From Bryum argenteum (taxonomy: Eukaryota > Streptophyta > Bryopsida > Bryales > Bryaceae): 64,000 nt of DNA. A program made the translations under genes and the position numbers. A model generated the notes under the pieces. The model saw only the letters and a list, made by a program, of their open reading frames with translations. It had not been told where the DNA came from and made no database searches. Shown piece after piece: positions 1 to 64,000 of this stretch (its first letter is position 1; every line of letters starts with the position of its first letter). The stretch covers positions 31,784,101 through 31,848,100 of the forward strand of contig CM073321.1 in NCBI GenBank assembly GCA_037043015.1, given 5' to 3'.

Positions 1-600
1 GAGGTATGGTGTAGACGCCTGGAATCCAAGCATCGGTTACTGTGACACCGCGGAGAACGTTGTGAAGACAAAAACATAAAGTGGAAGTCGAAAGGTTAGG
101 TTTCTGGCTATGGCCACTAAGCACACACTACAAGCAGGCAGAGAGAAGGGAGAGCGAGAGAGATTTAATAGGAGAGAGAAAGATTTATTGGCTTTTAGCT
201 TTTGCATTTATGCCACGAAATTTGAGTACATTGGAGGATCGATTGAGCTAGCCTGAAAGTAGACTTCTATTGTGACTAGTACAAGTACCTCTTCTCTTGT
301 TTTCTACTGCTTATATGCTACGTTGCACCGTGGAGGTCCTAGAATTCGGGCGGTGCCCTTATCCGAAGTGTCGTGGTGTCCTCGGTCAGCAGCTATCGCC
401 TCCGCCTTGATCGCCATGGTGCCGTGTTTAGTGGCTATCACCTTCGTCAAATGTGCCGTGGTTGCCCTGTTGCCTTTATTGCTCCCGCCTACCCCAGAAT
501 TCATATCTATCAACATTTCCTAGCGCTTTCATTGATGTAGCTCGTGATTGATATTCTCAATTACCTACGGTACCAAAACAATGGATTAGCTACAACAAGC
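1..600. other. No gene recognised
   Basis: This stretch holds short open frames on both strands but none resembles a known protein. A purine-rich patch lies near 140-190. It may be leader or flank of the retroelement fossil that follows, but I see no terminal repeat that would prove this. Confidence 0.4.
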
Positions 601-3600
601 TCTTTTAATTAGATGTAGACCTAGATCATTAACTTGAGGTCCAATAGATGAAAGAGAAAATATTAAAATGGAAATGAATGAGAGCATAGATTCTTAATTT
701 ACTCGTATGAACACTCTTTTGAAAAGATGGCTAGGACACCATATGCTAAACGATTTCTTGGTAAGCACATTCATAGGAGGTGTTTACCTAGAAGCATTTA
801 TTAAGGATATATTGAACGGAACAGAATCCTGAGGATATTACCGCTGCATATACATTAGCTAAAACGTGGAAAGAAGGCAGGATAAATCATGATTCTGCCT
901 AAAGTGAGGAACCATCCTTATATTTAGCGGCTAAGAATTATCTATATGGAGTCCATCTGCAAGGAAGGGACTAATACAAGGGGTGAAGAATTCTTATAAT
1001 CGAGAACTATTAGCGATAAAACCCCACAACACGAGATCCAATGGTAGACCCTATTCTAAAGTTAGAGAAAAAAGTGAATAACCTTAGAATTCGCTTTACT
1101 CAAGCAAGAAGCGACAACCACAAACCTTCACATTAAAGGGCTAATATGTAGTGTACCAATTGCAAGGGATATGGACACTTACTTTATTTATGTCCATGAC
1201 CCATCATAGAAAATATTAGCTTTGATGTTAAATGTCAATTGTATGAGGAAAGTCATTCAACTGAGACATGCAGAAACTTAGGAAAAGCCGTGGCTGCAAT
1301 AAGTAAGACGCAGAGTACGGATATTAGAAACCGTCAATCTAATACTTTTAAACTTCTTTACAATATAACCTCTTAATGTCTATTCACGCGTTCTAATATT
1401 GGAGTTCCTTACAAACCAGAGGACGGTGGGACAAGGTGGAAGAATACCACTACAAATTGGACTTAACCACCCTCAAACACTGGAAGAACTCAACTGAAAA
1501 ATAGAGAGAACCCACTAAAATGTTACAATTGTGCGCAATTAGGACATTTTACAAGACATTGTCTTGAACCTAAGAGAGAAACAGGATATGACTTGTTTTT
1601 TAGAAGGTGTAAGAAATTTGGTCATTTACCTGAGAATTGTGGAGCATCAAAACCTGTCATAAAATTCCAATTTTCTTATCCTGAAAAAATTTAAGAGGTC
1701 AATTACAAGGTTGTCATACCGGGCAGGCACGTCGCCCGCCCGTCCGTCTGCCTTGTCCGTTCAATTGAGTTGTGGCTCGCCCGATAGGGTCAAACGGCTG
1801 TTGACTTTTAGTTTAGGTAAGGAAACAACGACGTGGCAAGGGTTTAGGTGAAAACTAAGCCACTTGGCCGCCGCGTACGGGCCGCGTGGAACGCCACACA
1901 CGCTTTTTACTGCAAAGTTTGTTACCCACAAAAAATTACACACCCCCTACAATCAAGGTGGGCGGGCACGCTCGTTCGTCCGGGACAACTCGTACGCCTG
2001 TTTTGCCCGCCCGATTACCTCAACACGTTCGATATGACAACCTTGGTCAATTATGTAACAAAAGCAACCAATTTTATTGATAATAAAGATTTTCAAGTTA
2101 TTACAAAATCAAGAGCTTGGAAAAAAAAAATTCAATCTCCAAACCAACCCAGAAAGTAGTTCAGACACTGATTATAGAGGACCATTTAACAAACAATCAT
2201 CTTCTTTTAAGGAATGGACAATTCTAATAAAAATCAGAATAACAACAAACCAGTAGTACAAAACATCTTGCCTAAAATTGTTAAACATACACCACCAATC
2301 ATAGAAAAGCCTATAGAAACAAATTTAGATTCACCTCACAACCGTGAATTTTTGCTTAAAGATGAACAATAAAAAAGTTTGAATTTAGGATAAATAACAC
2401 TTCTAAAACAACCATCATCTTACAAACCACCTAGAAAAATAATAAAGAAATCTGTAAAAGAAGTTTTTCTACCCGAAAAAAGAGAAAACTTAGTTGTATT
2501 GTAAATTTGATGGTAAAATTCCTATCACATATTATCTAATATGGAAGATTTCAACCTCAAATTCCTTTAAGAAAATTAATGGTTGTTTCCCTACAAGCCA
2601 GATAGAACTTAGTTCGTCATTAATCATTGAAAAAAGTCTAAAAATTGTTCAAGTACATGATATTTCTATTGATTCCGGGGCACCAACCTTCAAAATTGTT
2701 ATAGATGGCATTTTGATTGAAAATGCCTAGATTGATGGTAAGTCTAGTGTTAATCTAATGAATTTAGATACCATGGAGGAATTAGATCTACAAAATATAA
2801 CAACTACTTCTATAATTTTAAGAATGGTTGACCAACAAAGAGTTCAGCTTTTCAAAGTTTTGAAACAAATCCTTACAATAATAGGAGGATTGAATTACAA
2901 AATTGACTATATTGTCTTTAAAGCAAGTGAACCTATTTCATCCTACCCGGTACCACTAGAAAGACCTTCATTGTCTCTAGTATAGGCTCAAGATGATTGA
3001 GGTAAAAGTACAATATTAACCTCACAGAAAGGGGATAACAAAATTGTCATACCCATGTACCTTGTGAAATACCATGAGGAAACTCAAGATGAAAGTTCTG
3101 AGTATACTACCGATAGTATAGACGAGAGCAAAATCACAAATAGAATTGACAATGAAAAAATATATGGAACCTTAAAATTAGAGGAATACTACTCTTCTTA
3201 AGAGATAGAGAGGATTTTGATTGAGCTATAATAGCTTGGCAGATTTCTCTAGTTTGTATGAGTAAAGTTGAAGAGGACTTTGACGAAGAACCGCCTTAAT
3301 TAACAGATTAAAGGAATTACTAGACAATATGTTCTATTGTTTGTTAAAAGAATCACCTAAAAGTATTTGCATTTATATGGAACTTGGAACACCCAAGAAT
3401 TTCAAAACTATAAAAGTCTACAAATATTTAACTCCAAAAGAGCAAGATCAATGGTTTCAATTTTTCAAAAAGTATCAAAGTGCATTTGTATAAACGTATA
3501 AAGATTCAAGAGGAATCCTTGCGAATGTCTCTCAACACCGTATAATCTTAGAACTTGACACTAAACGTGTAAGACAGAGACGGTACAAGTTAAACCCCAA

Positions 3601-4590
3601 ATATTCTTTGCTATTGAAGGAAGAGATTGACAAATCGCTTGAATGTGGATTCATTTACCTTGTGCCATAACTCAAATGGGTATGACCTATTGTCCTAGTA
3701 CCAAAGATAAATGGAAAGTTAAGGATTTGAAAGAATTTTAGGAAAATAAATAGTGTAACTAGTAAAGATTATTTTCAACTACCCTTTATTGATGTTATAT
3801 TAAATGCGATAGTAGGACATGACTGTTCTTCTTTTTTGGATGGATTTTTGGGTTATAATCAAGTCCAAATAGCTCCGGAAGAGGTCATTAACAACCTCTA
3901 CTACAAATTGAAGCACTTATGCTTATAATGTGATGCCATTTGGAGTATGCAATGCTCGTGCTACATTCCAACGAGTAATGACTTTAACATTTCAAAAAAT
4001 ACATGAGAAATTTTTTTTGAAATATTTTAAACGAGTTTTGTGTTTATACCACAAAAGAAGAAGATGGAGATTGCTTATTAAGAAAAAAATTTGAGCAATA
4101 TAGTCAATTTTAAACTTTGTAGGCTCTATTGAACCATCTAGCAGACATGGTCAAAAAAGATATATTCTAGTAGCAACGGAATATGCTAAATATGGGCGGA
4201 AGCTCTACCTACACAAAAGAATGATGCCAAAACAGTGGCAAAGTTTCTTCATGAAACCATTATAATCCATTATGGATGCCGAAGTGACAAATTAGCGATA
4301 ATGTAGAGGGTGTATTAGATGCCCTTTGGGCCTATAGAACTGCCTACAAAGTAACTCTTAAAAATACACCATTCAATTTGATTTATCGCCAAGAAGCCAT
4401 ACTTCCTACTGAATTAGAAGCACCCTCTTTAAGAATTGCGATAGAAGAAAGACCGTAAGACCAAGAGTCCTTAAATCAAAGATAAAATATGTCAGAAAAA
4501 TTAGATGAGTTTAAAGCTCATGACTGTATGTTAGATATGAGTGTCATAGAAGGGGATAACAATTACTTACAACACTAGCTTAACTAAGAG
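600..4590 (+). mobile_element. Ty3/Gypsy LTR retrotransposon fossil (gag-pol remains)
   Basis: Remains of a Gypsy polyprotein read in order on the plus strand. A gag-like part lies at about 690-1140. Two nucleocapsid zinc-knuckle regions lie at about 1521-1640; the first is a clear CX2CX4HX4C. A protease-like DSGAP motif is near 2675. Reverse transcriptase motifs lie at about 3590-4030, including the SSFLDGFLGYNQ and MPFGVCNARATFQR segments. Integrase pieces lie at about 4130-4470, including the YILVATEYAKY and ALWAYRTAYK segments. The domain order PR-RT-IN fits Gypsy. The copy is old and broken in many places, and I could not identify its LTRs. A 340-bp hAT element is inserted in it at 1706-2045. 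Confidence 0.85.
1706..2045. mobile_element. 340-bp non-autonomous hAT element (deletion derivative)
   Basis: The element starts CAAGGTTGTCATACCGGGC and ends with the inverted CAAGGTTGTCATATCG, with target duplication GTCAATTA on both sides (1698-1705 and 2046-2053). Its first ~180 bp match the left end of the giant element at 16344, and its last ~150 bp match the right end at 41730-41880. No internal gene remains. It is therefore best read as an internal-deletion derivative of the same hAT family that jumped into the Gypsy fossil. Confidence 0.9.
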
Positions 4591-7500
4591 GGTGGTCACA
4601 AGACTGTTCGCATATGAGGAGTTGGATGAAGAGGACAAAGCATACCCTGTGGAGGACACCCTCTAGTCTGCACAAGAAGATCCTCAACCGGAAAGGACAA
4701 GAGAGGTAGGTGAGGCCGGCTCACCAACCGGGAAAAGCTATAAAGTTGCTTTGGTTCTACGAGAGACTCCATCACAAGACACACCCAGACAAGACCAAGG
4801 CGACAAAGACAATGATCCCATTGAGGTCATCAACCTAAGGGAGAGTTTTGCCTTGAGAGGTACGTGGAGGAGGAAGTTGACCCCATCAACAAAAGAAGGG
4901 AGCAAAACGCCCAGATAGCTGCAACGAAATGGGCTGCGAAGAAAAAGGAAGTTCTTACTTCTATAAAAGGCAGCCACCTTGAGGCCTTAAGAGGGAGAAG
5001 AACCAACTTTCCTCAATGGAAGAGCACACTTCTAAAGCAACTAAATAAGATCTTAAAACAGATGCGGTTTCAATGGAAGGGGACCTGCAAGACGCAAGTA
5101 CGCCTTGAGCTGCTTCTAGATAGGAGAGCACGCCATCACCGACAAGAAACCGGAAGAGGACGGTGAAGAGATCCCAACTCGAACCGGAGTACTAGATGTA
5201 GAGGATGGGTTCCAATCTAGGCGAGGGCCTTGACTACTCAGGAGGCAACTCATGTCCGGACACGGGCGTAGACTGGGATAGAAGAAGCAACGGATGCGGA
5301 GGAACAAAGAAAGAGGAAGGGTAAGGAGACAGCTCATCTAGAGCCTTTAACCTGGGTAACAAAGGAGAAGGAGCTCTCCACTCGACTACTCTAAGGAAAG
5401 GAGCCTCCTACCGAGGTTCCGCACGTTATGGAGATCATGCCGCAACCCAAGAAGTTGGTGTTAATGTGTTTTATTACAGAACCGACTTAACATACTAGAA
5501 GAGAGGTTTTCAGGTCTACTGTAGGAGTTGGATGGCCTAGAAGGAAGGCAAAGTGGAAAGAACACGAAAAGTAATTGGACATACCAAATCGACTTTTGTA
5601 GTAGGAAAGTGGTTGATCTGAAAGATTGACTGTCTTCTCACAATAATGGACTCAGTAATCTCCCAACGTCATTTAATATACAATAGATCATGAATGAGAC
5701 AATCTACCAAAGCTATAATCATGTCAACAATAGCAACATGAGGCGACAATACTAGAGTCGACTCACTTTGGGTTACTAGCAAGAGAATAAGGTGATATAA
5801 AAACTAGGAACACTTTCTGAAAGAGAAGGAGGATACATATAGGTCAAGGATTTGACCCCACTCTATCACAAGATTTGGTTGATTGTTCGTGACTAGTTTT
5901 GGTTTAGGTTAACCTTTGTATACTCCTCAGAGGGATCTTCCTTTCTTTAGCAAGTGTTAGACTAAGACACTCTTCTTTTTTATTTAATTCAACAAAAATG
6001 TCACTTACAATTCCTTTCTTCTCTTCCTTCTCCAGTTAGGTTCTTCCCTTCTAACTATCCTCTACTTTTGGACCTCACAGCCCTACAACACGTCACTTGG
6101 AGGTTACTTTGTCCACCTACTTCCAATTATACTACACCAACTTGCTATCCAGGAAATCGGAAGAACGGAAATCGGGTTTGGAGATTGTCTAGCTAAACCG
6201 GGGTCTGCCACATTCACCTCTGATCTTCCTATCTGCCTTTCTAATACTAAGCACCCAAGAAATTCAACCAAACTGCTGTCGAGGAGTTGTTTGGGCAACT
6301 AAGATTCCTCTCTAGCTACCATCAACCGTTACAGCGTTGCGCATAACAACGTTCTGGTTCAATCCTAACATGTAATGTTGTTTACAAAGTATACTCCTCA
6401 CAATCAAATTTCTTCTCTCGGGATGGTTATGAAACCCAAATCTACCAGCCGTTACAGCAAAAGACTCCTGCTCTACCCAAGATACTCAAGACTCAACATA
6501 CAAGATCGGAAACAAGAACACAAACACCAAGGGAATCGGACTAAGCGTACTTGCAGCCAATGAATTAGAGTAGAAATTTTTAATAAAGAGCTCCGGAGAG
6601 CTTCACTTGCCTCCGGCTAAGTAGTATGTCTATTCAGAACGACCTAGAAAAAGATCAAATCCAAGATTCTCGGATTACCAAACAATCTGACCCTGTTATA
6701 GTTGCGCCATCATTCTTCCTTTACTACCTCCTACTAAGATTCTAGGTAATCTATGTGCTAGTATAACATCGTCATATCTTTGAACTACCACCTACTGGAG
6801 CATATGGAACCACTACACTAGGGTCTATGTATTTTGGGGCCGCTTAGATGGATGTGTGTTTCCAGAGTCCCGTGAGTTACTTGGGCCCTCCCCTCTCTTA
6901 CGCCGGGCAGATGAAACCTCCTCTCTATTAACGTCGTGCTCCTCCGGTTGGAGATTCTCGGCTCCCTCTTCGAGCACTGCCGTATCCCCCAAGAGGATTT
7001 CCACCTCTACAACTTTCTTCGATCCCATGACCTACGGAATGTCGACAATCTCCTCTCAAATAATGATGACTCCAATAGCAACCCAACTTTCCTCAAAAAT
7101 AGGGCCGTCCTCGGGGATTTTGGAGAGTGTGAGAGCTCGCTTCTGTCTTCAACCGGATTTCTATCTGGGCACTCTGGGATTAGCTACCCGAATCTCTCAC
7201 CCTGCTCAGCTTGGATTATCGCCTCAACGGTGAAGCACTGCCTCCTCCCTGGTCAACTACTTCTCCGTCTGGTGGGCTTGTTCTCCGGATGGATATCACC
7301 TCCTTCTATTCTACTCTCTTCCATGTTGAGCCTTCCGGCGGTGAGATACGTGCAGCCTCTGGATTTTGCGAGGGTGGAGGTCCTCCTTTTGTTCCTTTGA
7401 TTGTTGTCACCTGCCTCTCATGTATGATTGTAGGCGCCCCTTCTATTGTCTCTCGTGTGACACCTCTTCTTTGTTCTCCTGTTGAGCCCACAGTGGATGC

Positions 7501-9070
7501 AATACTCTTGCTTTCACCTTCCTTGGTGTAGGGATTCTCTGAGGTTGCCCTTCCGCCCTTGTCTACTCCCGAGACTGTATTCTCCAAGTGAGGTGCTTCC
7601 CTCTTTGTCTAGGCAAGTAGGTGCACTTTAACTTCTTCTGAAGAAACTTCATCAGTATAAGGCCGCTCCATCTTGCAGATGAGCTTTGGCATCTCCTTTA
7701 GAGTGCCCTCCATCTGTTTAGTATACTTCTTGATAAAAGCCGCCATTCGTGTGGGCACGTTGGATCCACCTTTGTGTAGATGGGCATTGAACATTTGGAC
7801 CTTCAGTTGGGCCTCCCTTACGATGAACAGAGATCTCAGGAGGCAAACAAATTCACCCTACTGTAACTTATCTGTTTTGAAAGCTCTGCCTTCATCTTCT
7901 TGATCTCCTTTTCATATCCAACAATAGTGAGGCCTCCTTGGAGATTCTAAAACCCGAATTGGTGGCCTCTTCAACTAATGCTCTCACCATTTCTAGGTGT
8001 CACTCTGTTGTATTTGTCCGCAGCGCTAATCCTATCGCGCGGAAGGACTTGTACATAATATTTAGCGCAGCAACGCCCATCCGGAAAACTGTCTCCATAT
8101 TAGACTGTAGGGGGTTTTCCTCTATATCCCAAAAGACCGGAGGAGTAAGGTCAGGGTTGTATTCAGCCATTACCCCAAGGAGGGAATTCTTCTTGTCTTA
8201 AGGTCATTGGCGTGACTGTCAAGGTGGTGAAGCCTTGTTGTCGAATGGGTGAACTTAGGGAGGCTACCGTAGCTCCCGCGGACTCCAAACTGGAAGTCCC
8301 TTTGATCAGCCTCTTTCCCTTTCTCCTAGCATCTGCCCTTTTATTAGCTGATGTGCGTTGCTCCTCGGTTGGCGTCGCCCTCTCGGCTTGTCTGTAGTGT
8401 TCCTCCTTTACTGACGATGCCGATAATGTGGGGGAGTTGAGTCTCGTAATGCGGGTATTAGTGAGCTTCCTCGTACTCCTCGAGGGGCGCAATGCTAGAG
8501 CCTATATCCCACTCTTCCTCTTGCAAGACCTCATCTGCATCAAAGAGGTCGCGGTCCTTTCTTCCATCATCTTTGTTGTGGTAGGAGGGGGGTCTTTTCT
8601 CACCCTCCTCCTAAATGCCCTTGTCTTTTTGGCTCTGGCTTTCCTCCATGTTATCAATCAAGAATTTACCTTTATCCGTGGCTATTGAAGCTCCTTCTTC
8701 TGAAGTGCGTCTGTTGTCCTGAGGAGGGCGCCTCCCTGCCCCTCTTTTCCTTGCTCATGGAGGGTTCAGTGTCTTCTCATTTTACGTAGCTCTCATCCGG
8801 ACTCGAGTCCTCCGGAAGACGGTGCCACCGTCCTCTTCTTCCTTCTCACTCCTCTTGTCAGAAATTAAAGGAAGCAGTGGGATCCTCTCCGGAGAACTAC
8901 AGAGGTAGATTGTACTTGGTAATGCTGGAGGTCTTTGAACATTCCCCAATTGGATAGCGTCAAGCTCTTGGATGGAGCCCCTCCCGTCAGAGTATTCCCG
9001 GTAGCCATCCCATGGGTTGGTACTACTTGTGTAGGCGTCATCTCCCCTTGTACAGACCCCTATTCAAGCA
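4590..9070. other. Unclassified decayed ORF block
   Basis: Moderately GC-rich DNA with many short hydrophilic, Glu/Lys/Arg-rich frames: on plus at 4600-5340, and mainly on minus from about 8760 down to 6825 (for example 8492-8163, 7794-7609, 7587-7306). The coding look of the minus strand resembles a charged gag-like or coiled-coil protein, but I see no diagnostic motif. No terminal repeats were found. It could be an old transposable element of unknown class or the 3' part of the Gypsy element plus another insertion. Confidence 0.3.
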
Positions 9071-11100
9071 TACGCAGCAGAAGAAAAGAATTGAAGACCA
9101 TGTAGGAAACTAAGGTTAGGAGCAAGAAGAGAATAGAGTAGCAAGCAACAACTCTTGCATAGTGGAGAGGAAAACATATAGTGGGCTAGATCTTCGTGGC
9201 TGTCAGATCCAGCTGACGACAAAAATCACCCTACATGACTCTCAAGTCAGCCAAAAGTCGTGTGTCCAAAATGAGAGTAAGACTCTCACTATGCCTAATG
9301 AGAAACCAACGTGTTGACCTCTACTAGGTATCGCCCGCCAAATCTATACATGTAGAGTAAAAACTAGACCATAAATAGCCTAGAGGATATCCTATGAAAA
9401 TTCTATTTACATTAGCCTCCTTTTAAGACAAGTAACATAAGTAGGTTTTTGAGATAAAAGACAAACCTAGGGTTACAACCCATATAAGGGTTGTTGTCAG
9501 AAAAGCTAATCAGTCTCTTCATTTGTGACTGAAGCCACTCGTTTTTAAGATTGGTATGATGATTAGTATTTTTGATGATTAGAAATTTATACATTTCTTA
9601 TTAAAATCCTTCGTACTCCCAAATTCAAGTTTTTTCTATTGATAATACTATTGACCGTTATATGTGTTAGAGTCCTGTCCAATATTGTATAGGGTTGACT
9701 TTTTGTCTGAAACGGGTATGCATTGTCAATGTGTCAAGCATGTACTATTTTCTAGTCAAAATTCCAATTTCCATCGGCATATATAATTTATATATATTTA
9801 TATATTATTAATATATTAATTTACTAACTTGCCTTTAGTTTTAGTTCATTTGCCAGTACCAAGTTGTAACTTAATAGTTATCCATATTGCTAATCCGGAT
9901 GAAAATTCAAATCAGTAGTCTGTGGCAATTTGTTTCTATACTAATTCAGATAACTAAGGCAAATAGTCTCTATATCTAAGGATGGTATAGTCAAATAACT
10001 CACGGTCAATTTCTTTGACGAGTTGGCTCTGACAATTAGTCTTCTCAACCTTAGTCCAAACGTCTAGTTCTACTACAGTTGCTGTCGACTTGCTTTGAGC
10101 CTCTACTCAACTTGTACTTTGGTTCTAACAATTTGTCTTGATTAAAGAGTGATCACACTTATTTTCTAAATTTGCTACACTCAGAATTCTGAAGAATTCA
10201 TTCTACACTTCTATCATTTGATGAAAAATATTCAACTGACTAGATCAAAGACCACTTGACAGACATGAGAATCCATTATAAAATTGGTTCTCACAATTAA
10301 CTAAAAGTCTAGATTGCTTCAATCACCAGTCGTTCATAAAATAAAAACACACACAATCAGTTAATAATAAAGGGTCTCACATCAATTTGCTCTAAGCCTT
10401 CTTTTACATACTAATCTAGCAAAGAGCCATGCACATTCATTCTCTATTTGGTTATTTGTTGATTTGCCTACACTAGCATTCTTACACATTCCTAAATTGT
10501 CTACTCACGTGTCAATGTGCACATAAAACTCCAAGCACGCTACACTACCTTCCACATACACTGTCAAATTGATGAATCTAACTTTGAATAATTCACTCTT
10601 AGTTATTACAAAATAGCCAAATCTCTACTTTAAGAATTGGCCAAAACTAGCTATACTGAAATCACTCCACTTGACATAACAAGTAGGTTTACCTAGTCTT
10701 TTGAACAAACAATGAAATTGATTCAACACGTACAACAGTGATACACAGAGAACCAAATTGATGATACAATCTGATAATAATCACCGAGGGTGCCAAAAGT
10801 TTGAAGAAGATGAATTGCATGAATTTGAGTTCTACATGGTTTGAAGAGAGAAAGAAAGCTAATTGTCCATATTAGCCTGAAGAACATGACCATTTTCACA
10901 AACCATCACAAAGTCAAATTCTCATTTTCCTTTTTAGCTCTAATTCAAATCTAATCCCTTTTTATGGCTATTCATCCTAACATGTAGGAATTATAATGGC
11001 CTAGTTGCAAAAAATCACATCAAAAGTGCAAAAGCAACTCAAATCGCTCAGAAAGCTCAATCCAAAAGTAGAATCTTGTAAACTTGAAGCCTAAAAGAGT
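9070..11100. other. Non-coding AT-rich DNA
   Basis: No coding region is supported. A TA-rich low-complexity run lies at about 9780-9830. The rest is unique-looking AT-rich sequence without visible repeats. Confidence 0.4.
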
Positions 11101-11740
11101 GGGCGATTGGTAGGGGTCGAGCTGTAGAGCATAGTATCCAGCCCACAATTTGGCTGCTCGAAGAGGTCGTAGATGTCCAAGGTCGCGCTGTCATTTAATT
11201 TAGGGTCAACAGCCGCCTCTTGGATTGCCGAGGTTAGAAAAGATAATAGGGTCAGTTAGAAGCCCGTGTGTGACGCAGGTGATGGCCTCTGAAAGGAAGC
11301 GTGATTAATTGAGCCAGTAGAAACACGTAAGAATAAGTTGATTAGTGAAAGGGAGCGTTGCTAGCCTCCGACAGGTTGCCGGGGCTTGACCCTTGCTCTT
11401 GTAAGGGGCAAAGTCTTGCGTGCTCGTTGATTAGTGCCTTGCTTCTAGTAGTCTCAAGAAGACTAGTCGGTGATCAGGACCGTAGAAAAATCCAGTGTAT
11501 TGATTTGGTTCCAGGAAGATCTTGGATCCAAACATGGTCAAGAGAGATGCAAAAGAAGATAGATTGTCTTGCAATGACGCCACGATTGATATGATCTTGA
11601 TCCATGGTCAACCTTGGTCGACCAAAAGGGCTCTCAGGGTCCAGCGAGTCGGTGCTCAGGCTATGGTTGGACGAGAAAGAAACTCCAAGTTGAACGAGCT
11701 ATGTCGAGATGGTCGGCTTGTGTTGTGAAGGTCAGATAAG
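11100..11740. other. Organelle-like patch, possible NUMT
   Basis: Base composition and word usage change here from AT-rich to balanced, with stretches such as GCCGGGGCTTGACCC and GAAAGGGAGCG. These resemble plant mitochondrial intergenic DNA. No mitochondrial gene is recognisable, so this is an impression from composition only. Confidence 0.2.
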
Positions 11741-14360
11741 ACTGCCCGATCTATGGTGTCGGGTGTAAGTATACTACAGTATGTTGAAAAGTACTTTTTG
11801 AAGAGAGGTTCAAACATTAGAAGGCCTATACACCCAAGTTTTAGAGGTTACTTTTTTGGTTTATATCTTCAAAGATATTTTCGTACTTCTATAAATCATG
11901 GTTGAGCAAATGAAGTTGGCATTGCTACATTCTAAAGTAGATTTTGGAAGTACTTTGTTGAAAGAAAGTAGTAGCAGCAATTGCAAATTTGTGAAAAGTA
12001 CTAAGTTTTTGATAAATGCAAGGGGAAAGTTGTACTTTTGAAGAAAGGTTCGGTTGAAATATTGTTAAGGCCATCTGAATGTTATGATAAATGCAAATTT
12101 CAGTAAAGCAGTGACAAGTAAGAAGGGAAATGAGTCAAAAGTTGTTGTCATGGCATAAATACTGTCAAGCTTACAATTATAGATATTGTGAGCTGATGTT
12201 AGGCAGTAAACACTGAGTTTTCCAATGGCCTATTTTTATTTTCAAAAAATAGTTCAACATGCCAAATTCTAAAAGTTCTAGATGGATCAAGGTGAGGTAC
12301 ATGGGAGACATTGTGAGTACCTATTGTACTCTTAGAGGTGACGCCAAAGCAGTCGGTGTCACCAACATGATACAATATAGGGCAAATATGCAACGTTTGC
12401 ATAGTGCGTCGATGCTCCTTTAATAGAGAATTAGGAATTTTTGCACTTGGCGGTAGAATCATGCACTTGCAAATAGATGGTTCAAAAAATCGCATATAGA
12501 GAAATTAGGTGGACCATTTCATCCTTAAATGTGGTATCTTATTTTAATATCAAAATTCTAAAGAAATATTTATCTCTGGTGATTATTAAACCTCATAAGT
12601 GGATGCAATTTTTATGAGTACCAATCATTCCCCAAATTTTAAACCCCTACAAGTGGTTCTAATGGCCAAGATATCCAAAACTTTATTGCATTTTTGTAAC
12701 TAAAAAAACATGTTATATATAAGGAATCCTATACTTCTACAAAGTTAACTCCTTTGGTTAGAAACCATAATTTATGATTACTATCAAAATAAACTTAGAT
12801 TGCTAAAAGTAAACCTTCCCTTCCCTGAATATTTATTTCTACCTAATTTCTATACTAATAACGGCCTATTTCATTTTGGAGGCGTTTGTTATCTATGTAT
12901 TCAACTTGCATTGCAATGTATGGTAGATGGTGTGGTTTTACAAAAGTTGCAATTTTGATGTTTAGCTCCGTTGGAAGACCATATATTGGAATACAAACTT
13001 GTTGCGGTTCTTTGCTTCTTGCATGTTGTGTTTTCCCACCAATACGTCATGCTCTACAAGAAGCTCTACAACTCCATTGGGCTTACTGAAGTTCCGTTGC
13101 TCTTCAAAGGTTTGTCTGTCAAAATCTATTGCAAGACTACGTAGAAGTCTTCTACCCATCATATTTGTTGTTGTTCTAGGAGATGCTAAATTTTGATACT
13201 CAACAATCGGACTTCCAAAAGCCAAATTCATGACCATCTTTATCAACCTACAAGAAACCCATGAACACTTTGTCATTCATAATGTGAAGCTTAGAAATCT
13301 CAAGGTAAGCATTATTTTTAAAACTCTACTACCAAATCATCAAGTTCACTTGGTTTTGAACTAGAAATTGATGTAAAGCCTATGAGATTCTATTATCCAA
13401 GTTGGACACTTTGAATGACAAGCTCAAATCCATTGAGAGACCTAAAACTTTACCATACCATTCAATGTTGATAGATTCAATTAGGTTGGACTCCAGATCA
13501 AGTCTAGGTTTTTTGCTACAAATACAAAGTTGAAGAAGATCATATGAATGTAGAGCATGTAATAATATGAAGAAAGCTCTATTTTAAGAGACATAAAATA
13601 TAAGGTATGTTTTACAACTAGAAGTCAATCAAGTTCCAAATGTCTGATTAAGGTGTTACACATACACTCTATTTGTCTTCCATTTGGACAATAAGTATGT
13701 GCTAGAGGTAAAATTACATGTTTGTCAAGATCTTAGATTCTAAGCATAAATTACTTTTAGTAAAAATATGTGCATGCCTCTTGTACCTCAAACCTTGTAA
13801 TCATGTATGGAAATTTATAAACAACATTACTAGAAAAGAGTGGGAATTGCTAGGTTTTTTTGCATGTTGTTCAAGTGATGTAACATCCTGGTACTTGCTT
13901 TAGCAATGTTTTCGATTTTAAATATTCAAAGTTGTAAACATTTCTCATCAATACAATAACTTTACTTGTTTTTGTGAGAACATTACTAAAGCAAGACCTA
14001 GTACATTCTTTTACTTGCATAGCGTTTGACAAAAGAACGTTGGGGATCCCCCTTTTAGTTTTTAGTAATGTAAAAATGTGAATTTTGGTTCAATAATACA
14101 AATGAGAGTAGCTTATAATATGAGGTTGTCTCCATGATTTTTAATCACAAAAACAATTAAAGTTATATTTATGGAAATCTAATTTATTTTTAAAATCAAA
14201 ATTGTGCGACCGGCGCTCTCAAAAATTTCAAGTCAATATTATTAAATTTGAGTAAATTAGAGTCATTCTGACTTAGTTATCTTACAACACATATGTAAAC
14301 TAAAGTTTGAAATAAACGGCCGCTTTAAGTATTTTATAAATTCTACATGCATGTTATTTA
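11740..14360. other. Non-coding AT-rich DNA, no gene recognised
   Basis: Several short frames occur, for example on minus at 13276-12962 and 12495-12199, but they show no family motif. I see no terminal repeats or tandem arrays. Confidence 0.35.
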
Positions 14361-14366
14361 TCCCTA

Positions 14367-14545
14367 CTATATGGCTTGGTGGTTAGGGCTTAGGCCCCCA
14401 ATGAGGAAGTCGTGGGTTCTCTTCTCCATGTTGGCGTGGTGCTCACCACTATAGTCCACCCAACTATTGTGGAGGGTCTTTGGAATTTGTTGTATGGGGA
14501 CCTGTGAACCGCCGAAACGGTTCACGCTTGTACGAATTACAATCT
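14367..14545 (+). mobile_element. tRNA-derived SINE
   Basis: An A-box-like TGGCTTGGTGGTTAGGGC at 14372-14389 is followed about 25 bp later by a B-box-like GTGGGTTCTCTTCTCC at 14412-14427. This spacing is typical of an RNA polymerase III promoter. The two boxes do not sit in a foldable tRNA cloverleaf, and transcribed-looking sequence continues past the tRNA-like head. That fits a SINE rather than a tRNA gene. The 3' end is not certain. Confidence 0.5.
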
Positions 14546-14799
14546 ATACACGTTAGTATAATATTTTCATATTCAAATTTCCTAATTGAGACTTTTAGGA
14601 TAATTCCTCCAATTTCCGGAAATTCCATGATAATTGGAGGGGTCTTGTCTAAATGGCCCGGCGTTTATCTAGTCTATTCTAAATTAGTAATATTAATTTG
14701 CGTAAGAGTATCATGACATATTTTTGGTTATGTTTTATGACTATCATTATTCATAATTGCTTAGATTCCTCCTATTTAATAATCTAGGGAATTAGTTAA

Positions 14800-16335
14800 A
14801 CTCTGCGGATGAATTTCTGGATGAACAAAGTTTCATTCGTTTGGACAGATGAAGCTCTCTACGCCATCCAAGTATCCAACGAGGGAGAGAAAGTGGGAGT
14901 TAGGGTTCTATGTTTTTTGGGGAGAGTGTGTGTGTGCATGGTGAGATCTAGATTGGTTTTCGGGGTCACGTTTTATCGTGGTGTTTTTGTAGAAGTGTGT
15001 GTGTGACTGTAGGGGAAGTGTATGGGTGAGATTTATGCGGAGGGAAGGAGCGACGACAGGAGCACCCGCTCCGAGACGACAAGCCAGAAGCAGCTACGGA
15101 AGAGACGTGATCTGGCCGAGAGCGGCGCCAGCACATTCCTTCCTCACCGGCCAGGGCAACAACGGCAAAGCAAATTGACACGAAGGCGGCAGCATCGCCA
15201 CCGACATCGGGCACCAGCAGCTCAACTTCGGTAGCACTGCGGCAGTGGAGGACCGGTCTCGAGCCAGGTAGGCGGAAGTCAAAACGCCGGATCTAGCAGG
15301 GGTCCGGTTGAGAGCAAGGCGCTGGTGCGAGCGAAGGTGCTGCCCAAGTACGAGCAGCTGTGATTCCTGCAGAGATACAGTGGCTGGCCATCACGGTGGC
15401 CGCGGTGCAAGCAGTGGGTACATCTTCGAGGCGGTTCTATATACCATCCACCACCTCCGAGTCCCGGCAACCCAAGCATCAACGTGGCAGCAGCGGACAG
15501 GAAAAAGGTAGTTACCGGCAGCCAAACCGGCGGTGGACGACGATCTAGCAAAGCTAGGACGGTGACCACCATCGACACGCATCGCCGGAGTTACGGCACC
15601 AGCATTGAGCCGACACTTCGACGCCAGTGGCCAGAGCTCGGTGAGGCAACGACCTCGCTCACTCGGAAGATCAACTTGACCGACGGTAATCTAGTCAGGG
15701 ATCGGAAACAGCGTCGTTGAGACGGTCGGAAGAGGCGGAACCAACACGCCAAAAGAGCACCAGGGGCGCCACAGACCCGAGCGAGTTCTGCGAGGCATGA
15801 GCCGATCACGAGGAGAACTAGAACAGGATCGGAGGGGCGAGGACGATCAGCTCATCGGAGGCAACCGGTGCACCAGCATCGGCCACGACCACGGCGACAG
15901 AGACCGGCCAGCATTTCAGCAACAGCACGGCGGCGATCAGCACGAGGAGCAGCGCCGAGGTTCCGAACCGGCGGCAGCCGCAAAAGCAGGTGAGAGCGCA
16001 TCTGCGCGATCACCATAGGCAGCAAACGCCGAGGTCATCACCGACAACGACGATCGACGCGAGTCGAGGAGTGATGCATCCGGCAACGCATTAGCGGCTC
16101 GCGGAAGGGTGACACCAAGGCCCTGTCCCCTCCCTTGTGATAATACGGAGGGTGGACACTGTGATATTACACAGGGAGCTCCCTCTTCCTCATTTCTTGC
16201 TCTACCATTCATTATTCTTTTTGCTAGGTTGTGTGGATTGAACAACGCATAGTTTGTGATCTTTATCTTAAGAAATGGCAACTTCTTTGCCCAAAAATTG
16301 GTTGTTTTAATCTGATTGGTGTTGTTTTATGCTTG
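14800..16335. other. GC-rich block with overlapping ORFs on both strands
   Basis: From about 15020 to 16120 the DNA is GC-rich and rich in CG dinucleotides. Arg/Ser/Gln-rich frames overlap on both strands. No frame shows a recognisable domain, and the bidirectional openness is what GC-rich DNA gives by chance. It might be a GC-rich 5' region of a retroelement or a decayed gene. The giant hAT inserted just after it. Confidence 0.25.
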
Positions 16336-16343
16336 GTGGTTAT
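16336..16343. repeat. hAT target-site duplication, left copy
   Basis: GTGGTTAT directly before the left end; the identical octamer follows the right end at 41881-41888. It fits the hAT preference for T at position 2 and A at position 7. Confidence 0.9.
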
Positions 16344-16362
16344 CAAGGTTGTCATACCGGGC
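16344..16362 (+). repeat. hAT terminal inverted repeat, left
   Basis: CAAGGTTGTCATACCGGGC. The GC-rich stretch just inside repeats CCCGCCCG-type words, which recur near the right end and may serve as subterminal transposase sites. Confidence 0.9.
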
Positions 16363-16545
16363 GGGCACGCCGCCCGCCCGTCCGTCCGCCTTGTCCGTTA
16401 GATAGAGCTTTCGCCCGCCCGATACGGTCAAATCTCTGTTGACTTTTAATTTAGGTAAAAAAACAAGGATGTGGCAAAGGTTTGGGTAAAAACCAAGCGA
16501 CTTGGCCGCCACGTACACACGACGTACGCACCACGTAGTCTGATG

Positions 16546-16795
16546 ACAGGGCGGGTGAAAGGGGTTAGAGGCGGGTAAGGGGGGGTCAGGGGGGGGGGCC
16601 AGGGCGGGGGCGGGGGGGGGGCTAGGGCGGGGGTGGGGGGGCCAGAGTGAGGGCGGGGGGAGGAGGCCAGGGCGGGGGCCAGGGCAAAGGCGGGGTAGGG
16701 GTGGGCCAGGACGGGAGCGTGGGGGGGCCAGGGCGGGGGCGGGGGGGGAGAGGGGGAGGGGGAGGACAGGTGGAGGGGGGGCGGGGTTGGGCCCA
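16546..16795. repeat. G-rich subterminal tract
   Basis: A tract of G-runs broken by CCAGGGCGGGGGC-type words on the plus strand. It lies between the left terminus and the promoter of the first cargo gene. Runs of three or more G occur every few bases, so quadruplex formation is plausible. Confidence 0.8.
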
Positions 16796-16842
16796 CCCTC
16801 CTTTAACTTTTCCACACTCCAAGTGCCTCCACTCCCCTCCCC

Positions 16843-16850
16843 TATAAAAG
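16843..16850 (+). promoter_or_regulatory. TATA box of the kinase-like cargo gene
   Basis: TATAAAAG just downstream of the G-rich tract. A pyrimidine-rich leader of about 130 bp follows up to the candidate ATG at 16985. The leader differs from that shared by the RING and transposase genes. Confidence 0.55.
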
Positions 16851-16984
16851 CCAAGTTGATTCATTATTCACCTCACTCCGCTAGTTGCCAAGCACTACTT
16901 CTTCATTGAGTTAGTGTGGGCACTTGGCAGGGTGTTTTTTCAACACGAGGGAGGAGTTTGTGCTGTTTTTTTCTCACATTTGAA

Positions 16985-18657
16985 ATGGAGGGTGAAGGGA
17001 GCCAAGGTTTGAGTATGCGACACGGAAATCAAGATTTGGAAACCCCCTTGACCGTCCTGAAGAAACAAAGGAAATCTCAAAGAAGACAAAATCTACAAAC
17101 CCGTCTTCCTCGGGATCACAGAAAAGAAAGGGAAAAAAGAAAAAAAGTAAAGGAGCAAAAAAGAACAATTTGATCTTGCCATAGGAGGAAGAGACACCAC
17201 TTATGCCAACCGAGGAGTATCTTGAATTTGCTCGACGGAATGGTATACATTTCTATAAGATATGAACTATGCCAGATTTGCATAGGTCTAACCTTGGGGC
17301 GAATGAGGAAAGATTTAACAATTTGTGTCACGATCTTCACCAATACCTGGAGCGCTGTTTTGAAAACAATTACGAACTTTGTGATTGGACCAACTTCTAC
17401 GACCACGGTGCATGGTTGGACCTCAGAGTGGTAGAGTTGACTACCAACACCGTAGACGCCTGGACGTATATTTCGGGGAAGAAATTGACAGACAAGAGCA
17501 AATGGACAAATGAAGATGACAAACTAGTTTCAAAGCTAGATTTAGTAAAAAGTTTTGGTCAATCCTTTTCGAAAGCTCGTGGGAAGAGGAATGAGAGATG
17601 GAAATTAAAAGCCGAGGATGTTGTTATGTCTCATTGCAACAGTGGAACTTTCAAGTGGCTAGAATCAACCGTTACCATGGTATCTATGCCATGACAACGT
17701 ATCTAAGGTGGATATGGGAAGGTTACTAAGGTGGTGCTTACAAAACTTCAACATATTCCTAGTTGGATTCCATTCGCGCGTAAACAATTGACGAACGTCA
17801 AGAACGAGAGGGAGAAGCGCATGGCAATCGTAAATGAGGCGGATGGATGTCCAGTAAAGCACCCTGGAATCATCAGACTATCGTACTTGCATCCTAAAAC
17901 AATGGATGGATTTTCGCTATGGCGGAACGGAGGTAGCTTCAAAGATTTTGACATCCATGTCAATCAGAAAATCCCAAATCACTTGGAATACAACGACATT
18001 CCAAAAGAGCGAAACTCAGGGCTATCCGATATACAACTAAGTTGGGTTGTAACATTCCGTAAACGACGACTTGACTTGGAATTGTCGTTGCTTGTCATTG
18101 TGGAAAAGTGTCATAAACTCAATTATCTGCACAACGACATTACTTCAACCAATGTTCTATTGCAATTCGATGATTTGAAACCAGATACGGTTTACATCGG
18201 GCTTTGTGATTGGGGGATTTCAAGTCGAGTGGTGGAACAAGCGCCATCCAAGTATGGATTTGCAAAGCTAGAGGAATTGAATGAAGAACGCAAACAGCAA
18301 AAATTTGTGGCATCGGAATTATGGTTTTTGTATGGTCCACGCGGGTCTGAAAATCCTCTTGAGGTTATGGAATGCAAACACATATATTCCAAGGCAGCCG
18401 ATGCATTCTCCGCCGGGTGGTTAGCACAACGCATTTGGCAAGAAGAGTACGATATGAAGTACTTTATGCCACACCGCACAGACCGCGCCATGAATCACGA
18501 GCACCTCAATTTCAAATTAAAAGCCCTCCAGGACCCGGACGTGTCCAAAAGGTTGACCGTGGCCGATGTTAAAGAGGCCTTGGAAAAGTATCCATTTAAT
18601 TGGACCATGCCCATGTGTTGTTTCCGTAATTCAGCTATTTGGTTTAGCGAATCTTGA
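16985..18657 (+). pseudogene. Protein-kinase-like cargo gene (damaged)
   Basis: The long frame 17269-18657 reads as a eukaryotic protein kinase fold. A glycine-loop-like GGYGKV starts at 17707. An FARKQ segment follows and could hold the ATP-anchoring lysine. Then come an HPGIIRL segment, the catalytic loop LHNDITSTNVLL (HND in place of HRD, about 18127-18165), CDWG in place of DFG near 18205, and a DAFSAGW helix. The catalytic Asp and Asn are kept. Upstream, 16985-17190 codes a Lys/Arg-rich N-terminal region in a shifted frame. In-frame stops lie near 17180, 17265, 17692 and 17704, the last just before the glycine loop. The divergent HND/DWG signature does not point to a familiar plant kinase family. 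Its role in the element is unknown. Confidence 0.7.
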
Positions 18658-18752
18658 AGTTAGCGTGTGCCTATTGTATGTAGAAGGATTGCATGGATAA
18701 TTACAATACTATATGTACTCCCCATTTGTGCACATACATATAATATACGCAG

Positions 18753-18897
18753 CAACTTCTCTTATTCGATGCATTTGTACATCTTCGTATGACATATTTA
18801 ATTGCATTGTTTTGAGTTCGGTGCACATATTTATTGGTTCCATACCTTGCCAAATACCACTCAACCTATGCATGAATTGCTCTGTAAATACCACGAA
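18753..18897 (+). repeat. 3' flanking module, copy 1
   Basis: Downstream of the kinase-like gene. It closely matches 40918-41096 downstream of the transposase gene, sharing TTATTCGATGCAT, GACATATTTAATTGCATTG and CAAATACCACTCAACC in the same order. It may carry polyadenylation signals for the cargo cassette. Confidence 0.8.
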
Positions 18898-19335
18898 AAA
18901 AAAATTTAATAAACTCAAAAAAAAAATTTAAAAAAAATTAACAAAAAGTAAAAAATAAATAAAAAAAATAAAAAAATAAAGAACGCCGTTACCTTCCTTA
19001 CTCTACCCCTATTCCTTAATCCCTCTCCTAACCTCTCTACACTGCTCCTACCCCCTCCACTCCCGCCCCTAAAAAATATTTAAAAACTTTTTTAAAATTT
19101 TTTTTTAAAAAAATTTAAAATTTTTAAAAAAGATTAAAAAAAAAGTTTAAAAAAAATTAAAATATATACCAAACCCCCTTTATCCCCCTACCCCCCCTAC
19201 CCCCACTAACCCGCCCCTAATCCCCCCCTTACTCCCCTCTAACCGGCCCCTAACCCCCCCTCCCCCCGCCCTAGCTCCCCCCCGCCTCCGCCCTGGCCCC
19301 CCCCCTTCCCCCTGGCTTGGTGTTAGCGTCTGTTG
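18898..19335. repeat. A/T homopolymer and C-rich tract between cassettes
   Basis: Runs of A and T alternate with two C-rich patches (about 19000-19075 and 19170-19315) of CCCCTACCCC-type words on the plus strand. This tract precedes the promoter module of the RING gene. The same kind of tract precedes the transposase promoter at 29395-29870. Confidence 0.75.
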
Positions 19336-19339
19336 GGTG

Positions 19340-19499
19340 GGGGGTGTCCAACCACTATATAAGAGGCGGACTCCCCATTTGTAACCCGCCCTTCCTAGCT
19401 CCCAAGATTCACTTCTCTTCGTGAGGGTTGGATTGGGGATTGGGGAGGGCGTTTGAGCACATTTGGGGGAGGTTTTAGAATTTTTTTTCTAAAACAATG
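19340..19499 (+). promoter_or_regulatory. Shared promoter/leader module, copy 1 (RING gene)
   Basis: It contains TATATAAG at 19356-19363 and the leader words GTAACCCGCCC and CTCTTCGTGAGGGTTGGATT, and it ends at ATGGCGAC. It is collinear and nearly identical with 29886-30049 before the transposase gene, including the first codons (Met-Ala-Thr). A shared promoter suggests the RING gene and transposase were expressed under common control. Confidence 0.85.
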
Positions 19500-21853
19500 G
19501 CGACACCAGGTGCGATCCGCAAGGAAGAAAAAGACAAAGAACAAGTGCGACAAGGAAAACAACAGCGGGCTCGTCTTCATGTGTTAAATAATCCTTTAAA
19601 ATTGGCATTCAGAGGCTGGGAAGATGTGGCTGACCCATGGGATTTTGACCATGCAAAGCAATACATTGAGTGGTGCCACATCGACAAATCCTTCCAGCCT
19701 GAACGCCATGTTTTACACTTGAGAAGCAACAAGGCCAATTTGCGCTACTGCACCAACCCGGAGTTCCTTTCCCGATGTCTTCAAATTTATTAACTCCTTT
19801 ACTCCACGAAGTTACCAAATAAGAATTAGGTCAGGTTATATTTAGAGCGCGGCGTTCATGGGTAGATCATTTTAAAGAAGAGGTTCGATTGGTCTACTCT
19901 GAAGGGTTTAGAAGGCAAGGCTCGAGCACCACGAGTACAAAATGGTTTCCGTGGCTTTGGAATTTGGGCGGTAGAGGATCCTGGGTGGTTTCCCTTGTTC
20001 GACAGACCTACGGAATTGGACCCTCATAACCATATGTCTGGCTCCCCGCCTGATTCCGACTCCGTTGGCTCCCACGAGATAGTTTTATCTCAAAGCAAAA
20101 CGATGGCAAGGAATAAGCGGAAGAGGCTAGCTCGATCATTAGAGCCTATGCCCATGGCTTCATTGGCCCAAGTAATACAACCAGTTCCGGTGCAGCTACT
20201 TCCCGACATAGTAGATGTGGAGATGGTTCATGCAGTTGGTGGAAACATTGAGCCCCAAGAAGTGGAGGTTGTTGTGAACGGGGGCGTGCCGGATGAAATT
20301 CTACTTGTAGATTTGTCTGTCGAGATGGAGCATTTTGATACAAGAGAAGGCCAGATTCAGCAATTGATGGGAGAAAATCAACGCTTGAAGGAAGAGAATC
20401 AACGGCTGAAAGAGGACATGCGGAGAACTAGCGACGAGATCTCATCCAAGCAACGACGTATCATGGAGCTTGAGGGGGCCATGGCAAAGGGGAAGAGGGC
20501 TTGTACATCTCAAACTCGACCTATTACATCGACTAGTCCAAACGGATTGGTCATAGGAAGTGTGCTTGACTCCTTGGCATTCGGTAATGCAGATTTCAGC
20601 GAAGTATTAGGCTCGACTGCAACACCCCTTGAAGTTGATTTGGTAGATGTTCGACCAGATAATGAGGTATTAGGCTCGCCTCCAACACCCTTTGGAGTTG
20701 ACTTGGTAGATGTTCGACGAGATAATGTGGTCTTGAAGAGTCGAATGAATCAGATGGCTGAGCAATACTATCAGTGGTAGTTGACATACATTTTATCCGT
20801 TGCCAAGGGTGACCAAATAGCCGAGGAGTTGAAGAAGATCAACAGGACATGGAAGGATCATAATCAAGAGCGGGTATTTGGTTTGACATCATGGGCAATT
20901 GTAGACGAGATGTTTCCGGACGAAGTGCGAAAAAACCGGATGGAACAATTGACTGGGCCCAATGCGAGTGGGATTTTGAAAACACGATGGACATCAAGAA
21001 AGCAACCAAATTGTGGTTAGCACTTGCAACGTTCATGACGGATGGTGAAAATTGTGCTACAAGTTGCAACCCCTTTGGACCTGAAGGAGGATTCTGCGTA
21101 GGCACTTGCCGCCACGTGTTTCATCCGATTTGCCTGATTGGCTTCATTGTTGTTTGACGACAATGTCCGCTATGTAAATCTCCCTTCCACAAGCGCTTGT
21201 ACAACCTTTTTGGATTAGAGGATTACATGCCACCGCATTGGGAGTATAATGAAACCAATGCTCCTAAACACAAAGGGAAATGGGGAGAAGACTTGGTATG
21301 GAGTTGGAAATTGTCTCGCACTTCTATAGAGAAGCAGTTGGCTGCCCTGGAATTTGGCTGGGAAAAGGATCCGGAGGCAATTACGAGGGCGTGCGATCAT
21401 TTGATTCCATCAAATGTCTCAAATGCCAATGGCAAGCGAGCTTTCTTCTACCAGGTTTACAGCGGATATTGGGACGAAGCGCACAAGGAGTTTCGATTTG
21501 GGATTCATCCAGAAGGGCTAAAATGGAAGTCGGATGGAATGATGTATTCGTCGGAAGAGCGTTCCGACCGCGATTACGAGATCAATTGGGCAACGGATGA
21601 ATCCAACTGAGCAGAACTTTTACACCACCGAAGCATTGATTTTCTGATGGAACAACATAGTCCCCAAACCGGACGCATGCTTCGAGCCATGCAACAATCA
21701 CAATTCCCGAGGGATATTCTTGAAGAAGACGGGCCTGCGAGGAGGACTCGATCAGCAGTTCGTAGACTTCAATTGGGCGGGGGTGAAGATTTGCCAGAGG
21801 GTACGAATGATGCCGAGGCCGGCCCAAGCGGTACAGCGATGGACGAGAACTAA
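19497..21853 (+). pseudogene. Coiled-coil/RING-H2 cargo gene (damaged)
   Basis: It starts at the ATG of the shared leader (MATPGAIRKEE). A charged N-terminal region follows, then a strong coiled coil at about 20340-20480 (heptad-like QRLKEENQRLKED). A 63-bp segment is directly repeated at 20601-20726. A RING-H2-like finger lies at about 21050-21180, with CATSC, then CRHVFHPIC and CPLC ligand pairs. A Trp-rich conserved tail and an acidic C-terminus end at 21853. A RING finger would suggest ubiquitin ligase activity. Frame changes near 19905 and in the A-run near 20930, and in-frame stops near 19818, 20778, 21155 and 21608, show the copy is inactive. I do not recognise the full-length family. 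Confidence 0.7.
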
Positions 21854-22134
21854 TTGTTGATTTTCGTAGTTGTGTCGCAACCAAGATATACTTCTCTTTT
21901 TCTATATCGTTAAACACTACTGAAATACATATGCTTTTCTTTTGCAAACTTGTTGGCACACTTCACGCATGTATTTATAATAATATGATCATGTAAATGC
22001 TAATTATCATGGTGTCATTGTATGGTTAGCTTGATAAATAGTTAAGTGTGAGAAAAAATTATTTTAAATTTGTAACAACTAAAAAATATCTTATGAACAT
22101 GATACGACAATAAAAAAATAAACATACCGGTAGC
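21854..22134. other. 3' flank of the RING cargo gene
   Basis: AT-rich non-coding DNA. Unlike the other two cargo genes, it does not carry the shared 3' module. Confidence 0.4.
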
Positions 22135-22331
22135 GGATGTCAATCCAAAGTGAGAGGGGAGAGAGGGGAAGTGATGGGGTGAGGGGGGAATGAGGGGGGG
22201 GGGTGAGGATGAGTGGGCGGGTGAGGGGGAGTATAAGAAAAGAAAGGGAGGAGTGAGGAGAGAAGGGAAGGAAAGAAGAGAGAAGGGGAGGAAGTGGAAG
22301 AGGAGTAGAATGATGGTCAATCCAATCATTG
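22135..22331. repeat. Purine-rich flank of palindrome, copy 1
   Basis: G/A-rich tract ending in GGAAGTGGAAGAGGAG. A closely similar tract precedes the second palindrome copy at 28640-28770, so the two form one long direct repeat around the minisatellite. Confidence 0.65.
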
Positions 22332-22333
22332 GA

Positions 22334-22402
22334 AATCCAAACATTCCCCCACTATATCCGGGATACTCCAAATCCTGGCTTTAATGAGGGAATGTTTGGA
22401 TT
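22334..22402. repeat. Palindromic repeat, copy 1
   Basis: The arms AATCCAAACATTCCC (22334-22348) and GGGAATGTTTGGATT (22388-22402) are perfect inverted repeats around a 39-bp spacer. A near copy in the same orientation lies at 28778-28846. It may be a tiny hairpin MITE or the broken termini of another element. Confidence 0.8.
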
Positions 22403-22489
22403 GTTTCTCCATTAATGATGCTTGTTTACCAAACATAAGATTAAGGAGAGAGATGACAAAAACCTTTGCAAAAATTTTCAAAAAACTAC

Positions 22490-24791
22490 GTGGGGTGGGT
22501 GAGATGGGGAGGGGCGGGTTACGGGGAGGGGCGGGTGCTCGTGGGGTAGGGCGGGTAACGGGGGGTAGGGCGGGTAAAAGGGGGTAGGGCGGGTACAGGA
22601 AAGGTAGGGCGGGTATTGGAAAGATAGGGCGGGTATTGAGGGGTAGGGCGGGTACCGGGGGTAGGACGGGTGCCGGGGGGTAGGACGGGTACCGGGGGGT
22701 AGGACGGGTGCCGGGGGTAGGGACGGGTACACCGGGGTAGAGCAAAGGAGGTAAGGTGGAGTGAGGGGTGTGAGTGTGAGGGGGTGAGGTGGGTGAGGAT
22801 GAGAGTGGGGTGTGGGGGGGATGAGGGTGGGGTGAGGGGGGGTGAGGATGAGAGGGGGTGAGGATGAGAGAGGGGAGAGGGTAAGAGAGGGGAGTGACGG
22901 TGAGAGGGGAGGGCGAGGGTGAGAGGGGAGGGGAGGGTGAGAGGGGAGGTGAAGGTGAGATGGGGAGGTGAGGGTGACGGGGGGTAGGGGCGGGTACCGA
23001 GGGGGGAAGACGGGTGCCGGGGCGTATAGCAAAGGACGTAAGGTGGAATGAGGGGAGTGAGTGTGAGGGGGTGAGGGGGGTGAGGATGAGGGTGGGGTGA
23101 AGGGGGGGGGGATGAGGGTGGAGTGAGGGGGGGTGAGGGTGAGAGGGGGGGAGGTTGAGAGGGGGTGAGGATAAGAGAGGGAGAGGGTGAGAGAGGAGAG
23201 TGTGGGTGAGAGGGGAGGGTGAGGGTGAGAGGGGGGAGTATGGGTGAGAGGGAGGGTAAGTGTGAGAGGAGGGTGAGGGGGGGTAGGGCGGGTACCTAGG
23301 GGTAGAGCAAAGGAGGTAAGGTGGAGTGAGGGGAGTGAGTGTGAGGGGGAGAGGAGTGAGGGAGGGGATGAGGGTGGGTGAGGGGGGATGAAGGTGAGGG
23401 GAGGGCTAAGGGTGACAGGGGGGGTGAACATGAGAGAGGGGGTGAGGGTGAGAGAGGGGAGTGAGGGTGAGAGAGGGGAGTGAGGGTGAGAGGGGAGGGT
23501 GAGAGGGGAGGGGGGGTGAGGATAAGAGAGGGGAGAGGGTGAGAGAGGAGAATGTGGGTGAGAGGGGAGGGTGAGGGTGAGAGGGGGGAGTATGGGTGAG
23601 AGGGGAGGGTAAGTGTGAGAGGGGAGGGTGAGGGGGGGTAGGGCGGGTACCTAGGGGTAGAGCAAAGGAGGTAAGGTGGAGTGAGGGGAGTGAGTGTGAA
23701 GGGGTGAGGGGAGAGAGGGAGGGGATGAGGGTGGGTGAGGGGGATGAAGGTGAGGGGAGGGCTAAGGGTGACAGGGGGTGAAACATGAGAGAGGGGGTGA
23801 GGGTGAGAGAGGGGAGTGAGGGTGAGAGAGGGAGTGAGGGTGAGAGGGGAGGGTAAGGGTGAGAGGGGATGAGGGTGGCGTGAGGGGGTGGTGAGGGTGA
23901 GAGGGGGGGTGTGAGGATGAGAGAGGGGGTGAGGATGAGGGAGGGAGTGAGGGTGAGAGGGGAGGGTGAAGGTGAGATGGGGCGATGAGGGTGAGGGGGG
24001 GGAGGCCGGGTACCGAGGGGATAGGGCGGGTGCAGGGGGTAGGGCGGGTGCCGGGGTAGAGCAAAAGAGGTAAGGTGGAGTGAGGGGAGTGAGTGTGAGG
24101 GGGTGAGGGGAGTGAGGGAGGGAATGAGGGTGGGGTGAGGGTGAGAGGGGGGTGAATATGAGAGAGGGGGTGAGGGTGAGAGAGGGAGTGAGGGTGAGAG
24201 GGGAGGGTGAGGGTTAGAGGGGGGTGAGGGTTAGAGGGGAGGGTGAGGGTGAGAGGAGAGGGGAGGGTGAGGGGAGGGTGAGAGGAGGGGGGGGTAGGGC
24301 GGGGTGCCGGGGGTAGGGCGGGTGCCGGGGGGTAGGGCGGGTACTGGGGGGTAGGGGCGGGTCACCGGGGGGGCGGGCGGGTCTTGGAGGGGTAGGGGCG
24401 GGTAACGGGGGGTAGGGCGGAGGACGTATGGTGGAGTGAGAGGAGTGAGGATGAGGGTTGGGTGAGGGGAGGGTGAGGGTGAGAGGGGTGGTGAGGGTGA
24501 GGGGGGGATGAGGGTGGGGTGAGGGGATAGATGAGGGTGGAGGTAGGGCGGGTACCGGGGGGTAGGGCTGATAACGGGGAGTAGGGTGGGTAACGTAGGG
24601 GTAGGGCGGAGGACGTATAGTGGAGTGAGAGGAGTGATGATGAGGGTTGGGTGAGGGGGAGGGTGAGGGTGAGAAGGGTGGTGAGGGTGAGGGGGGGGGA
24701 TGAGGGTGGAGTGAGGGGGTAGATGAGGGTGGGGGTAGGGCAAGTACCGGGGGGTAGGGCTGATAACGGGGGTAGGGCGGGTAACGGGGGG
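22490..24791. repeat. G-rich minisatellite array with higher-order repeats
   Basis: Two kinds of unit alternate: ~20-bp GGGTAGGGCGGGTACCGG units, and G/A tracts of GTGAGGGTGAGAGGGG type. A landmark GTAGAGCAAAGGAGGTAAGG recurs at about 22735, 23020, 23293, 23652 and 24055, giving a higher-order period of roughly 270-400 bp. The open frames on the minus strand through this block are proline-rich artefacts. The CACTA element interrupts the array at its right side. Confidence 0.85.
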
Positions 24792-25114
24792 GTACACTAT
24801 AAGAAACCTGCGTTTTTAATGATGTTGTAAATGATGTCTAAAAAGACATCGTAGACATTAATTCGGATGTCTTATAGACAATAAGACATTCTAGACATGA
24901 CAAATGTCTAAGCAGACGTCTAAAAAGACAGGAAAATGTCTTAAGATCGAAGATGTCTTAAGGTAATTTTAGAAGGGTAAAAAGTGTGCCACGTAGGTGC
25001 CACGTAGATGACACATCAGCTTGAATTCAACGGGCAGTGCCACATGGGGATGAAATTCATCATGATGTCGAATTTTACATGGTCCCATGAAAGATGACAT
25101 GGCGGCGCCAGAAT

Positions 25115-25268
25115 CCCACGTGGACCCGGAAAATCCGACGTGGCACTCGGGAAAATCTGACGTGGCACCCGGGAAAATCCGACGTGGCACCCGAGAATAT
25201 CCGACGTGGCACTTGAGAATATCCGACGTGGCACGCGGGAAAAGTTGACGTGGACTTGGAAAAATGAC
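25115..25268. repeat. 22-bp tandem repeat with ACGTGGC cores
   Basis: About seven units of 22 bp, each with GACGTGGCAC followed by CGGGAAAATCC-like sequence. The cores sit exactly 22 bp apart at 25137, 25159, 25181, 25203, 25225 and 25247. ACGTGGC is the core of plant ABRE/G-box sites bound by bZIP factors. Confidence 0.85.
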
Positions 25269-28064
25269 ATGGCATGCCACGTCAGCATATTGCGGAGGTT
25301 TTATGCTCCTATCATGATAGTTTTAGACATCAGTTAAGACGACTTAAATGTCTTGCAAAACATCTTAGATGTTGTACAAGATGTCTTGCAAGACGTATGC
25401 AATGTCTTACAAAATAGATTAAAAGACAATTTTTATATCTTATAAGATGTTTCCAGTGCGTAGAATGATGTTTGCGTTGATGTCCTTATTAAGTTTGTGA
25501 TGTTTGCTCGGATGTTTGTAGCGACATCTCCTAGGACATGATGTTTGCAACAGTGTTACTACTGATGTTTTTTGGGCATATGAAAGGACATCTAGGATGA
25601 CAATTTTAGATGTTTATATAGTCATCAGATCTGTAATCTACAGACGTCTCACATAACATCAACTGTAAACACTGTCACATCAAAAAGTATGAGTCAAACA
25701 TATATTGCTAAGGTCATTAAAACCTCAGATAACACAAACTAGAATATTTACTAGTAAAGCCTGTCAACAACTACGATATACTACGCACCCACAATTTGAA
25801 CTCCGTAAGTCCCTCCACTTCCATCGCTTGCTGTCGATACGCGTATGGTCATGTGCATGTCCCGCTGCTACACATATTCAATAAGCCAATATCAACTGCA
25901 TTTAAAGAAGGGTTTGTAAAGGTAAAAAAATTCTGATTTAATTCCATTTAATTGCACTACCTCGGTTGAGATGGTTTACTTCTTAACCTCAAGATATCGA
26001 CACAGTTAGACATTTTTGCAAACATCTGCTTAGACATTTCTTCAGACATCCTTCTAGACATCATTAAAAACAACGTTATAGACATCTATACATACATCTG
26101 TTCCACTCACCTACAAGCACGCATGTCGCTTCGCGGCCTCAGATCGTGTTCGCTGCCCCGACCCCTTATGTCCCACCTTCCAAAATAGAATTCCATCAAC
26201 ACATTTAGACATCTTCATAGACATGCTCTAAGACATCTTGCAGACATCATCATAGACATCTTCTACAATAAATCAAATTACTACAATTACTAGGGTTTCC
26301 TTCACAACAAATCAAATTCTACAAGTCCTAGGGTTTCTTGTACAAGATGCTTTTGAAATCCAGTACCTCTTAAGTAGCAAATCTAAGCCACATGAAGAAG
26401 GAAACCTACTCTTGAGAGCTATTGGATTTCTACAAATACTATTCTCTTATTGCAGTTAACAATCATTCTGAAACTGAATGGAAACAATTTCAAAATCCTC
26501 TATACTTTAAACACAAACTCTTTGGAAAAACTAAGGCAAAAATGAGCTTTGTAATTCCATTTGAAGATTTCATGACCTAACTATGGCGGCGGCAACAAAC
26601 CCTAGCCACATGAAGAAGCAAACCTTAGCCTCTACACTCCAAACACTAACTCTTTGAAAAAATGAAGGCAATAATGAGCTTCGTGCGGCCTCTAATTCTA
26701 CTTAAAGGTCTCATGACCTAACTATGGCGGCGGCAGCAAACCCTAGCCGCCTCTGTTCATCCATTGAAGTCAATGAAAATCATCCCTGTAGATGGTTCTG
26801 GATGCTGTCATAGATGTCATCTTCGACATCTTCATAGACATCATGTTAGACATTTTCATGAACGTCATCTTAGACATCCGTGCAGACATTATCATAAACA
26901 TCTTATGACATCTTCAGGGTTTCAATCACAACATATTAACTATAAAGGTTTTTTGTTTTCCCTCACAACAAATCAAATACCAGATGCTTTAAAGTTCTTT
27001 CCACAACAAAGCACATCTTGTAAGTCTTAGAGTTTCTTCCACAACAAATCAAATAAACTTTATTGATAGAAAAAGTGTGGAATTTCAATCATGAGACTAT
27101 TTATAGTCTTCCATGGTAATAGGCTCTCTTTTAAACTCTCAACTACCTTTTATTTCTACCCTATCTAACTTTCCAACTAACTTTCTTAATACTTATTCTA
27201 TTATTTAATTGTCTCCTAAACTGTATTAAATAGCTACTTTCATAAATTCATATTTCTTGTAAATTTGCTTTAATTTGTATATTATTGGTTGTTAATGATA
27301 GAGTAATGTATAGTCTTGCCATTAGACTATAATAATCTAATTTATAAGTAATAAATAATATTTAATTCCTTCTTGAAGTAAGCCAAAAAACACTGTTTAT
27401 TGTTTTTATTTTCTTTTTATATTTTCTTTATGTATTTGAGGATTACCCCAATTAGAGACCCGCGCCAATGGAGGACAAGCAGTAAGAGAAAAAGTTGATA
27501 TTATTCCTTAAAAGACTCTTAAGATCGCCGCTTTTTTTAGTAAATGACGTTTAGGAGGATGTCGCAAAAACATCTTCATAGACATCCAAGTAGATGTCTA
27601 TGCGGACATTCATGCCTTTTGATCGTAGTTATGGTAAGTTGGACATCGTGTTAGACATCCGACTAGATGTTGAATGACTTGTCAATCAACCGTCTGACGT
27701 GGAGTTTTTTGTCGCCATGTAGATAAAGCATTGTAAATAACTTTATTAATCTATGTCCACGTGTTTTTTGAGGATTAAATATCCACGAAATTACTTTTAC
27801 TTTTTTTTTGGCACCATTGTTATCTTATAGATATTATATTTTATATATAATATTTTTTAATATTTAAATTTTTTTAATCATAAAAAATTACAGAATTATA
27901 ATATTCTAATTTTTTTGAATATAATAAAAATTTACAAAATATATTTTTTATTGAAATATAATTATATATTATAATATTTTTTTTTTAAATAGACCAATGA
28001 AAAAATAGTGAGAATAGCCTGAAATTAGTATTTTCAGTATTGCCACGTCACATAATGATTTAGC

Positions 28065-28067
<3 letters not shown>

Positions 28068-28099
<32 letters not shown>
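28068..28099 (+). repeat. Poly(A) run of 32
   Basis: An uninterrupted A-run inside the CACTA element, likely a slippage-prone homopolymer or the tail of a retroposed fragment. No retrogene is visible upstream. Confidence 0.9.
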
Positions 28100-28100
<1 letters not shown>

Positions 28101-28462
28101 AAAAGTGTGATGTTTTATTTTTTACTTTTGAAAACCGCTGCCCATTCTCCTACTCTTTTAACATTCGAAATGCTTTTTACCCTGTCTACCAGTAAATTTT
28201 GGTCGTTTTTACCTTGCTGGTCGAAAATCCCTTGCCAACGTGGCAGTTTGATGTCTATCATGATGTCTTCAAAGACATCCATGTCTTCAGCAACATCTTT
28301 TTGTTTGGTGATGTCTTCATGCCCCCCCAATCCAAAATGTGCCCGTTAGACGTACAGACATCCTCCCGTTTTCGAAGACATCTTTTAAGACAGTAAGACA
28401 TCACAAAATACATTAGACATTACACAAGACATCACAAAAAACAGGGTTTTCTTATAGTGGTA

Positions 28463-28770
28463 GGGCGGGTACTTGTGGGGTAGGGTGGGTACCGGGGAGA
28501 TAGGGCGGGTACCGGGGGGGTAGGGCGGAAGAGGTAAGGTGGAGTGAGAGGAGTGAGGGTGAGGGGGTGAGGGGGTGAGGGTGGTGAGGATGAGGGTGGG
28601 GTGAGGGGCGGTGAGGGTGAGAGGGGGGGAGTGAGGTTGGGGGGTGAGGATGAGGGAGCGGGTGGGGGGGAGAAAGAGAAGAAAAGAAAGGAAGGACTGG
28701 GGAGAGAAGAGGAGGGAAGGTGAGAGAAGGGGAGGAAGTGGAAGAGGAGTGGAATGATGGTCAATTCAAT
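28463..28770. repeat. G-rich minisatellite, continuation after the CACTA
   Basis: The same GGGTAGGGCGGGTACC units and the GGAAGAGGTAAGGTGGAGTG landmark as in 22490-24791 resume directly after the CACTA target duplication. The CACTA therefore inserted into a pre-existing array. Confidence 0.85.
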
Positions 28771-28777
28771 CATTGGA

Positions 28778-28846
28778 AATCCAAACATTTCCCCACTATA
28801 TCCGGGATACTCCAAATCTCGGCTTTAACGAGGGAATGTTTGGAAT
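28778..28846. repeat. Palindromic repeat, copy 2
   Basis: Same orientation and same spacer as 22334-22402 with a few substitutions. Together the two copies bracket the whole minisatellite/CACTA segment. Confidence 0.8.
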
Positions 28847-29057
28847 TCATTACCTTAAAAATACTTGGTACGTGAAAGAAGGAGCCAAGGGGGGATCCAA
28901 GAAAAGAGAAAATTGAAGTTTCCATACTTCCCCTCTTATTCAAATCTGCCCCACTACAAACTAATTCCCCCCTCTATTTCAAAGTCTAGCTACCACATCC
29001 CCATAAAAATGATCTTCTTAAAATGTGTGCTATTTCTCTCCAATCCCACCTTCTATT

Positions 29058-29320
29058 ATGTTTATTTCATTCTTCTTCCCAATACTATATTACAAATAAA
29101 TTTATCATCCTAATGGTTTTATCATATATTTGATTTTACGCTTACTATTTATATTAAGACTAAAGGATATAATGGTGGGTAGTGTTATGTTTATTTCATT
29201 CTTCATTCCAATATTATATTACAAATAAATCTATCATCCTAATGGTTTAACCATATATTTGATTTTACGCTTACTATTTATATTAAGACTAGAGAATATA
29301 CTGGTGGGTAGTGTTTTGTT
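29058..29320. repeat. Tandem duplication of a 129-bp AT-rich unit
   Basis: Two similar units start at 29058 and 29187 with ATGTTTATTTCATTCTTC and share TATCATCCTAATGGTTT and ACGCTTACTATTTATATTAA. A short third fragment follows. Non-coding. Confidence 0.85.
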
Positions 29321-29394
29321 TATTTTATTCCTTTTCAAATAACACTTTATTTTAAAAAAAAATTAAAAATTTAAACAAAATTTAAAAAATGCAG

Positions 29395-29870
29395 CAACCC
29401 TCCTTACCCCCTCTTACCCCTTCTCGTATCCCACCTCCCTCACCCTAATTCCTCCCCCTACCCCCCCCCTTATCCATCCCTCTACCCCTTCCCCTTATCC
29501 ATCCCCCTACTTCCTCCTTATCCCTCCCTCCACCCCCCCTTATCCCTGCCTCTACCCCCTCCTTATCCCTCCCTCTACTCCACGTTATCCCTCTCTCTAC
29601 TCCCCCTTCCCCTGCCCCCCCGCTCCCCCGCTCCCCTGCCCTCCCTCCCCTCCTTCCCCCGCCCCCCCTCCCCCCTTTCCCCCGCCCCGCCTCGCCCCCT
29701 TCCCCCGCCCTCCCTCCCCCCTTCCCCCGCCCCCCCTCACTATACCCCCCCTTCCCGTAACCCGCCCTTGTCCGTAACCCGCCCCTCCCCCCAGTAACCC
29801 GCCCCTCACCCCCGTAACCGGCCCCTCCCTCCCGTAACCCGCCTCTCCCCCCATAGAAATCTCCATCTTC
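29395..29870. repeat. C-rich tract upstream of the transposase promoter
   Basis: CCCCTTATCCCTCCC-type words, then CCCGTAACCCGCCCC-type words on plus. It matches in kind the tract before the RING gene promoter and the tract near the right terminus. Confidence 0.8.
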
Positions 29871-29885
29871 CCATCCATGTACCAT

Positions 29886-30049
29886 GGGGGGTCTAACCAC
29901 TATATAAGGGGCGAACTTCTCATTTGTAACCCGCCCCTCCTAGCTCCCAAGATTCACTTCTCTTCGTGAGGGTTGGATTGGGGATTGGAGAAGGGCATTT
30001 TAGCACATTGGGAGGAGGTTTTCGAATTTTATTTCTACAACGATGGCGA
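29886..30049 (+). promoter_or_regulatory. Shared promoter/leader module, copy 2 (transposase gene)
   Basis: It contains TATATAAGG at 29901 and the same leader as 19340-19499, ending at ATGGCGACC (ATG at 30043). Near-identity over about 160 bp, including the TATA box, leader and first codons, indicates duplication of a promoter cassette within the element. Confidence 0.85.
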
Positions 30050-30875
30050 CCAGCACTAGCTGACAACGGAGCTCATGTCAAAATTGGTTCACACAAGAGA
30101 ATAGAGCAAAGAATTATTATGAGGGTTTACATGATATACCAAATTGGCCACTAGAGCCTTAATCCTTTAGGCTTGAATGCGATGGGAAGCCAACGGAGGA
30201 CAACAAGAGAGCGGAATTTGTGGTATGAATTTCATGATGATGGGAACATTACTTGTGTTTTTTGCAACACAACATTCACCTACAAACGAATTCGAGCATT
30301 CATGCACCTAGGCTACATGCCGAAATCAGAGAAGAGTGTGTGTTTCCTTGTACTGCATCGTGTTCTCAGCAGGTTTGCAAATTGTGGGGGCATAGTTCCC
30401 GCCAGAATGAGTGATGAAGACATGTACGGTGGAGATTCTACTATAGATGGTCTCTCCAAGGGAATTCCTAGTGGTTCTTTATGCCATGTAGGTGTTGATA
30501 CAAACACAGGGGTTGGAGTGAGGGGTGGAAGTCCTCATAGAGGAGGCCGGAATGCATGCGTGGTAGAGGGACATGACAATCCACACTCCATGTCAGCTAT
30601 CCAAGGCGCATGTCAGCTAAACGAGGTCCGTAGCAGTACGCCACCGTAGCATGGAGGAATCTTTGAACACCGCGAAGAGAAGAGAATTGAATGAAAAGTG
30701 GGCAGATTGTTTCTATAACGCAAATATCCCATTCAACGTGGCCAGGAACCCGTTTTTTACTGAAGCGGTTTTAGCTACTTCTATGGCGAGGTTTGACTAA
30801 ATTCCTCCATCTTATCACCAATTCAGGACTAATCTCATAGAACCCAGCAAATTGCGAGTCGAGAAGGAGATTGAG
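30043..30875 (+). pseudogene. hAT transposase, 5' part (leader, BED-like finger, start of DUF659)
   Basis: The frame opens at the ATG of the shared leader. At 30209-30330 it reads WYEFHDDGNITCVFCNTTF and on to a His-containing helix, which fits a BED-type DNA-binding zinc finger. From 30651 a frame with FYNANIPFNVARNPFF and PPSYHQFR is characteristic of the DUF659 segment of plant hAT transposases. The gene is broken by frame changes and by stops near 30061, 30158 and 30798. It is then split by the Mutator-like element inside the codons for KEIE. It resumes at 37869. Confidence 0.8.
30866..30875. repeat. Mutator-like element target duplication, left copy
   Basis: GGAGATTGAG, repeated exactly at 37869-37878. 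It lies in the coding sequence of the hAT transposase. Confidence 0.85.
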
Positions 30876-31221
30876 CATGATTGCTACGATGCGTGCAGTG
30901 AGCAGATTTCCATGAGCGGTGAGCAGACTTTTATGAGCGGCGGGCAGATTTTCCTGAGCGATTTTCCATTTTTAGAGGGAAGTTTTGACTCAGTTTGGGC
31001 CAAATTATTTGGACCACTTATGAGGGTCCTTCAATTTACTTAGAATAAATTAGATGTTGCTCCAATTTGGGTGGATTATGTAACGATTTGATGACAAAGA
31101 GTTTTGGAGAAGGAGTGTGTATAACCGTGCTTTAGCCTTTAGGGTGCCTTTGGCCGTGAAATGTTACGGTTTTAAGTTAGAACATCTTTTACTATGTTTT
31201 CTGGTAATTAGGGCTAACGTC

Positions 31222-31241
31222 ATATATATATATATATATAT
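31222..31241. repeat. TA microsatellite
   Basis: About ten TA units near the left side of the Mutator-like element, downstream of the minus-strand gene. Confidence 0.8.
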
Positions 31242-31270
31242 CGTAACTAAGAAATTCAGGGCTGACGTCA

Positions 31271-33157
31271 TTAATGTATAATATAATTTACGTAAAGGTG
31301 GGTCCCTAGAATTGCGACCTTAGTATTCTGACTTGGAGCCCTGCATAAGTCCTGGATTTGCATGATTTGGTCTCGCCCCTCGGGTTCATAATCGACGTCC
31401 ACCCTCAACGCCTTGAGAGCACCAACTACTTGGGTTTGACAATCTTCCAAAAGCTGCAAGAAAAGGAGAAGCAACGTTCCATAAGAAGCCACACATTCCA
31501 GGGTCCAAATTCAATTGCCAACATTTACCTGTGCCCAAAAAGTAGCTTTGTTCAAGAAGGAATTGAATTGCTCGTCGGCAAACTTCTGTTTTGGGAATTT
31601 CAATTCCTCCCTAGACTTCCGGTTCCAGTTCCATCTGTCCAACCAGGTAAGCTTGGAGTTGATGTCTATTGCAGAGGTTGCAAATGCGTACAGCTTCTCG
31701 ATGAGCATCTCGGAGAGATGGAAGGTCTCGTAATGCTCCTTCACCTTCTCGATGAACTTACCTTCGTACTTCTCATCACAAATTGGAAGAAGCTTCTTCA
31801 GCTCCCGTTCTAAAGTACCTTTCTTGATTGTTACATGCTTGTGGATGTAGTCGTTAATCCCGTGCCCTGTCGATTCGTCCCTATTTGGAAACATCTTCTC
31901 CACATTCTTTGCTACAGTATTAGCAGCCTTTGATATATCACTCTGCATTTCACAAGAAAGGTGTATTAGTGGCGTTACAAAAGTGTATGTTGGCAGGGAC
32001 TCATATGTGATAACTAACCTGGTAGAGGAAGTTTGTAAGCCCAGGAATCGTAAGCAAAAACCAAGTCCGAACACTTTTGGTCTCTGCTTTGTTACAATCA
32101 GCCTCTGACACCAAGCCCTTGAAATATTCAAAAGGCTTTTTTCCAACTGCATACAGTTGTTATATCTTATGCACAAGATTCTCCTTCACATGGTTGTTTT
32201 GATTGCGCCTGAAAATCCATCAACGGCAAGCAATAAATGAGAAAACGGATTGAGTTAAATTTCAAATTGAAATGGTTGAAAGGATTATGAAGGTAGAAAC
32301 TTACTGATTTATGTCATACAAGATCATAAGTGTGTCCATAACTCTACCCCTGACGTCCAGAATGATGCAATCAACGGAAAAATGCCACTCAATGTCATGA
32401 GCGTGCTTTTTGTTGATGATTGGTAGCCAAGCGTGCAACCGGTGATTACCATCCCAAACATTAAACATTTTGTTCGAGAACTGTTGCCAAATTGGACCAT
32501 CTTTCAATTTCGCTTCAAACTCGTCGTTAACAGCACGCCAGTTGTTGCTCCACAACAGCATGTCCTCCTCAGTTACGTCATGGGACTTGGAGTTGTCGTC
32601 TTCTAAAACAACGTAGAAGACAGCCGCGCCCTCAATGTATCCTCCATTGACAAATCGACTTTGAAAAAGTTCGATATCATTCTTCATTGCTGGTCTTATA
32701 GCTGTCAGTCCCTTCAGCCTACAAAGAGGAATGTTGAGACATGACTTTTGTTTGGGCTTCAAACGAAGCGCGTCTATCCGGGATCCAGTGTGAACAGCCT
32801 CCTGGCTTACAAGATTGTCTAATCTCTCCTCGACCTCAGCCTCTATCAAAGGAATGCTATCGTGATCCACCAAACTCTCCTCAGCTGGTTGGGGTCCTTC
32901 ATCGGGATGTCGACCCTCAACCACTATCTGTTCAAAAGAGCGCGACTCTTCAGCAGGCTGTCCGCATTCAACAATGCTCTCCTTAGCGGGACCTGTGCCC
33001 TTATCTAGCCTCGAGGTTAATGACATCTTCGCCAGTCGATCAGCATCGTCCACGTCATTTGTATGCGTTGATCGAGTTGCAGGTCGATTCTCATGTGCCG
33101 GTGTGGCGAAGGTTGTGTTCTTCAAAGCCGACTCCCCTTCCAACTGACTAAACTCAT
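31271..33157 (-). CDS. MULE accessory gene with DGNHR motif (spliced, nearly intact)
   Basis: Exons on minus with good GT-AG borders: 33157-32305, 32208-32019, 31942-31529, 31453-31271. The phases join cleanly, giving about 545 residues from the first exon listed. An additional 5' exon must exist upstream (33.2-33.3 kb), but its join is unresolved. The first exon has an acidic, Glu/Pro-rich N-terminal part, then FVNGGYIEGAAVFYVV and VWDGNHRLHAWLPII. The DGNHRLHAW core resembles the DGxHR loop of ParB/sulfiredoxin-like folds, which can bind nucleotides. The C-terminal half is helical and charged. One in-frame TAA lies in the second exon. It lies opposite the transposase gene, like an accessory gene beside a mudrA-type gene. 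The function is unknown. Confidence 0.6.
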
Positions 33158-33349
33158 CTGTTTGAACACAGAATCGGAAGAATAGTCAAGAAAACATATA
33201 CAAAAAATGAGTTACAAATCTTATCCTATATCGTCTACTTTCATTTGATGAAGCTCACTCCAGGGAGGGCAGGCAATGGGAGCTGCTTCATAAGGTAAAT
33301 AATAGTTCTTGGGCGCAATGTCAAAGTTGGGGTTTGATGTTGTCGCCTC

Positions 33350-33830
33350 GGTATGCTGTGTCGCGACGCGCCCTTTGCTTTGTCTCGACACGTCCTTCGC
33401 TGCCTTCGACGGCTGGTAGGGGCAAGGTACAGCCCCAGCGTGGTAAGGTCCCTACGGGTCGCGGGACCTCATCAGGCGCCCGACCCCCCCACGCCAGCTG
33501 CGTGGGGGAGTAAGGATGCGGCCCAGAGCGGCGCTGGGGTCGGGGTAGGTGAGCGAGCCGGGGCCCCATCCGGCACCCGACCCCCACCTACATGGCCGAT
33601 TATGGCTGGGAGGGGCGAACGTGTCTCCGAAAAGCGAACCCAGGCCTCTGGCTTTGAGGCGCCGCGGTGGGGAGAGTGCCGGTCCCAAGACCCCATCGGC
33701 CACCCGACCCCCACCTGACTGCAACGCAGCCTTCACCCACCTCAAGCTGCGCCCACGCGTTGGGTTGCGGCAAGTGAGGGTCCTTGGAGAGCAGCAAGCG
33801 CCAGACTCCTTCCCAGATTGCAAATTCACC
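33350..33830. other. GC-rich divergent intergenic centre of the MULE
   Basis: A CpG-rich block between the two divergent genes. Overlapping frames on both strands are composition artefacts. It probably contains the 5' ends and promoters of both genes. Three degenerate copies of the ATCGGGTACCCGAT-type palindrome begin here. Confidence 0.5.
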
Positions 33831-34417
33831 TAGAAAAACTTCAAATTATTTTTAGAATCGCAACAAATCGAATAGAAATACCCTATCGGGTACCCGATGG
33901 GAAATACAGATCAATAGTTCTCCATTTAATTTTGACATTTATAAATACAAGGACATTCAACAAAGGTTTTCGTTATCATATTTGAAGATTTAGCGAAATT
34001 ATTAGGCAAACTTACCTCGTTTGCATTGATGATCTTATCCTAGCTATGAAGAAAAAATCAATCGAAAGTCCCCATCGGGTACCTGATGGGGTCAGAGTTT
34101 CCAAATAGTAGGCATGACAAGCGCGACAAAATATCATCGAGGAGATGCAAGATTCTTCTTCTTGCCCCCGTCGGGTACCGGATGGGGTCTTAGGTGCCAT
34201 TGGGTGTCGTGACGGGCGCTGCTTCAGTGCGCAAAACATCCATTTTATTCTCATCGGGTACCCGATGCAGTGTTTAGGGCTCATCTGGGAGGCCTTGGTT
34301 ACCATGTCGAAGTGATAGAGAATTGGCTTCAAACGATTCAACTCACTCTTCTGTGATGCGGTTTACGTGATGCGGCATAAGTGAGTGTCAGAGGCTATGG
34401 TCCGGCACCGGATGGGG
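33471..34417. promoter_or_regulatory. Cluster of eight ATCGGGTACCCGAT-type palindromes
   Basis: Copies at 33471, 33564-33585, 33691-33712, 33881-33901, 34070-34091, 34166-34187, 34251-34270 and 34397-34417. Best copies have CCC(C) and GGG(G) flanks, so the full dyad is about 20-22 bp. They lie between the divergent genes and are irregularly spaced by 80-190 bp, so this is not a simple tandem repeat. It looks like an array of sites for a dimeric DNA-binding protein, perhaps one of the element's own products. Confidence 0.7.
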
Positions 34418-34895
34418 TAAGGGCCGTAAATTCAAGGCAACCACGCTGTAGCCTATGTTGAGTCCATTCCAAAACGGTAAACAACGTCGTGATCGGACTT
34501 AAAAACGGAGGAGTTATGGACGGATGAAGTTTTGTATTTCTAAACTTCATCCGCAGATGGCGCATCTGTCTTACGTCCAAATCGCAAACTTGAGGTGGTT
34601 TCGGAATCCTCGTGCTGTACCCTACAGCGTGGTTGAGATTTTTTTGCGTAATCGAGAGATCCTCTATGCGTCCACATGTGCAACTCCAAAGAAACGACTC
34701 TTGAATGAGGTGGAATTTGCTAACGAGGGTCCGTCCACGGTGTTGCCCGGGACCTCTGGATTCCGGAATGGTTTAATTCGCCGCGATCGGACACCCTATG
34801 GATGCGATATTGAAGGATGAAGTTTTTGACAAACCATGGGGTTTTTAAGGTTCATGGCTTAGAGTCACACTATCACACTTGCATGACACGGAGCT

Positions 34896-34984
34896 ACACC
34901 GGTGTTATTAGAGAGGGCTGCACCGGTGTTACAGGGATCATGGTCACACCAACACACCAATAGTAGACAGTGCTACACCGGTGT
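34896..34984. promoter_or_regulatory. Three ACACCGGTGT palindromes before the MULE transposase
   Basis: ACACCGGTGT occurs at 34896 and 34975, and CACCGGTG at 34921, each preceded by GCT or GCTGC and followed by TTA. They lie just upstream of the first recognised transposase exon. Confidence 0.5.
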
Positions 34985-37136
34985 TACAGGGCGGGTTACA
35001 CTGTCAACACACCAAGGTGATGACAATTGCCATTTGCGACATGCAATCTGAGACTAAGGACGCACAATCATTTCTTTGGAGGATGCTTAACAAAGTTATG
35101 GCGCGTCATGGTGTCGTCAACGTCAATTTCAAAGGTTTCATGGCTGACGGCGCTCAAGTCAACTGGAACGTTGTTTGAGAGATTTACGGGACGGGAGACA
35201 AGACTGTATGCATGAAAGAGAAAGAGAGATTGTGTCTACTCCACTGGACAAAATGCATGCACAGAATAACAAACTTATACGTACCCCGGTGCTCCGCGAT
35301 GAGCATAAGCGAAGCTGTACACAATATAAGGATGCAATCAATATGGACGAGGCCGAGACACGCTACCTTGCAATTCGGTTGTGGTGGATGTCAAGTGAAG
35401 TTGTTACAGATTTAAATTTTCCAGCCATGGAATCTTGGCTGGCGCGTTGGCATTTTCGTTACAGGCAATGGAGAGGCTTCATGGATATTGTAAGCGTGCT
35501 TTAACTTTTGTTTCTGTGATATGCTTAAATATTTCTCTCAATGTACCATCCACCACGGCACTTTCCATTCTTCTCATACCTCTACTCTGTAAACATGCCT
35601 CCCTTGTGCCGCCACTCCCATAATTCATTTTCCTACACGGACCACATATTCTTGTACATGCATTTGTTTAGATTTACGTAACAGTTGGTTTTCCAATTCC
35701 AACAGTCGAAATGACCTAATTTGACTTTATGCAGGACCTTACTGATGAAGAAAAAGCTGAAATGCCAATGTGCAATTTGGCTGAAACCATCCACGCTGCG
35801 TGGTCAAAACAGTCCAGTAAAGACGTTCAGGATATTTTTGAAGCATCGGTGGACAATTTTGTCAGGGCATTCACGCAATGCACACGTTACAATGCTTTTC
35901 TACACGGTAAAAGCGGTGGTACAGGACTGGACAAGGAGGTACTGCACTTCAGGCTCGCAGGTCGAAGTAGGAATCTAAACACAATGTATAAAGCCATGGA
36001 AGCCATCCCTGGTGCTAAGGACTTCCTAGTTGCGGACCCTAATTATGCTGGCGAGGAAGTTTTTGGATCAAGTAAAAGGCGTTTGGAAACGCAACCTGGT
36101 GCTGATGACGATTCCCATTGGTTCGACAAGGTTAACTTCTCTCAGCCAAAGTACTCCAAAAGGAGAACACGCTCTCAGGGATCTCCTTCTACTTCTATTC
36201 AATTAGATGACGTAGACGTAGATGATATTCAAGCGGCTGCGCCAGTTCCAACTGCACCCATTGTGCATGTCACTGAAGTCCAAGAAGATGATTGTGAGTA
36301 AAGAAAAATTGCATATCTGTCGTGTTCCTGCAAATAGCAATCCGACTTTTATTGGAAACCGGAGCACATCAAAGCAATGCCAGCAAAAGATCAATGGGCC
36401 AGCAGGCCCAGCACCTACATTCCATGGAACTCGTCATGATCGCCCGAAGAACCTTGACATCAAGCAATTTTTCTATTTCTGTCCAGATGATCTGAACAGG
36501 TGTGCTAAAGGCCCCCGCAGAAGGTGGATTACGGATCTAATTCTTGATGTCCCAACGGTTTGGCCTCTTTAGAAAGGAACAAATCTAACTATGTGTGAGG
36601 TCTTGGCACTTCAACAAGCGGAATTCCAGCTACAACAGAAACAACCAATGCCGATGGAGCGTCAGTTTGGATATAACGTTGCCATTGCGGATCAAATTGA
36701 AAGCATCCCAATCCCAACACAACCAGATAAGTACATGACGGTGCGCAACGGCAAATCCTGCAAGCGTTTCGTCACTCGTAAGAACTCGGAGAAGCAGCTC
36801 GCAAGGTGGGAGTCGGCAACGCTTCTAGACGCAGAGATGGTCCGGATCACCCTTATTCCTAACCCAGGTATCGGAGCAGTCATTGATCTGAAATCAACCA
36901 GCGGGTCAGAGGCAGCGGAGTACAAGCTTACGATAGGATCATTCTCTAGCTGCACTTGTATTGATTTCACAGATATGGCAGTGCACCACAAAGGGCGTGG
37001 AGGATGGTATAACTGCAAGCACCTATGCTACATTTTCCGCATGGTTTGTGGATTCCGACTCCAAGACGACCACCTCGTGACGGCCCCCACCTTAAGCTTC
37101 AACAAGATAAAGCGCGTACTGCTTGCAGGGATTTAG
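34981..37136 (+). pseudogene. Mutator-like transposase with SWIM finger (lightly damaged)
   Basis: The first exon part (34981-35489) holds IAICDMQSETKDAQSFLW, FKGFMADGAQVNWNVV and ERLCLLHWTKCMHR, which fit the MULE transposase core. The Asp in FMADGA is a catalytic candidate. An intron at 35490-35734 joins in phase. The next exon ends near 36293 before a strong GTGAGTAAAG donor. The last exon ends at 37136 and carries the SWIM-type CTC...CKH finger at about 36957-37025, typical of MULE transposases. There is one stop near 35176, one near 36570 and one frame change near 35330. The 5' end is not resolved. It encodes the enzyme that would move this element and its deletion derivatives. Confidence 0.75.
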
Positions 37137-37339
37137 GATAGGATCTCAGTACAAAATTAGTAGTTCTTGTTCACCAAGGTCCACGTCAAAGCCTTTGGTG
37201 TCTAGACTACCAAAGTGGTTTAACCAACATCCCACTTTTAAAAGTAAATGTTGTGACTTCAGATTTCTTTAATCATGAACATAGCTCACAAACATTTTGG
37301 ATGCACCACCTTATCTTGAGTTTCGTTTTGTTGTTCAAT

Positions 37340-37460
37340 TTCAACCCTCGCTCACTCTCACTCTGTTCACCTTCGCTCACTCTCACTCTGTTCATCCTCG
37401 CTCACTCTCACTCTCTTCACCCTCGCTCACTCTCACAGTCTCACTTTGTTGACCCTCTCT
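37340..37460. repeat. CTCGCTCACTCTCACTCTGTT tandem repeat
   Basis: Four to five units of about 30 bp sharing CGCTCACTCTCACTCT, located between the transposase stop and the right end of the Mutator-like element. The strand is pyrimidine-rich. Confidence 0.75.
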
Positions 37461-37868
37461 CACTCTGTTCAACTTCTACCCTCGCTCTAACGACTAACGT
37501 CACCGTCAGAAGCATCACCCTGTCACAAGTATCTTACCCCTTGCACACCCTCCTTGCATGCCACGGCGCACCATGTCTAGCACGGCGGGCCCGCCTGTGT
37601 GTGGAGCGCGCCCCCGCCTGCACAGTGAACTCGCCCCCGTGTGAAGTGAGGACGAGTCATACCATTCCAGTTCATCGGCCACAAACGATAAATTCTTCAC
37701 ACGGTAATGGGTTTATGCAATGAACCCCCAACCCTATAGCCGTCACCTTCTATATTGATGATTTTGGTGTACTCTGCTTAATTTCCACTCAAAAATCTGA
37801 TCATTGCTCTTGAAAATCTGCTCACCGCTCACCACTCACTGCTCACCGCACGCACCGACACCACCTTG

Positions 37869-40571
37869 GGAGATTGAGTCAAGAATTGGATTTGCAAAAT
37901 CCGCGTATGGGGTGTCCATATGCACCGATGGTTGGGACGATGTTAATCGTAGGCCCCTTATGAATGTGATGACGACGTGCCCACTTGGAGATGTATTTCT
38001 AGAAAGCATTGACACCACTGGGCAGACAAAATCTGCGACGTATATAGCAGACAAGCTCAAAGTATTCATTGAGAAGGTGGAACCTAAGAAGGTGACTGCA
38101 GTGTGTACGGATAATGCTGCAAACATGCTTGGAGCAATGAAATGTATTATGGAGGAGTATCCATGGATTTTCTCGCAAGGATGCATGGCTCATGCTTTGG
38201 ATCTCTTATTGGCAAAAATCGACATCTTCAAAGACCTTATCGAGAGGGCAAGGAAGTTGTGCCATTATATTAGAAACCATCATGCAACAATGGCAACATT
38301 TTGTGAATTGAGTCCTAAACTCTCAATCCTAGTGCCGGGGGAGACGCGCTTTGCATGCAATATGTTGATGATGGACTGACTCGTCAAACTCAAGCCTGTC
38401 CTAGAGGCACTAAAAGACCATCCCCGAGTTCAGAACTATACCAATACACTGAGGGACAGAATAGGAGGGGAGCGGACAACCACCGCCATGCGCAATATCG
38501 TGCGCACCATTGAGGATGGGGCCTTCTGGCTACGGTGCAAGAATTTTCATTTTCATGACGGAGGAGGTTTTTAAAGCATTACGCGTGTTTGATGGCCGAG
38601 AACCCAAAATGGGTAAGGCATGGCTCATACTACTAGGATTGCATCAACATGTGACTTCATTCAAGGATCCACCATTTAGCGTCCGACGAGATATTGCAAC
38701 AATATTGGAGGATTCATTCAAAGTGAGGAGGGCCATGTGTTTTACGGATCTTCACTATGCAGTTGCCCTCTTGAATCCATATCTCAAGGAAAATGCAGCG
38801 CTAAAGCAAGATGGCGTAGCCCTCCATGCGCTATATCGTGTAATTCAAAAATTAAAAGACGTGGTGGGCGTGAAGTATGAAGACGTCATATCCGAATTAC
38901 AAGAGTATGACGAAGGTACAGGGCCATATAGCCCGGACATTGCCTTCAACATCCGTGCAATGAACATGCTCCCCCATCAATGGTGGTATAGGATTGGAGA
39001 TAATTACCTTTCCAAAATAGCGGTACGCATATTGTCTCTCACATGTTCAGCTAGTTCCTGTGAGCGTAATTGGAGTGCTTACTCATTTGTGCACAATAAG
39101 AGCTGAAATTGGTTAGCCCCAGAAAAGGCAGAGACATTAGTGTATATCTATACCAATGGCCGTGTATTACAAAAAAGACCAGGGCCGGAACCACTTTGCT
39201 GGTATGAAGACAATGTCAACTCAGTGGATACAGACCCAGATGCCCTCGGCCCAGTTCCGGTAGATGAGCCCAACCGAGAGTTCATAGAAGAGGAGGACAA
39301 TAGTAATATGGAAGCCAATTGGGAAGGTAGAGAATACTAACCAAGTTTAGATCTCTGGGCTGGAGGTGCGGACCTTCTAGGGGAGAGTAGGGAATATTAC
39401 GGTGAAAACGATGCAATGGACGATGACCAAGAGCCAATCCGTTGGGGTGCTGGAGCATGGAGTACAAGTCCTACTCGTCGCATTCCATCGCCAGACAATC
39501 GCCCCGATGTCGGCATCAATCAAGCGTGGATTACAGTATCGGATTCGGAAAACGAAGATTCAGATCATGGGCTAGATCGTGAAGCAAATCAAACCATACC
39601 CGCTCATGATGTTAACTACAACCACCCCTCTTTCGGAAACAATGAGGACAATGAGCAGAACGAGGGAGAAGATGGTATAATTGGTACTATTGGAACTTCC
39701 AATACCTATACAACAATTGTAGATCATTTTGAAGATGTTGCCCTGCGAGAAGTGGGAAATAGCCCAAATGCATCAAGATTGGGAGGGATTGGGAAAACTA
39801 TTACACCCGTTGGTGCGCCCCAATGTCTTGATCCAAATCTCAGTAGGATTTACGTTGCATTCGAATTCACCGATGATGTTGACCCAATACACGCAGATAT
39901 TCCGGTCTCCAGAACAATATCTGGGCTAAATACACCTACACCAAATACTAGTGGAGGAGCAACAAATGCTAGTGTAAGAGCTTCCCAATCTGATGGGTCC
40001 CGTGGGAGGCCTCCATCATTCAATGGGACAATACCACCAAGCACGTGGAAGAAACGGAGCTAGAGGGCATGGGGGAACTAACACTCCTAGCGGAAACATA
40101 GACCGCAGAGGGTTTGGAGGCTCAACATCCACTACAAAACGGATACGGCCTAGAGGCATTGCAGAGACTCTAGATGGAGGGGGACAAAATGTTGGCGATG
40201 TCTTGTCTTCCAGGCCAAGTAGACGTTCTTCATTAGGAATAGAGGGGAGGAACCTAAACACGGTAATTGAACCATTCGTGGACACATATGTTCGTGGTCG
40301 CACTTCATCAACACCAGCATTTGTTGTTCCTAGAGGACCGCCGGTGAATTCGGATGGGGAGTGTCCTAGAGCAAAGAGACACAAGGTTATTAGACTTGAG
40401 GAAAACCTATACGGCGAAAAAAAAGCCCTTCTTCGCAATGAGTCTACTTGTTCTTCAAGTGGTAGCGACGACGATGATGATATTGAACGTGGCAACAACA
40501 ACGACGGCGATGACGATGATGGTGTTCTAGAGTGCGATGAGGCGCCAGATGATGATGACGTTGTTATCTAA
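37869..40571 (+). pseudogene. hAT transposase, 3' part (DUF659, hATC dimerisation domain, acidic tail)
   Basis: It continues directly from 30875. The DUF659/catalytic part has GVSICTDGWDDVNRRPLMN and AVCTDNAANMLGAM, a likely pair of catalytic Asp segments, followed by GCMAHALDLLL. The C-terminal domain at about 38950-39180 reads WWYRIGDNYLSKIAVRILS, then CSASSCERNWSAYSFVHNK and a LAPEKAETLVYIYTNGRVL helix. These are diagnostic of hAT dimerisation domains. A long hydrophilic tail ends in an Asp-rich stretch at 40571. Stops lie near 38377, 39104 and 39338, with frame changes near 38510 and 40050. It belongs to the giant element by orientation, promoter and position. Confidence 0.88.
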
Positions 40572-40917
40572 GTCCTGTTCCGAGATCCTAACATGGAGGG
40601 TACATGCACTGAATGGGTGCATCGATCAAATCGTTTTAATAAGTAGAATGGACTTATATTATCTATTCGGGTATTTTAGAACTTCTCATCATTATTGTAG
40701 TCTTTATTAGACACTATTATTAGTCTATTATAGTGCATAAGTTTCTTAAAAAAGAAAAAAAAAATAGAGAAGTTCAGATTATGTGTTGTGGGAATATATA
40801 TAATTTCCTTATATCTACGTTGTATCGTTATTCACTATGAATTATATAATATCATATTATTATTCATGATTTCTACTTTTTACTACATTACATTTGCCTT
40901 ATGTATGAAAAATAAGG

Positions 40918-41096
40918 CAATTTCTCTTATTCGATGCATGTGTACTTTGTCATATGACATATTTAATTGCATTGTTTTTATTTGAGTGCACATACTTACT
41001 TACTCCCACCCCTCCCCACTCTTTCAACTGCTCATATGCATACTTTGCCAAATACCACTCAACCTATGCATGAATCAATTTGTAAATACTACGATA
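40918..41096 (+). repeat. 3' flanking module, copy 2
   Basis: It matches the module after the kinase-like gene (18753-18897), with a short insertion near 41000. Its place after the transposase stop supports a role in transcript ending. Confidence 0.8.
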
Positions 41097-41194
41097 TTTC
41101 TATTTAAAGAAATTCTCAAAAAAATAAAATAAAAAACTTCTCCAAAAATTTTAAAAAATAATTAAATGAAAACGCAACAACCACCCATACCTTT

Positions 41195-41665
41195 TCCCCT
41201 AAACCCCCCCTTACTCCCGCCCTACCCCCCTGCCTCCGCCCTACCCCCCTAATCCACCTTATTCCCTCCCTTGCCCTACCCCCTCTCCCTCGCCTCCTAC
41301 CCCCATCCCCCCGTCCTACCCTTCGTCCCCGCCCCTACCCGCCCGTCCCCGTCCCCGCCCTACCCCCGCCCTACCTCCCCTCCCCCGCCCTACCTCCCTC
41401 CCCCCCCTACCCTCTCTCCCTACCCCCGCCCTACCCCTCCTCCCCCCCCCCTACCCCCCCCCTCCCGCCCTACCCCCCCCCCCCCCCCTACCCCCTCTCC
41501 CGCACCGCCCCCCCCCCTCTCCCGCGTTGCCCCATCGCCCTCCTCCGCCCTGCCCCCCCCCCTCCCTCGCCATGCCTCCCCTCCTTTTCTCCCGCCCCTA
41601 CCCCCCCACACTTGCCGCCCTACCAAAGTTCACCCGCCCCTTCTAAATTCACCCGCCCTAAAAAA
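41195..41665. repeat. C-rich right subterminal tract
   Basis: CCGCCCTACCCCCC-type units on plus, grading into TTCACCCGCCC units next to the right end. It is the reverse complement in kind of the tract in the third copy at 63440-64000. The proline-rich frame here is an artefact. Confidence 0.85.
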
Positions 41666-41861
41666 AGTTTACCCGCCTTGGCACAACTTCACCCGCCCCG
41701 ACGCCACGATGGACTTACACGTCACATCCTACGTGGCTTTTTATTGCAAAGTTTCTTACCCATGACAAAATTACACGCCTCCTACTATCAAGGTGGGCGG
41801 GCATGCCCGTCCGTCCGGGACAACTTGTACGTTCGTTGTGTCCGCCCGATTGCCTCAACAC

Positions 41862-41880
41862 GCCCAATATGACAACCTTG
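41862..41880 (-). repeat. hAT terminal inverted repeat, right
   Basis: Read inward it is CAAGGTTGTCATATTGGGC. GTGGTTAT follows it at 41881-41888. Confidence 0.9.
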
Positions 41881-41888
41881 GTGGTTAT

Positions 41889-42724
41889 GGTTGCTTTATT
41901 GGGATGATTGTACTTTGCTGAATTGCAGTTTTGATTAGTTAGTGTGCACCACGTGTAAGGGTAGCGCAGAAGCGTTGCCCAATTTTGAGGCTGAATTCAT
42001 AAAGTTAGGTTAAAAAATCGAGAATTTGGGATCAAGCGCGGAAGCGCTGCCCAATTCATTCCAAACTTCATGGTTCATCTTGGAATGATTTAAATGATTG
42101 TCTAGAGGGCTTGTTAAGGTGTCCATTGCTTGGAAGGATTGTATTGGTTGCACCTCCCCACGGCCCAACTTGTGAGCTAGAACCATACAATCGGGATTTA
42201 GCCTCACAGTACCTCAAAGCCCTTTGGGGGGATACTATGTCAAGTTTCCTCAAGGCATTAGTAACTAGGCTAGAAACTAGCGTAGTTATAGTGTCCACCC
42301 TTGAGAGGGAGAAGTAGTATTGTTCCAATTTCCCCTTGTCCAGTGGCCATCGGGATATTAGCATTACGAACGGACACTTCATTCACGCCGGCCCCTTAGA
42401 AAGAGACCAGGGTTTCTATCTATCTATCCCTACTATATTACATGGAGATGCAACTTTCCAACTCAAAAAGTAGAACAAACCATAAATAGTAAAATAAAAT
42501 AGAAAAGGGAAAGAAAACAACAAAAGCTAGGAAAAAAAACAAAGAAAACGATAAAAACAAGATAAAGTACTAAACAAAAATGAAAAAACTTCCAAAAAAA
42601 TATAAGCAACAAAAGTTTCAAATAAATTCGAAAAAGAATTCTTGATATAAATTTTTTCGATAAAAAAAATAATAAAAAATAATTTTTAAAAAATAACAAA
42701 ATAATAAAAATATAAAAAATAAAA
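41889..42724. other. Non-coding flank of the giant hAT, with A-rich tract
   Basis: Before the insertion this DNA was contiguous with that left of 16336. An octamer-like phrase GAAGCG(T/C)TGCCCAATT occurs twice (about 41971 and 42042). The part from 42470 to 42720 is A-rich. No gene is seen. Confidence 0.4.
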
Positions 42725-42975
42725 AACCTTTATGCTGCCGAACGGCCCTCCTTAGCCGCCCTACGGCAGCGCAGACCTCCGCATGCGCGGAGGGAAGGTG
42801 GGCAGTCCCCCAGGGCTGCCTACCAGGCCGGGCGCGCTATATGGCCGCCGCCGCTTGCTGGCCGGACTGGCGAGGGTGGGACTCGGTCGTCGCCTGCCCT
42901 CTACAGTCACCTGCCTTGTGATAGCGGCGAGGTAACAAAGGAGGGTATAAGTACCCCTCTCCACATTTTATTTTC
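42725..42975 (+). promoter_or_regulatory. GC-rich island ending in a TATA-like motif
   Basis: A 230-bp GC-rich island with small palindromes (CTCCGCATGCGCGGAG near 42777) ends in GGGTATAAGTACCCC at about 42935-42949. T-rich DNA follows. This layout resembles a promoter or an LTR U3/R region, but no gene follows that I can name. Confidence 0.3.
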
Positions 42976-43920
42976 ATTAATTGCAACTAATTACATATGT
43001 TGAAGGTGGATATTTTTTGGAACGACAAGAAATAATCACCATTTCAACCTTTTATACAAAATAAAATAGGGTTTCTTTGTTAAGAATTCCAATTTTACAT
43101 AATTTCACAAGTTCTTGTAAATTTTTTTTGCAATTCTAAGGTTTCATTGGAAATTAATGTTTTTTTACCTTTAGGGTTTTGTATACTTTATTTATTTTTT
43201 TTGTTTCATGGTTTTTTGTGTTTATATGAATTTTCATACAATACAAGGGTTTCATTGCAATATTTTTTTGTAGCTGCAAGGATTTATATAGTTTAAAATA
43301 TTTTGTTGTTCCATACTGTTATGTGGTTGTATAGGTTCTAATAGTTTATTTTGGAGTTTTAGGATTTCATTGCAATCCTTTTATGTAGTTATAAGATTTT
43401 TTGTTGTTTGTGATTTTTTGACCTTTTGCAATTTTTATAGTTTTTCTTTTGCGATTTTAAAATTCTTTTGCTATGGTCTTTTCAAGTTCTAGGTTTTTTG
43501 TTTGTTTGTTTGTGGTTTTTGTGGATTTTGTATTAATTGTTGTATATTGGGCTTCAAAGTTTGTTTCAAATTTTAGTTTTTATTAAATTGAGGCCTTATA
43601 TAACCCATGAGTTTCATTGCAAAACCATTTTTGGATTTATTTATGATAGTTTTTACCCTTAAGGTTTTTGTAATTTGTAGTTTTTTGTGTACATAGATTT
43701 TTTTTTGGGTTTTTTGTGGTTTTAAAATTTAAGAAAAACTTACAATTTTTTTCGGTTGATTTAAAAGTCATATGTGTTTGTAAAATCATCATTTTTTATA
43801 ACAGTGTCGAATCGCTTCTTACTAAATTTTATTTTGAAAATGTACTTTTAGAACAAACCAACGTAAAAATATAAAATTTTATTTTTTGAATTCATTTAGT
43901 TTTAAAATAATAGATATTTT
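42976..43920. repeat. T-rich DNA with a degenerate recurring GTTTCATTGCAA phrase
   Basis: The phrase TTTCATTG(C/G)AA recurs near 43141, 43247, 43366 and 43607 in a T-rich context with AGGGTTTTT-type words. This suggests a decayed tandem structure of roughly 110-120 bp or low-complexity drift. Confidence 0.35.
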
Positions 43921-43922
43921 GA

Positions 43923-44099
43923 ACAACACCTTTTGAAAGGGCAAATACCGAGCACGCAATTTCAAGTTATGAGGGTTTCTACTTCAATCGAGTGGGGGTG
44001 AGGTTTCGCTGCGTAGGTGAAGACGGCAATCTTACGTTTGTGGAGGCATCGTTTGTTTCGACGAAAATTCAGGGTGGCACCGAGTGCCATTTGGAGTGA
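43923..44099 (+). CDS. Short conserved-looking ORF, unrecognised
   Basis: A 58-codon frame without a clear start, including SSYEGFYFNRVGVRFRCVG and GNLTFVEASFVSTKIQGG. The aromatic/glycine pattern and balanced composition differ from the T-rich DNA around it. It looks like part of a real protein, perhaps a last exon. I do not recognise the family. Confidence 0.25.
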   Translation, partial: TTPFERANTEHAISSYEGFYFNRVGVRFRCVGEDGNLTFVEASFVSTKIQGGTECHLE

Positions 44100-46386
44100 T
44101 AGATCCTATTGTGGCGGAAGGGGCAATGGATTATGCAGAGTCCTGATTGCATGAGAGATGCAGCCATGTGAAGGGCGAGAAGCTACACCTACCACCGGGA
44201 AAAATAACGAGAATCGGAAAGTGTCGGATTGATAGCGGAAACCGTCCAGACTTGCAGTGATAGGTTTTATACAATACGTATTGTAAAAAATGCAATGTAC
44301 GTTTGGACGATAACAGATGTATATGTATTTTGTGACAAGAAAGCATGTAATGTTTTATTTGAAGTATTGTAAACAAAACTTTCTTTCATCATGAATGTAT
44401 TTAAGTTTTAAGTTGCAATAAATGTATGTTTTTATATGAACTATTCATTACTAAAATGTTGATAAAATATCATGAGTATATTATCGATACTTGTATAGAA
44501 GTTTTGCATGTTGCAATGACATTTATTTAGGTGTACATTGTCGTTAAGAAGACATGGTATCAACATTGATAGTACTTTGGTATACCAATTTGAAAGAATT
44601 AGGGGTTTTGGTGAAAACGGATTACAAATGTACATTGCACTTCTTGGGTGCAAAATTAACAAATTCGATGTTCTTTTCTCTCTAAGCAGCGGATTCTCCA
44701 ATTCCATGTACCAAATGACTTATACTTGCAGAAGTTATTGTGACTGTTCTCTCAACATAATTTGTACTTGACTATGTGATTTGAACTTTTGGCAACATAG
44801 CTCCCTCCATTCGTAGAAATGCCTTTCTTTAATTCAGTAGTTGAAGCTTTGAGTAATTAGTGTTTCTTGTTCAAAATTTTAAATTATAGAATCTGTTGCC
44901 AGTCTCCATAACTAATAAGGGCTTATTTGTCTAGAAACTAATCACCTCTTACTTCATAATATGGAAGTCAAGACAATGGAAGTGTGTCTTTTAAATACGA
45001 TGCAATATTCAATTGCAAATCCGTCAATAGTTATTATGTTCTATCTAAAACTCCTAGGTCAAAGTTTTGCAATCTACCTTTGTTTTCAAGGTCAAGTTTA
45101 CAAATTAGAAATTTTACTTTAGTAGCTACGCCTTTGTTGAAAGAAGTTCATACATCATGCAGAAGTTTCTAGGCACGTACCAAGGGTAGAGTACCGGTAG
45201 GTGATTTTGCTACAAATAAGCACTCACCCACGTCAAGCTCTGCTTAAGTGACTGCATACACTAGAAAGCTCTTCTAGTCTTGATAAGTTTTGTTACTAGT
45301 GTAGCACAAGCTTCCAACCCTTCAAACAAGTATGTACTAACTCATTGATCTGGTAATCTTTGAGTAAGTAACATCTGAGCCTAGATTTTTGTTGTTGGTT
45401 TCTATAAGATTGGATAACTCCACAAATTGTAAGCGCACTAGATTTGACATTATTAGGCATGGTCTTGCATCAAGGGAGGTGGACGCACAGCTTTGAGAAG
45501 AATTAGACTGTGAGGTGGCTGCTCAGGTGGAAGAGCATCAAGTTCGTAGAACACTTGCCAATTGTGGATACCAAATCACACATTGAAATTGTGGTACAGA
45601 GCAACTTGTCAGGGCGCTTACAATTGCCAACAAACCTGTAGAACCGTACTCAGACGTAATGAGTAGGAAAGATTTTGTACAAATGGCTAACAATATCGTG
45701 CAGCGCATAGTTGAAGAGTTGAATACTTGTCATGGTCTTTTGAGTAGGCATAGGATCATAGATAAGGTCAAGAAGATAACGTAGTTTAGCCTTTGTTTTT
45801 TCATTACTATCCTCATCTACTAGAAGCAAAGGCTATTGAAACATTTCTAGAGAGTTTTAAAGTTGAGCTTAAAGCTCTTAAAAATTCCAACTTCAAACAC
45901 TTTTTTGGCTCAAATCAGAGCGCTGCTGGACAATGCTTTTGGCTCTCGACTTTCAGGTGTTCGATCCGTGTAACGTGCTCTACAAACTAAGCTAATAACA
46001 TTATACGTATTGTCGACCACCAAAGCTCACCTAACAAAGCAACATCAAAGTTCATGTGATTGCAAAGATAGAAGCAGCAAGATGGCATGGGTTATTTGGT
46101 GAAGAAAACTGTAAGGACCTACCAGCATGAGCATACTAGCATTAGTCCTTATAAGTAGGATATTGTTTGTTAGAGGATTGGTGTGAGATCTTACAAGTTC
46201 CATCCCACACCAAACCATGCACTATGCTGTTGCTTCTACTTCTACTTACTATTAAATTCTTTAATTGTTGAATCAAAAAAATTGAAGATAGTGACCATGA
46301 TGGTTGAACAAAAATATGCTAGTGGAATCCCGAAGTAGAAACTTTGAGAGATGAGTGTTTCTTGTTCGAAATTCAAACCATAGTAT
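44100..46386. other. Non-coding DNA, no gene recognised
   Basis: A phrase around GTGTTTCTTGTTC(A/G)AAATT occurs at 44861 and again near 46353 with partly similar flanks, hinting at an old duplicated piece. Nothing else could be supported. Confidence 0.35.
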
Positions 46387-49300
46387 TTGTTGTCATGTTC
46401 TTCGTATCCTATCTTAGAGCATGAACATGTGCTTCGCTGCAATGCTAGGTGCTGGAGATTTTTGAGGAGGATCTCGCATGAGTTACCTTTGATCATTAAC
46501 TCTACACATGCTTATTTGAAGAGCAGGCTTGAATATTTTAAATTCAAATATGGCCTCATCCTCTTCAAGCTCAGCTTCACAAGCTTATTATATTTTGCCC
46601 CTCAGTGCGAGCAATTATGCCACGTGGACTCGTGGAGTATTAAAATCAAAATGTTATTAATACGCTCCGAATTATGGAGCGTGGTCGACGGAAGCGAAGT
46701 AAAGCCTAAAGCGATTGACAGTGATGGTGCTCGAGCGTGGACGCTAAAAGATGCAAAGGCGCGTTGTGCTATCCTCCTCCATTGTCGAGAAAAACAATTG
46801 ATTTCTCTACACCTTCTTATTACTTCCAAAGAAGTATGGGATTAGCTTAAACAACTCTACGAGAAATCCAATAAAGCTTGTGAGATTCACTTGCACAAAC
46901 AATTGTGCCACATGACCATGTCAGAATCAAACAATGTGATTACAATTATGGCACGCAATACTTCAAGAAGCTGCCACTTGTGGCTACATATTTAGTAACT
47001 CCCAACAATTAAATCTCCTTGACATCAACCTCCTTAAATCAACCTCACTTTTACAAATTTGTTGTCAAACATTCTACAATAAAATTCCATTTGTCAATCC
47101 AAAATTAATAAATCTAAACCTGATATATTGAAATTAAGTGCTTTTTACGTTAAAGGAAAATTTATAAAACTAGCTTTACAAATATTTTCAAATCCTAAAC
47201 GTTTAAACAAACCTAACAATTTTAGGCCTCAGCCATCGCTTCAAAGAAACTTATCAAACCGACTGCCCAATTCTTCACAAATATTATGCGACTATCGCAA
47301 CATACTAGGACATGAAGCTCCTAACTGCCAAAAGAAAAAGCGAGACTACGCAAGTAGTGGAAAATCTCATGCAAATATTATTGATGAACCGCTGTATCTA
47401 TTCTCAGCTATAGTTGATACTCCAGCTATTTCCTCATTATGGTACCTGAACTCACGTGCTAGTCACCACATGTCACCAATTAAGACATTGTTCCAAGACT
47501 TTAAGGTCCTTGATATTCCACGAACCATACTCTTACCATACTCTTGTAGGCTCCGGTTCTATTCTCTAACAACTTCCAAATGGCTCCAATGAACTTATTC
47601 CAGATGTGTTATATGTTTCAGGACTTGCCAAAAAATTTGCTATTTGTAGCTCAGATAACAAATACAAGCAATACAATCATTACATTCATCCGCATTGAAT
47701 GCATTATTCATACCAAATCACCAACTACCAACAAGCAACTGAAGCTCAATATAAATAAAGAAGGGAATTTATTCTCCCTGAGTACGGTAATAGCACCTCT
47801 GGATTCCAGCTTAATTGCTACAACTTTACCAAGACTTGAAGTTAAAACCCTCAAATGGCATTATTAACTAGGCAATCTAAACAACATTCGTTATCTTACT
47901 TTGATGAAAAACCATGATCTTGTCAAAAGTTCACCACCCATTAAAACAACGATAAGTATTTGTAAAGGCTGTATATTTGGGAAACATCCTAGAAGCTCTT
48001 ATCCAACTGATCCGTTAACAAGGGCAACAACACCCTTAGCGTTGATCCAAACAGACTTGTGTGGACCCCTCAGTTCACCGTCCCCGGGTGGCACCTTATA
48101 TTTCCTTATATTTATCAATGACTTTTCCAGTTTCACACATATATACTTCCTGAACAAGAAATTGACAACTTTCTCTCACTTTCAAGCTTATAAAGCCCTT
48201 GTGGAAAATCAACATAGCAATCACAAAATTCTTATCCTACGTTTTGATAACGGAGGAGAATTTACATCAAATAGTTTTAAGAAATTTTGTTTGGACCATG
48301 GCATCCAACAACAACTTACCAACCCATATGATCCGGCTTACAATGGCATATCCAAATGCAAAAACCATACTTTGGTTGAAGCTACTTGAAGCATGCTCCA
48401 AGTCGCTCAACTTAGCAACTCTTTTTGGGCAGAAGCAATTGCCATTGCATGTTATTTACAAAACTGTAGGTATATTGTAGCCTTGACAAGCACAACACCA
48501 TATGAGGTTTGGACCGGTTTTAAACCGGACCTTAGTAACCTACAAATCTTTGGTTGCCCTCCTTACTGTCATATACCAAATGAGAAGCGCAAGAAATTGG
48601 ACTCTAAAACACTGAAATGTATTTTTATTGGATATGGGAAACTTACAGGAATAAAAGGTTATCGACGCTATAACCTTGATCCAAAATTTATATTTTCTAG
48701 CCGTGATGTTGTCTTTCACAAAGATCACTTATTGCGTAGAGGAGTTGGTCCTTCCACCAATAGATCATCAAATCTCCCGTCGGACCAAGACTTTTGATGA
48801 TTTGTCGGATTTCTACAAAATTTCTGATCCGATCCTAGCTCCAAATCAGGGGGAAGCCCCAAATCAAGATCAACTACCAATTCAACAACTACTACCTCCA
48901 ATTTTGGATGTTCCATCACCTGGCTCACCAACCTCACCAGATACATCTGAGCAACAAACAAACTTAAAGCCACCTGGCTCTGCTCATTCCCGATCTCACT
49001 TACGGCAAAGTCAAATAAATTTCTCCCCAACAGACCTCTCAAAGACAAAACAAAGGTACCTAGAGCTCGACTAAGTTCCATGATACAAATTATTATGCAT
49101 GCGCCTTTATTACTCAACTTGCGGAACCACTCTCCGTTCAAGAAGCCCTTATTGGCAATGAATCCTCACATTGGAAACTTGCAATGGACAAAGAATATAA
49201 GTCCTTGGTTCAAAATAAATCCAAGCAACTAGTTGAATCTCAATCAAATCGTTCCATCATCAGCACTAAATGGTTGTTTTGACGAAAATACAACTCTGAT

Positions 49301-49690
49301 GGCACATTGTCTTGCTACAAGGGCCGTCTTGTAGCTCGTAGCTTTTCTCAAAAGGAACGCATATATTATTCCGAAACTTTCTCCTCGGTCAATAAAATGA
49401 CCTCCTTAAGACTCTTATTAGCCATTGCTACTATATGTAACTTCCACATCCATCAAATGGATGTCACCAGAGATGTCAATGGTATTTTAAATGAAGAAAT
49501 TTCTACTTCAGAACCTGAAAGCACATTTGGCCCGGAGTAGAAACTAAAGTATGCCGATTACTTAAATTCCTTCATGGACTTAAACAAGCCCCACAATTTT
49601 GGTATTAATTATTCGACTCTTAACTTATCTCATAAGGTTTTCAGAAATGCACCTCCGACATAAATGTCTACATCAAACGTGGGAGAAAGA
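46387..49690 (+). mobile_element. Ty1/Copia LTR retrotransposon fossil
   Basis: Copia domains run in order on plus. A gag piece lies at about 46700-46960 (SKEVWD, then QLYEKSNK). A zinc-knuckle remnant is near 47285. A protease-like WYLNSRASHHM lies at about 47440. The integrase at about 47920-48800 has HTDLCGPLS-like IQTDLCGPLS, RFDNGGEFTS and the downstream GYRRYNL region. Reverse transcriptase pieces follow at about 49150-49560 (ISTKWLF, YKGRLVARSF, QMDVT). The order PR-IN-RT identifies Copia. The copy is old, broken many times and lacks its 3' part including RNase H. I did not find LTRs. Confidence 0.85.
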
Positions 49691-50734
49691 TTGTGGAGAA
49701 AATGGTTGTGTTGACCAGTACATATAGTCCTCCAGGGTCTTACTCGGACTGGTCATTCTAGCCGGGGTCCGTGTTTGGTATTTTATCCGGGTGCTAACCC
49801 TAGCTACGGGCCAACTTGCCGACTTTCCCTCTTTCATCATTCTAAAACTAAAAATAACCATTTTGGGGCTCTAATTTGTCATCTATAGCTAAAAAGTTAG
49901 GTCTAACCAATTCTAAAGTGCTAATTAACTAATTTCAAGATAACAACGTTTGACAGATTTATCAATAATTGATCGGTGGCAATTGGAATATGGAAAGACT
50001 AATCTTCCGTTCCTTGATACTAAAAGCGTTTTCTGAGAGGGAGAATACAATCTCGCAAAACACATGGACATTACCTTTTCAAGGGTATTTTAGGTAGATT
50101 ACCTTTATGTTTCATCGATCAAAGCGAAGAGGTGAGGCTGAAAACTCACATGCCATGCAAGTGCTATATAAGTCTTGTTTAAAGTGCATGGGTGAACATA
50201 CTCTTATGACATAAGTGTTTGCACCTAGTCAACTCAAATCTTCCAAAATCTCTTTACAATGTCCAACTTATATATCCTTTGTGCTTTCAAATTCCTTTGA
50301 ACTCGCTTACAAGAAAACATCCGTATCATACAATGTCAATAATGAGACTCAGAAACAAAATTACAAGCTTTCAAATTGGAAAATGAAAATTCTTGTCTCT
50401 TCATGCCCACAACGAGGAACACTCAAATCTAGTGTTCAAGGAATATGATTCGAGCAATCATAAGCACCCCCTTATTACATCTTAAACCCAGGGTTTAAGC
50501 TCGCGGTAACAGGATCGTCTTCCTCAGGCCTTGATCAAACCATGCACGAGCCAGCCAGTGAGCCAGGTCTCAAAAACCATTTCTCTCCGGCTTTGAAAGC
50601 TCGCAAATTCCTCTAAAAACTTTCTTTTCAATCTCTGATTGCATGTTATATTCTATAGAAAAAGCAGGAATGAACTAACACTCTGTCACATACTCTTCAC
50701 TCTTGAAAGAGGAGTTCACTATCTTTTGTAAGCA
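49691..50734. other. Intergenic DNA and upstream region of the HR-lesion gene
   Basis: No other gene is seen. The last ~200 bp before the ATG at 50735 are CT-rich in places and probably include the promoter and 5'UTR. A TATATT-like word is near 50650, but I cannot assign it firmly. Confidence 0.35.
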
Positions 50735-53631
50735 ATGGGGTTCATGTCGTTCGTCGGACGCGCAAGCTTCGCCGCCATCTTCATCCTTGCTGCTTGGCAA
50801 AAGTAAAGGCAGAAACCTACAAAATTATTATAGTATTTCTATTGTCCTCGTTTCTTTTTAGGGTTGAGTCTTTGAGGAGCTATTTTTGTTGCTGATTTTG
50901 AGTAATCGATGGGGTTTGCTTCAGAATTCAGGACTTTGGTCAGGATGGTGGAGCTGCATTGAAGGCGATGGATCCCAAGTTTGAGTTGTTCGTGAAGAGT
51001 GTCAATGATGCTCTTCATCTTCACTTCGATCTTCCTTATGGCATCGAGGTACTTGTTTGTTTTTCTATTATCTGAGCTCATTTTTAACTTGTCTTATATA
51101 GTGCTCAAAACTAATCTATCAAACTATCGAATCTTGAAACTATCGAAAGTTTGGAACTATTGAGAGTTTTTCAAATCTAACTTGTTTTTCTTTCGGCTTC
51201 TAGTACTTAGTGAGACTTATTCACATGTTACAACCACAAATTGTGTCATATTGTTATCCCGAGAGCTTGAAATAATACTAGAGCTCTCTCAAGCCTTTGT
51301 TTTGAGTTTCTAATACTTCGTCTTAGTACTTCGTAGCTAAATACGTGACCTTGCTCATTCTTGAGAAATGTTGAAACCACATGAGAGCTTTTGAAGCTGT
51401 TAGATCTGTGTTATATTGGGCTTCCAAGTACTTCTCTGGTAAGTACGTTAGCTTACTGATAACACATGCTAGAAATAATGATAGAGTGCTTGAGAACTAA
51501 ACTCTGAAATCTAGAAATCTCTGAAAGCTTCTGAAGCAATTTTTGAAGCTTTGTTTTAAGCTTTTATTAACTTTTTAATAGGTGACCTTGCCGATTCCTA
51601 AAATTCAGAGCATAAACTGTGTAACCTGTGTCGTTTTGTGCTTGTTAATAGAAAGTCTGCTACCTCAAAATTAAACCCTTGTTCGAGCTCTGAATCTTTT
51701 CTGCTTTGGGCTCCTACAAGCTTGTAATACTTTTCAAGCTTGCTCACTTCCATACGATTGTGTGAGAAATGAACTCTGAATCTTGTTTTGGGGTTTCAAT
51801 ATCTCTTAGGGACGCTCTGTACGGGGAGTTAGACGTTCATGGGGTCCAAAGGGGTGTAAAGATCCCTATAATGTGATGATTCCTATAATGTGATGTGATT
51901 GGTTCATTTTGTGAACTCTCAAAAATGAACCAATCACATGAGAGGGATGTTTGACCTCTTCATCTTCATGTACGGCTTGATAGGATGAGCTTGCTCATTT
52001 CCAAGTCTTCATTCATATTTTTAAGTGCTTGTTGTTGTTTGTTGCAGACAAAGCACTTGTTAATGGTTGCCATAACGCTGGAGGGTGTGGGTGGCCTTCT
52101 TTTCACTTTAGGCAGCAGCCTAGGTGCCTACTTTCTGGTTAGAATCGTCAGCAGTTCATTGTTCTTGCAACACTTCTAGGTTTCTGCACCATTTTGATCA
52201 CCATCTAGGTCATTATTGAGGCAGGGGGTTGAAACTAGAAATTGGATCAATTACATTAGATCGAAGTCATGTTTGGTGAGAAGGTAAGACTAAATTGACA
52301 TAAACTATCGTTAGAGTTGTCAAATTAACTCAATCTACTCAACTGTAAGGATAACCTTCAACTTAATTTTAATGTCATTTTCGTCTAAAATTTCAACATT
52401 AAATGACTCCCCTCTTCTAGTGAGTTTTATGAGCTTTTTTAGTATGTTGACAAAGTTCGCCTTACAGTGGGGTTTGAGATTGCATCTAGAGGTAGTTAAA
52501 AGAGATGATGATGTTGTAGCTTTTATTGAAAGACAATTGATCTCTTGCAACTCTGAATGAGGTTACGTATCAATTTATGTGGCGTTTTTGAATTGCAGTT
52601 GATTTTCCTGGCAGCAGTGACACCGATCATGCATGACTTCTACAACTATGACATCTCAACTGGTGATTATTTGCACCAATTGAACTCATTTTTGAAGGTA
52701 ATTCTATTCTCACCTTTTCTTGCCATCCCCACATTTTTCCATTCCAGCTTCCCATTCCACAAATTATGTTGGCCTTCATGTTTAGTGATCTCACTTAGTG
52801 AAAGAGTATCCTTAGACCTTATACGATTTTCGTTTTATATTTTGTCTAATCATCTTGTGTAGTTGATTATTGAGTTTTAGTTAAGGTAATCAACCTCGAT
52901 TCTTTACATCCCCTTATACCGCATAGTCTACTTTCTAGATTCTATTGTGATTTGGTAAGTTGTAACTTACAACTAAGGGAGAGTGCTAATAAACGACACC
53001 AATAATGGAGCTCTTCATAATGGCTTCACCGAGAGGTACATAATAATTGTACTATTCAACAGTACCATGTACTCATCAGACATTACAGGGTGTCAAATTA
53101 GAGCATTGTTTTAAATTGCCAATGAGTCCACTCCCAAAAATTCTTAGCAGAATGTAGAAGAGTCCAAAAATAATGATTCCACTTGGACACCCCTTCCACT
53201 TACTTTCTTTATGCACACAAATTGTTTACAGCCTTAATTATATTACAGATTTCTTATGCTAAAAATTTGAGCCATTATTGAACTTGTTCATTTCTTCATC
53301 TACGTAATAGAAAATTTTGATTCTTTGATTCTTTGATTTTTAAACTGTGGTTTATGTCTTGGAAGTATCTAAGATTGATACTCAGTGTTTATGGAACTTA
53401 GACAAAGGTAGATTGTCCCATAATAATATGAATGTTCGCCTTTATCTCTGTCATGAGCAGACAAGTGTGAAGTGTATGTGGTACTACAAAGTAGACTATG
53501 GGATTTTATATTTATTTTTGTGTCTGCAGAATCTGTCTCTCTTTGGGGCTCTCTTGTTCTTTTTGGGCATGAAGAACTCATCTTACCGGGCGATGATGAG
53601 GAAGAAGCAACCCTTGAAAGCCAAGGTTTAG
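50735..53631 (+). CDS. HR-like lesion-inducing protein family member (intact, 5 exons)
   Basis: Exons: 50735-50802, 50925-51048, 52048-52137, 52599-52697, 53530-53631. All borders are GT-AG, the phases agree, and there are 483 coding bases giving 160 residues, the usual length of the family (Pfam HR_lesion, DoxX-like). The product starts MGFMSFVGRASFAAIFILAA, then QDFGQDGG, HLLMVAITLEGVGGLLFTLG, PIMHDFYNYD and SLFGALLFFLGMKNS, with a basic C-terminus. These match the conserved blocks of plant homologues. Four hydrophobic segments predict a small membrane protein, in homologues linked to ER and hypersensitive-response-like cell death. It is the only clearly intact host gene here. Confidence 0.93.
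51893..51939. repeat. Perfect 18-bp hairpin in intron 2
   Basis: The arms ATGTGATTGGTTCATTTT (51893-51910) and its exact complement (51922-51939) surround an 11-base loop. It may be the core of a small MITE in the 1-kb second intron of the HR-lesion gene. Confidence 0.85.
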
Positions 53632-54129
53632 TAGAGTGATGATGAATGCTGCTGTTTTTGAAGCTGTTTATTTGGAGGCTGGTCTTTGTAACCCAGGTAG
53701 TTGCTTATCTAGGAGAAATCTTCATCAACTATTTGTGGTTGATTCTCTTCTTCAAATGTTACAAGGAGGTAGATCTCGACTCTGTTTTCTTATATTGCCT
53801 GTTTGAAGCTCAATGTTTGTTTGTAAGGTCGAGAAATAATTCAGAGGCAAAGTGACGGAGGATAGAATTTTGAAGCTCAGACTCACTGAAAGCTGAGATG
53901 ACGTGATACCAGTATTGTTCATTATGAATATTTAGATAATGTAATCATCTCAATCAATGCATGTGCAAAGCAAATGCAGTGTAAGTCAAAGCACGTGCAA
54001 AAGAAAATGCTAGTGGAAGCAGGAAGTGAAGAGGCGTTGTTAGGTACCTGTTCTGAGAAGCGCAATCAACCTAAAAGCCAAGAGTACGTCATTTTTCAAG
54101 AGGAGGATATTTGCTTTTAACTGTTTAAT
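53632..54129 (+). other. Likely 3'UTR and downstream flank of the HR-lesion gene
   Basis: Non-coding. Candidate 3'-end signals such as AATAAT-like and TGTAAT-rich words lie near 53840-53960, but no site is decisive. Confidence 0.3.
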
Positions 54130-54212
54130 GGTACGTAGGACCAGTGTCCTCCAGACAATCAAAAAGAATATTGGTACGTAGGACCGGTGTCGTCTAGACA
54201 ATCAAATAAAGA
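54130..54212. repeat. 43-bp tandem duplication
   Basis: Two units beginning GGTACGTAGGACC at 54130 and 54173, sharing AGTGTC/GGTGTC and AGACAATCAAA. Confidence 0.85.
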
Positions 54213-54484
54213 AAACCATCACACTAAGAAAGAGCTTGAGATGGTTCTGACGACATTTCGGCGGCGGTCAGGTCAAAACCTTTTTCTGGAAGAAAAATTG
54301 TGTATTTATTTATTTTATTTCATTTTGTCAACGGGCAACGGCCTGATTATTTAATGGATTTTACTTGTACTACAGATTTTCGTTTCTCCTTCTCAAATTA
54401 AATTCTTCTCATTTTCAACATCATATCTTTCTCCCTCTTCTATTGTGTTACTGGTTGCTTGATCTTATACATTTTTTTGCAATT

Positions 54485-55586
54485 TTTCTGCGTTGTGTTT
54501 ATTGCAATGGAAAGCTACTCTTAAGATGGAGAATTCTCACGCTTGGAGATCAAGCTTGGAGTTAAAATGCTCCTTGAATGAGTTTCTTCCAACCGCAAGT
54601 CCATTTTTCCTCAATTGCATGTTTCTTTTTTTGATCTTGTTGATGGTAGTAGCTCTAAAAAATTTCGTCTTTTGGATAGTCCAAGTTGCAGATTACACAA
54701 AAATCTGTTTGTAGTAGTGATGGATATTGTTCACCTCTTTTTGGAAGGTGACTTTGTGGTCGTTCAGATTTGCAACCTTTATAAGAGAAGCCGGTGGCAA
54801 GTTTTTGAAATCCATTGCTGGATGTGAAGGAGGAAATCCGTGAGGCTGTGGAGGCCTTGAATGAGGAGTTTCGGCCTCAACCAAAAACAAAGAACGATCA
54901 CCGGAAGAGCAAAATGAAATGGTCTCCTAAAAAAAACATTAAAACTAGCAAAGAGGATGAGTGTGGATGTTGTCGATTTGCCAAAGCCTTATCACCCACT
55001 CCCATCCAATATACCAAACATTTTCTTCCTCTTATCTACTTGATGGCCTTTATTGACTTTTCTCCCCCTTATCTAGGTTGTTCACATACTTTAGGTCCTC
55101 CAGTGACCCTCCACAATGTTTCTTGCACATTTTGAACCCATTTCACTCCCCAATACTTGCTTTTGAGCATTATAATGTATTTTCACTACAAATTCAGGAA
55201 TTAATTTTTGGATGAAAGTACAGGCCCAAATAATAGCGGTCTTCCAAGGATTCAACTGTACATGGGAATCTTGCAAGGAAAATTACACGACCATATGCAC
55301 CAAGTACAAGAATCACAAGCGTGCTAGCAAGATTCTCGGTTAGAAAAGACATTAAGATTGCAAATGATTTGAACAACTTGATGTCCCAAATTCAATTGGA
55401 GCATGTGTAAAGAACCAAATTTCAGTAAGTACCACAGGAGAAGAAAGTGACAATGATGACAGAGAAGTTTCTATTTTACAAGATTGGATGAGCGCTCCCA
55501 TGCAAATCAAGATAAAGAAGATTCAAGATAAATTAAAGGCAATAAGATGGCCTCCGAATTATAAAGCTTTCTTGCAACTTTCTTAG
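54485..55586 (+). pseudogene. Scattered coding-like pieces, unrecognised
   Basis: Three plus-strand stretches have protein-like composition: about 54500-54590 (SSLELKCSLNEFLPT), 54815-54990 (VKEEIREAVEALNEEFRPQ and a Lys-rich part) and 55430-55586 (EESDNDDREVSILQDW to PPNYKAFLQLS). They could be exons or remnants of one gene or element, but no family is recognised and splice links are not clear. Confidence 0.2.
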
Positions 55587-58500
55587 AAAGCATGGCTTTA
55601 TTAAAAAATATAGATTGCCACATGGCTCTTTTTCCAGAGAAATTGTCCTTGTTCTAGCATATTTTCAAAATTATCTCTTGATTCTGTAAATCGTATGTTT
55701 GATTGTTTTGCTGAATAAAGTTCCCACAATCTTCTCGATAGGGATTCATTTCTCATGGTTGCCTCTTTCAATAAACCAACATCTTTTTTATCTTTTCTTA
55801 TAGAAAAAGCTTCCACTTCAGCATTTTAATTTATTTCAAATTTTAAAACTCTGGATTCCACTCCTTGTGGGATTTCAAAATTGGAGCTTTTACCTCTTTA
55901 ATTGATGTTTTCTAACCTTGCAACACTTGGCGTCCCTTCACCATCATCTCCTCAACTCGTTTCTTCAATTAATCTTCTGCTCCTCGAATCCAACTTGATT
56001 CAAACTCATCTTTTGTGATTATGTATAAATTATGGAGGACAATGTGAATGAATAAGTATAAGAGCAAGGACCAAACAAGTATAATGGTGGGGAAAGACTC
56101 GAGGCTCCAAAAATGAGAAATTAACGATCTGCAATTTCTGGTATGGGGCTTTGGAGGCAACAAGTAGAGCCGGGCTTGTTGAATGAGCCTATAAGTATCA
56201 CATTGTGAGATTTTTGAAAGGTGTGTGCATGCTCAAAGTGTTGGATAGGGTTCAAAGCTAGATCTATATAGAATTGTTGATGGATACCCTCATTGTCTCA
56301 AATTTGAGATTGCTTATCTAAAAGTGAAGGGGCCTTGGAGTTGGACCTCTAATATGTGGCTATGGAATACTTTTGATACAATATCTATGATAGATGTAGC
56401 TTGTTACGCGGAGGAAGAAGACACACCTTCACTCACTACTAAGTATTCTCTCTCCCACTAGTTTTCCTCAATAACCTTAGTGTAGTGATCGCAACCACAA
56501 GGGAGCAGATCACCATCAGCACAGTATCACCACTAGGAAGATCATTCCAATTGTTTTCAGTTCTCATTCTCTCATTTCACATTGATGGATTACCCTTGTT
56601 GCAAGAGTTTCTGTACAGAGACGTTCCTTCCAATTTACGATCTCACCAGGATTGGAGTGTAACCTGTAGTACCAAACTGAAGTAGTGCAATTGGCAGTAG
56701 TGGTCTGGCAGGGGCACTGTAAGCCGCAACATCATTTAGATTGTAGGCGTATTGACATGCATGATGTCAAAATCTAGAGCTTGCTGCATCAAGGCATGAA
56801 ACAGGCTTGTGTTTACTGCTTTACCATGCTTTTTATTGGTACTTATGCTAACTCTCTCAACGTTCATAGTTTACCGTATAGAATTAGGGTCCTTATCCAA
56901 TATTTTGTAATGCAAAAGTTACCTTGTTTGTAAAGGTAGACATGATGTTAAGCTCAGCACATACGAGACTTCTCTAAAAATATGTAACAACCACCATCTA
57001 AGTTTCTCTAACCCCAACCCTAATCCTCCTCATCTATCTACTTGTGCTCTCTCCGCACAGTTAGAGTTGAGTTGTGTAAATTAGATCATGGAAATTCAAA
57101 TTAAAGCTTCAATATTGTATTTAAAGTGAGTAAAAGTATGACTTGTTATATATTTGTCAAATCAATTTAATCAATATACCCCTCTCATACATCATGATAC
57201 TTTGGAAAGCCCTCAAAGTTGAGCCAAAATTAAATATTTAAATATGCTTCAAAGAAAACTCTATCATATTGTACAAAATATTTCTTTGAATCATTAAGAT
57301 TTTCTAGTCACGAAACTGATTGTGGGTAGAGGATGTTTTATACTTGTATACACAATGCAAGTGTACGTGAGTCTTGTAATACATCCAGCTTTGAGAAACA
57401 TCCTTTACATATCAAAAAGCACCTCTTCCTTTTAAAAGCTATACATCGTTTGGCCCTACGTTTTGAGTAGGGAGGAATAAGCCTAGGGAATAAATGAAGA
57501 AATATTCTACAAATTGTTCAAAAAAGCTCCAATCATATCTTCCTCTCAAGAACTATACTCTGTTCAACTTTACTTTTTAAGTGGGGAGAAACGAGCCTTC
57601 AGAACAAAAGTAGAAATATCTCGCAAAATGCTGATAAATATTACAATTATGTCTTATTCCTTGAAGCTTGCCTTTGTCAAGCCTTACTTCTTCAATGGGA
57701 AGGAGGCCAAGAGCAAAAACAAAGACACATTAGTTACTTATTAGGCACTTTGAATAACAAAATACATTTTATTTATTTTTTATGATACTACAAGGTGATC
57801 CAAAGTATAATTCCACCATTTGTTGTAAAATATCACAAAATAAATCTTTGTACAAACTCATTTCAATTAATCAGCACAAAACAAAATGATACAAAATAGA
57901 AGAAAATTTAAATATTTCCATATGCCTAGCTATAGATCCACTAATATTGACTCTATATCTTTCTCACGCTCTTTTCACCATGCTCCAAGGCAACACTACC
58001 TGTGACTACTCTTTACTTCTTGATTATTCAAACATCTCTCCACACATGGTACAAAATAATCTAATGCAAGATTCCACGATAATTCAAGTCATCACATCAT
58101 GAAAAAACTTAACCAATCCAAAGCCAACCATTGTGCACATTCTACCTCCATACTCTTTACAAAATTTGCTTGTGATTTAAATAAAGAGAAAAAGAGAAAA
58201 CATAAGTTGTGTGAAAATATTATTTGACTTCCAAATTACGATATTTAACATACTAAAGAAAAATTTAAAACATCTACTTTCTTTGAAATTTAAGCTCCAA
58301 CAAATTTCACCACTGAGTTCTCAAAATAAAATAAACATGATGACTTACACTTTAATTTTTCATATACATAGAAACAATAAAAATAGAAATAGAAAAAGAT
58401 ATAAATACAACTATTACGATGTATTTTATTAAGAAGTGAAGATATTGAATTAAGTCTAGGGCCATTGCATAATTTAATATAAGAAAAAACCAATCTACAA

Positions 58501-59690
58501 TAGATAAACAAAGGTACCAATTGAAACCTATTTCGACAACAACACTATTGAACTTAAACATGATTGCCTTGCCATTGCTGATAAATTTAAACCTTATATT
58601 TGCAATTCAAATAATCCAAACCTCATAAATATTGATGATTTAATAAGCTTGAGAGAATTTAGTACAAGAATCCATACATACTTAACTTCATTATTAATAT
58701 TTTTTTTAATCGTAACTATATGCCTACTTCCGCATAATTGCAATCTTGTACTTGAACACTCAAGTCAAAAAACACATAACTTACTATCTAAAATTAAGAA
58801 TCGCATCCTTCTTACTTCAATAGATGTGTATAAATCATTCATCACAAAAAACAAAAAGCAAATAGAAACACCATTCTTCATCAAAACCAAACTTTGTAAA
58901 TTCATCGATACACAACAATCTCAACCTACTCGATCTGACATCCAAAGCAGATATCCATATCTACTTAAAGAGTTTATTACTAGAACATTAAAATGCTCTT
59001 TTCCAATACGAAGATATACCAAACCATGCAACCCATAGCCAATTAAAAATTATATTCAAATATTTCAAACACCATACACAAATTTTGCCACACACGTAAA
59101 AACTTGGAATGATGATTCACATAATACATCTCTACCATGCTTGTACAAACACTAATTACCAACTACGATAGAGACATCTTATTATATTTGAGTTCATAAA
59201 AGTAACCAACAAACCATTATATTATAATTGATCTTTATATTTCTACACATGAAGATGACATAATACTTGTAAATGAGATAATCAATTAAATTAGAAATGT
59301 AAGCAATAGATACTAAAACTTGTACATCATATTGTGGTAAGAATCCATCAGAGATATAGCCCCTTAAAGACATTTCCAACAGCCTTGCGAAAGGATTTTT
59401 TAAAATAGCGACCAAGGAGGAATTGCTATATGTAGCACCTCTTTGAATTTACACCTTTTCCAGATAGACTGACTTTATGATTATATTAAACAGATATTTA
59501 ACTAACTATGGACAAATTCCGAACTTATGGGTAGTTTCACTAAAAAAATAAGTATCAAAATGTATGGCAAATTAATAAACAATAGAAAACCAAGCAAGAT
59601 ATATTGAAAAGTGCATGTAAAGTAATAAAACTATCTAAATTACCCTAAAAAAAACTATTGAAATTATATCGGCCAAAGGCCAATACAAGG
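55587..59690. other. AT-rich non-coding DNA
   Basis: The region becomes strongly AT-rich after about 57100. The frames present (for example 58649-59038, 129 codons, Ile/Lys/Thr-rich) are what AT-rich DNA yields by chance. No transposon end or RNA gene is seen. Confidence 0.4.
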
Positions 59691-59696
59691 AAAACC

Positions 59697-59772
59697 GCTA
59701 AACCCTAAACCCTAAACCCTAAACCCTAGACCCTAAACCCTATACTCTAGACCCTAAACCCTAAACCCTAGA
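59697..59772. repeat. Interstitial telomere-like repeat (CCCTAAA)n
   Basis: About ten CCCTAAA units with some CCCTAGA and TACTCTA variants. This is the Arabidopsis-type plant telomere repeat read on the C strand. A short echo, CCCTAAACCCTAAAACTAAA, lies at 62844-62863. Confidence 0.9.
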
Positions 59773-59992
59773 CCGTCGACCGTAGATCCCGTCCCCAACC
59801 CACATTAGCTGAAATGCTGTATCGGACGGCCGCCTATAGAAGCCCCAAGAATATGACGAAGCAGTAGTAACAAATTATCAGATCTCAGCTCAGAAACGGA
59901 ATCCTAGAGGTTGCACACTCATTCCTACACATATCAATTCAATATGATTGAGAGGAATACAGTAATATAATGTCATGAATAGCAAAGTCCAA

Positions 59993-61863
59993 TATCGGCC
60001 GCCAGCCGAGAAACGCGAGAATAATGAAAGAAGAGGAGTACATTGTAAGTGTAAATTACAATGATCGATACAATAAAGACAAAGTAGGATATACTTTATC
60101 GGAAAGCCATAGGAAGCTAAGTCACGTATTGGCTGCTAGCCGAGAAACAGTAAACTAGAGAAATGGAGGGAGCATACCGAAGCAACCAATGAACGCTACA
60201 TTCTCAAAAACGATGAATATACTGCAATCAAAAGTCATGGATAGCTAAGTCCGGTATCGGCCGCCAGCCGAGAAAATGTAAACAAGAGTAATGGGATGAG
60301 TAGAGCAAATGTAAAAAAGAGCTCTAAACGGGTATTTAACTAATTATGGACAATTTGACAATCCAGAAATCAATCGGCTTCCGTCCGACACACCTCAAAG
60401 GCGCAAACAAAGCAAGGCAAAAAAACAGAATGATTGAAGATATTAGCAATTCGCAAAAATTAAAGATGAATACACTGTTAGAGTAGGAAACAAATCCGTT
60501 TCATTAAAAGAATAAACGAATATTCCAAACGAAGCTCGACCTACTAGCATGTGGTATCGGCGCGCAGCCGACTGCACTAACTTCGCATCAATAAATATTA
60601 CAACACCCTATACAAAATACAGCAACACCAGGTATTGAAGCAGAACATAAATATAACATAGGTGAACTGCAGTGGTGTCGGCTCACAGCCGATAAGCAGC
60701 AACGCGACTCCATCATCGGCTTCCTCCTTTCTAGCGCTCCATGTTCAACAATCCAAGATATAATTCCTTGGCAAAGCTCGATTTGAAGACCGACTGCGAC
60801 AAGTCGACGAGTGCGAGTACTGACCGGCTCATCGCAGGTTGTGCTCCACCGGCTCATCGCTTGAAGTGTCGGCTCGCAGCCGATAGGCATGCAGAATAAG
60901 TAAAACCTAGGAACACTGCAATCTGAGAGAAACAACGTACTTGAGGGAATGAGCAACTTCATAATGAAGTTGACCGGGTCTATTAGAAAGACTCATATAC
61001 TCACTAACAGATTCAAACTGGTATAAGGGGTAGATGAACGGAATGATATCTGTAGCTACATTCGGAATAGTAGTACTTGAAGACGTCAAATCACCTCGAA
61101 AAGGATAAGGCATGTAGCATGCAGCATCCGGCGCCAACCTTAACGCCAGTGGAGAAACATCAACGAGGAGAAGCTGGTCGGGCCTGCACACCTCATGGGA
61201 ACGACGCTTGCAATAGAGAGTCTTCAGGAGCTTGTGACACCATGAAAAATTCATAGGACGATCACAATATTCTCTACCAAAAACAAATGATAGCCTGTCC
61301 ATGACGCCGGAAGGTAGAATGTAAGATAGGAGAGCCGTCAAGTCACGGATCGGCATCGTACACCAGAGACCAACATGGAAGCGCTCCAACAACATGGCAT
61401 GCATATCGGTTGGCAGCCGACAAGAAGACAAAAACAATACAAACATTGAAGTGTCGGCTGACAGCTGACAGGAGAAGAAAACAAACCAGACAATCCATGA
61501 GTAGAAACATCAACGAAACAATGACAAGAAGAAGCCATGGATCCTTAAGCTAAAAAGAAAAAATCAGCAAACACCAAATATAAGAACCAATACCAAGAAA
61601 GGGAATATGATAGAAAACTCTACATATTGAGATAAAGAAATTCTTCGCATATTAAACATCCTCATAATATACAATTAAGAAAAAGTCTGGAGTAGAACCC
61701 TAGAAAATTTACAGAACTAGAAGAAAATCTAAGTGATATATAAATTCTAGTTCCCTAGATCATCAAATACGATGATTTCAAAATCTATACACCCACACTA
61801 AGGACATGTACTAAGATGGTATTCTATGTAGGCTAACAAGAGGTGTATCGGCCGGCAGCCGAC
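59993..61863. repeat. Dispersed 18-bp dyad motif, about ten copies
   Basis: Consensus TATCGGCYGGCAGCCGAC, an imperfect inverted repeat (TCGGC...GCCGA). Copies start at 59993, 60127, 60255, 60372 (divergent), 60555, 60676, 60867, 61404, 61452 and 61846, all in the same orientation. Spacings run from 48 to 537 bp, so this is not a tandem array. Related half-sites lie at 59666, 59817 and 62802-62836. They stand out as GC-rich islands in AT-rich DNA. Two overlap the FCP1-like coding remnant. Confidence 0.8.
60907..61446 (-). pseudogene. FCP1/NIF-type HAD-like domain, partial paralogue
   Basis: The minus-strand frame reads FHVGLWCTMPIRDLTALLSY, then FGREYCDRP, CHKLLKTLY and QLLLVDVSPLALRLAPDAA. 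It is collinear with the second half of the neighbouring FCP1-like gene (62390-61945). The half carrying the first catalytic aspartates is not found upstream. The VDVSP segment replaces the usual DDSP. It is probably a truncated tandem duplicate or a gene with undetected exons. Confidence 0.5.
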
Positions 61864-61944
61864 AACTGGAGCTTCTTGAACTTGCTCCAACATCTTGAAC
61901 ACCTCGTAGGCAAAAAAAAAGGATGAGGAGTAATCAATCCATGA

Positions 61945-62719
61945 TTACTCCTTCCTACCAAAATCAATCTTCTTGTACTTCTTGTACAGCGGATGAGTCG
62001 GGAGCATACGGCGTTGCCCTAACCTTGCGTGCTCCTCAAAAAACTGAGGAATAGTTTTCCCAAAGGAATAGAGTTTGTACAATAGAGGCTGCAAAATCCT
62101 CAGAAAGTAAGGCTTCCCACTCAAATTCTGCTTCGAGGTCATAGTGCAGGTGGAGGGGTGGAACGCATTGAACGGATTGTTCAAAACGTTCTTGTAGGGG
62201 GAGTCGACAATGAGAAGCATGTTATCGGGATTGGCACCACAAGCAACCAGCTCAGGACTCATATCCAGGAGATGAGCAATTGACTTTAGAAAGATGGGCC
62301 GGTCAGGATTTCCAGGCTTCCGGTAGCAACTCCGGAAGCAATATCTCTGATCAAACTCCAAGCAGTCTTTAGGGAGGTTGGGACAAATGGTTCAAATAAA
62401 TTCAATCCTTGGAGTAAGGTTCTTCTTATAGACCGAGGACGAGAAACAAATTTCAAACCTTGCATTAAGACAAAAGGTTATTAACTCCGCAAGGCCAGGT
62501 CTTGCCCTTGCCTCCTGCTTCAACCACCGGGGACAATCCCCACTGGGAACGATCCTACGAGGAACGAAGTAAATGAGGGTGCCATTCACGTCGAAGAGAA
62601 TAAAATATTTAAGCGGGGCTACCTGCCCTCGAGGTGAAAGATGAGTCGCAATGGAGGTGCCCTGCTGCGATCCATGAGAAGCGGAGTCCACGAACTCCTC
62701 GTTCACAGAATCACCTATA
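61945..62719 (-). pseudogene. FCP1/NIF-type HAD phosphatase-like gene (one stop)
   Basis: One minus-strand frame runs from an acceptor-like CTCTTGCAG at about 62720 to the stop at 61945, about 258 codons. It reads KYFILFDVNGTLIYFV (HAD motif I, where the second Asp of DxDxT is Asn), RPGLAELITFCLNARFEICF, RPIFLKSIAHLL, NMLLIVDSPYKNVLNNPFNA (the usual DDSP is VDSP) and ends KKYKKIDFGRKE. Family phosphatases act on phosphoserine, for example in the RNA polymerase II tail. The Asn and Val replacements suggest weak or absent catalysis. An in-frame TGA at 62392-62394 interrupts it. Upstream exons are unresolved. Confidence 0.6.
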
Positions 62720-62787
62720 TCTGCAAGAGATTAGAGCATTTGTACAATGAGCAAAAGAACAACAAGAAGTATGCAACAGAGTGAGGT

Positions 62788-62836
62788 CTGCTACGTAACT
62801 TCTGTCGGCTGCTACGTAACTTCTGTCGGCTGCTGC
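62788..62836. repeat. 21-bp tandem repeat
   Basis: CTGCTACGTAACTTCTGTCGG repeated about 2.3 times; it contains the TGTCGGCTG half of the dyad motif. Its place upstream of the FCP1-like gene could be intron or leader. Confidence 0.8.
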
Positions 62837-62894
62837 TAGAATCCCTAAACCCTAAAACTAAACACTATCAGCTGCGAGCAGAGTAACGGCTAAG

Positions 62895-63002
62895 GCAAGA
62901 AAGCAGAGAGGAGAGGAGAGAGCAAGAAAGGAGAGAGGAGAGAAGACAGCAAGAAAGGAGAGAGGAGAGAAGACAACAAGAAAGGAGAGAGGAGAGGAGA
63001 GA
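62895..63002. repeat. 27-bp purine minisatellite, four units
   Basis: Units of 27 bp beginning GCAAGAAAG(G/C)AGAGAGG start at 62895, 62922, 62949 and 62976, followed by degenerate GA-rich sequence to about 63115. It lies upstream of the FCP1-like gene. Confidence 0.9.
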
Positions 63003-63267
63003 GCAAGTAGCAAATGAGAAGAGGAGAGAAATGAAATTGAGAGAGGAGAAGAGAGAGCAAAAGTGAGAGGAGAGAGCAAAACTGATAGAGGAGAAGAGAA
63101 CAAATTGCAAATGAGAGCAAATGAGGGAGGGTGAAAAGTTTACCCCCTCCGGAATTTTTGCAATGATGGCTATCGGCTGTCCTCTGGTTTGCGCCTTGCT
63201 CGCTTTTCAATCGGCTCGCCGCTCTCGCATCCGCTTGCCCGCCCGCCAAATTTTTCTGAAGCTTGCG

Positions 63268-64000
63268 CAAGGTTGTCATATCGGCGTGTTGAGGCGATCG
63301 GGCGGACAAAACGGACGTACGAGTTGTCCCGGACAGACGGGCATGCCCGCCCACCTTGATAGTAGGAGGCGTGTAATTTTTTCATGGGTAAGAAACTTTG
63401 CAGTAAAAAGCCACGTAGGATGTGACGTGTAAGTCCATCGTGGCGTCGGGGCGGGTGAAGTTGTGCCAAGGGGGGTAAACTTTTTTTAGGGCGGGTGAAT
63501 TTAGAGGGGGCGGGTGAACTTTTGATGAGGCGGGTGACATTGGTGGGGGGTGGGTGAGGAGGTGGAGGGGCGGATTACGGGGGGGGGCGGGTGCGGGGGA
63601 GGGTGGGCGTGTACGGGGGGGTGGCGTGTCTGGGGTGGGTAGGGCGGGTCCCGAAGGGAGTAGGGCGGAGTGCCGGGGGGTAGAGCGGGTGCCGGGGGGT
63701 AGGGCGAGTACCGCGGGAGGTAGGGGTACCGAGAGGGGCTGGGGCGAGTACGAGGGGGTGGGGCGAGTACGAGGGGGTGGGGCGAGTACGAGGGGGTGGG
63801 GCGGGTGCCGGTGGGGGTTAGGCGAGTATCGGGGCTCAGGGGCGGGTACCGAGGGGTTAGGCGGGTGCCGGGGGTTAGGCGGGTGCCGGGGTTAGGCGGT
63901 GCAGGGGGGTGGGGCGGGTGCCGGGGGTGGGCGAAATCTTTGGAGTAGTGGGCGGGTCTGCGGAGTAGTGGGGCGGGTATTGGGGGGGGTGGGGCGAGTC
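63268..64000 (-). mobile_element. Third hAT family copy, right end in inverted orientation, cut by window edge
   Basis: It starts CAAGGTTGTCATATCGGCG at 63268, and about 240 bp onward is the reverse complement of 41640-41880 with few differences. It then enters the G-rich tract expected next to the right end. The other end and target duplication lie beyond the window; the duplication should read AGCTTGCG. Confidence 0.9.
63440..64000. repeat. G-rich subterminal minisatellite of the third hAT copy
   Basis: It begins with GGGCGGGTGAA(C/T)TT units, then GGGTAGGGCGGGTGCCGGG and GGTGGGGCGAGTACGAGG units. The order mirrors the giant element at 41195-41665. Confidence 0.85.

Follow-up and report, generated by a model that had tools for sequence, protein, structure and literature searches.

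A 25.5-kb hAT element of Bryum argenteum, probably a decayed member of a giant transposon family with kinase and RING genes

In the 64,000-nucleotide stretch of the Bryum argenteum genome analysed here (the window), the segment 16344-41880 is very probably a decayed copy of a multi-copy family of giant hAT transposons, in whose fuller members a kinase, a RING and a transposase gene form one unit, and which likely moved by cut and paste with the kinase and RING proteins as helpers. The kinase and RING genes are standing parts of this family, because they recur in order with the transposase, in two lineages and with dN/dS below 1. The window copy itself is dead: with all three of its genes broken, and with two further transposons inside it, it cannot drive its own movement.

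Borders, internal layout and related empty sites

The matched hAT termini enclose 25537 bp (25.5 kb). The left end CAAGGTTGTCATACCGGGC at 16344 is identical in 17 of 19 bp to the reverse complement of the right end at 41880, giving the short terminal inverted repeats of the hAT superfamily (genome matches to the terminus, compared with a control, are given below), and the flanking 8-mers GTGGTTAT at 16336-16343 and 41881-41888 do not differ between the two sides. The 8-bp target-site duplication of the superfamily was found for this element, at lineage-A loci and in related empty sites, where it stands as a single copy at the junction. Together with a DUF659/hATC transposase, these features bear out the single giant hAT proposed in a preliminary description of this DNA. 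The left terminus with its subterminal CGTCCGTCCG (16344-16516, plus strand) is 86% identical to 1706-1878, the left end of a 340-bp relative at 1706-2045 that is flanked by its own 8-bp duplication GTCAATTA; the right end of this relative is 86% identical to 41736-41882, which covers the right terminus of the element (41736-41880, plus strand), and a third right end (76%) lies at 63268-63930. As judged from these alignments, the predicted borders are backed by both the relative and the third right end. Between 16345 and 41867 the 13-bp terminus has no further match (up to two mismatches), and within the window the 10-mer CGTCCGTCCG occurs near the two element ends only. A fusion of separate hATs into one was also considered and is disfavoured by the lack of internal termini.

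The element's joined flanks (302 bp) were compared with the same genome and match across the junction in at least 38 other places, which are uninterrupted copies of a dispersed repeat (41 matches were listed and 40 of 166 candidates scored; two of the listed matches are the window's own flanks and one is a second piece). Because the joined flanks match such uninterrupted copies, a unit with the borders 16344-41880 was inserted. The best related empty site among the matches listed is C8:17467129-17467434 (90% over 1-302). Three of the four that were fetched run continuously through the junction with one duplication copy (0 to 2 base differences); the fourth carries 8 additional bases at this point. 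These sites are repeat copies elsewhere in the genome, not the same locus of another accession, so that the empty site called for in the preliminary description was obtained in this related form only. Among the fetched sequences there was no empty site for other lineage-A copies.

Two transposons are nested in the element, a CACTA element at 24795-28459 (termini CACTATAAGAAA, duplication GTA) and a Mutator-like element at 30876-37868 within the transposase gene (10-bp duplication GGAGATTGAG); subtracting their 3665 and 6993 bp leaves about 14.9 kb, as originally estimated. C-rich tandem arrays lie upstream of the RING cassette (19184-19316), upstream of the transposase cassette (29436-29853) and near the right end (41216-41585), and a G-rich minisatellite block at 22149-24794 resumes at 28460-28742. 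The promoter-like segment CACTATATAA of the RING cassette (19341-19449, plus strand) is 92% identical to that upstream of the transposase (29886-29994, plus strand), and the kinase and transposase cassettes have related 3' flanks (66% between 18723-19055, plus strand, of the kinase cassette and 40891-41248 of the transposase cassette, E 2e-34). These common flanks hint at a possible old duplication or fusion of cassettes. A search for a further gene in the gap between RING and transposase of lineage A gave no plus-strand frame longer than 177 aa in three copies.

The three genes and their relatives

The kinase gene (16985-18657, plus strand) is broken by stops at 17182, 17263, 17692 and 17704 and by a frame change near its start, and its Pkinase match in Pfam (E 9.4e-7) reaches 28.9 bits against a cut-off of 31.7. 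An intact homologue of 552 aa is present in copy C8, and the kinase model has a kinase fold. In all seven relatives of at least 395 aa (P0001-P0004, P0006, P0007, P0012) the catalytic Lys, HxD Asp, Asn and DxG Asp of active kinases are kept, as HND and DWG, and catalysis is predicted for these longer proteins; among nine shorter relatives, P0009 has Asn at the catalytic Lys and others are cut. One intact kinase, C1:4136441-4138102, stands alone and may be a host gene; it was ruled out as another full element, since 17.5 kb around it hold no RING gene, transposase or matching terminus.

The RING-finger/coiled-coil gene (19497-21853, plus strand) carries stops at 19791, 19827, 19863, 20778, 21155 and 21608 as well as frame changes. 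Its RING is readable only across the in-frame stop at 21155, and the first two ligands are spaced Cx3C, whereas 25 of 26 relatives have Cx2C. An intact RING homologue of 742 aa occurs in copy C3. The C3H2C3 pattern of RING-H2 zinc ligands (seven ligands required, the fourth loose) was matched by 25 of the 26 relatives, the fourth ligand being Cys in P0019, P0024 and P0032 and Asp in P0017, and an E3 ligase is predicted from it; the RING model is closest to E3-ligase RINGs, but with a pLDDT of 63 and a best fold match of E 0.33.

The transposase gene is split into a 5' part (30182-30875, plus strand, located by tblastn of homologues) and a 3' part with DUF659, hATC and a long acidic tail (37879-40571, plus strand). 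It starts with MGSQRR, as does an intact copy of 1155 aa, whose frame is found in C10:15913634-15926427; transposases of the family have about 1100 aa and a long acidic tail. DUF659 was recognised by Pfam (E 2.6e-29), and hATC (E 2.3e-4) fell 0.1 bit short of its cut-off (21.3 versus 21.4 bits); this dimerisation domain of the superfamily scores 41.3 bits in the closest relative, P0043, and 28.1 bits in lineage B. For the BED domain that had also been proposed, Pfam (E up to 1) gave no match, either in the window or in an intact copy searched over its N-terminal 343 aa. A BED-like CxxC finger is nevertheless visible by eye in the 5' part. Stops at 30798, 38377, 39104, 39338 and 40061, frame changes and the Mutator-like insertion deprive the window copy of the intact transposase required of an autonomous element.

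Each gene set was compared with one reference copy, so that the dN/dS comparisons are not independent; all compared copies of the three genes gave values below 1. These were 0.31-0.57 for RING (10 comparisons giving a value), 0.59-0.88 for the transposase (9 comparisons) and 0.45-0.79 for the kinase (11 close comparisons), the last not far below 1. Against a diverged stand-alone kinase copy, which may be a host gene, the kinase values were 0.19-0.24 (dS 0.8-1.0).

Intact long homologues of kinase and RING exist in other data. In record L001 a RING ORF is followed, about 500 bp further on, by a similar terminus with CGTCCGTCCG, and kinase and transposase are absent from the 4.9 kb of this record. 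The RING of L001 adjoins the terminus and is not placed mid-element. Nothing was returned when IMG/VR was scanned with kinase P0001, with the terminus or with the kinase and RING alignments.

Recurrence of the gene set in two lineages

The terminus sequence (up to 2 mismatches) has 368 + 376 = 744 matches in the genome, both ends counted, compared with 0 + 1 for the reversed control. Nine lineage-A loci were fetched, chosen for a kinase near a transposase; RING was no selection criterion, and because of this choice only RING is an independent find in these units. The order kinase-RING-transposase on one strand was present at eight of the nine, RING being missing at the remaining one. Both termini with an 8-bp duplication (three perfect, two with one mismatch) delimit units of 12.8-15.5 kb at five loci; a matched end pair with duplication was absent at the other four, and all three genes were intact at none of the nine. 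The paired termini and the recurrence of the three genes, which the preliminary description had proposed to look for, were both found, here and in lineage B.

Of the 28 lineage-A transposases among the matches listed, 21 lie within 25 kb of a kinase, which in 19 cases is upstream and on the same strand; random placement gave a mean of 1.06 and at most 5 in 500 draws. The same holds for 20 of the 26 lineage-A RING matches listed, all 20 with the kinase upstream in the same orientation (mean of 1.02 and at most 5 under random placement). The exact left-terminus sequence was found up to 2.5 kb upstream of 11 of 46 kinases on C1 (random 0.11). Copies C8 and C10:16.00 diverge by 1.9% in their kinase parts versus 18.7% in their transposase parts, indicating different histories. 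Many listed copies of the family genes carry stops.

In lineage B, two elements carry the same three genes with the kinase inverted. The larger, C7:18348134-18371856 (23.7 kb, duplication CTCCACAT), has the arrangement kinase(-) RING(+) transposase(+), its kinase being interrupted by a stop; its flanks, when joined, are matched without a break by a related stretch within this same element (92% over 599 bp) and by one within the second lineage-B element (90% over 593 bp). The latter, C1:4647573-4667388, measures 19.8 kb and has the duplication ACTTATAT. Gene linkage in lineage B is modest: among the matches listed, a kinase accompanies 2 of 26 transposases (random mean 0.28, highest 3) and 6 of 33 RING genes (0.34, highest 3), and 7 of 33 RING genes have a transposase (0.65, highest 4). 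Similarity of the kinases to the query is about 30% in one lineage and mostly about 50% in the other.

Proposed role, alternatives and known systems

The DUF659/hATC transposase would bind and cut the CAAGGTTGTCA termini and join them to a target cut with an 8-bp stagger. The kinase, whose catalytic Lys, Asp, Asn and DWG Asp are kept in the longer relatives, might phosphorylate the transposase or host factors involved in silencing the element, and the coiled-coil RING protein might ubiquitinate the same kinds of target. The window copy, if still mobile, would use proteins of other copies. More broadly, we lean towards the view that giant three-gene hATs are an old plant group with fixed kinase and RING E3 accessory genes, serving as a phosphorylation/ubiquitination system that controls their own transposase or disarms host silencing, with at least two lineages of different gene orientation and at least the RING part in another organism.

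Whether kinase and RING are helpers or passengers had been left undecided in the preliminary description. Helpers are favoured by the recurrence of the two genes in two lineages, by an order that is fixed in either lineage, by dN/dS below 1 and by divergent homologues that are intact; from these comparisons the two genes likely help the element spread. It is quite improbable that they are host genes captured by chance, in the manner of a Pack-hAT, and amplified as useless passengers. Gene-less copies with the same termini together with the genes in unrelated places, named beforehand as the mark of passengers, do exist in part: the short copy at 1706-2045 has no genes, and the lone intact kinase C1:4136441-4138102 could be a host source; stops in many listed copies point the same way. 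Yet the gene set recurs, its genes are whole and not fragments, RING and transposase cassettes have a promoter-like segment in common, both genes occur in two lineages with the kinase turned round in one, RING dN/dS is 0.31-0.57, and none of 16 kinase and 26 RING homologues bears a plant name, though most are nameless.

Somewhat less improbable, though still unlikely, is selfish or host-directed cargo (a survival/addiction module or a host benefit) without action on transposition. The presence of both genes in the window and in all seven large two-ended units that were fetched (five from lineage A and two from lineage B), and promoter-like or 3' segments common to their cassettes and the transposase cassette, speak against it, even if a kinase and a ubiquitin ligase could target any host pathway, their action on the transposase is only inferred, and the different kinase and transposase histories between copies (1.9% versus 18.7%) are as for exchangeable modules. 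The nested transposons are real and the cassettes share flanks as if once separate, but a chance pile-up of separate transposons between unrelated hAT ends is extremely improbable given the perfect duplication, the absence of an internal 13-bp terminus and the recurrence of the three-gene unit elsewhere, between duplications particular to those sites; we regard it as ruled out by the related empty sites and the other copies.

That kinase and RING have been kept in two lineages suggests an ability of DNA transposons to bring along signalling enzymes, and the family offers a direct route to how such an element handles host silencing. For genome annotators, intronless kinase and RING gene families may be transposon genes.

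hATs are usually taken as small one-gene transposons, and Ac/Ds-type elements are a few kb long with one gene. The present family resembles Ac/Ds in its 8-bp duplication, short inverted termini, hATC dimerisation domain and gene-less internally deleted relatives, but differs in its size (13-24 kb), its kinase and RING genes and its transposase of about 1100 aa with a long acidic tail. Accessory proteins are encoded by other plant DNA transposons, i.e., VANDAL (VANB/VANC), CACTA (TnpA) and PIF/Harbinger (a Myb-like protein), which likewise encode more than a transposase but differ in superfamily and proteins; to our knowledge none of these proteins is a kinase or RING. The fungal Starships, as far as the consulted parts of the sources go, are similar as large eukaryotic elements with gene cargo. 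They use another recombinase, are much larger and have variable cargo. No description of a hAT with kinase, RING and transposase was found in titles and abstracts or by a word search of PMC7466625. According to the portion of its description consulted (PMC6737239), ToxhAT of fungal wheat pathogens is a hAT-type unit that spans about 14 kb and contains eight genes as well as a nested second transposon; its termini measure 74 bp, no target duplication was found for it, and the unit is conserved in three species as a transferred one. It is thus similar as a multi-gene unit of about 14 kb with a nested transposon, whereas the elements described here form a repeated family in a plant, with duplications of 8 bp and a gene set that recurs. 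Pack-TYPE transposons, as outlined in the part of PMC8903248 consulted, are non-autonomous carriers of captured host coding DNA and likewise have transposon termini around gene sequence; here, in contrast, whole genes recur with a transposase in two lineages, and one stand-alone intact kinase is present among the matches listed.

Borders, genes and insertion site of the window copy

The window lies at C1:31784101-31848100 of the assembly (258.8 Mb, 25 contigs; C1 is one of them), and the giant hAT copy occupies window positions 16344-41880. Its terminal inverted repeats are identical at 17 of 19 positions and the 8-bp duplication GTGGTTAT is identical on both sides, as the preliminary description had claimed. 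Also in agreement with that description, three plus-strand gene cassettes lie between the matched termini, i.e., a kinase gene (16985-18657), a RING gene (19497-21853) and a transposase gene (30182-30875 plus 37879-40571), together with two nested transposons delimited by their own duplications: a CACTA element (24795-28459; GTA) embedded in a G-rich array and, splitting the transposase gene, a Mutator-like element (30876-37868; GGAGATTGAG). All three genes are broken in this copy. Each has a G- or C-rich tandem array upstream, the promoter-like segments of the RING and transposase cassettes are 92% alike over 109 bp, and the 3' flanks of the kinase and transposase cassettes are 66% alike. In the Mutator-like element, two minus-strand frames (31514-33185) and, by eye, a SWIM-like CxC...CxH stretch were noted, for which Pfam gave nothing significant.

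The family has further members in the window. A gene-less 340-bp relative (1706-2045) has both ends, 86% alike to those of the element, bears its own target duplication GTCAATTA and seems to have arisen from the large element by deletion; a third member (63268-64000, minus strand), whose right end lies at 63268-63930, runs past the window edge and carries a GC-rich array. Frames resembling a decayed copia-type retrotransposon were seen by eye at 46384-49074.

The genome was searched with 302 bp of joined flanks retaining one copy of the duplication (40 of 166 candidates scored), yielding at least 41 matches: two were the window's own flanks, one was a second piece and 38 crossed the junction, the best four being 84-90% alike over 301-302 bp. 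When four related sites were fetched and aligned base by base, three were continuous through the junction with a single duplication copy and 0-2 base differences (the fourth had 8 extra bases at the junction). These uninterrupted sites indicate that a unit with these borders had inserted into a dispersed repeat. They are related repeat copies elsewhere in the same genome, distinct from the empty locus in a related accession that the preliminary description had proposed as a check. The host repeat (flanks 16200-16343 and 41889-42046) occurs at 38 other places among the matches listed.

Recurrence of the gene trio in lineage A

Genome searches with homologues of the three genes gave at least 84 matches for the kinase (P0001; 80 of 1001 candidates scored), at least 108 for the RING protein (P0018; 59 of 1709) and at least 80 for the transposase (P0043; 54 of 1068); the matches listed include the window kinase but neither its RING gene nor its transposase gene. 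With up to 2 mismatches allowed, the terminus of the window copy's family (lineage A) had 368 + 376 genome matches for left and right ends together (control 0 + 1).

Ten loci were fetched, nine of lineage A (selected for kinase-transposase proximity) and one of a second lineage. Kinase, RING and transposase follow in that order on one strand in eight of the nine; the ninth, C1:20.55, is without RING and has only the right end. Both termini and the 8-bp duplication were found at five, perfect in C8:7483301-7496444, C10:15913634-15926427 and C3:2458264-2471090 and with one mismatch in C1:42675916-42691393 and C10:16004131-16017470. C1:12.58 has both ends and no matching duplication, and C1:21.23 and C1:18.64 have the left end only. 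The recurrence of paired termini, duplications and the gene trio, put forward earlier as a check, was therefore found in this sample.

Among the matches listed, 21 of 28 lineage-A transposases had a kinase within 25 kb (random mean 1.06, the lengths of five contigs being roughly guessed for the random placement), 19 upstream on the same strand and two upstream on the opposite strand, and seven of the 28 were linked to both kinase and RING. For the 26 lineage-A RING matches listed, a kinase was linked in 20 (random 1.02), always upstream on the same strand, and a transposase in eight (random 0.36). The exact left-terminus sequence lay within 2.5 kb upstream of 11 of the 46 C1 kinases listed (random 0.11). 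Of the lineage-A kinases listed, 46 of 64 lie on C1, as do 22 of the 26 listed transposases of the second lineage, although this contig makes up only 17% of the genome; C1 is possibly a sex chromosome or a heterochromatic one.

A second lineage and a RING gene near a putative terminus

In lineage B, similarity to the queries is about 50% for the transposases and about 30% for the kinases. Its element at C7:18348134-18371856 (23.7 kb; duplication CTCCACAT), selected by its transposase alone, carries a minus-strand kinase with an internal stop, a plus-strand RING gene and a plus-strand transposase with a 1073-aa open frame. A 548-aa frame (L030:9625-10000 on into L031, fetched records of this element) has the RING protein's N-terminal domain without the RING, and further similar pieces in the element show this domain to be reused. 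The joined flanks of the C7 element continue uninterrupted through two related stretches, one within that element (92% over 599 bp), the other in a second lineage-B element, C1:4647573-4667388 (90% over 593 bp). This second element (19.8 kb; duplication ACTTATAT) shares the gene layout and has an imperfect kinase-side terminus.

The lineage-B terminus had 523 + 514 genome matches, both ends counted (control 0 + 0). Among 100 exact matches listed, all on C1, adjacent plus-minus pairs were spaced 15-30 kb apart in 12 of 34 cases vs 1 of 33 minus-plus pairs, and of 15 plus-minus pairs with a spacing of 12-35 kb, 10 enclosed a kinase, RING or transposase from the lineage-B matches listed. Among the matches listed, a kinase accompanied two of 26 lineage-B transposases (random 0.28) and six of 33 RING genes (all upstream, opposite strand; random 0.34), and seven of the 33 had a transposase (all downstream, same strand; random 0.65).

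A scan of genome contigs retrieved a contig from another organism, CADCWO010000051.1 (L001), filed as a cyanobacterial MAG, with a RING ORF at 1918-4323 preceded by a GC-rich array and a TATA-like box. TTGACAACCCTG lies about 500 bp 3' of the ORF, with CGTCCGTCCG upstream of it; the window contains this 10-mer at two positions only, 16379 and 41808. When the 3' part was resampled 3000 times under an order-1 Markov model, the terminus motif, with one mismatch permitted, appeared 17 times and both features jointly 0 times, the motifs having been picked after both sequences had been seen. Kinase and transposase were not found on this contig, so the link there is of RING to terminus only. Positions 1-285 form a palindromic repeat, and 816-910 repeats, in inverted orientation, sequence that lies just beyond the putative terminus.

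Relatives, constraint and possible roles of the genes

The kinase piece had 16 homologues (six of 522-542 aa), and the catalytic residues are kept in all seven of at least 395 aa. The RING query had at least 26 (best 7992 candidates scored), 18 of them of 750-930 aa and 25 with the RING pattern. None of these kinase or RING homologues carries a plant name; the majority are nameless and come from short contigs. Two nr entries, a kinase and a DUF659 protein, are labelled as partial and assigned to a Bacilli MAG, presumably because plant DNA had been binned there. With the Bacilli-labelled protein set aside, the best-scoring named transposase relatives were from two mosses, Physcomitrium patens (38%) and Ceratodon purpureus (37%), above flowering plants, which points to a moss as the likely host. 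The AlphaFold model of the kinase (pLDDT 77) resembles solved kinases, and in that of the RING protein (pLDDT 63) the predicted RING resembles RNF165 and other E3 RINGs (E 0.33 or worse).

With every gene set compared with a single reference copy, dN/dS was 0.31-0.57 for RING (10 comparisons), 0.45-0.79 for the kinase (11) and 0.59-0.88 for the transposase (9); both comparisons made with lineage B had reached saturation. Against a diverged stand-alone kinase, element kinases gave 0.19-0.24 at dS 0.8-1.0 (12 comparisons). This kinase (C1:4136441-4138102; L003) is intact and separated from the element copies by a dS of at least about 0.8, and no RING, transposase or matching terminus was found within 17.5 kb. 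It could be a domesticated copy, the host source or a remnant; as a possible host or domesticated gene, it may itself account for part of the constraint.

As a hAT member, the element would move by cut and paste through its transposase. Recurrence, constraint and enzyme type suggest that the kinase and RING protein could act on the transposase or on host silencing factors; possibly they are instead cargo with another role. The preliminary description knew of no described plant hAT with this gene set, and a literature search at title and abstract level likewise found no published hAT with kinase and RING genes. The nearest published element found was ToxhAT, a large multi-gene unit of hAT type (PMC6737239). 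Between the C8 copy and C10:16004131-16017470, the kinase part diverges by 1.9% and the transposase part by 18.7%; the histories of the two parts differ between copies, as if modules had been exchanged.
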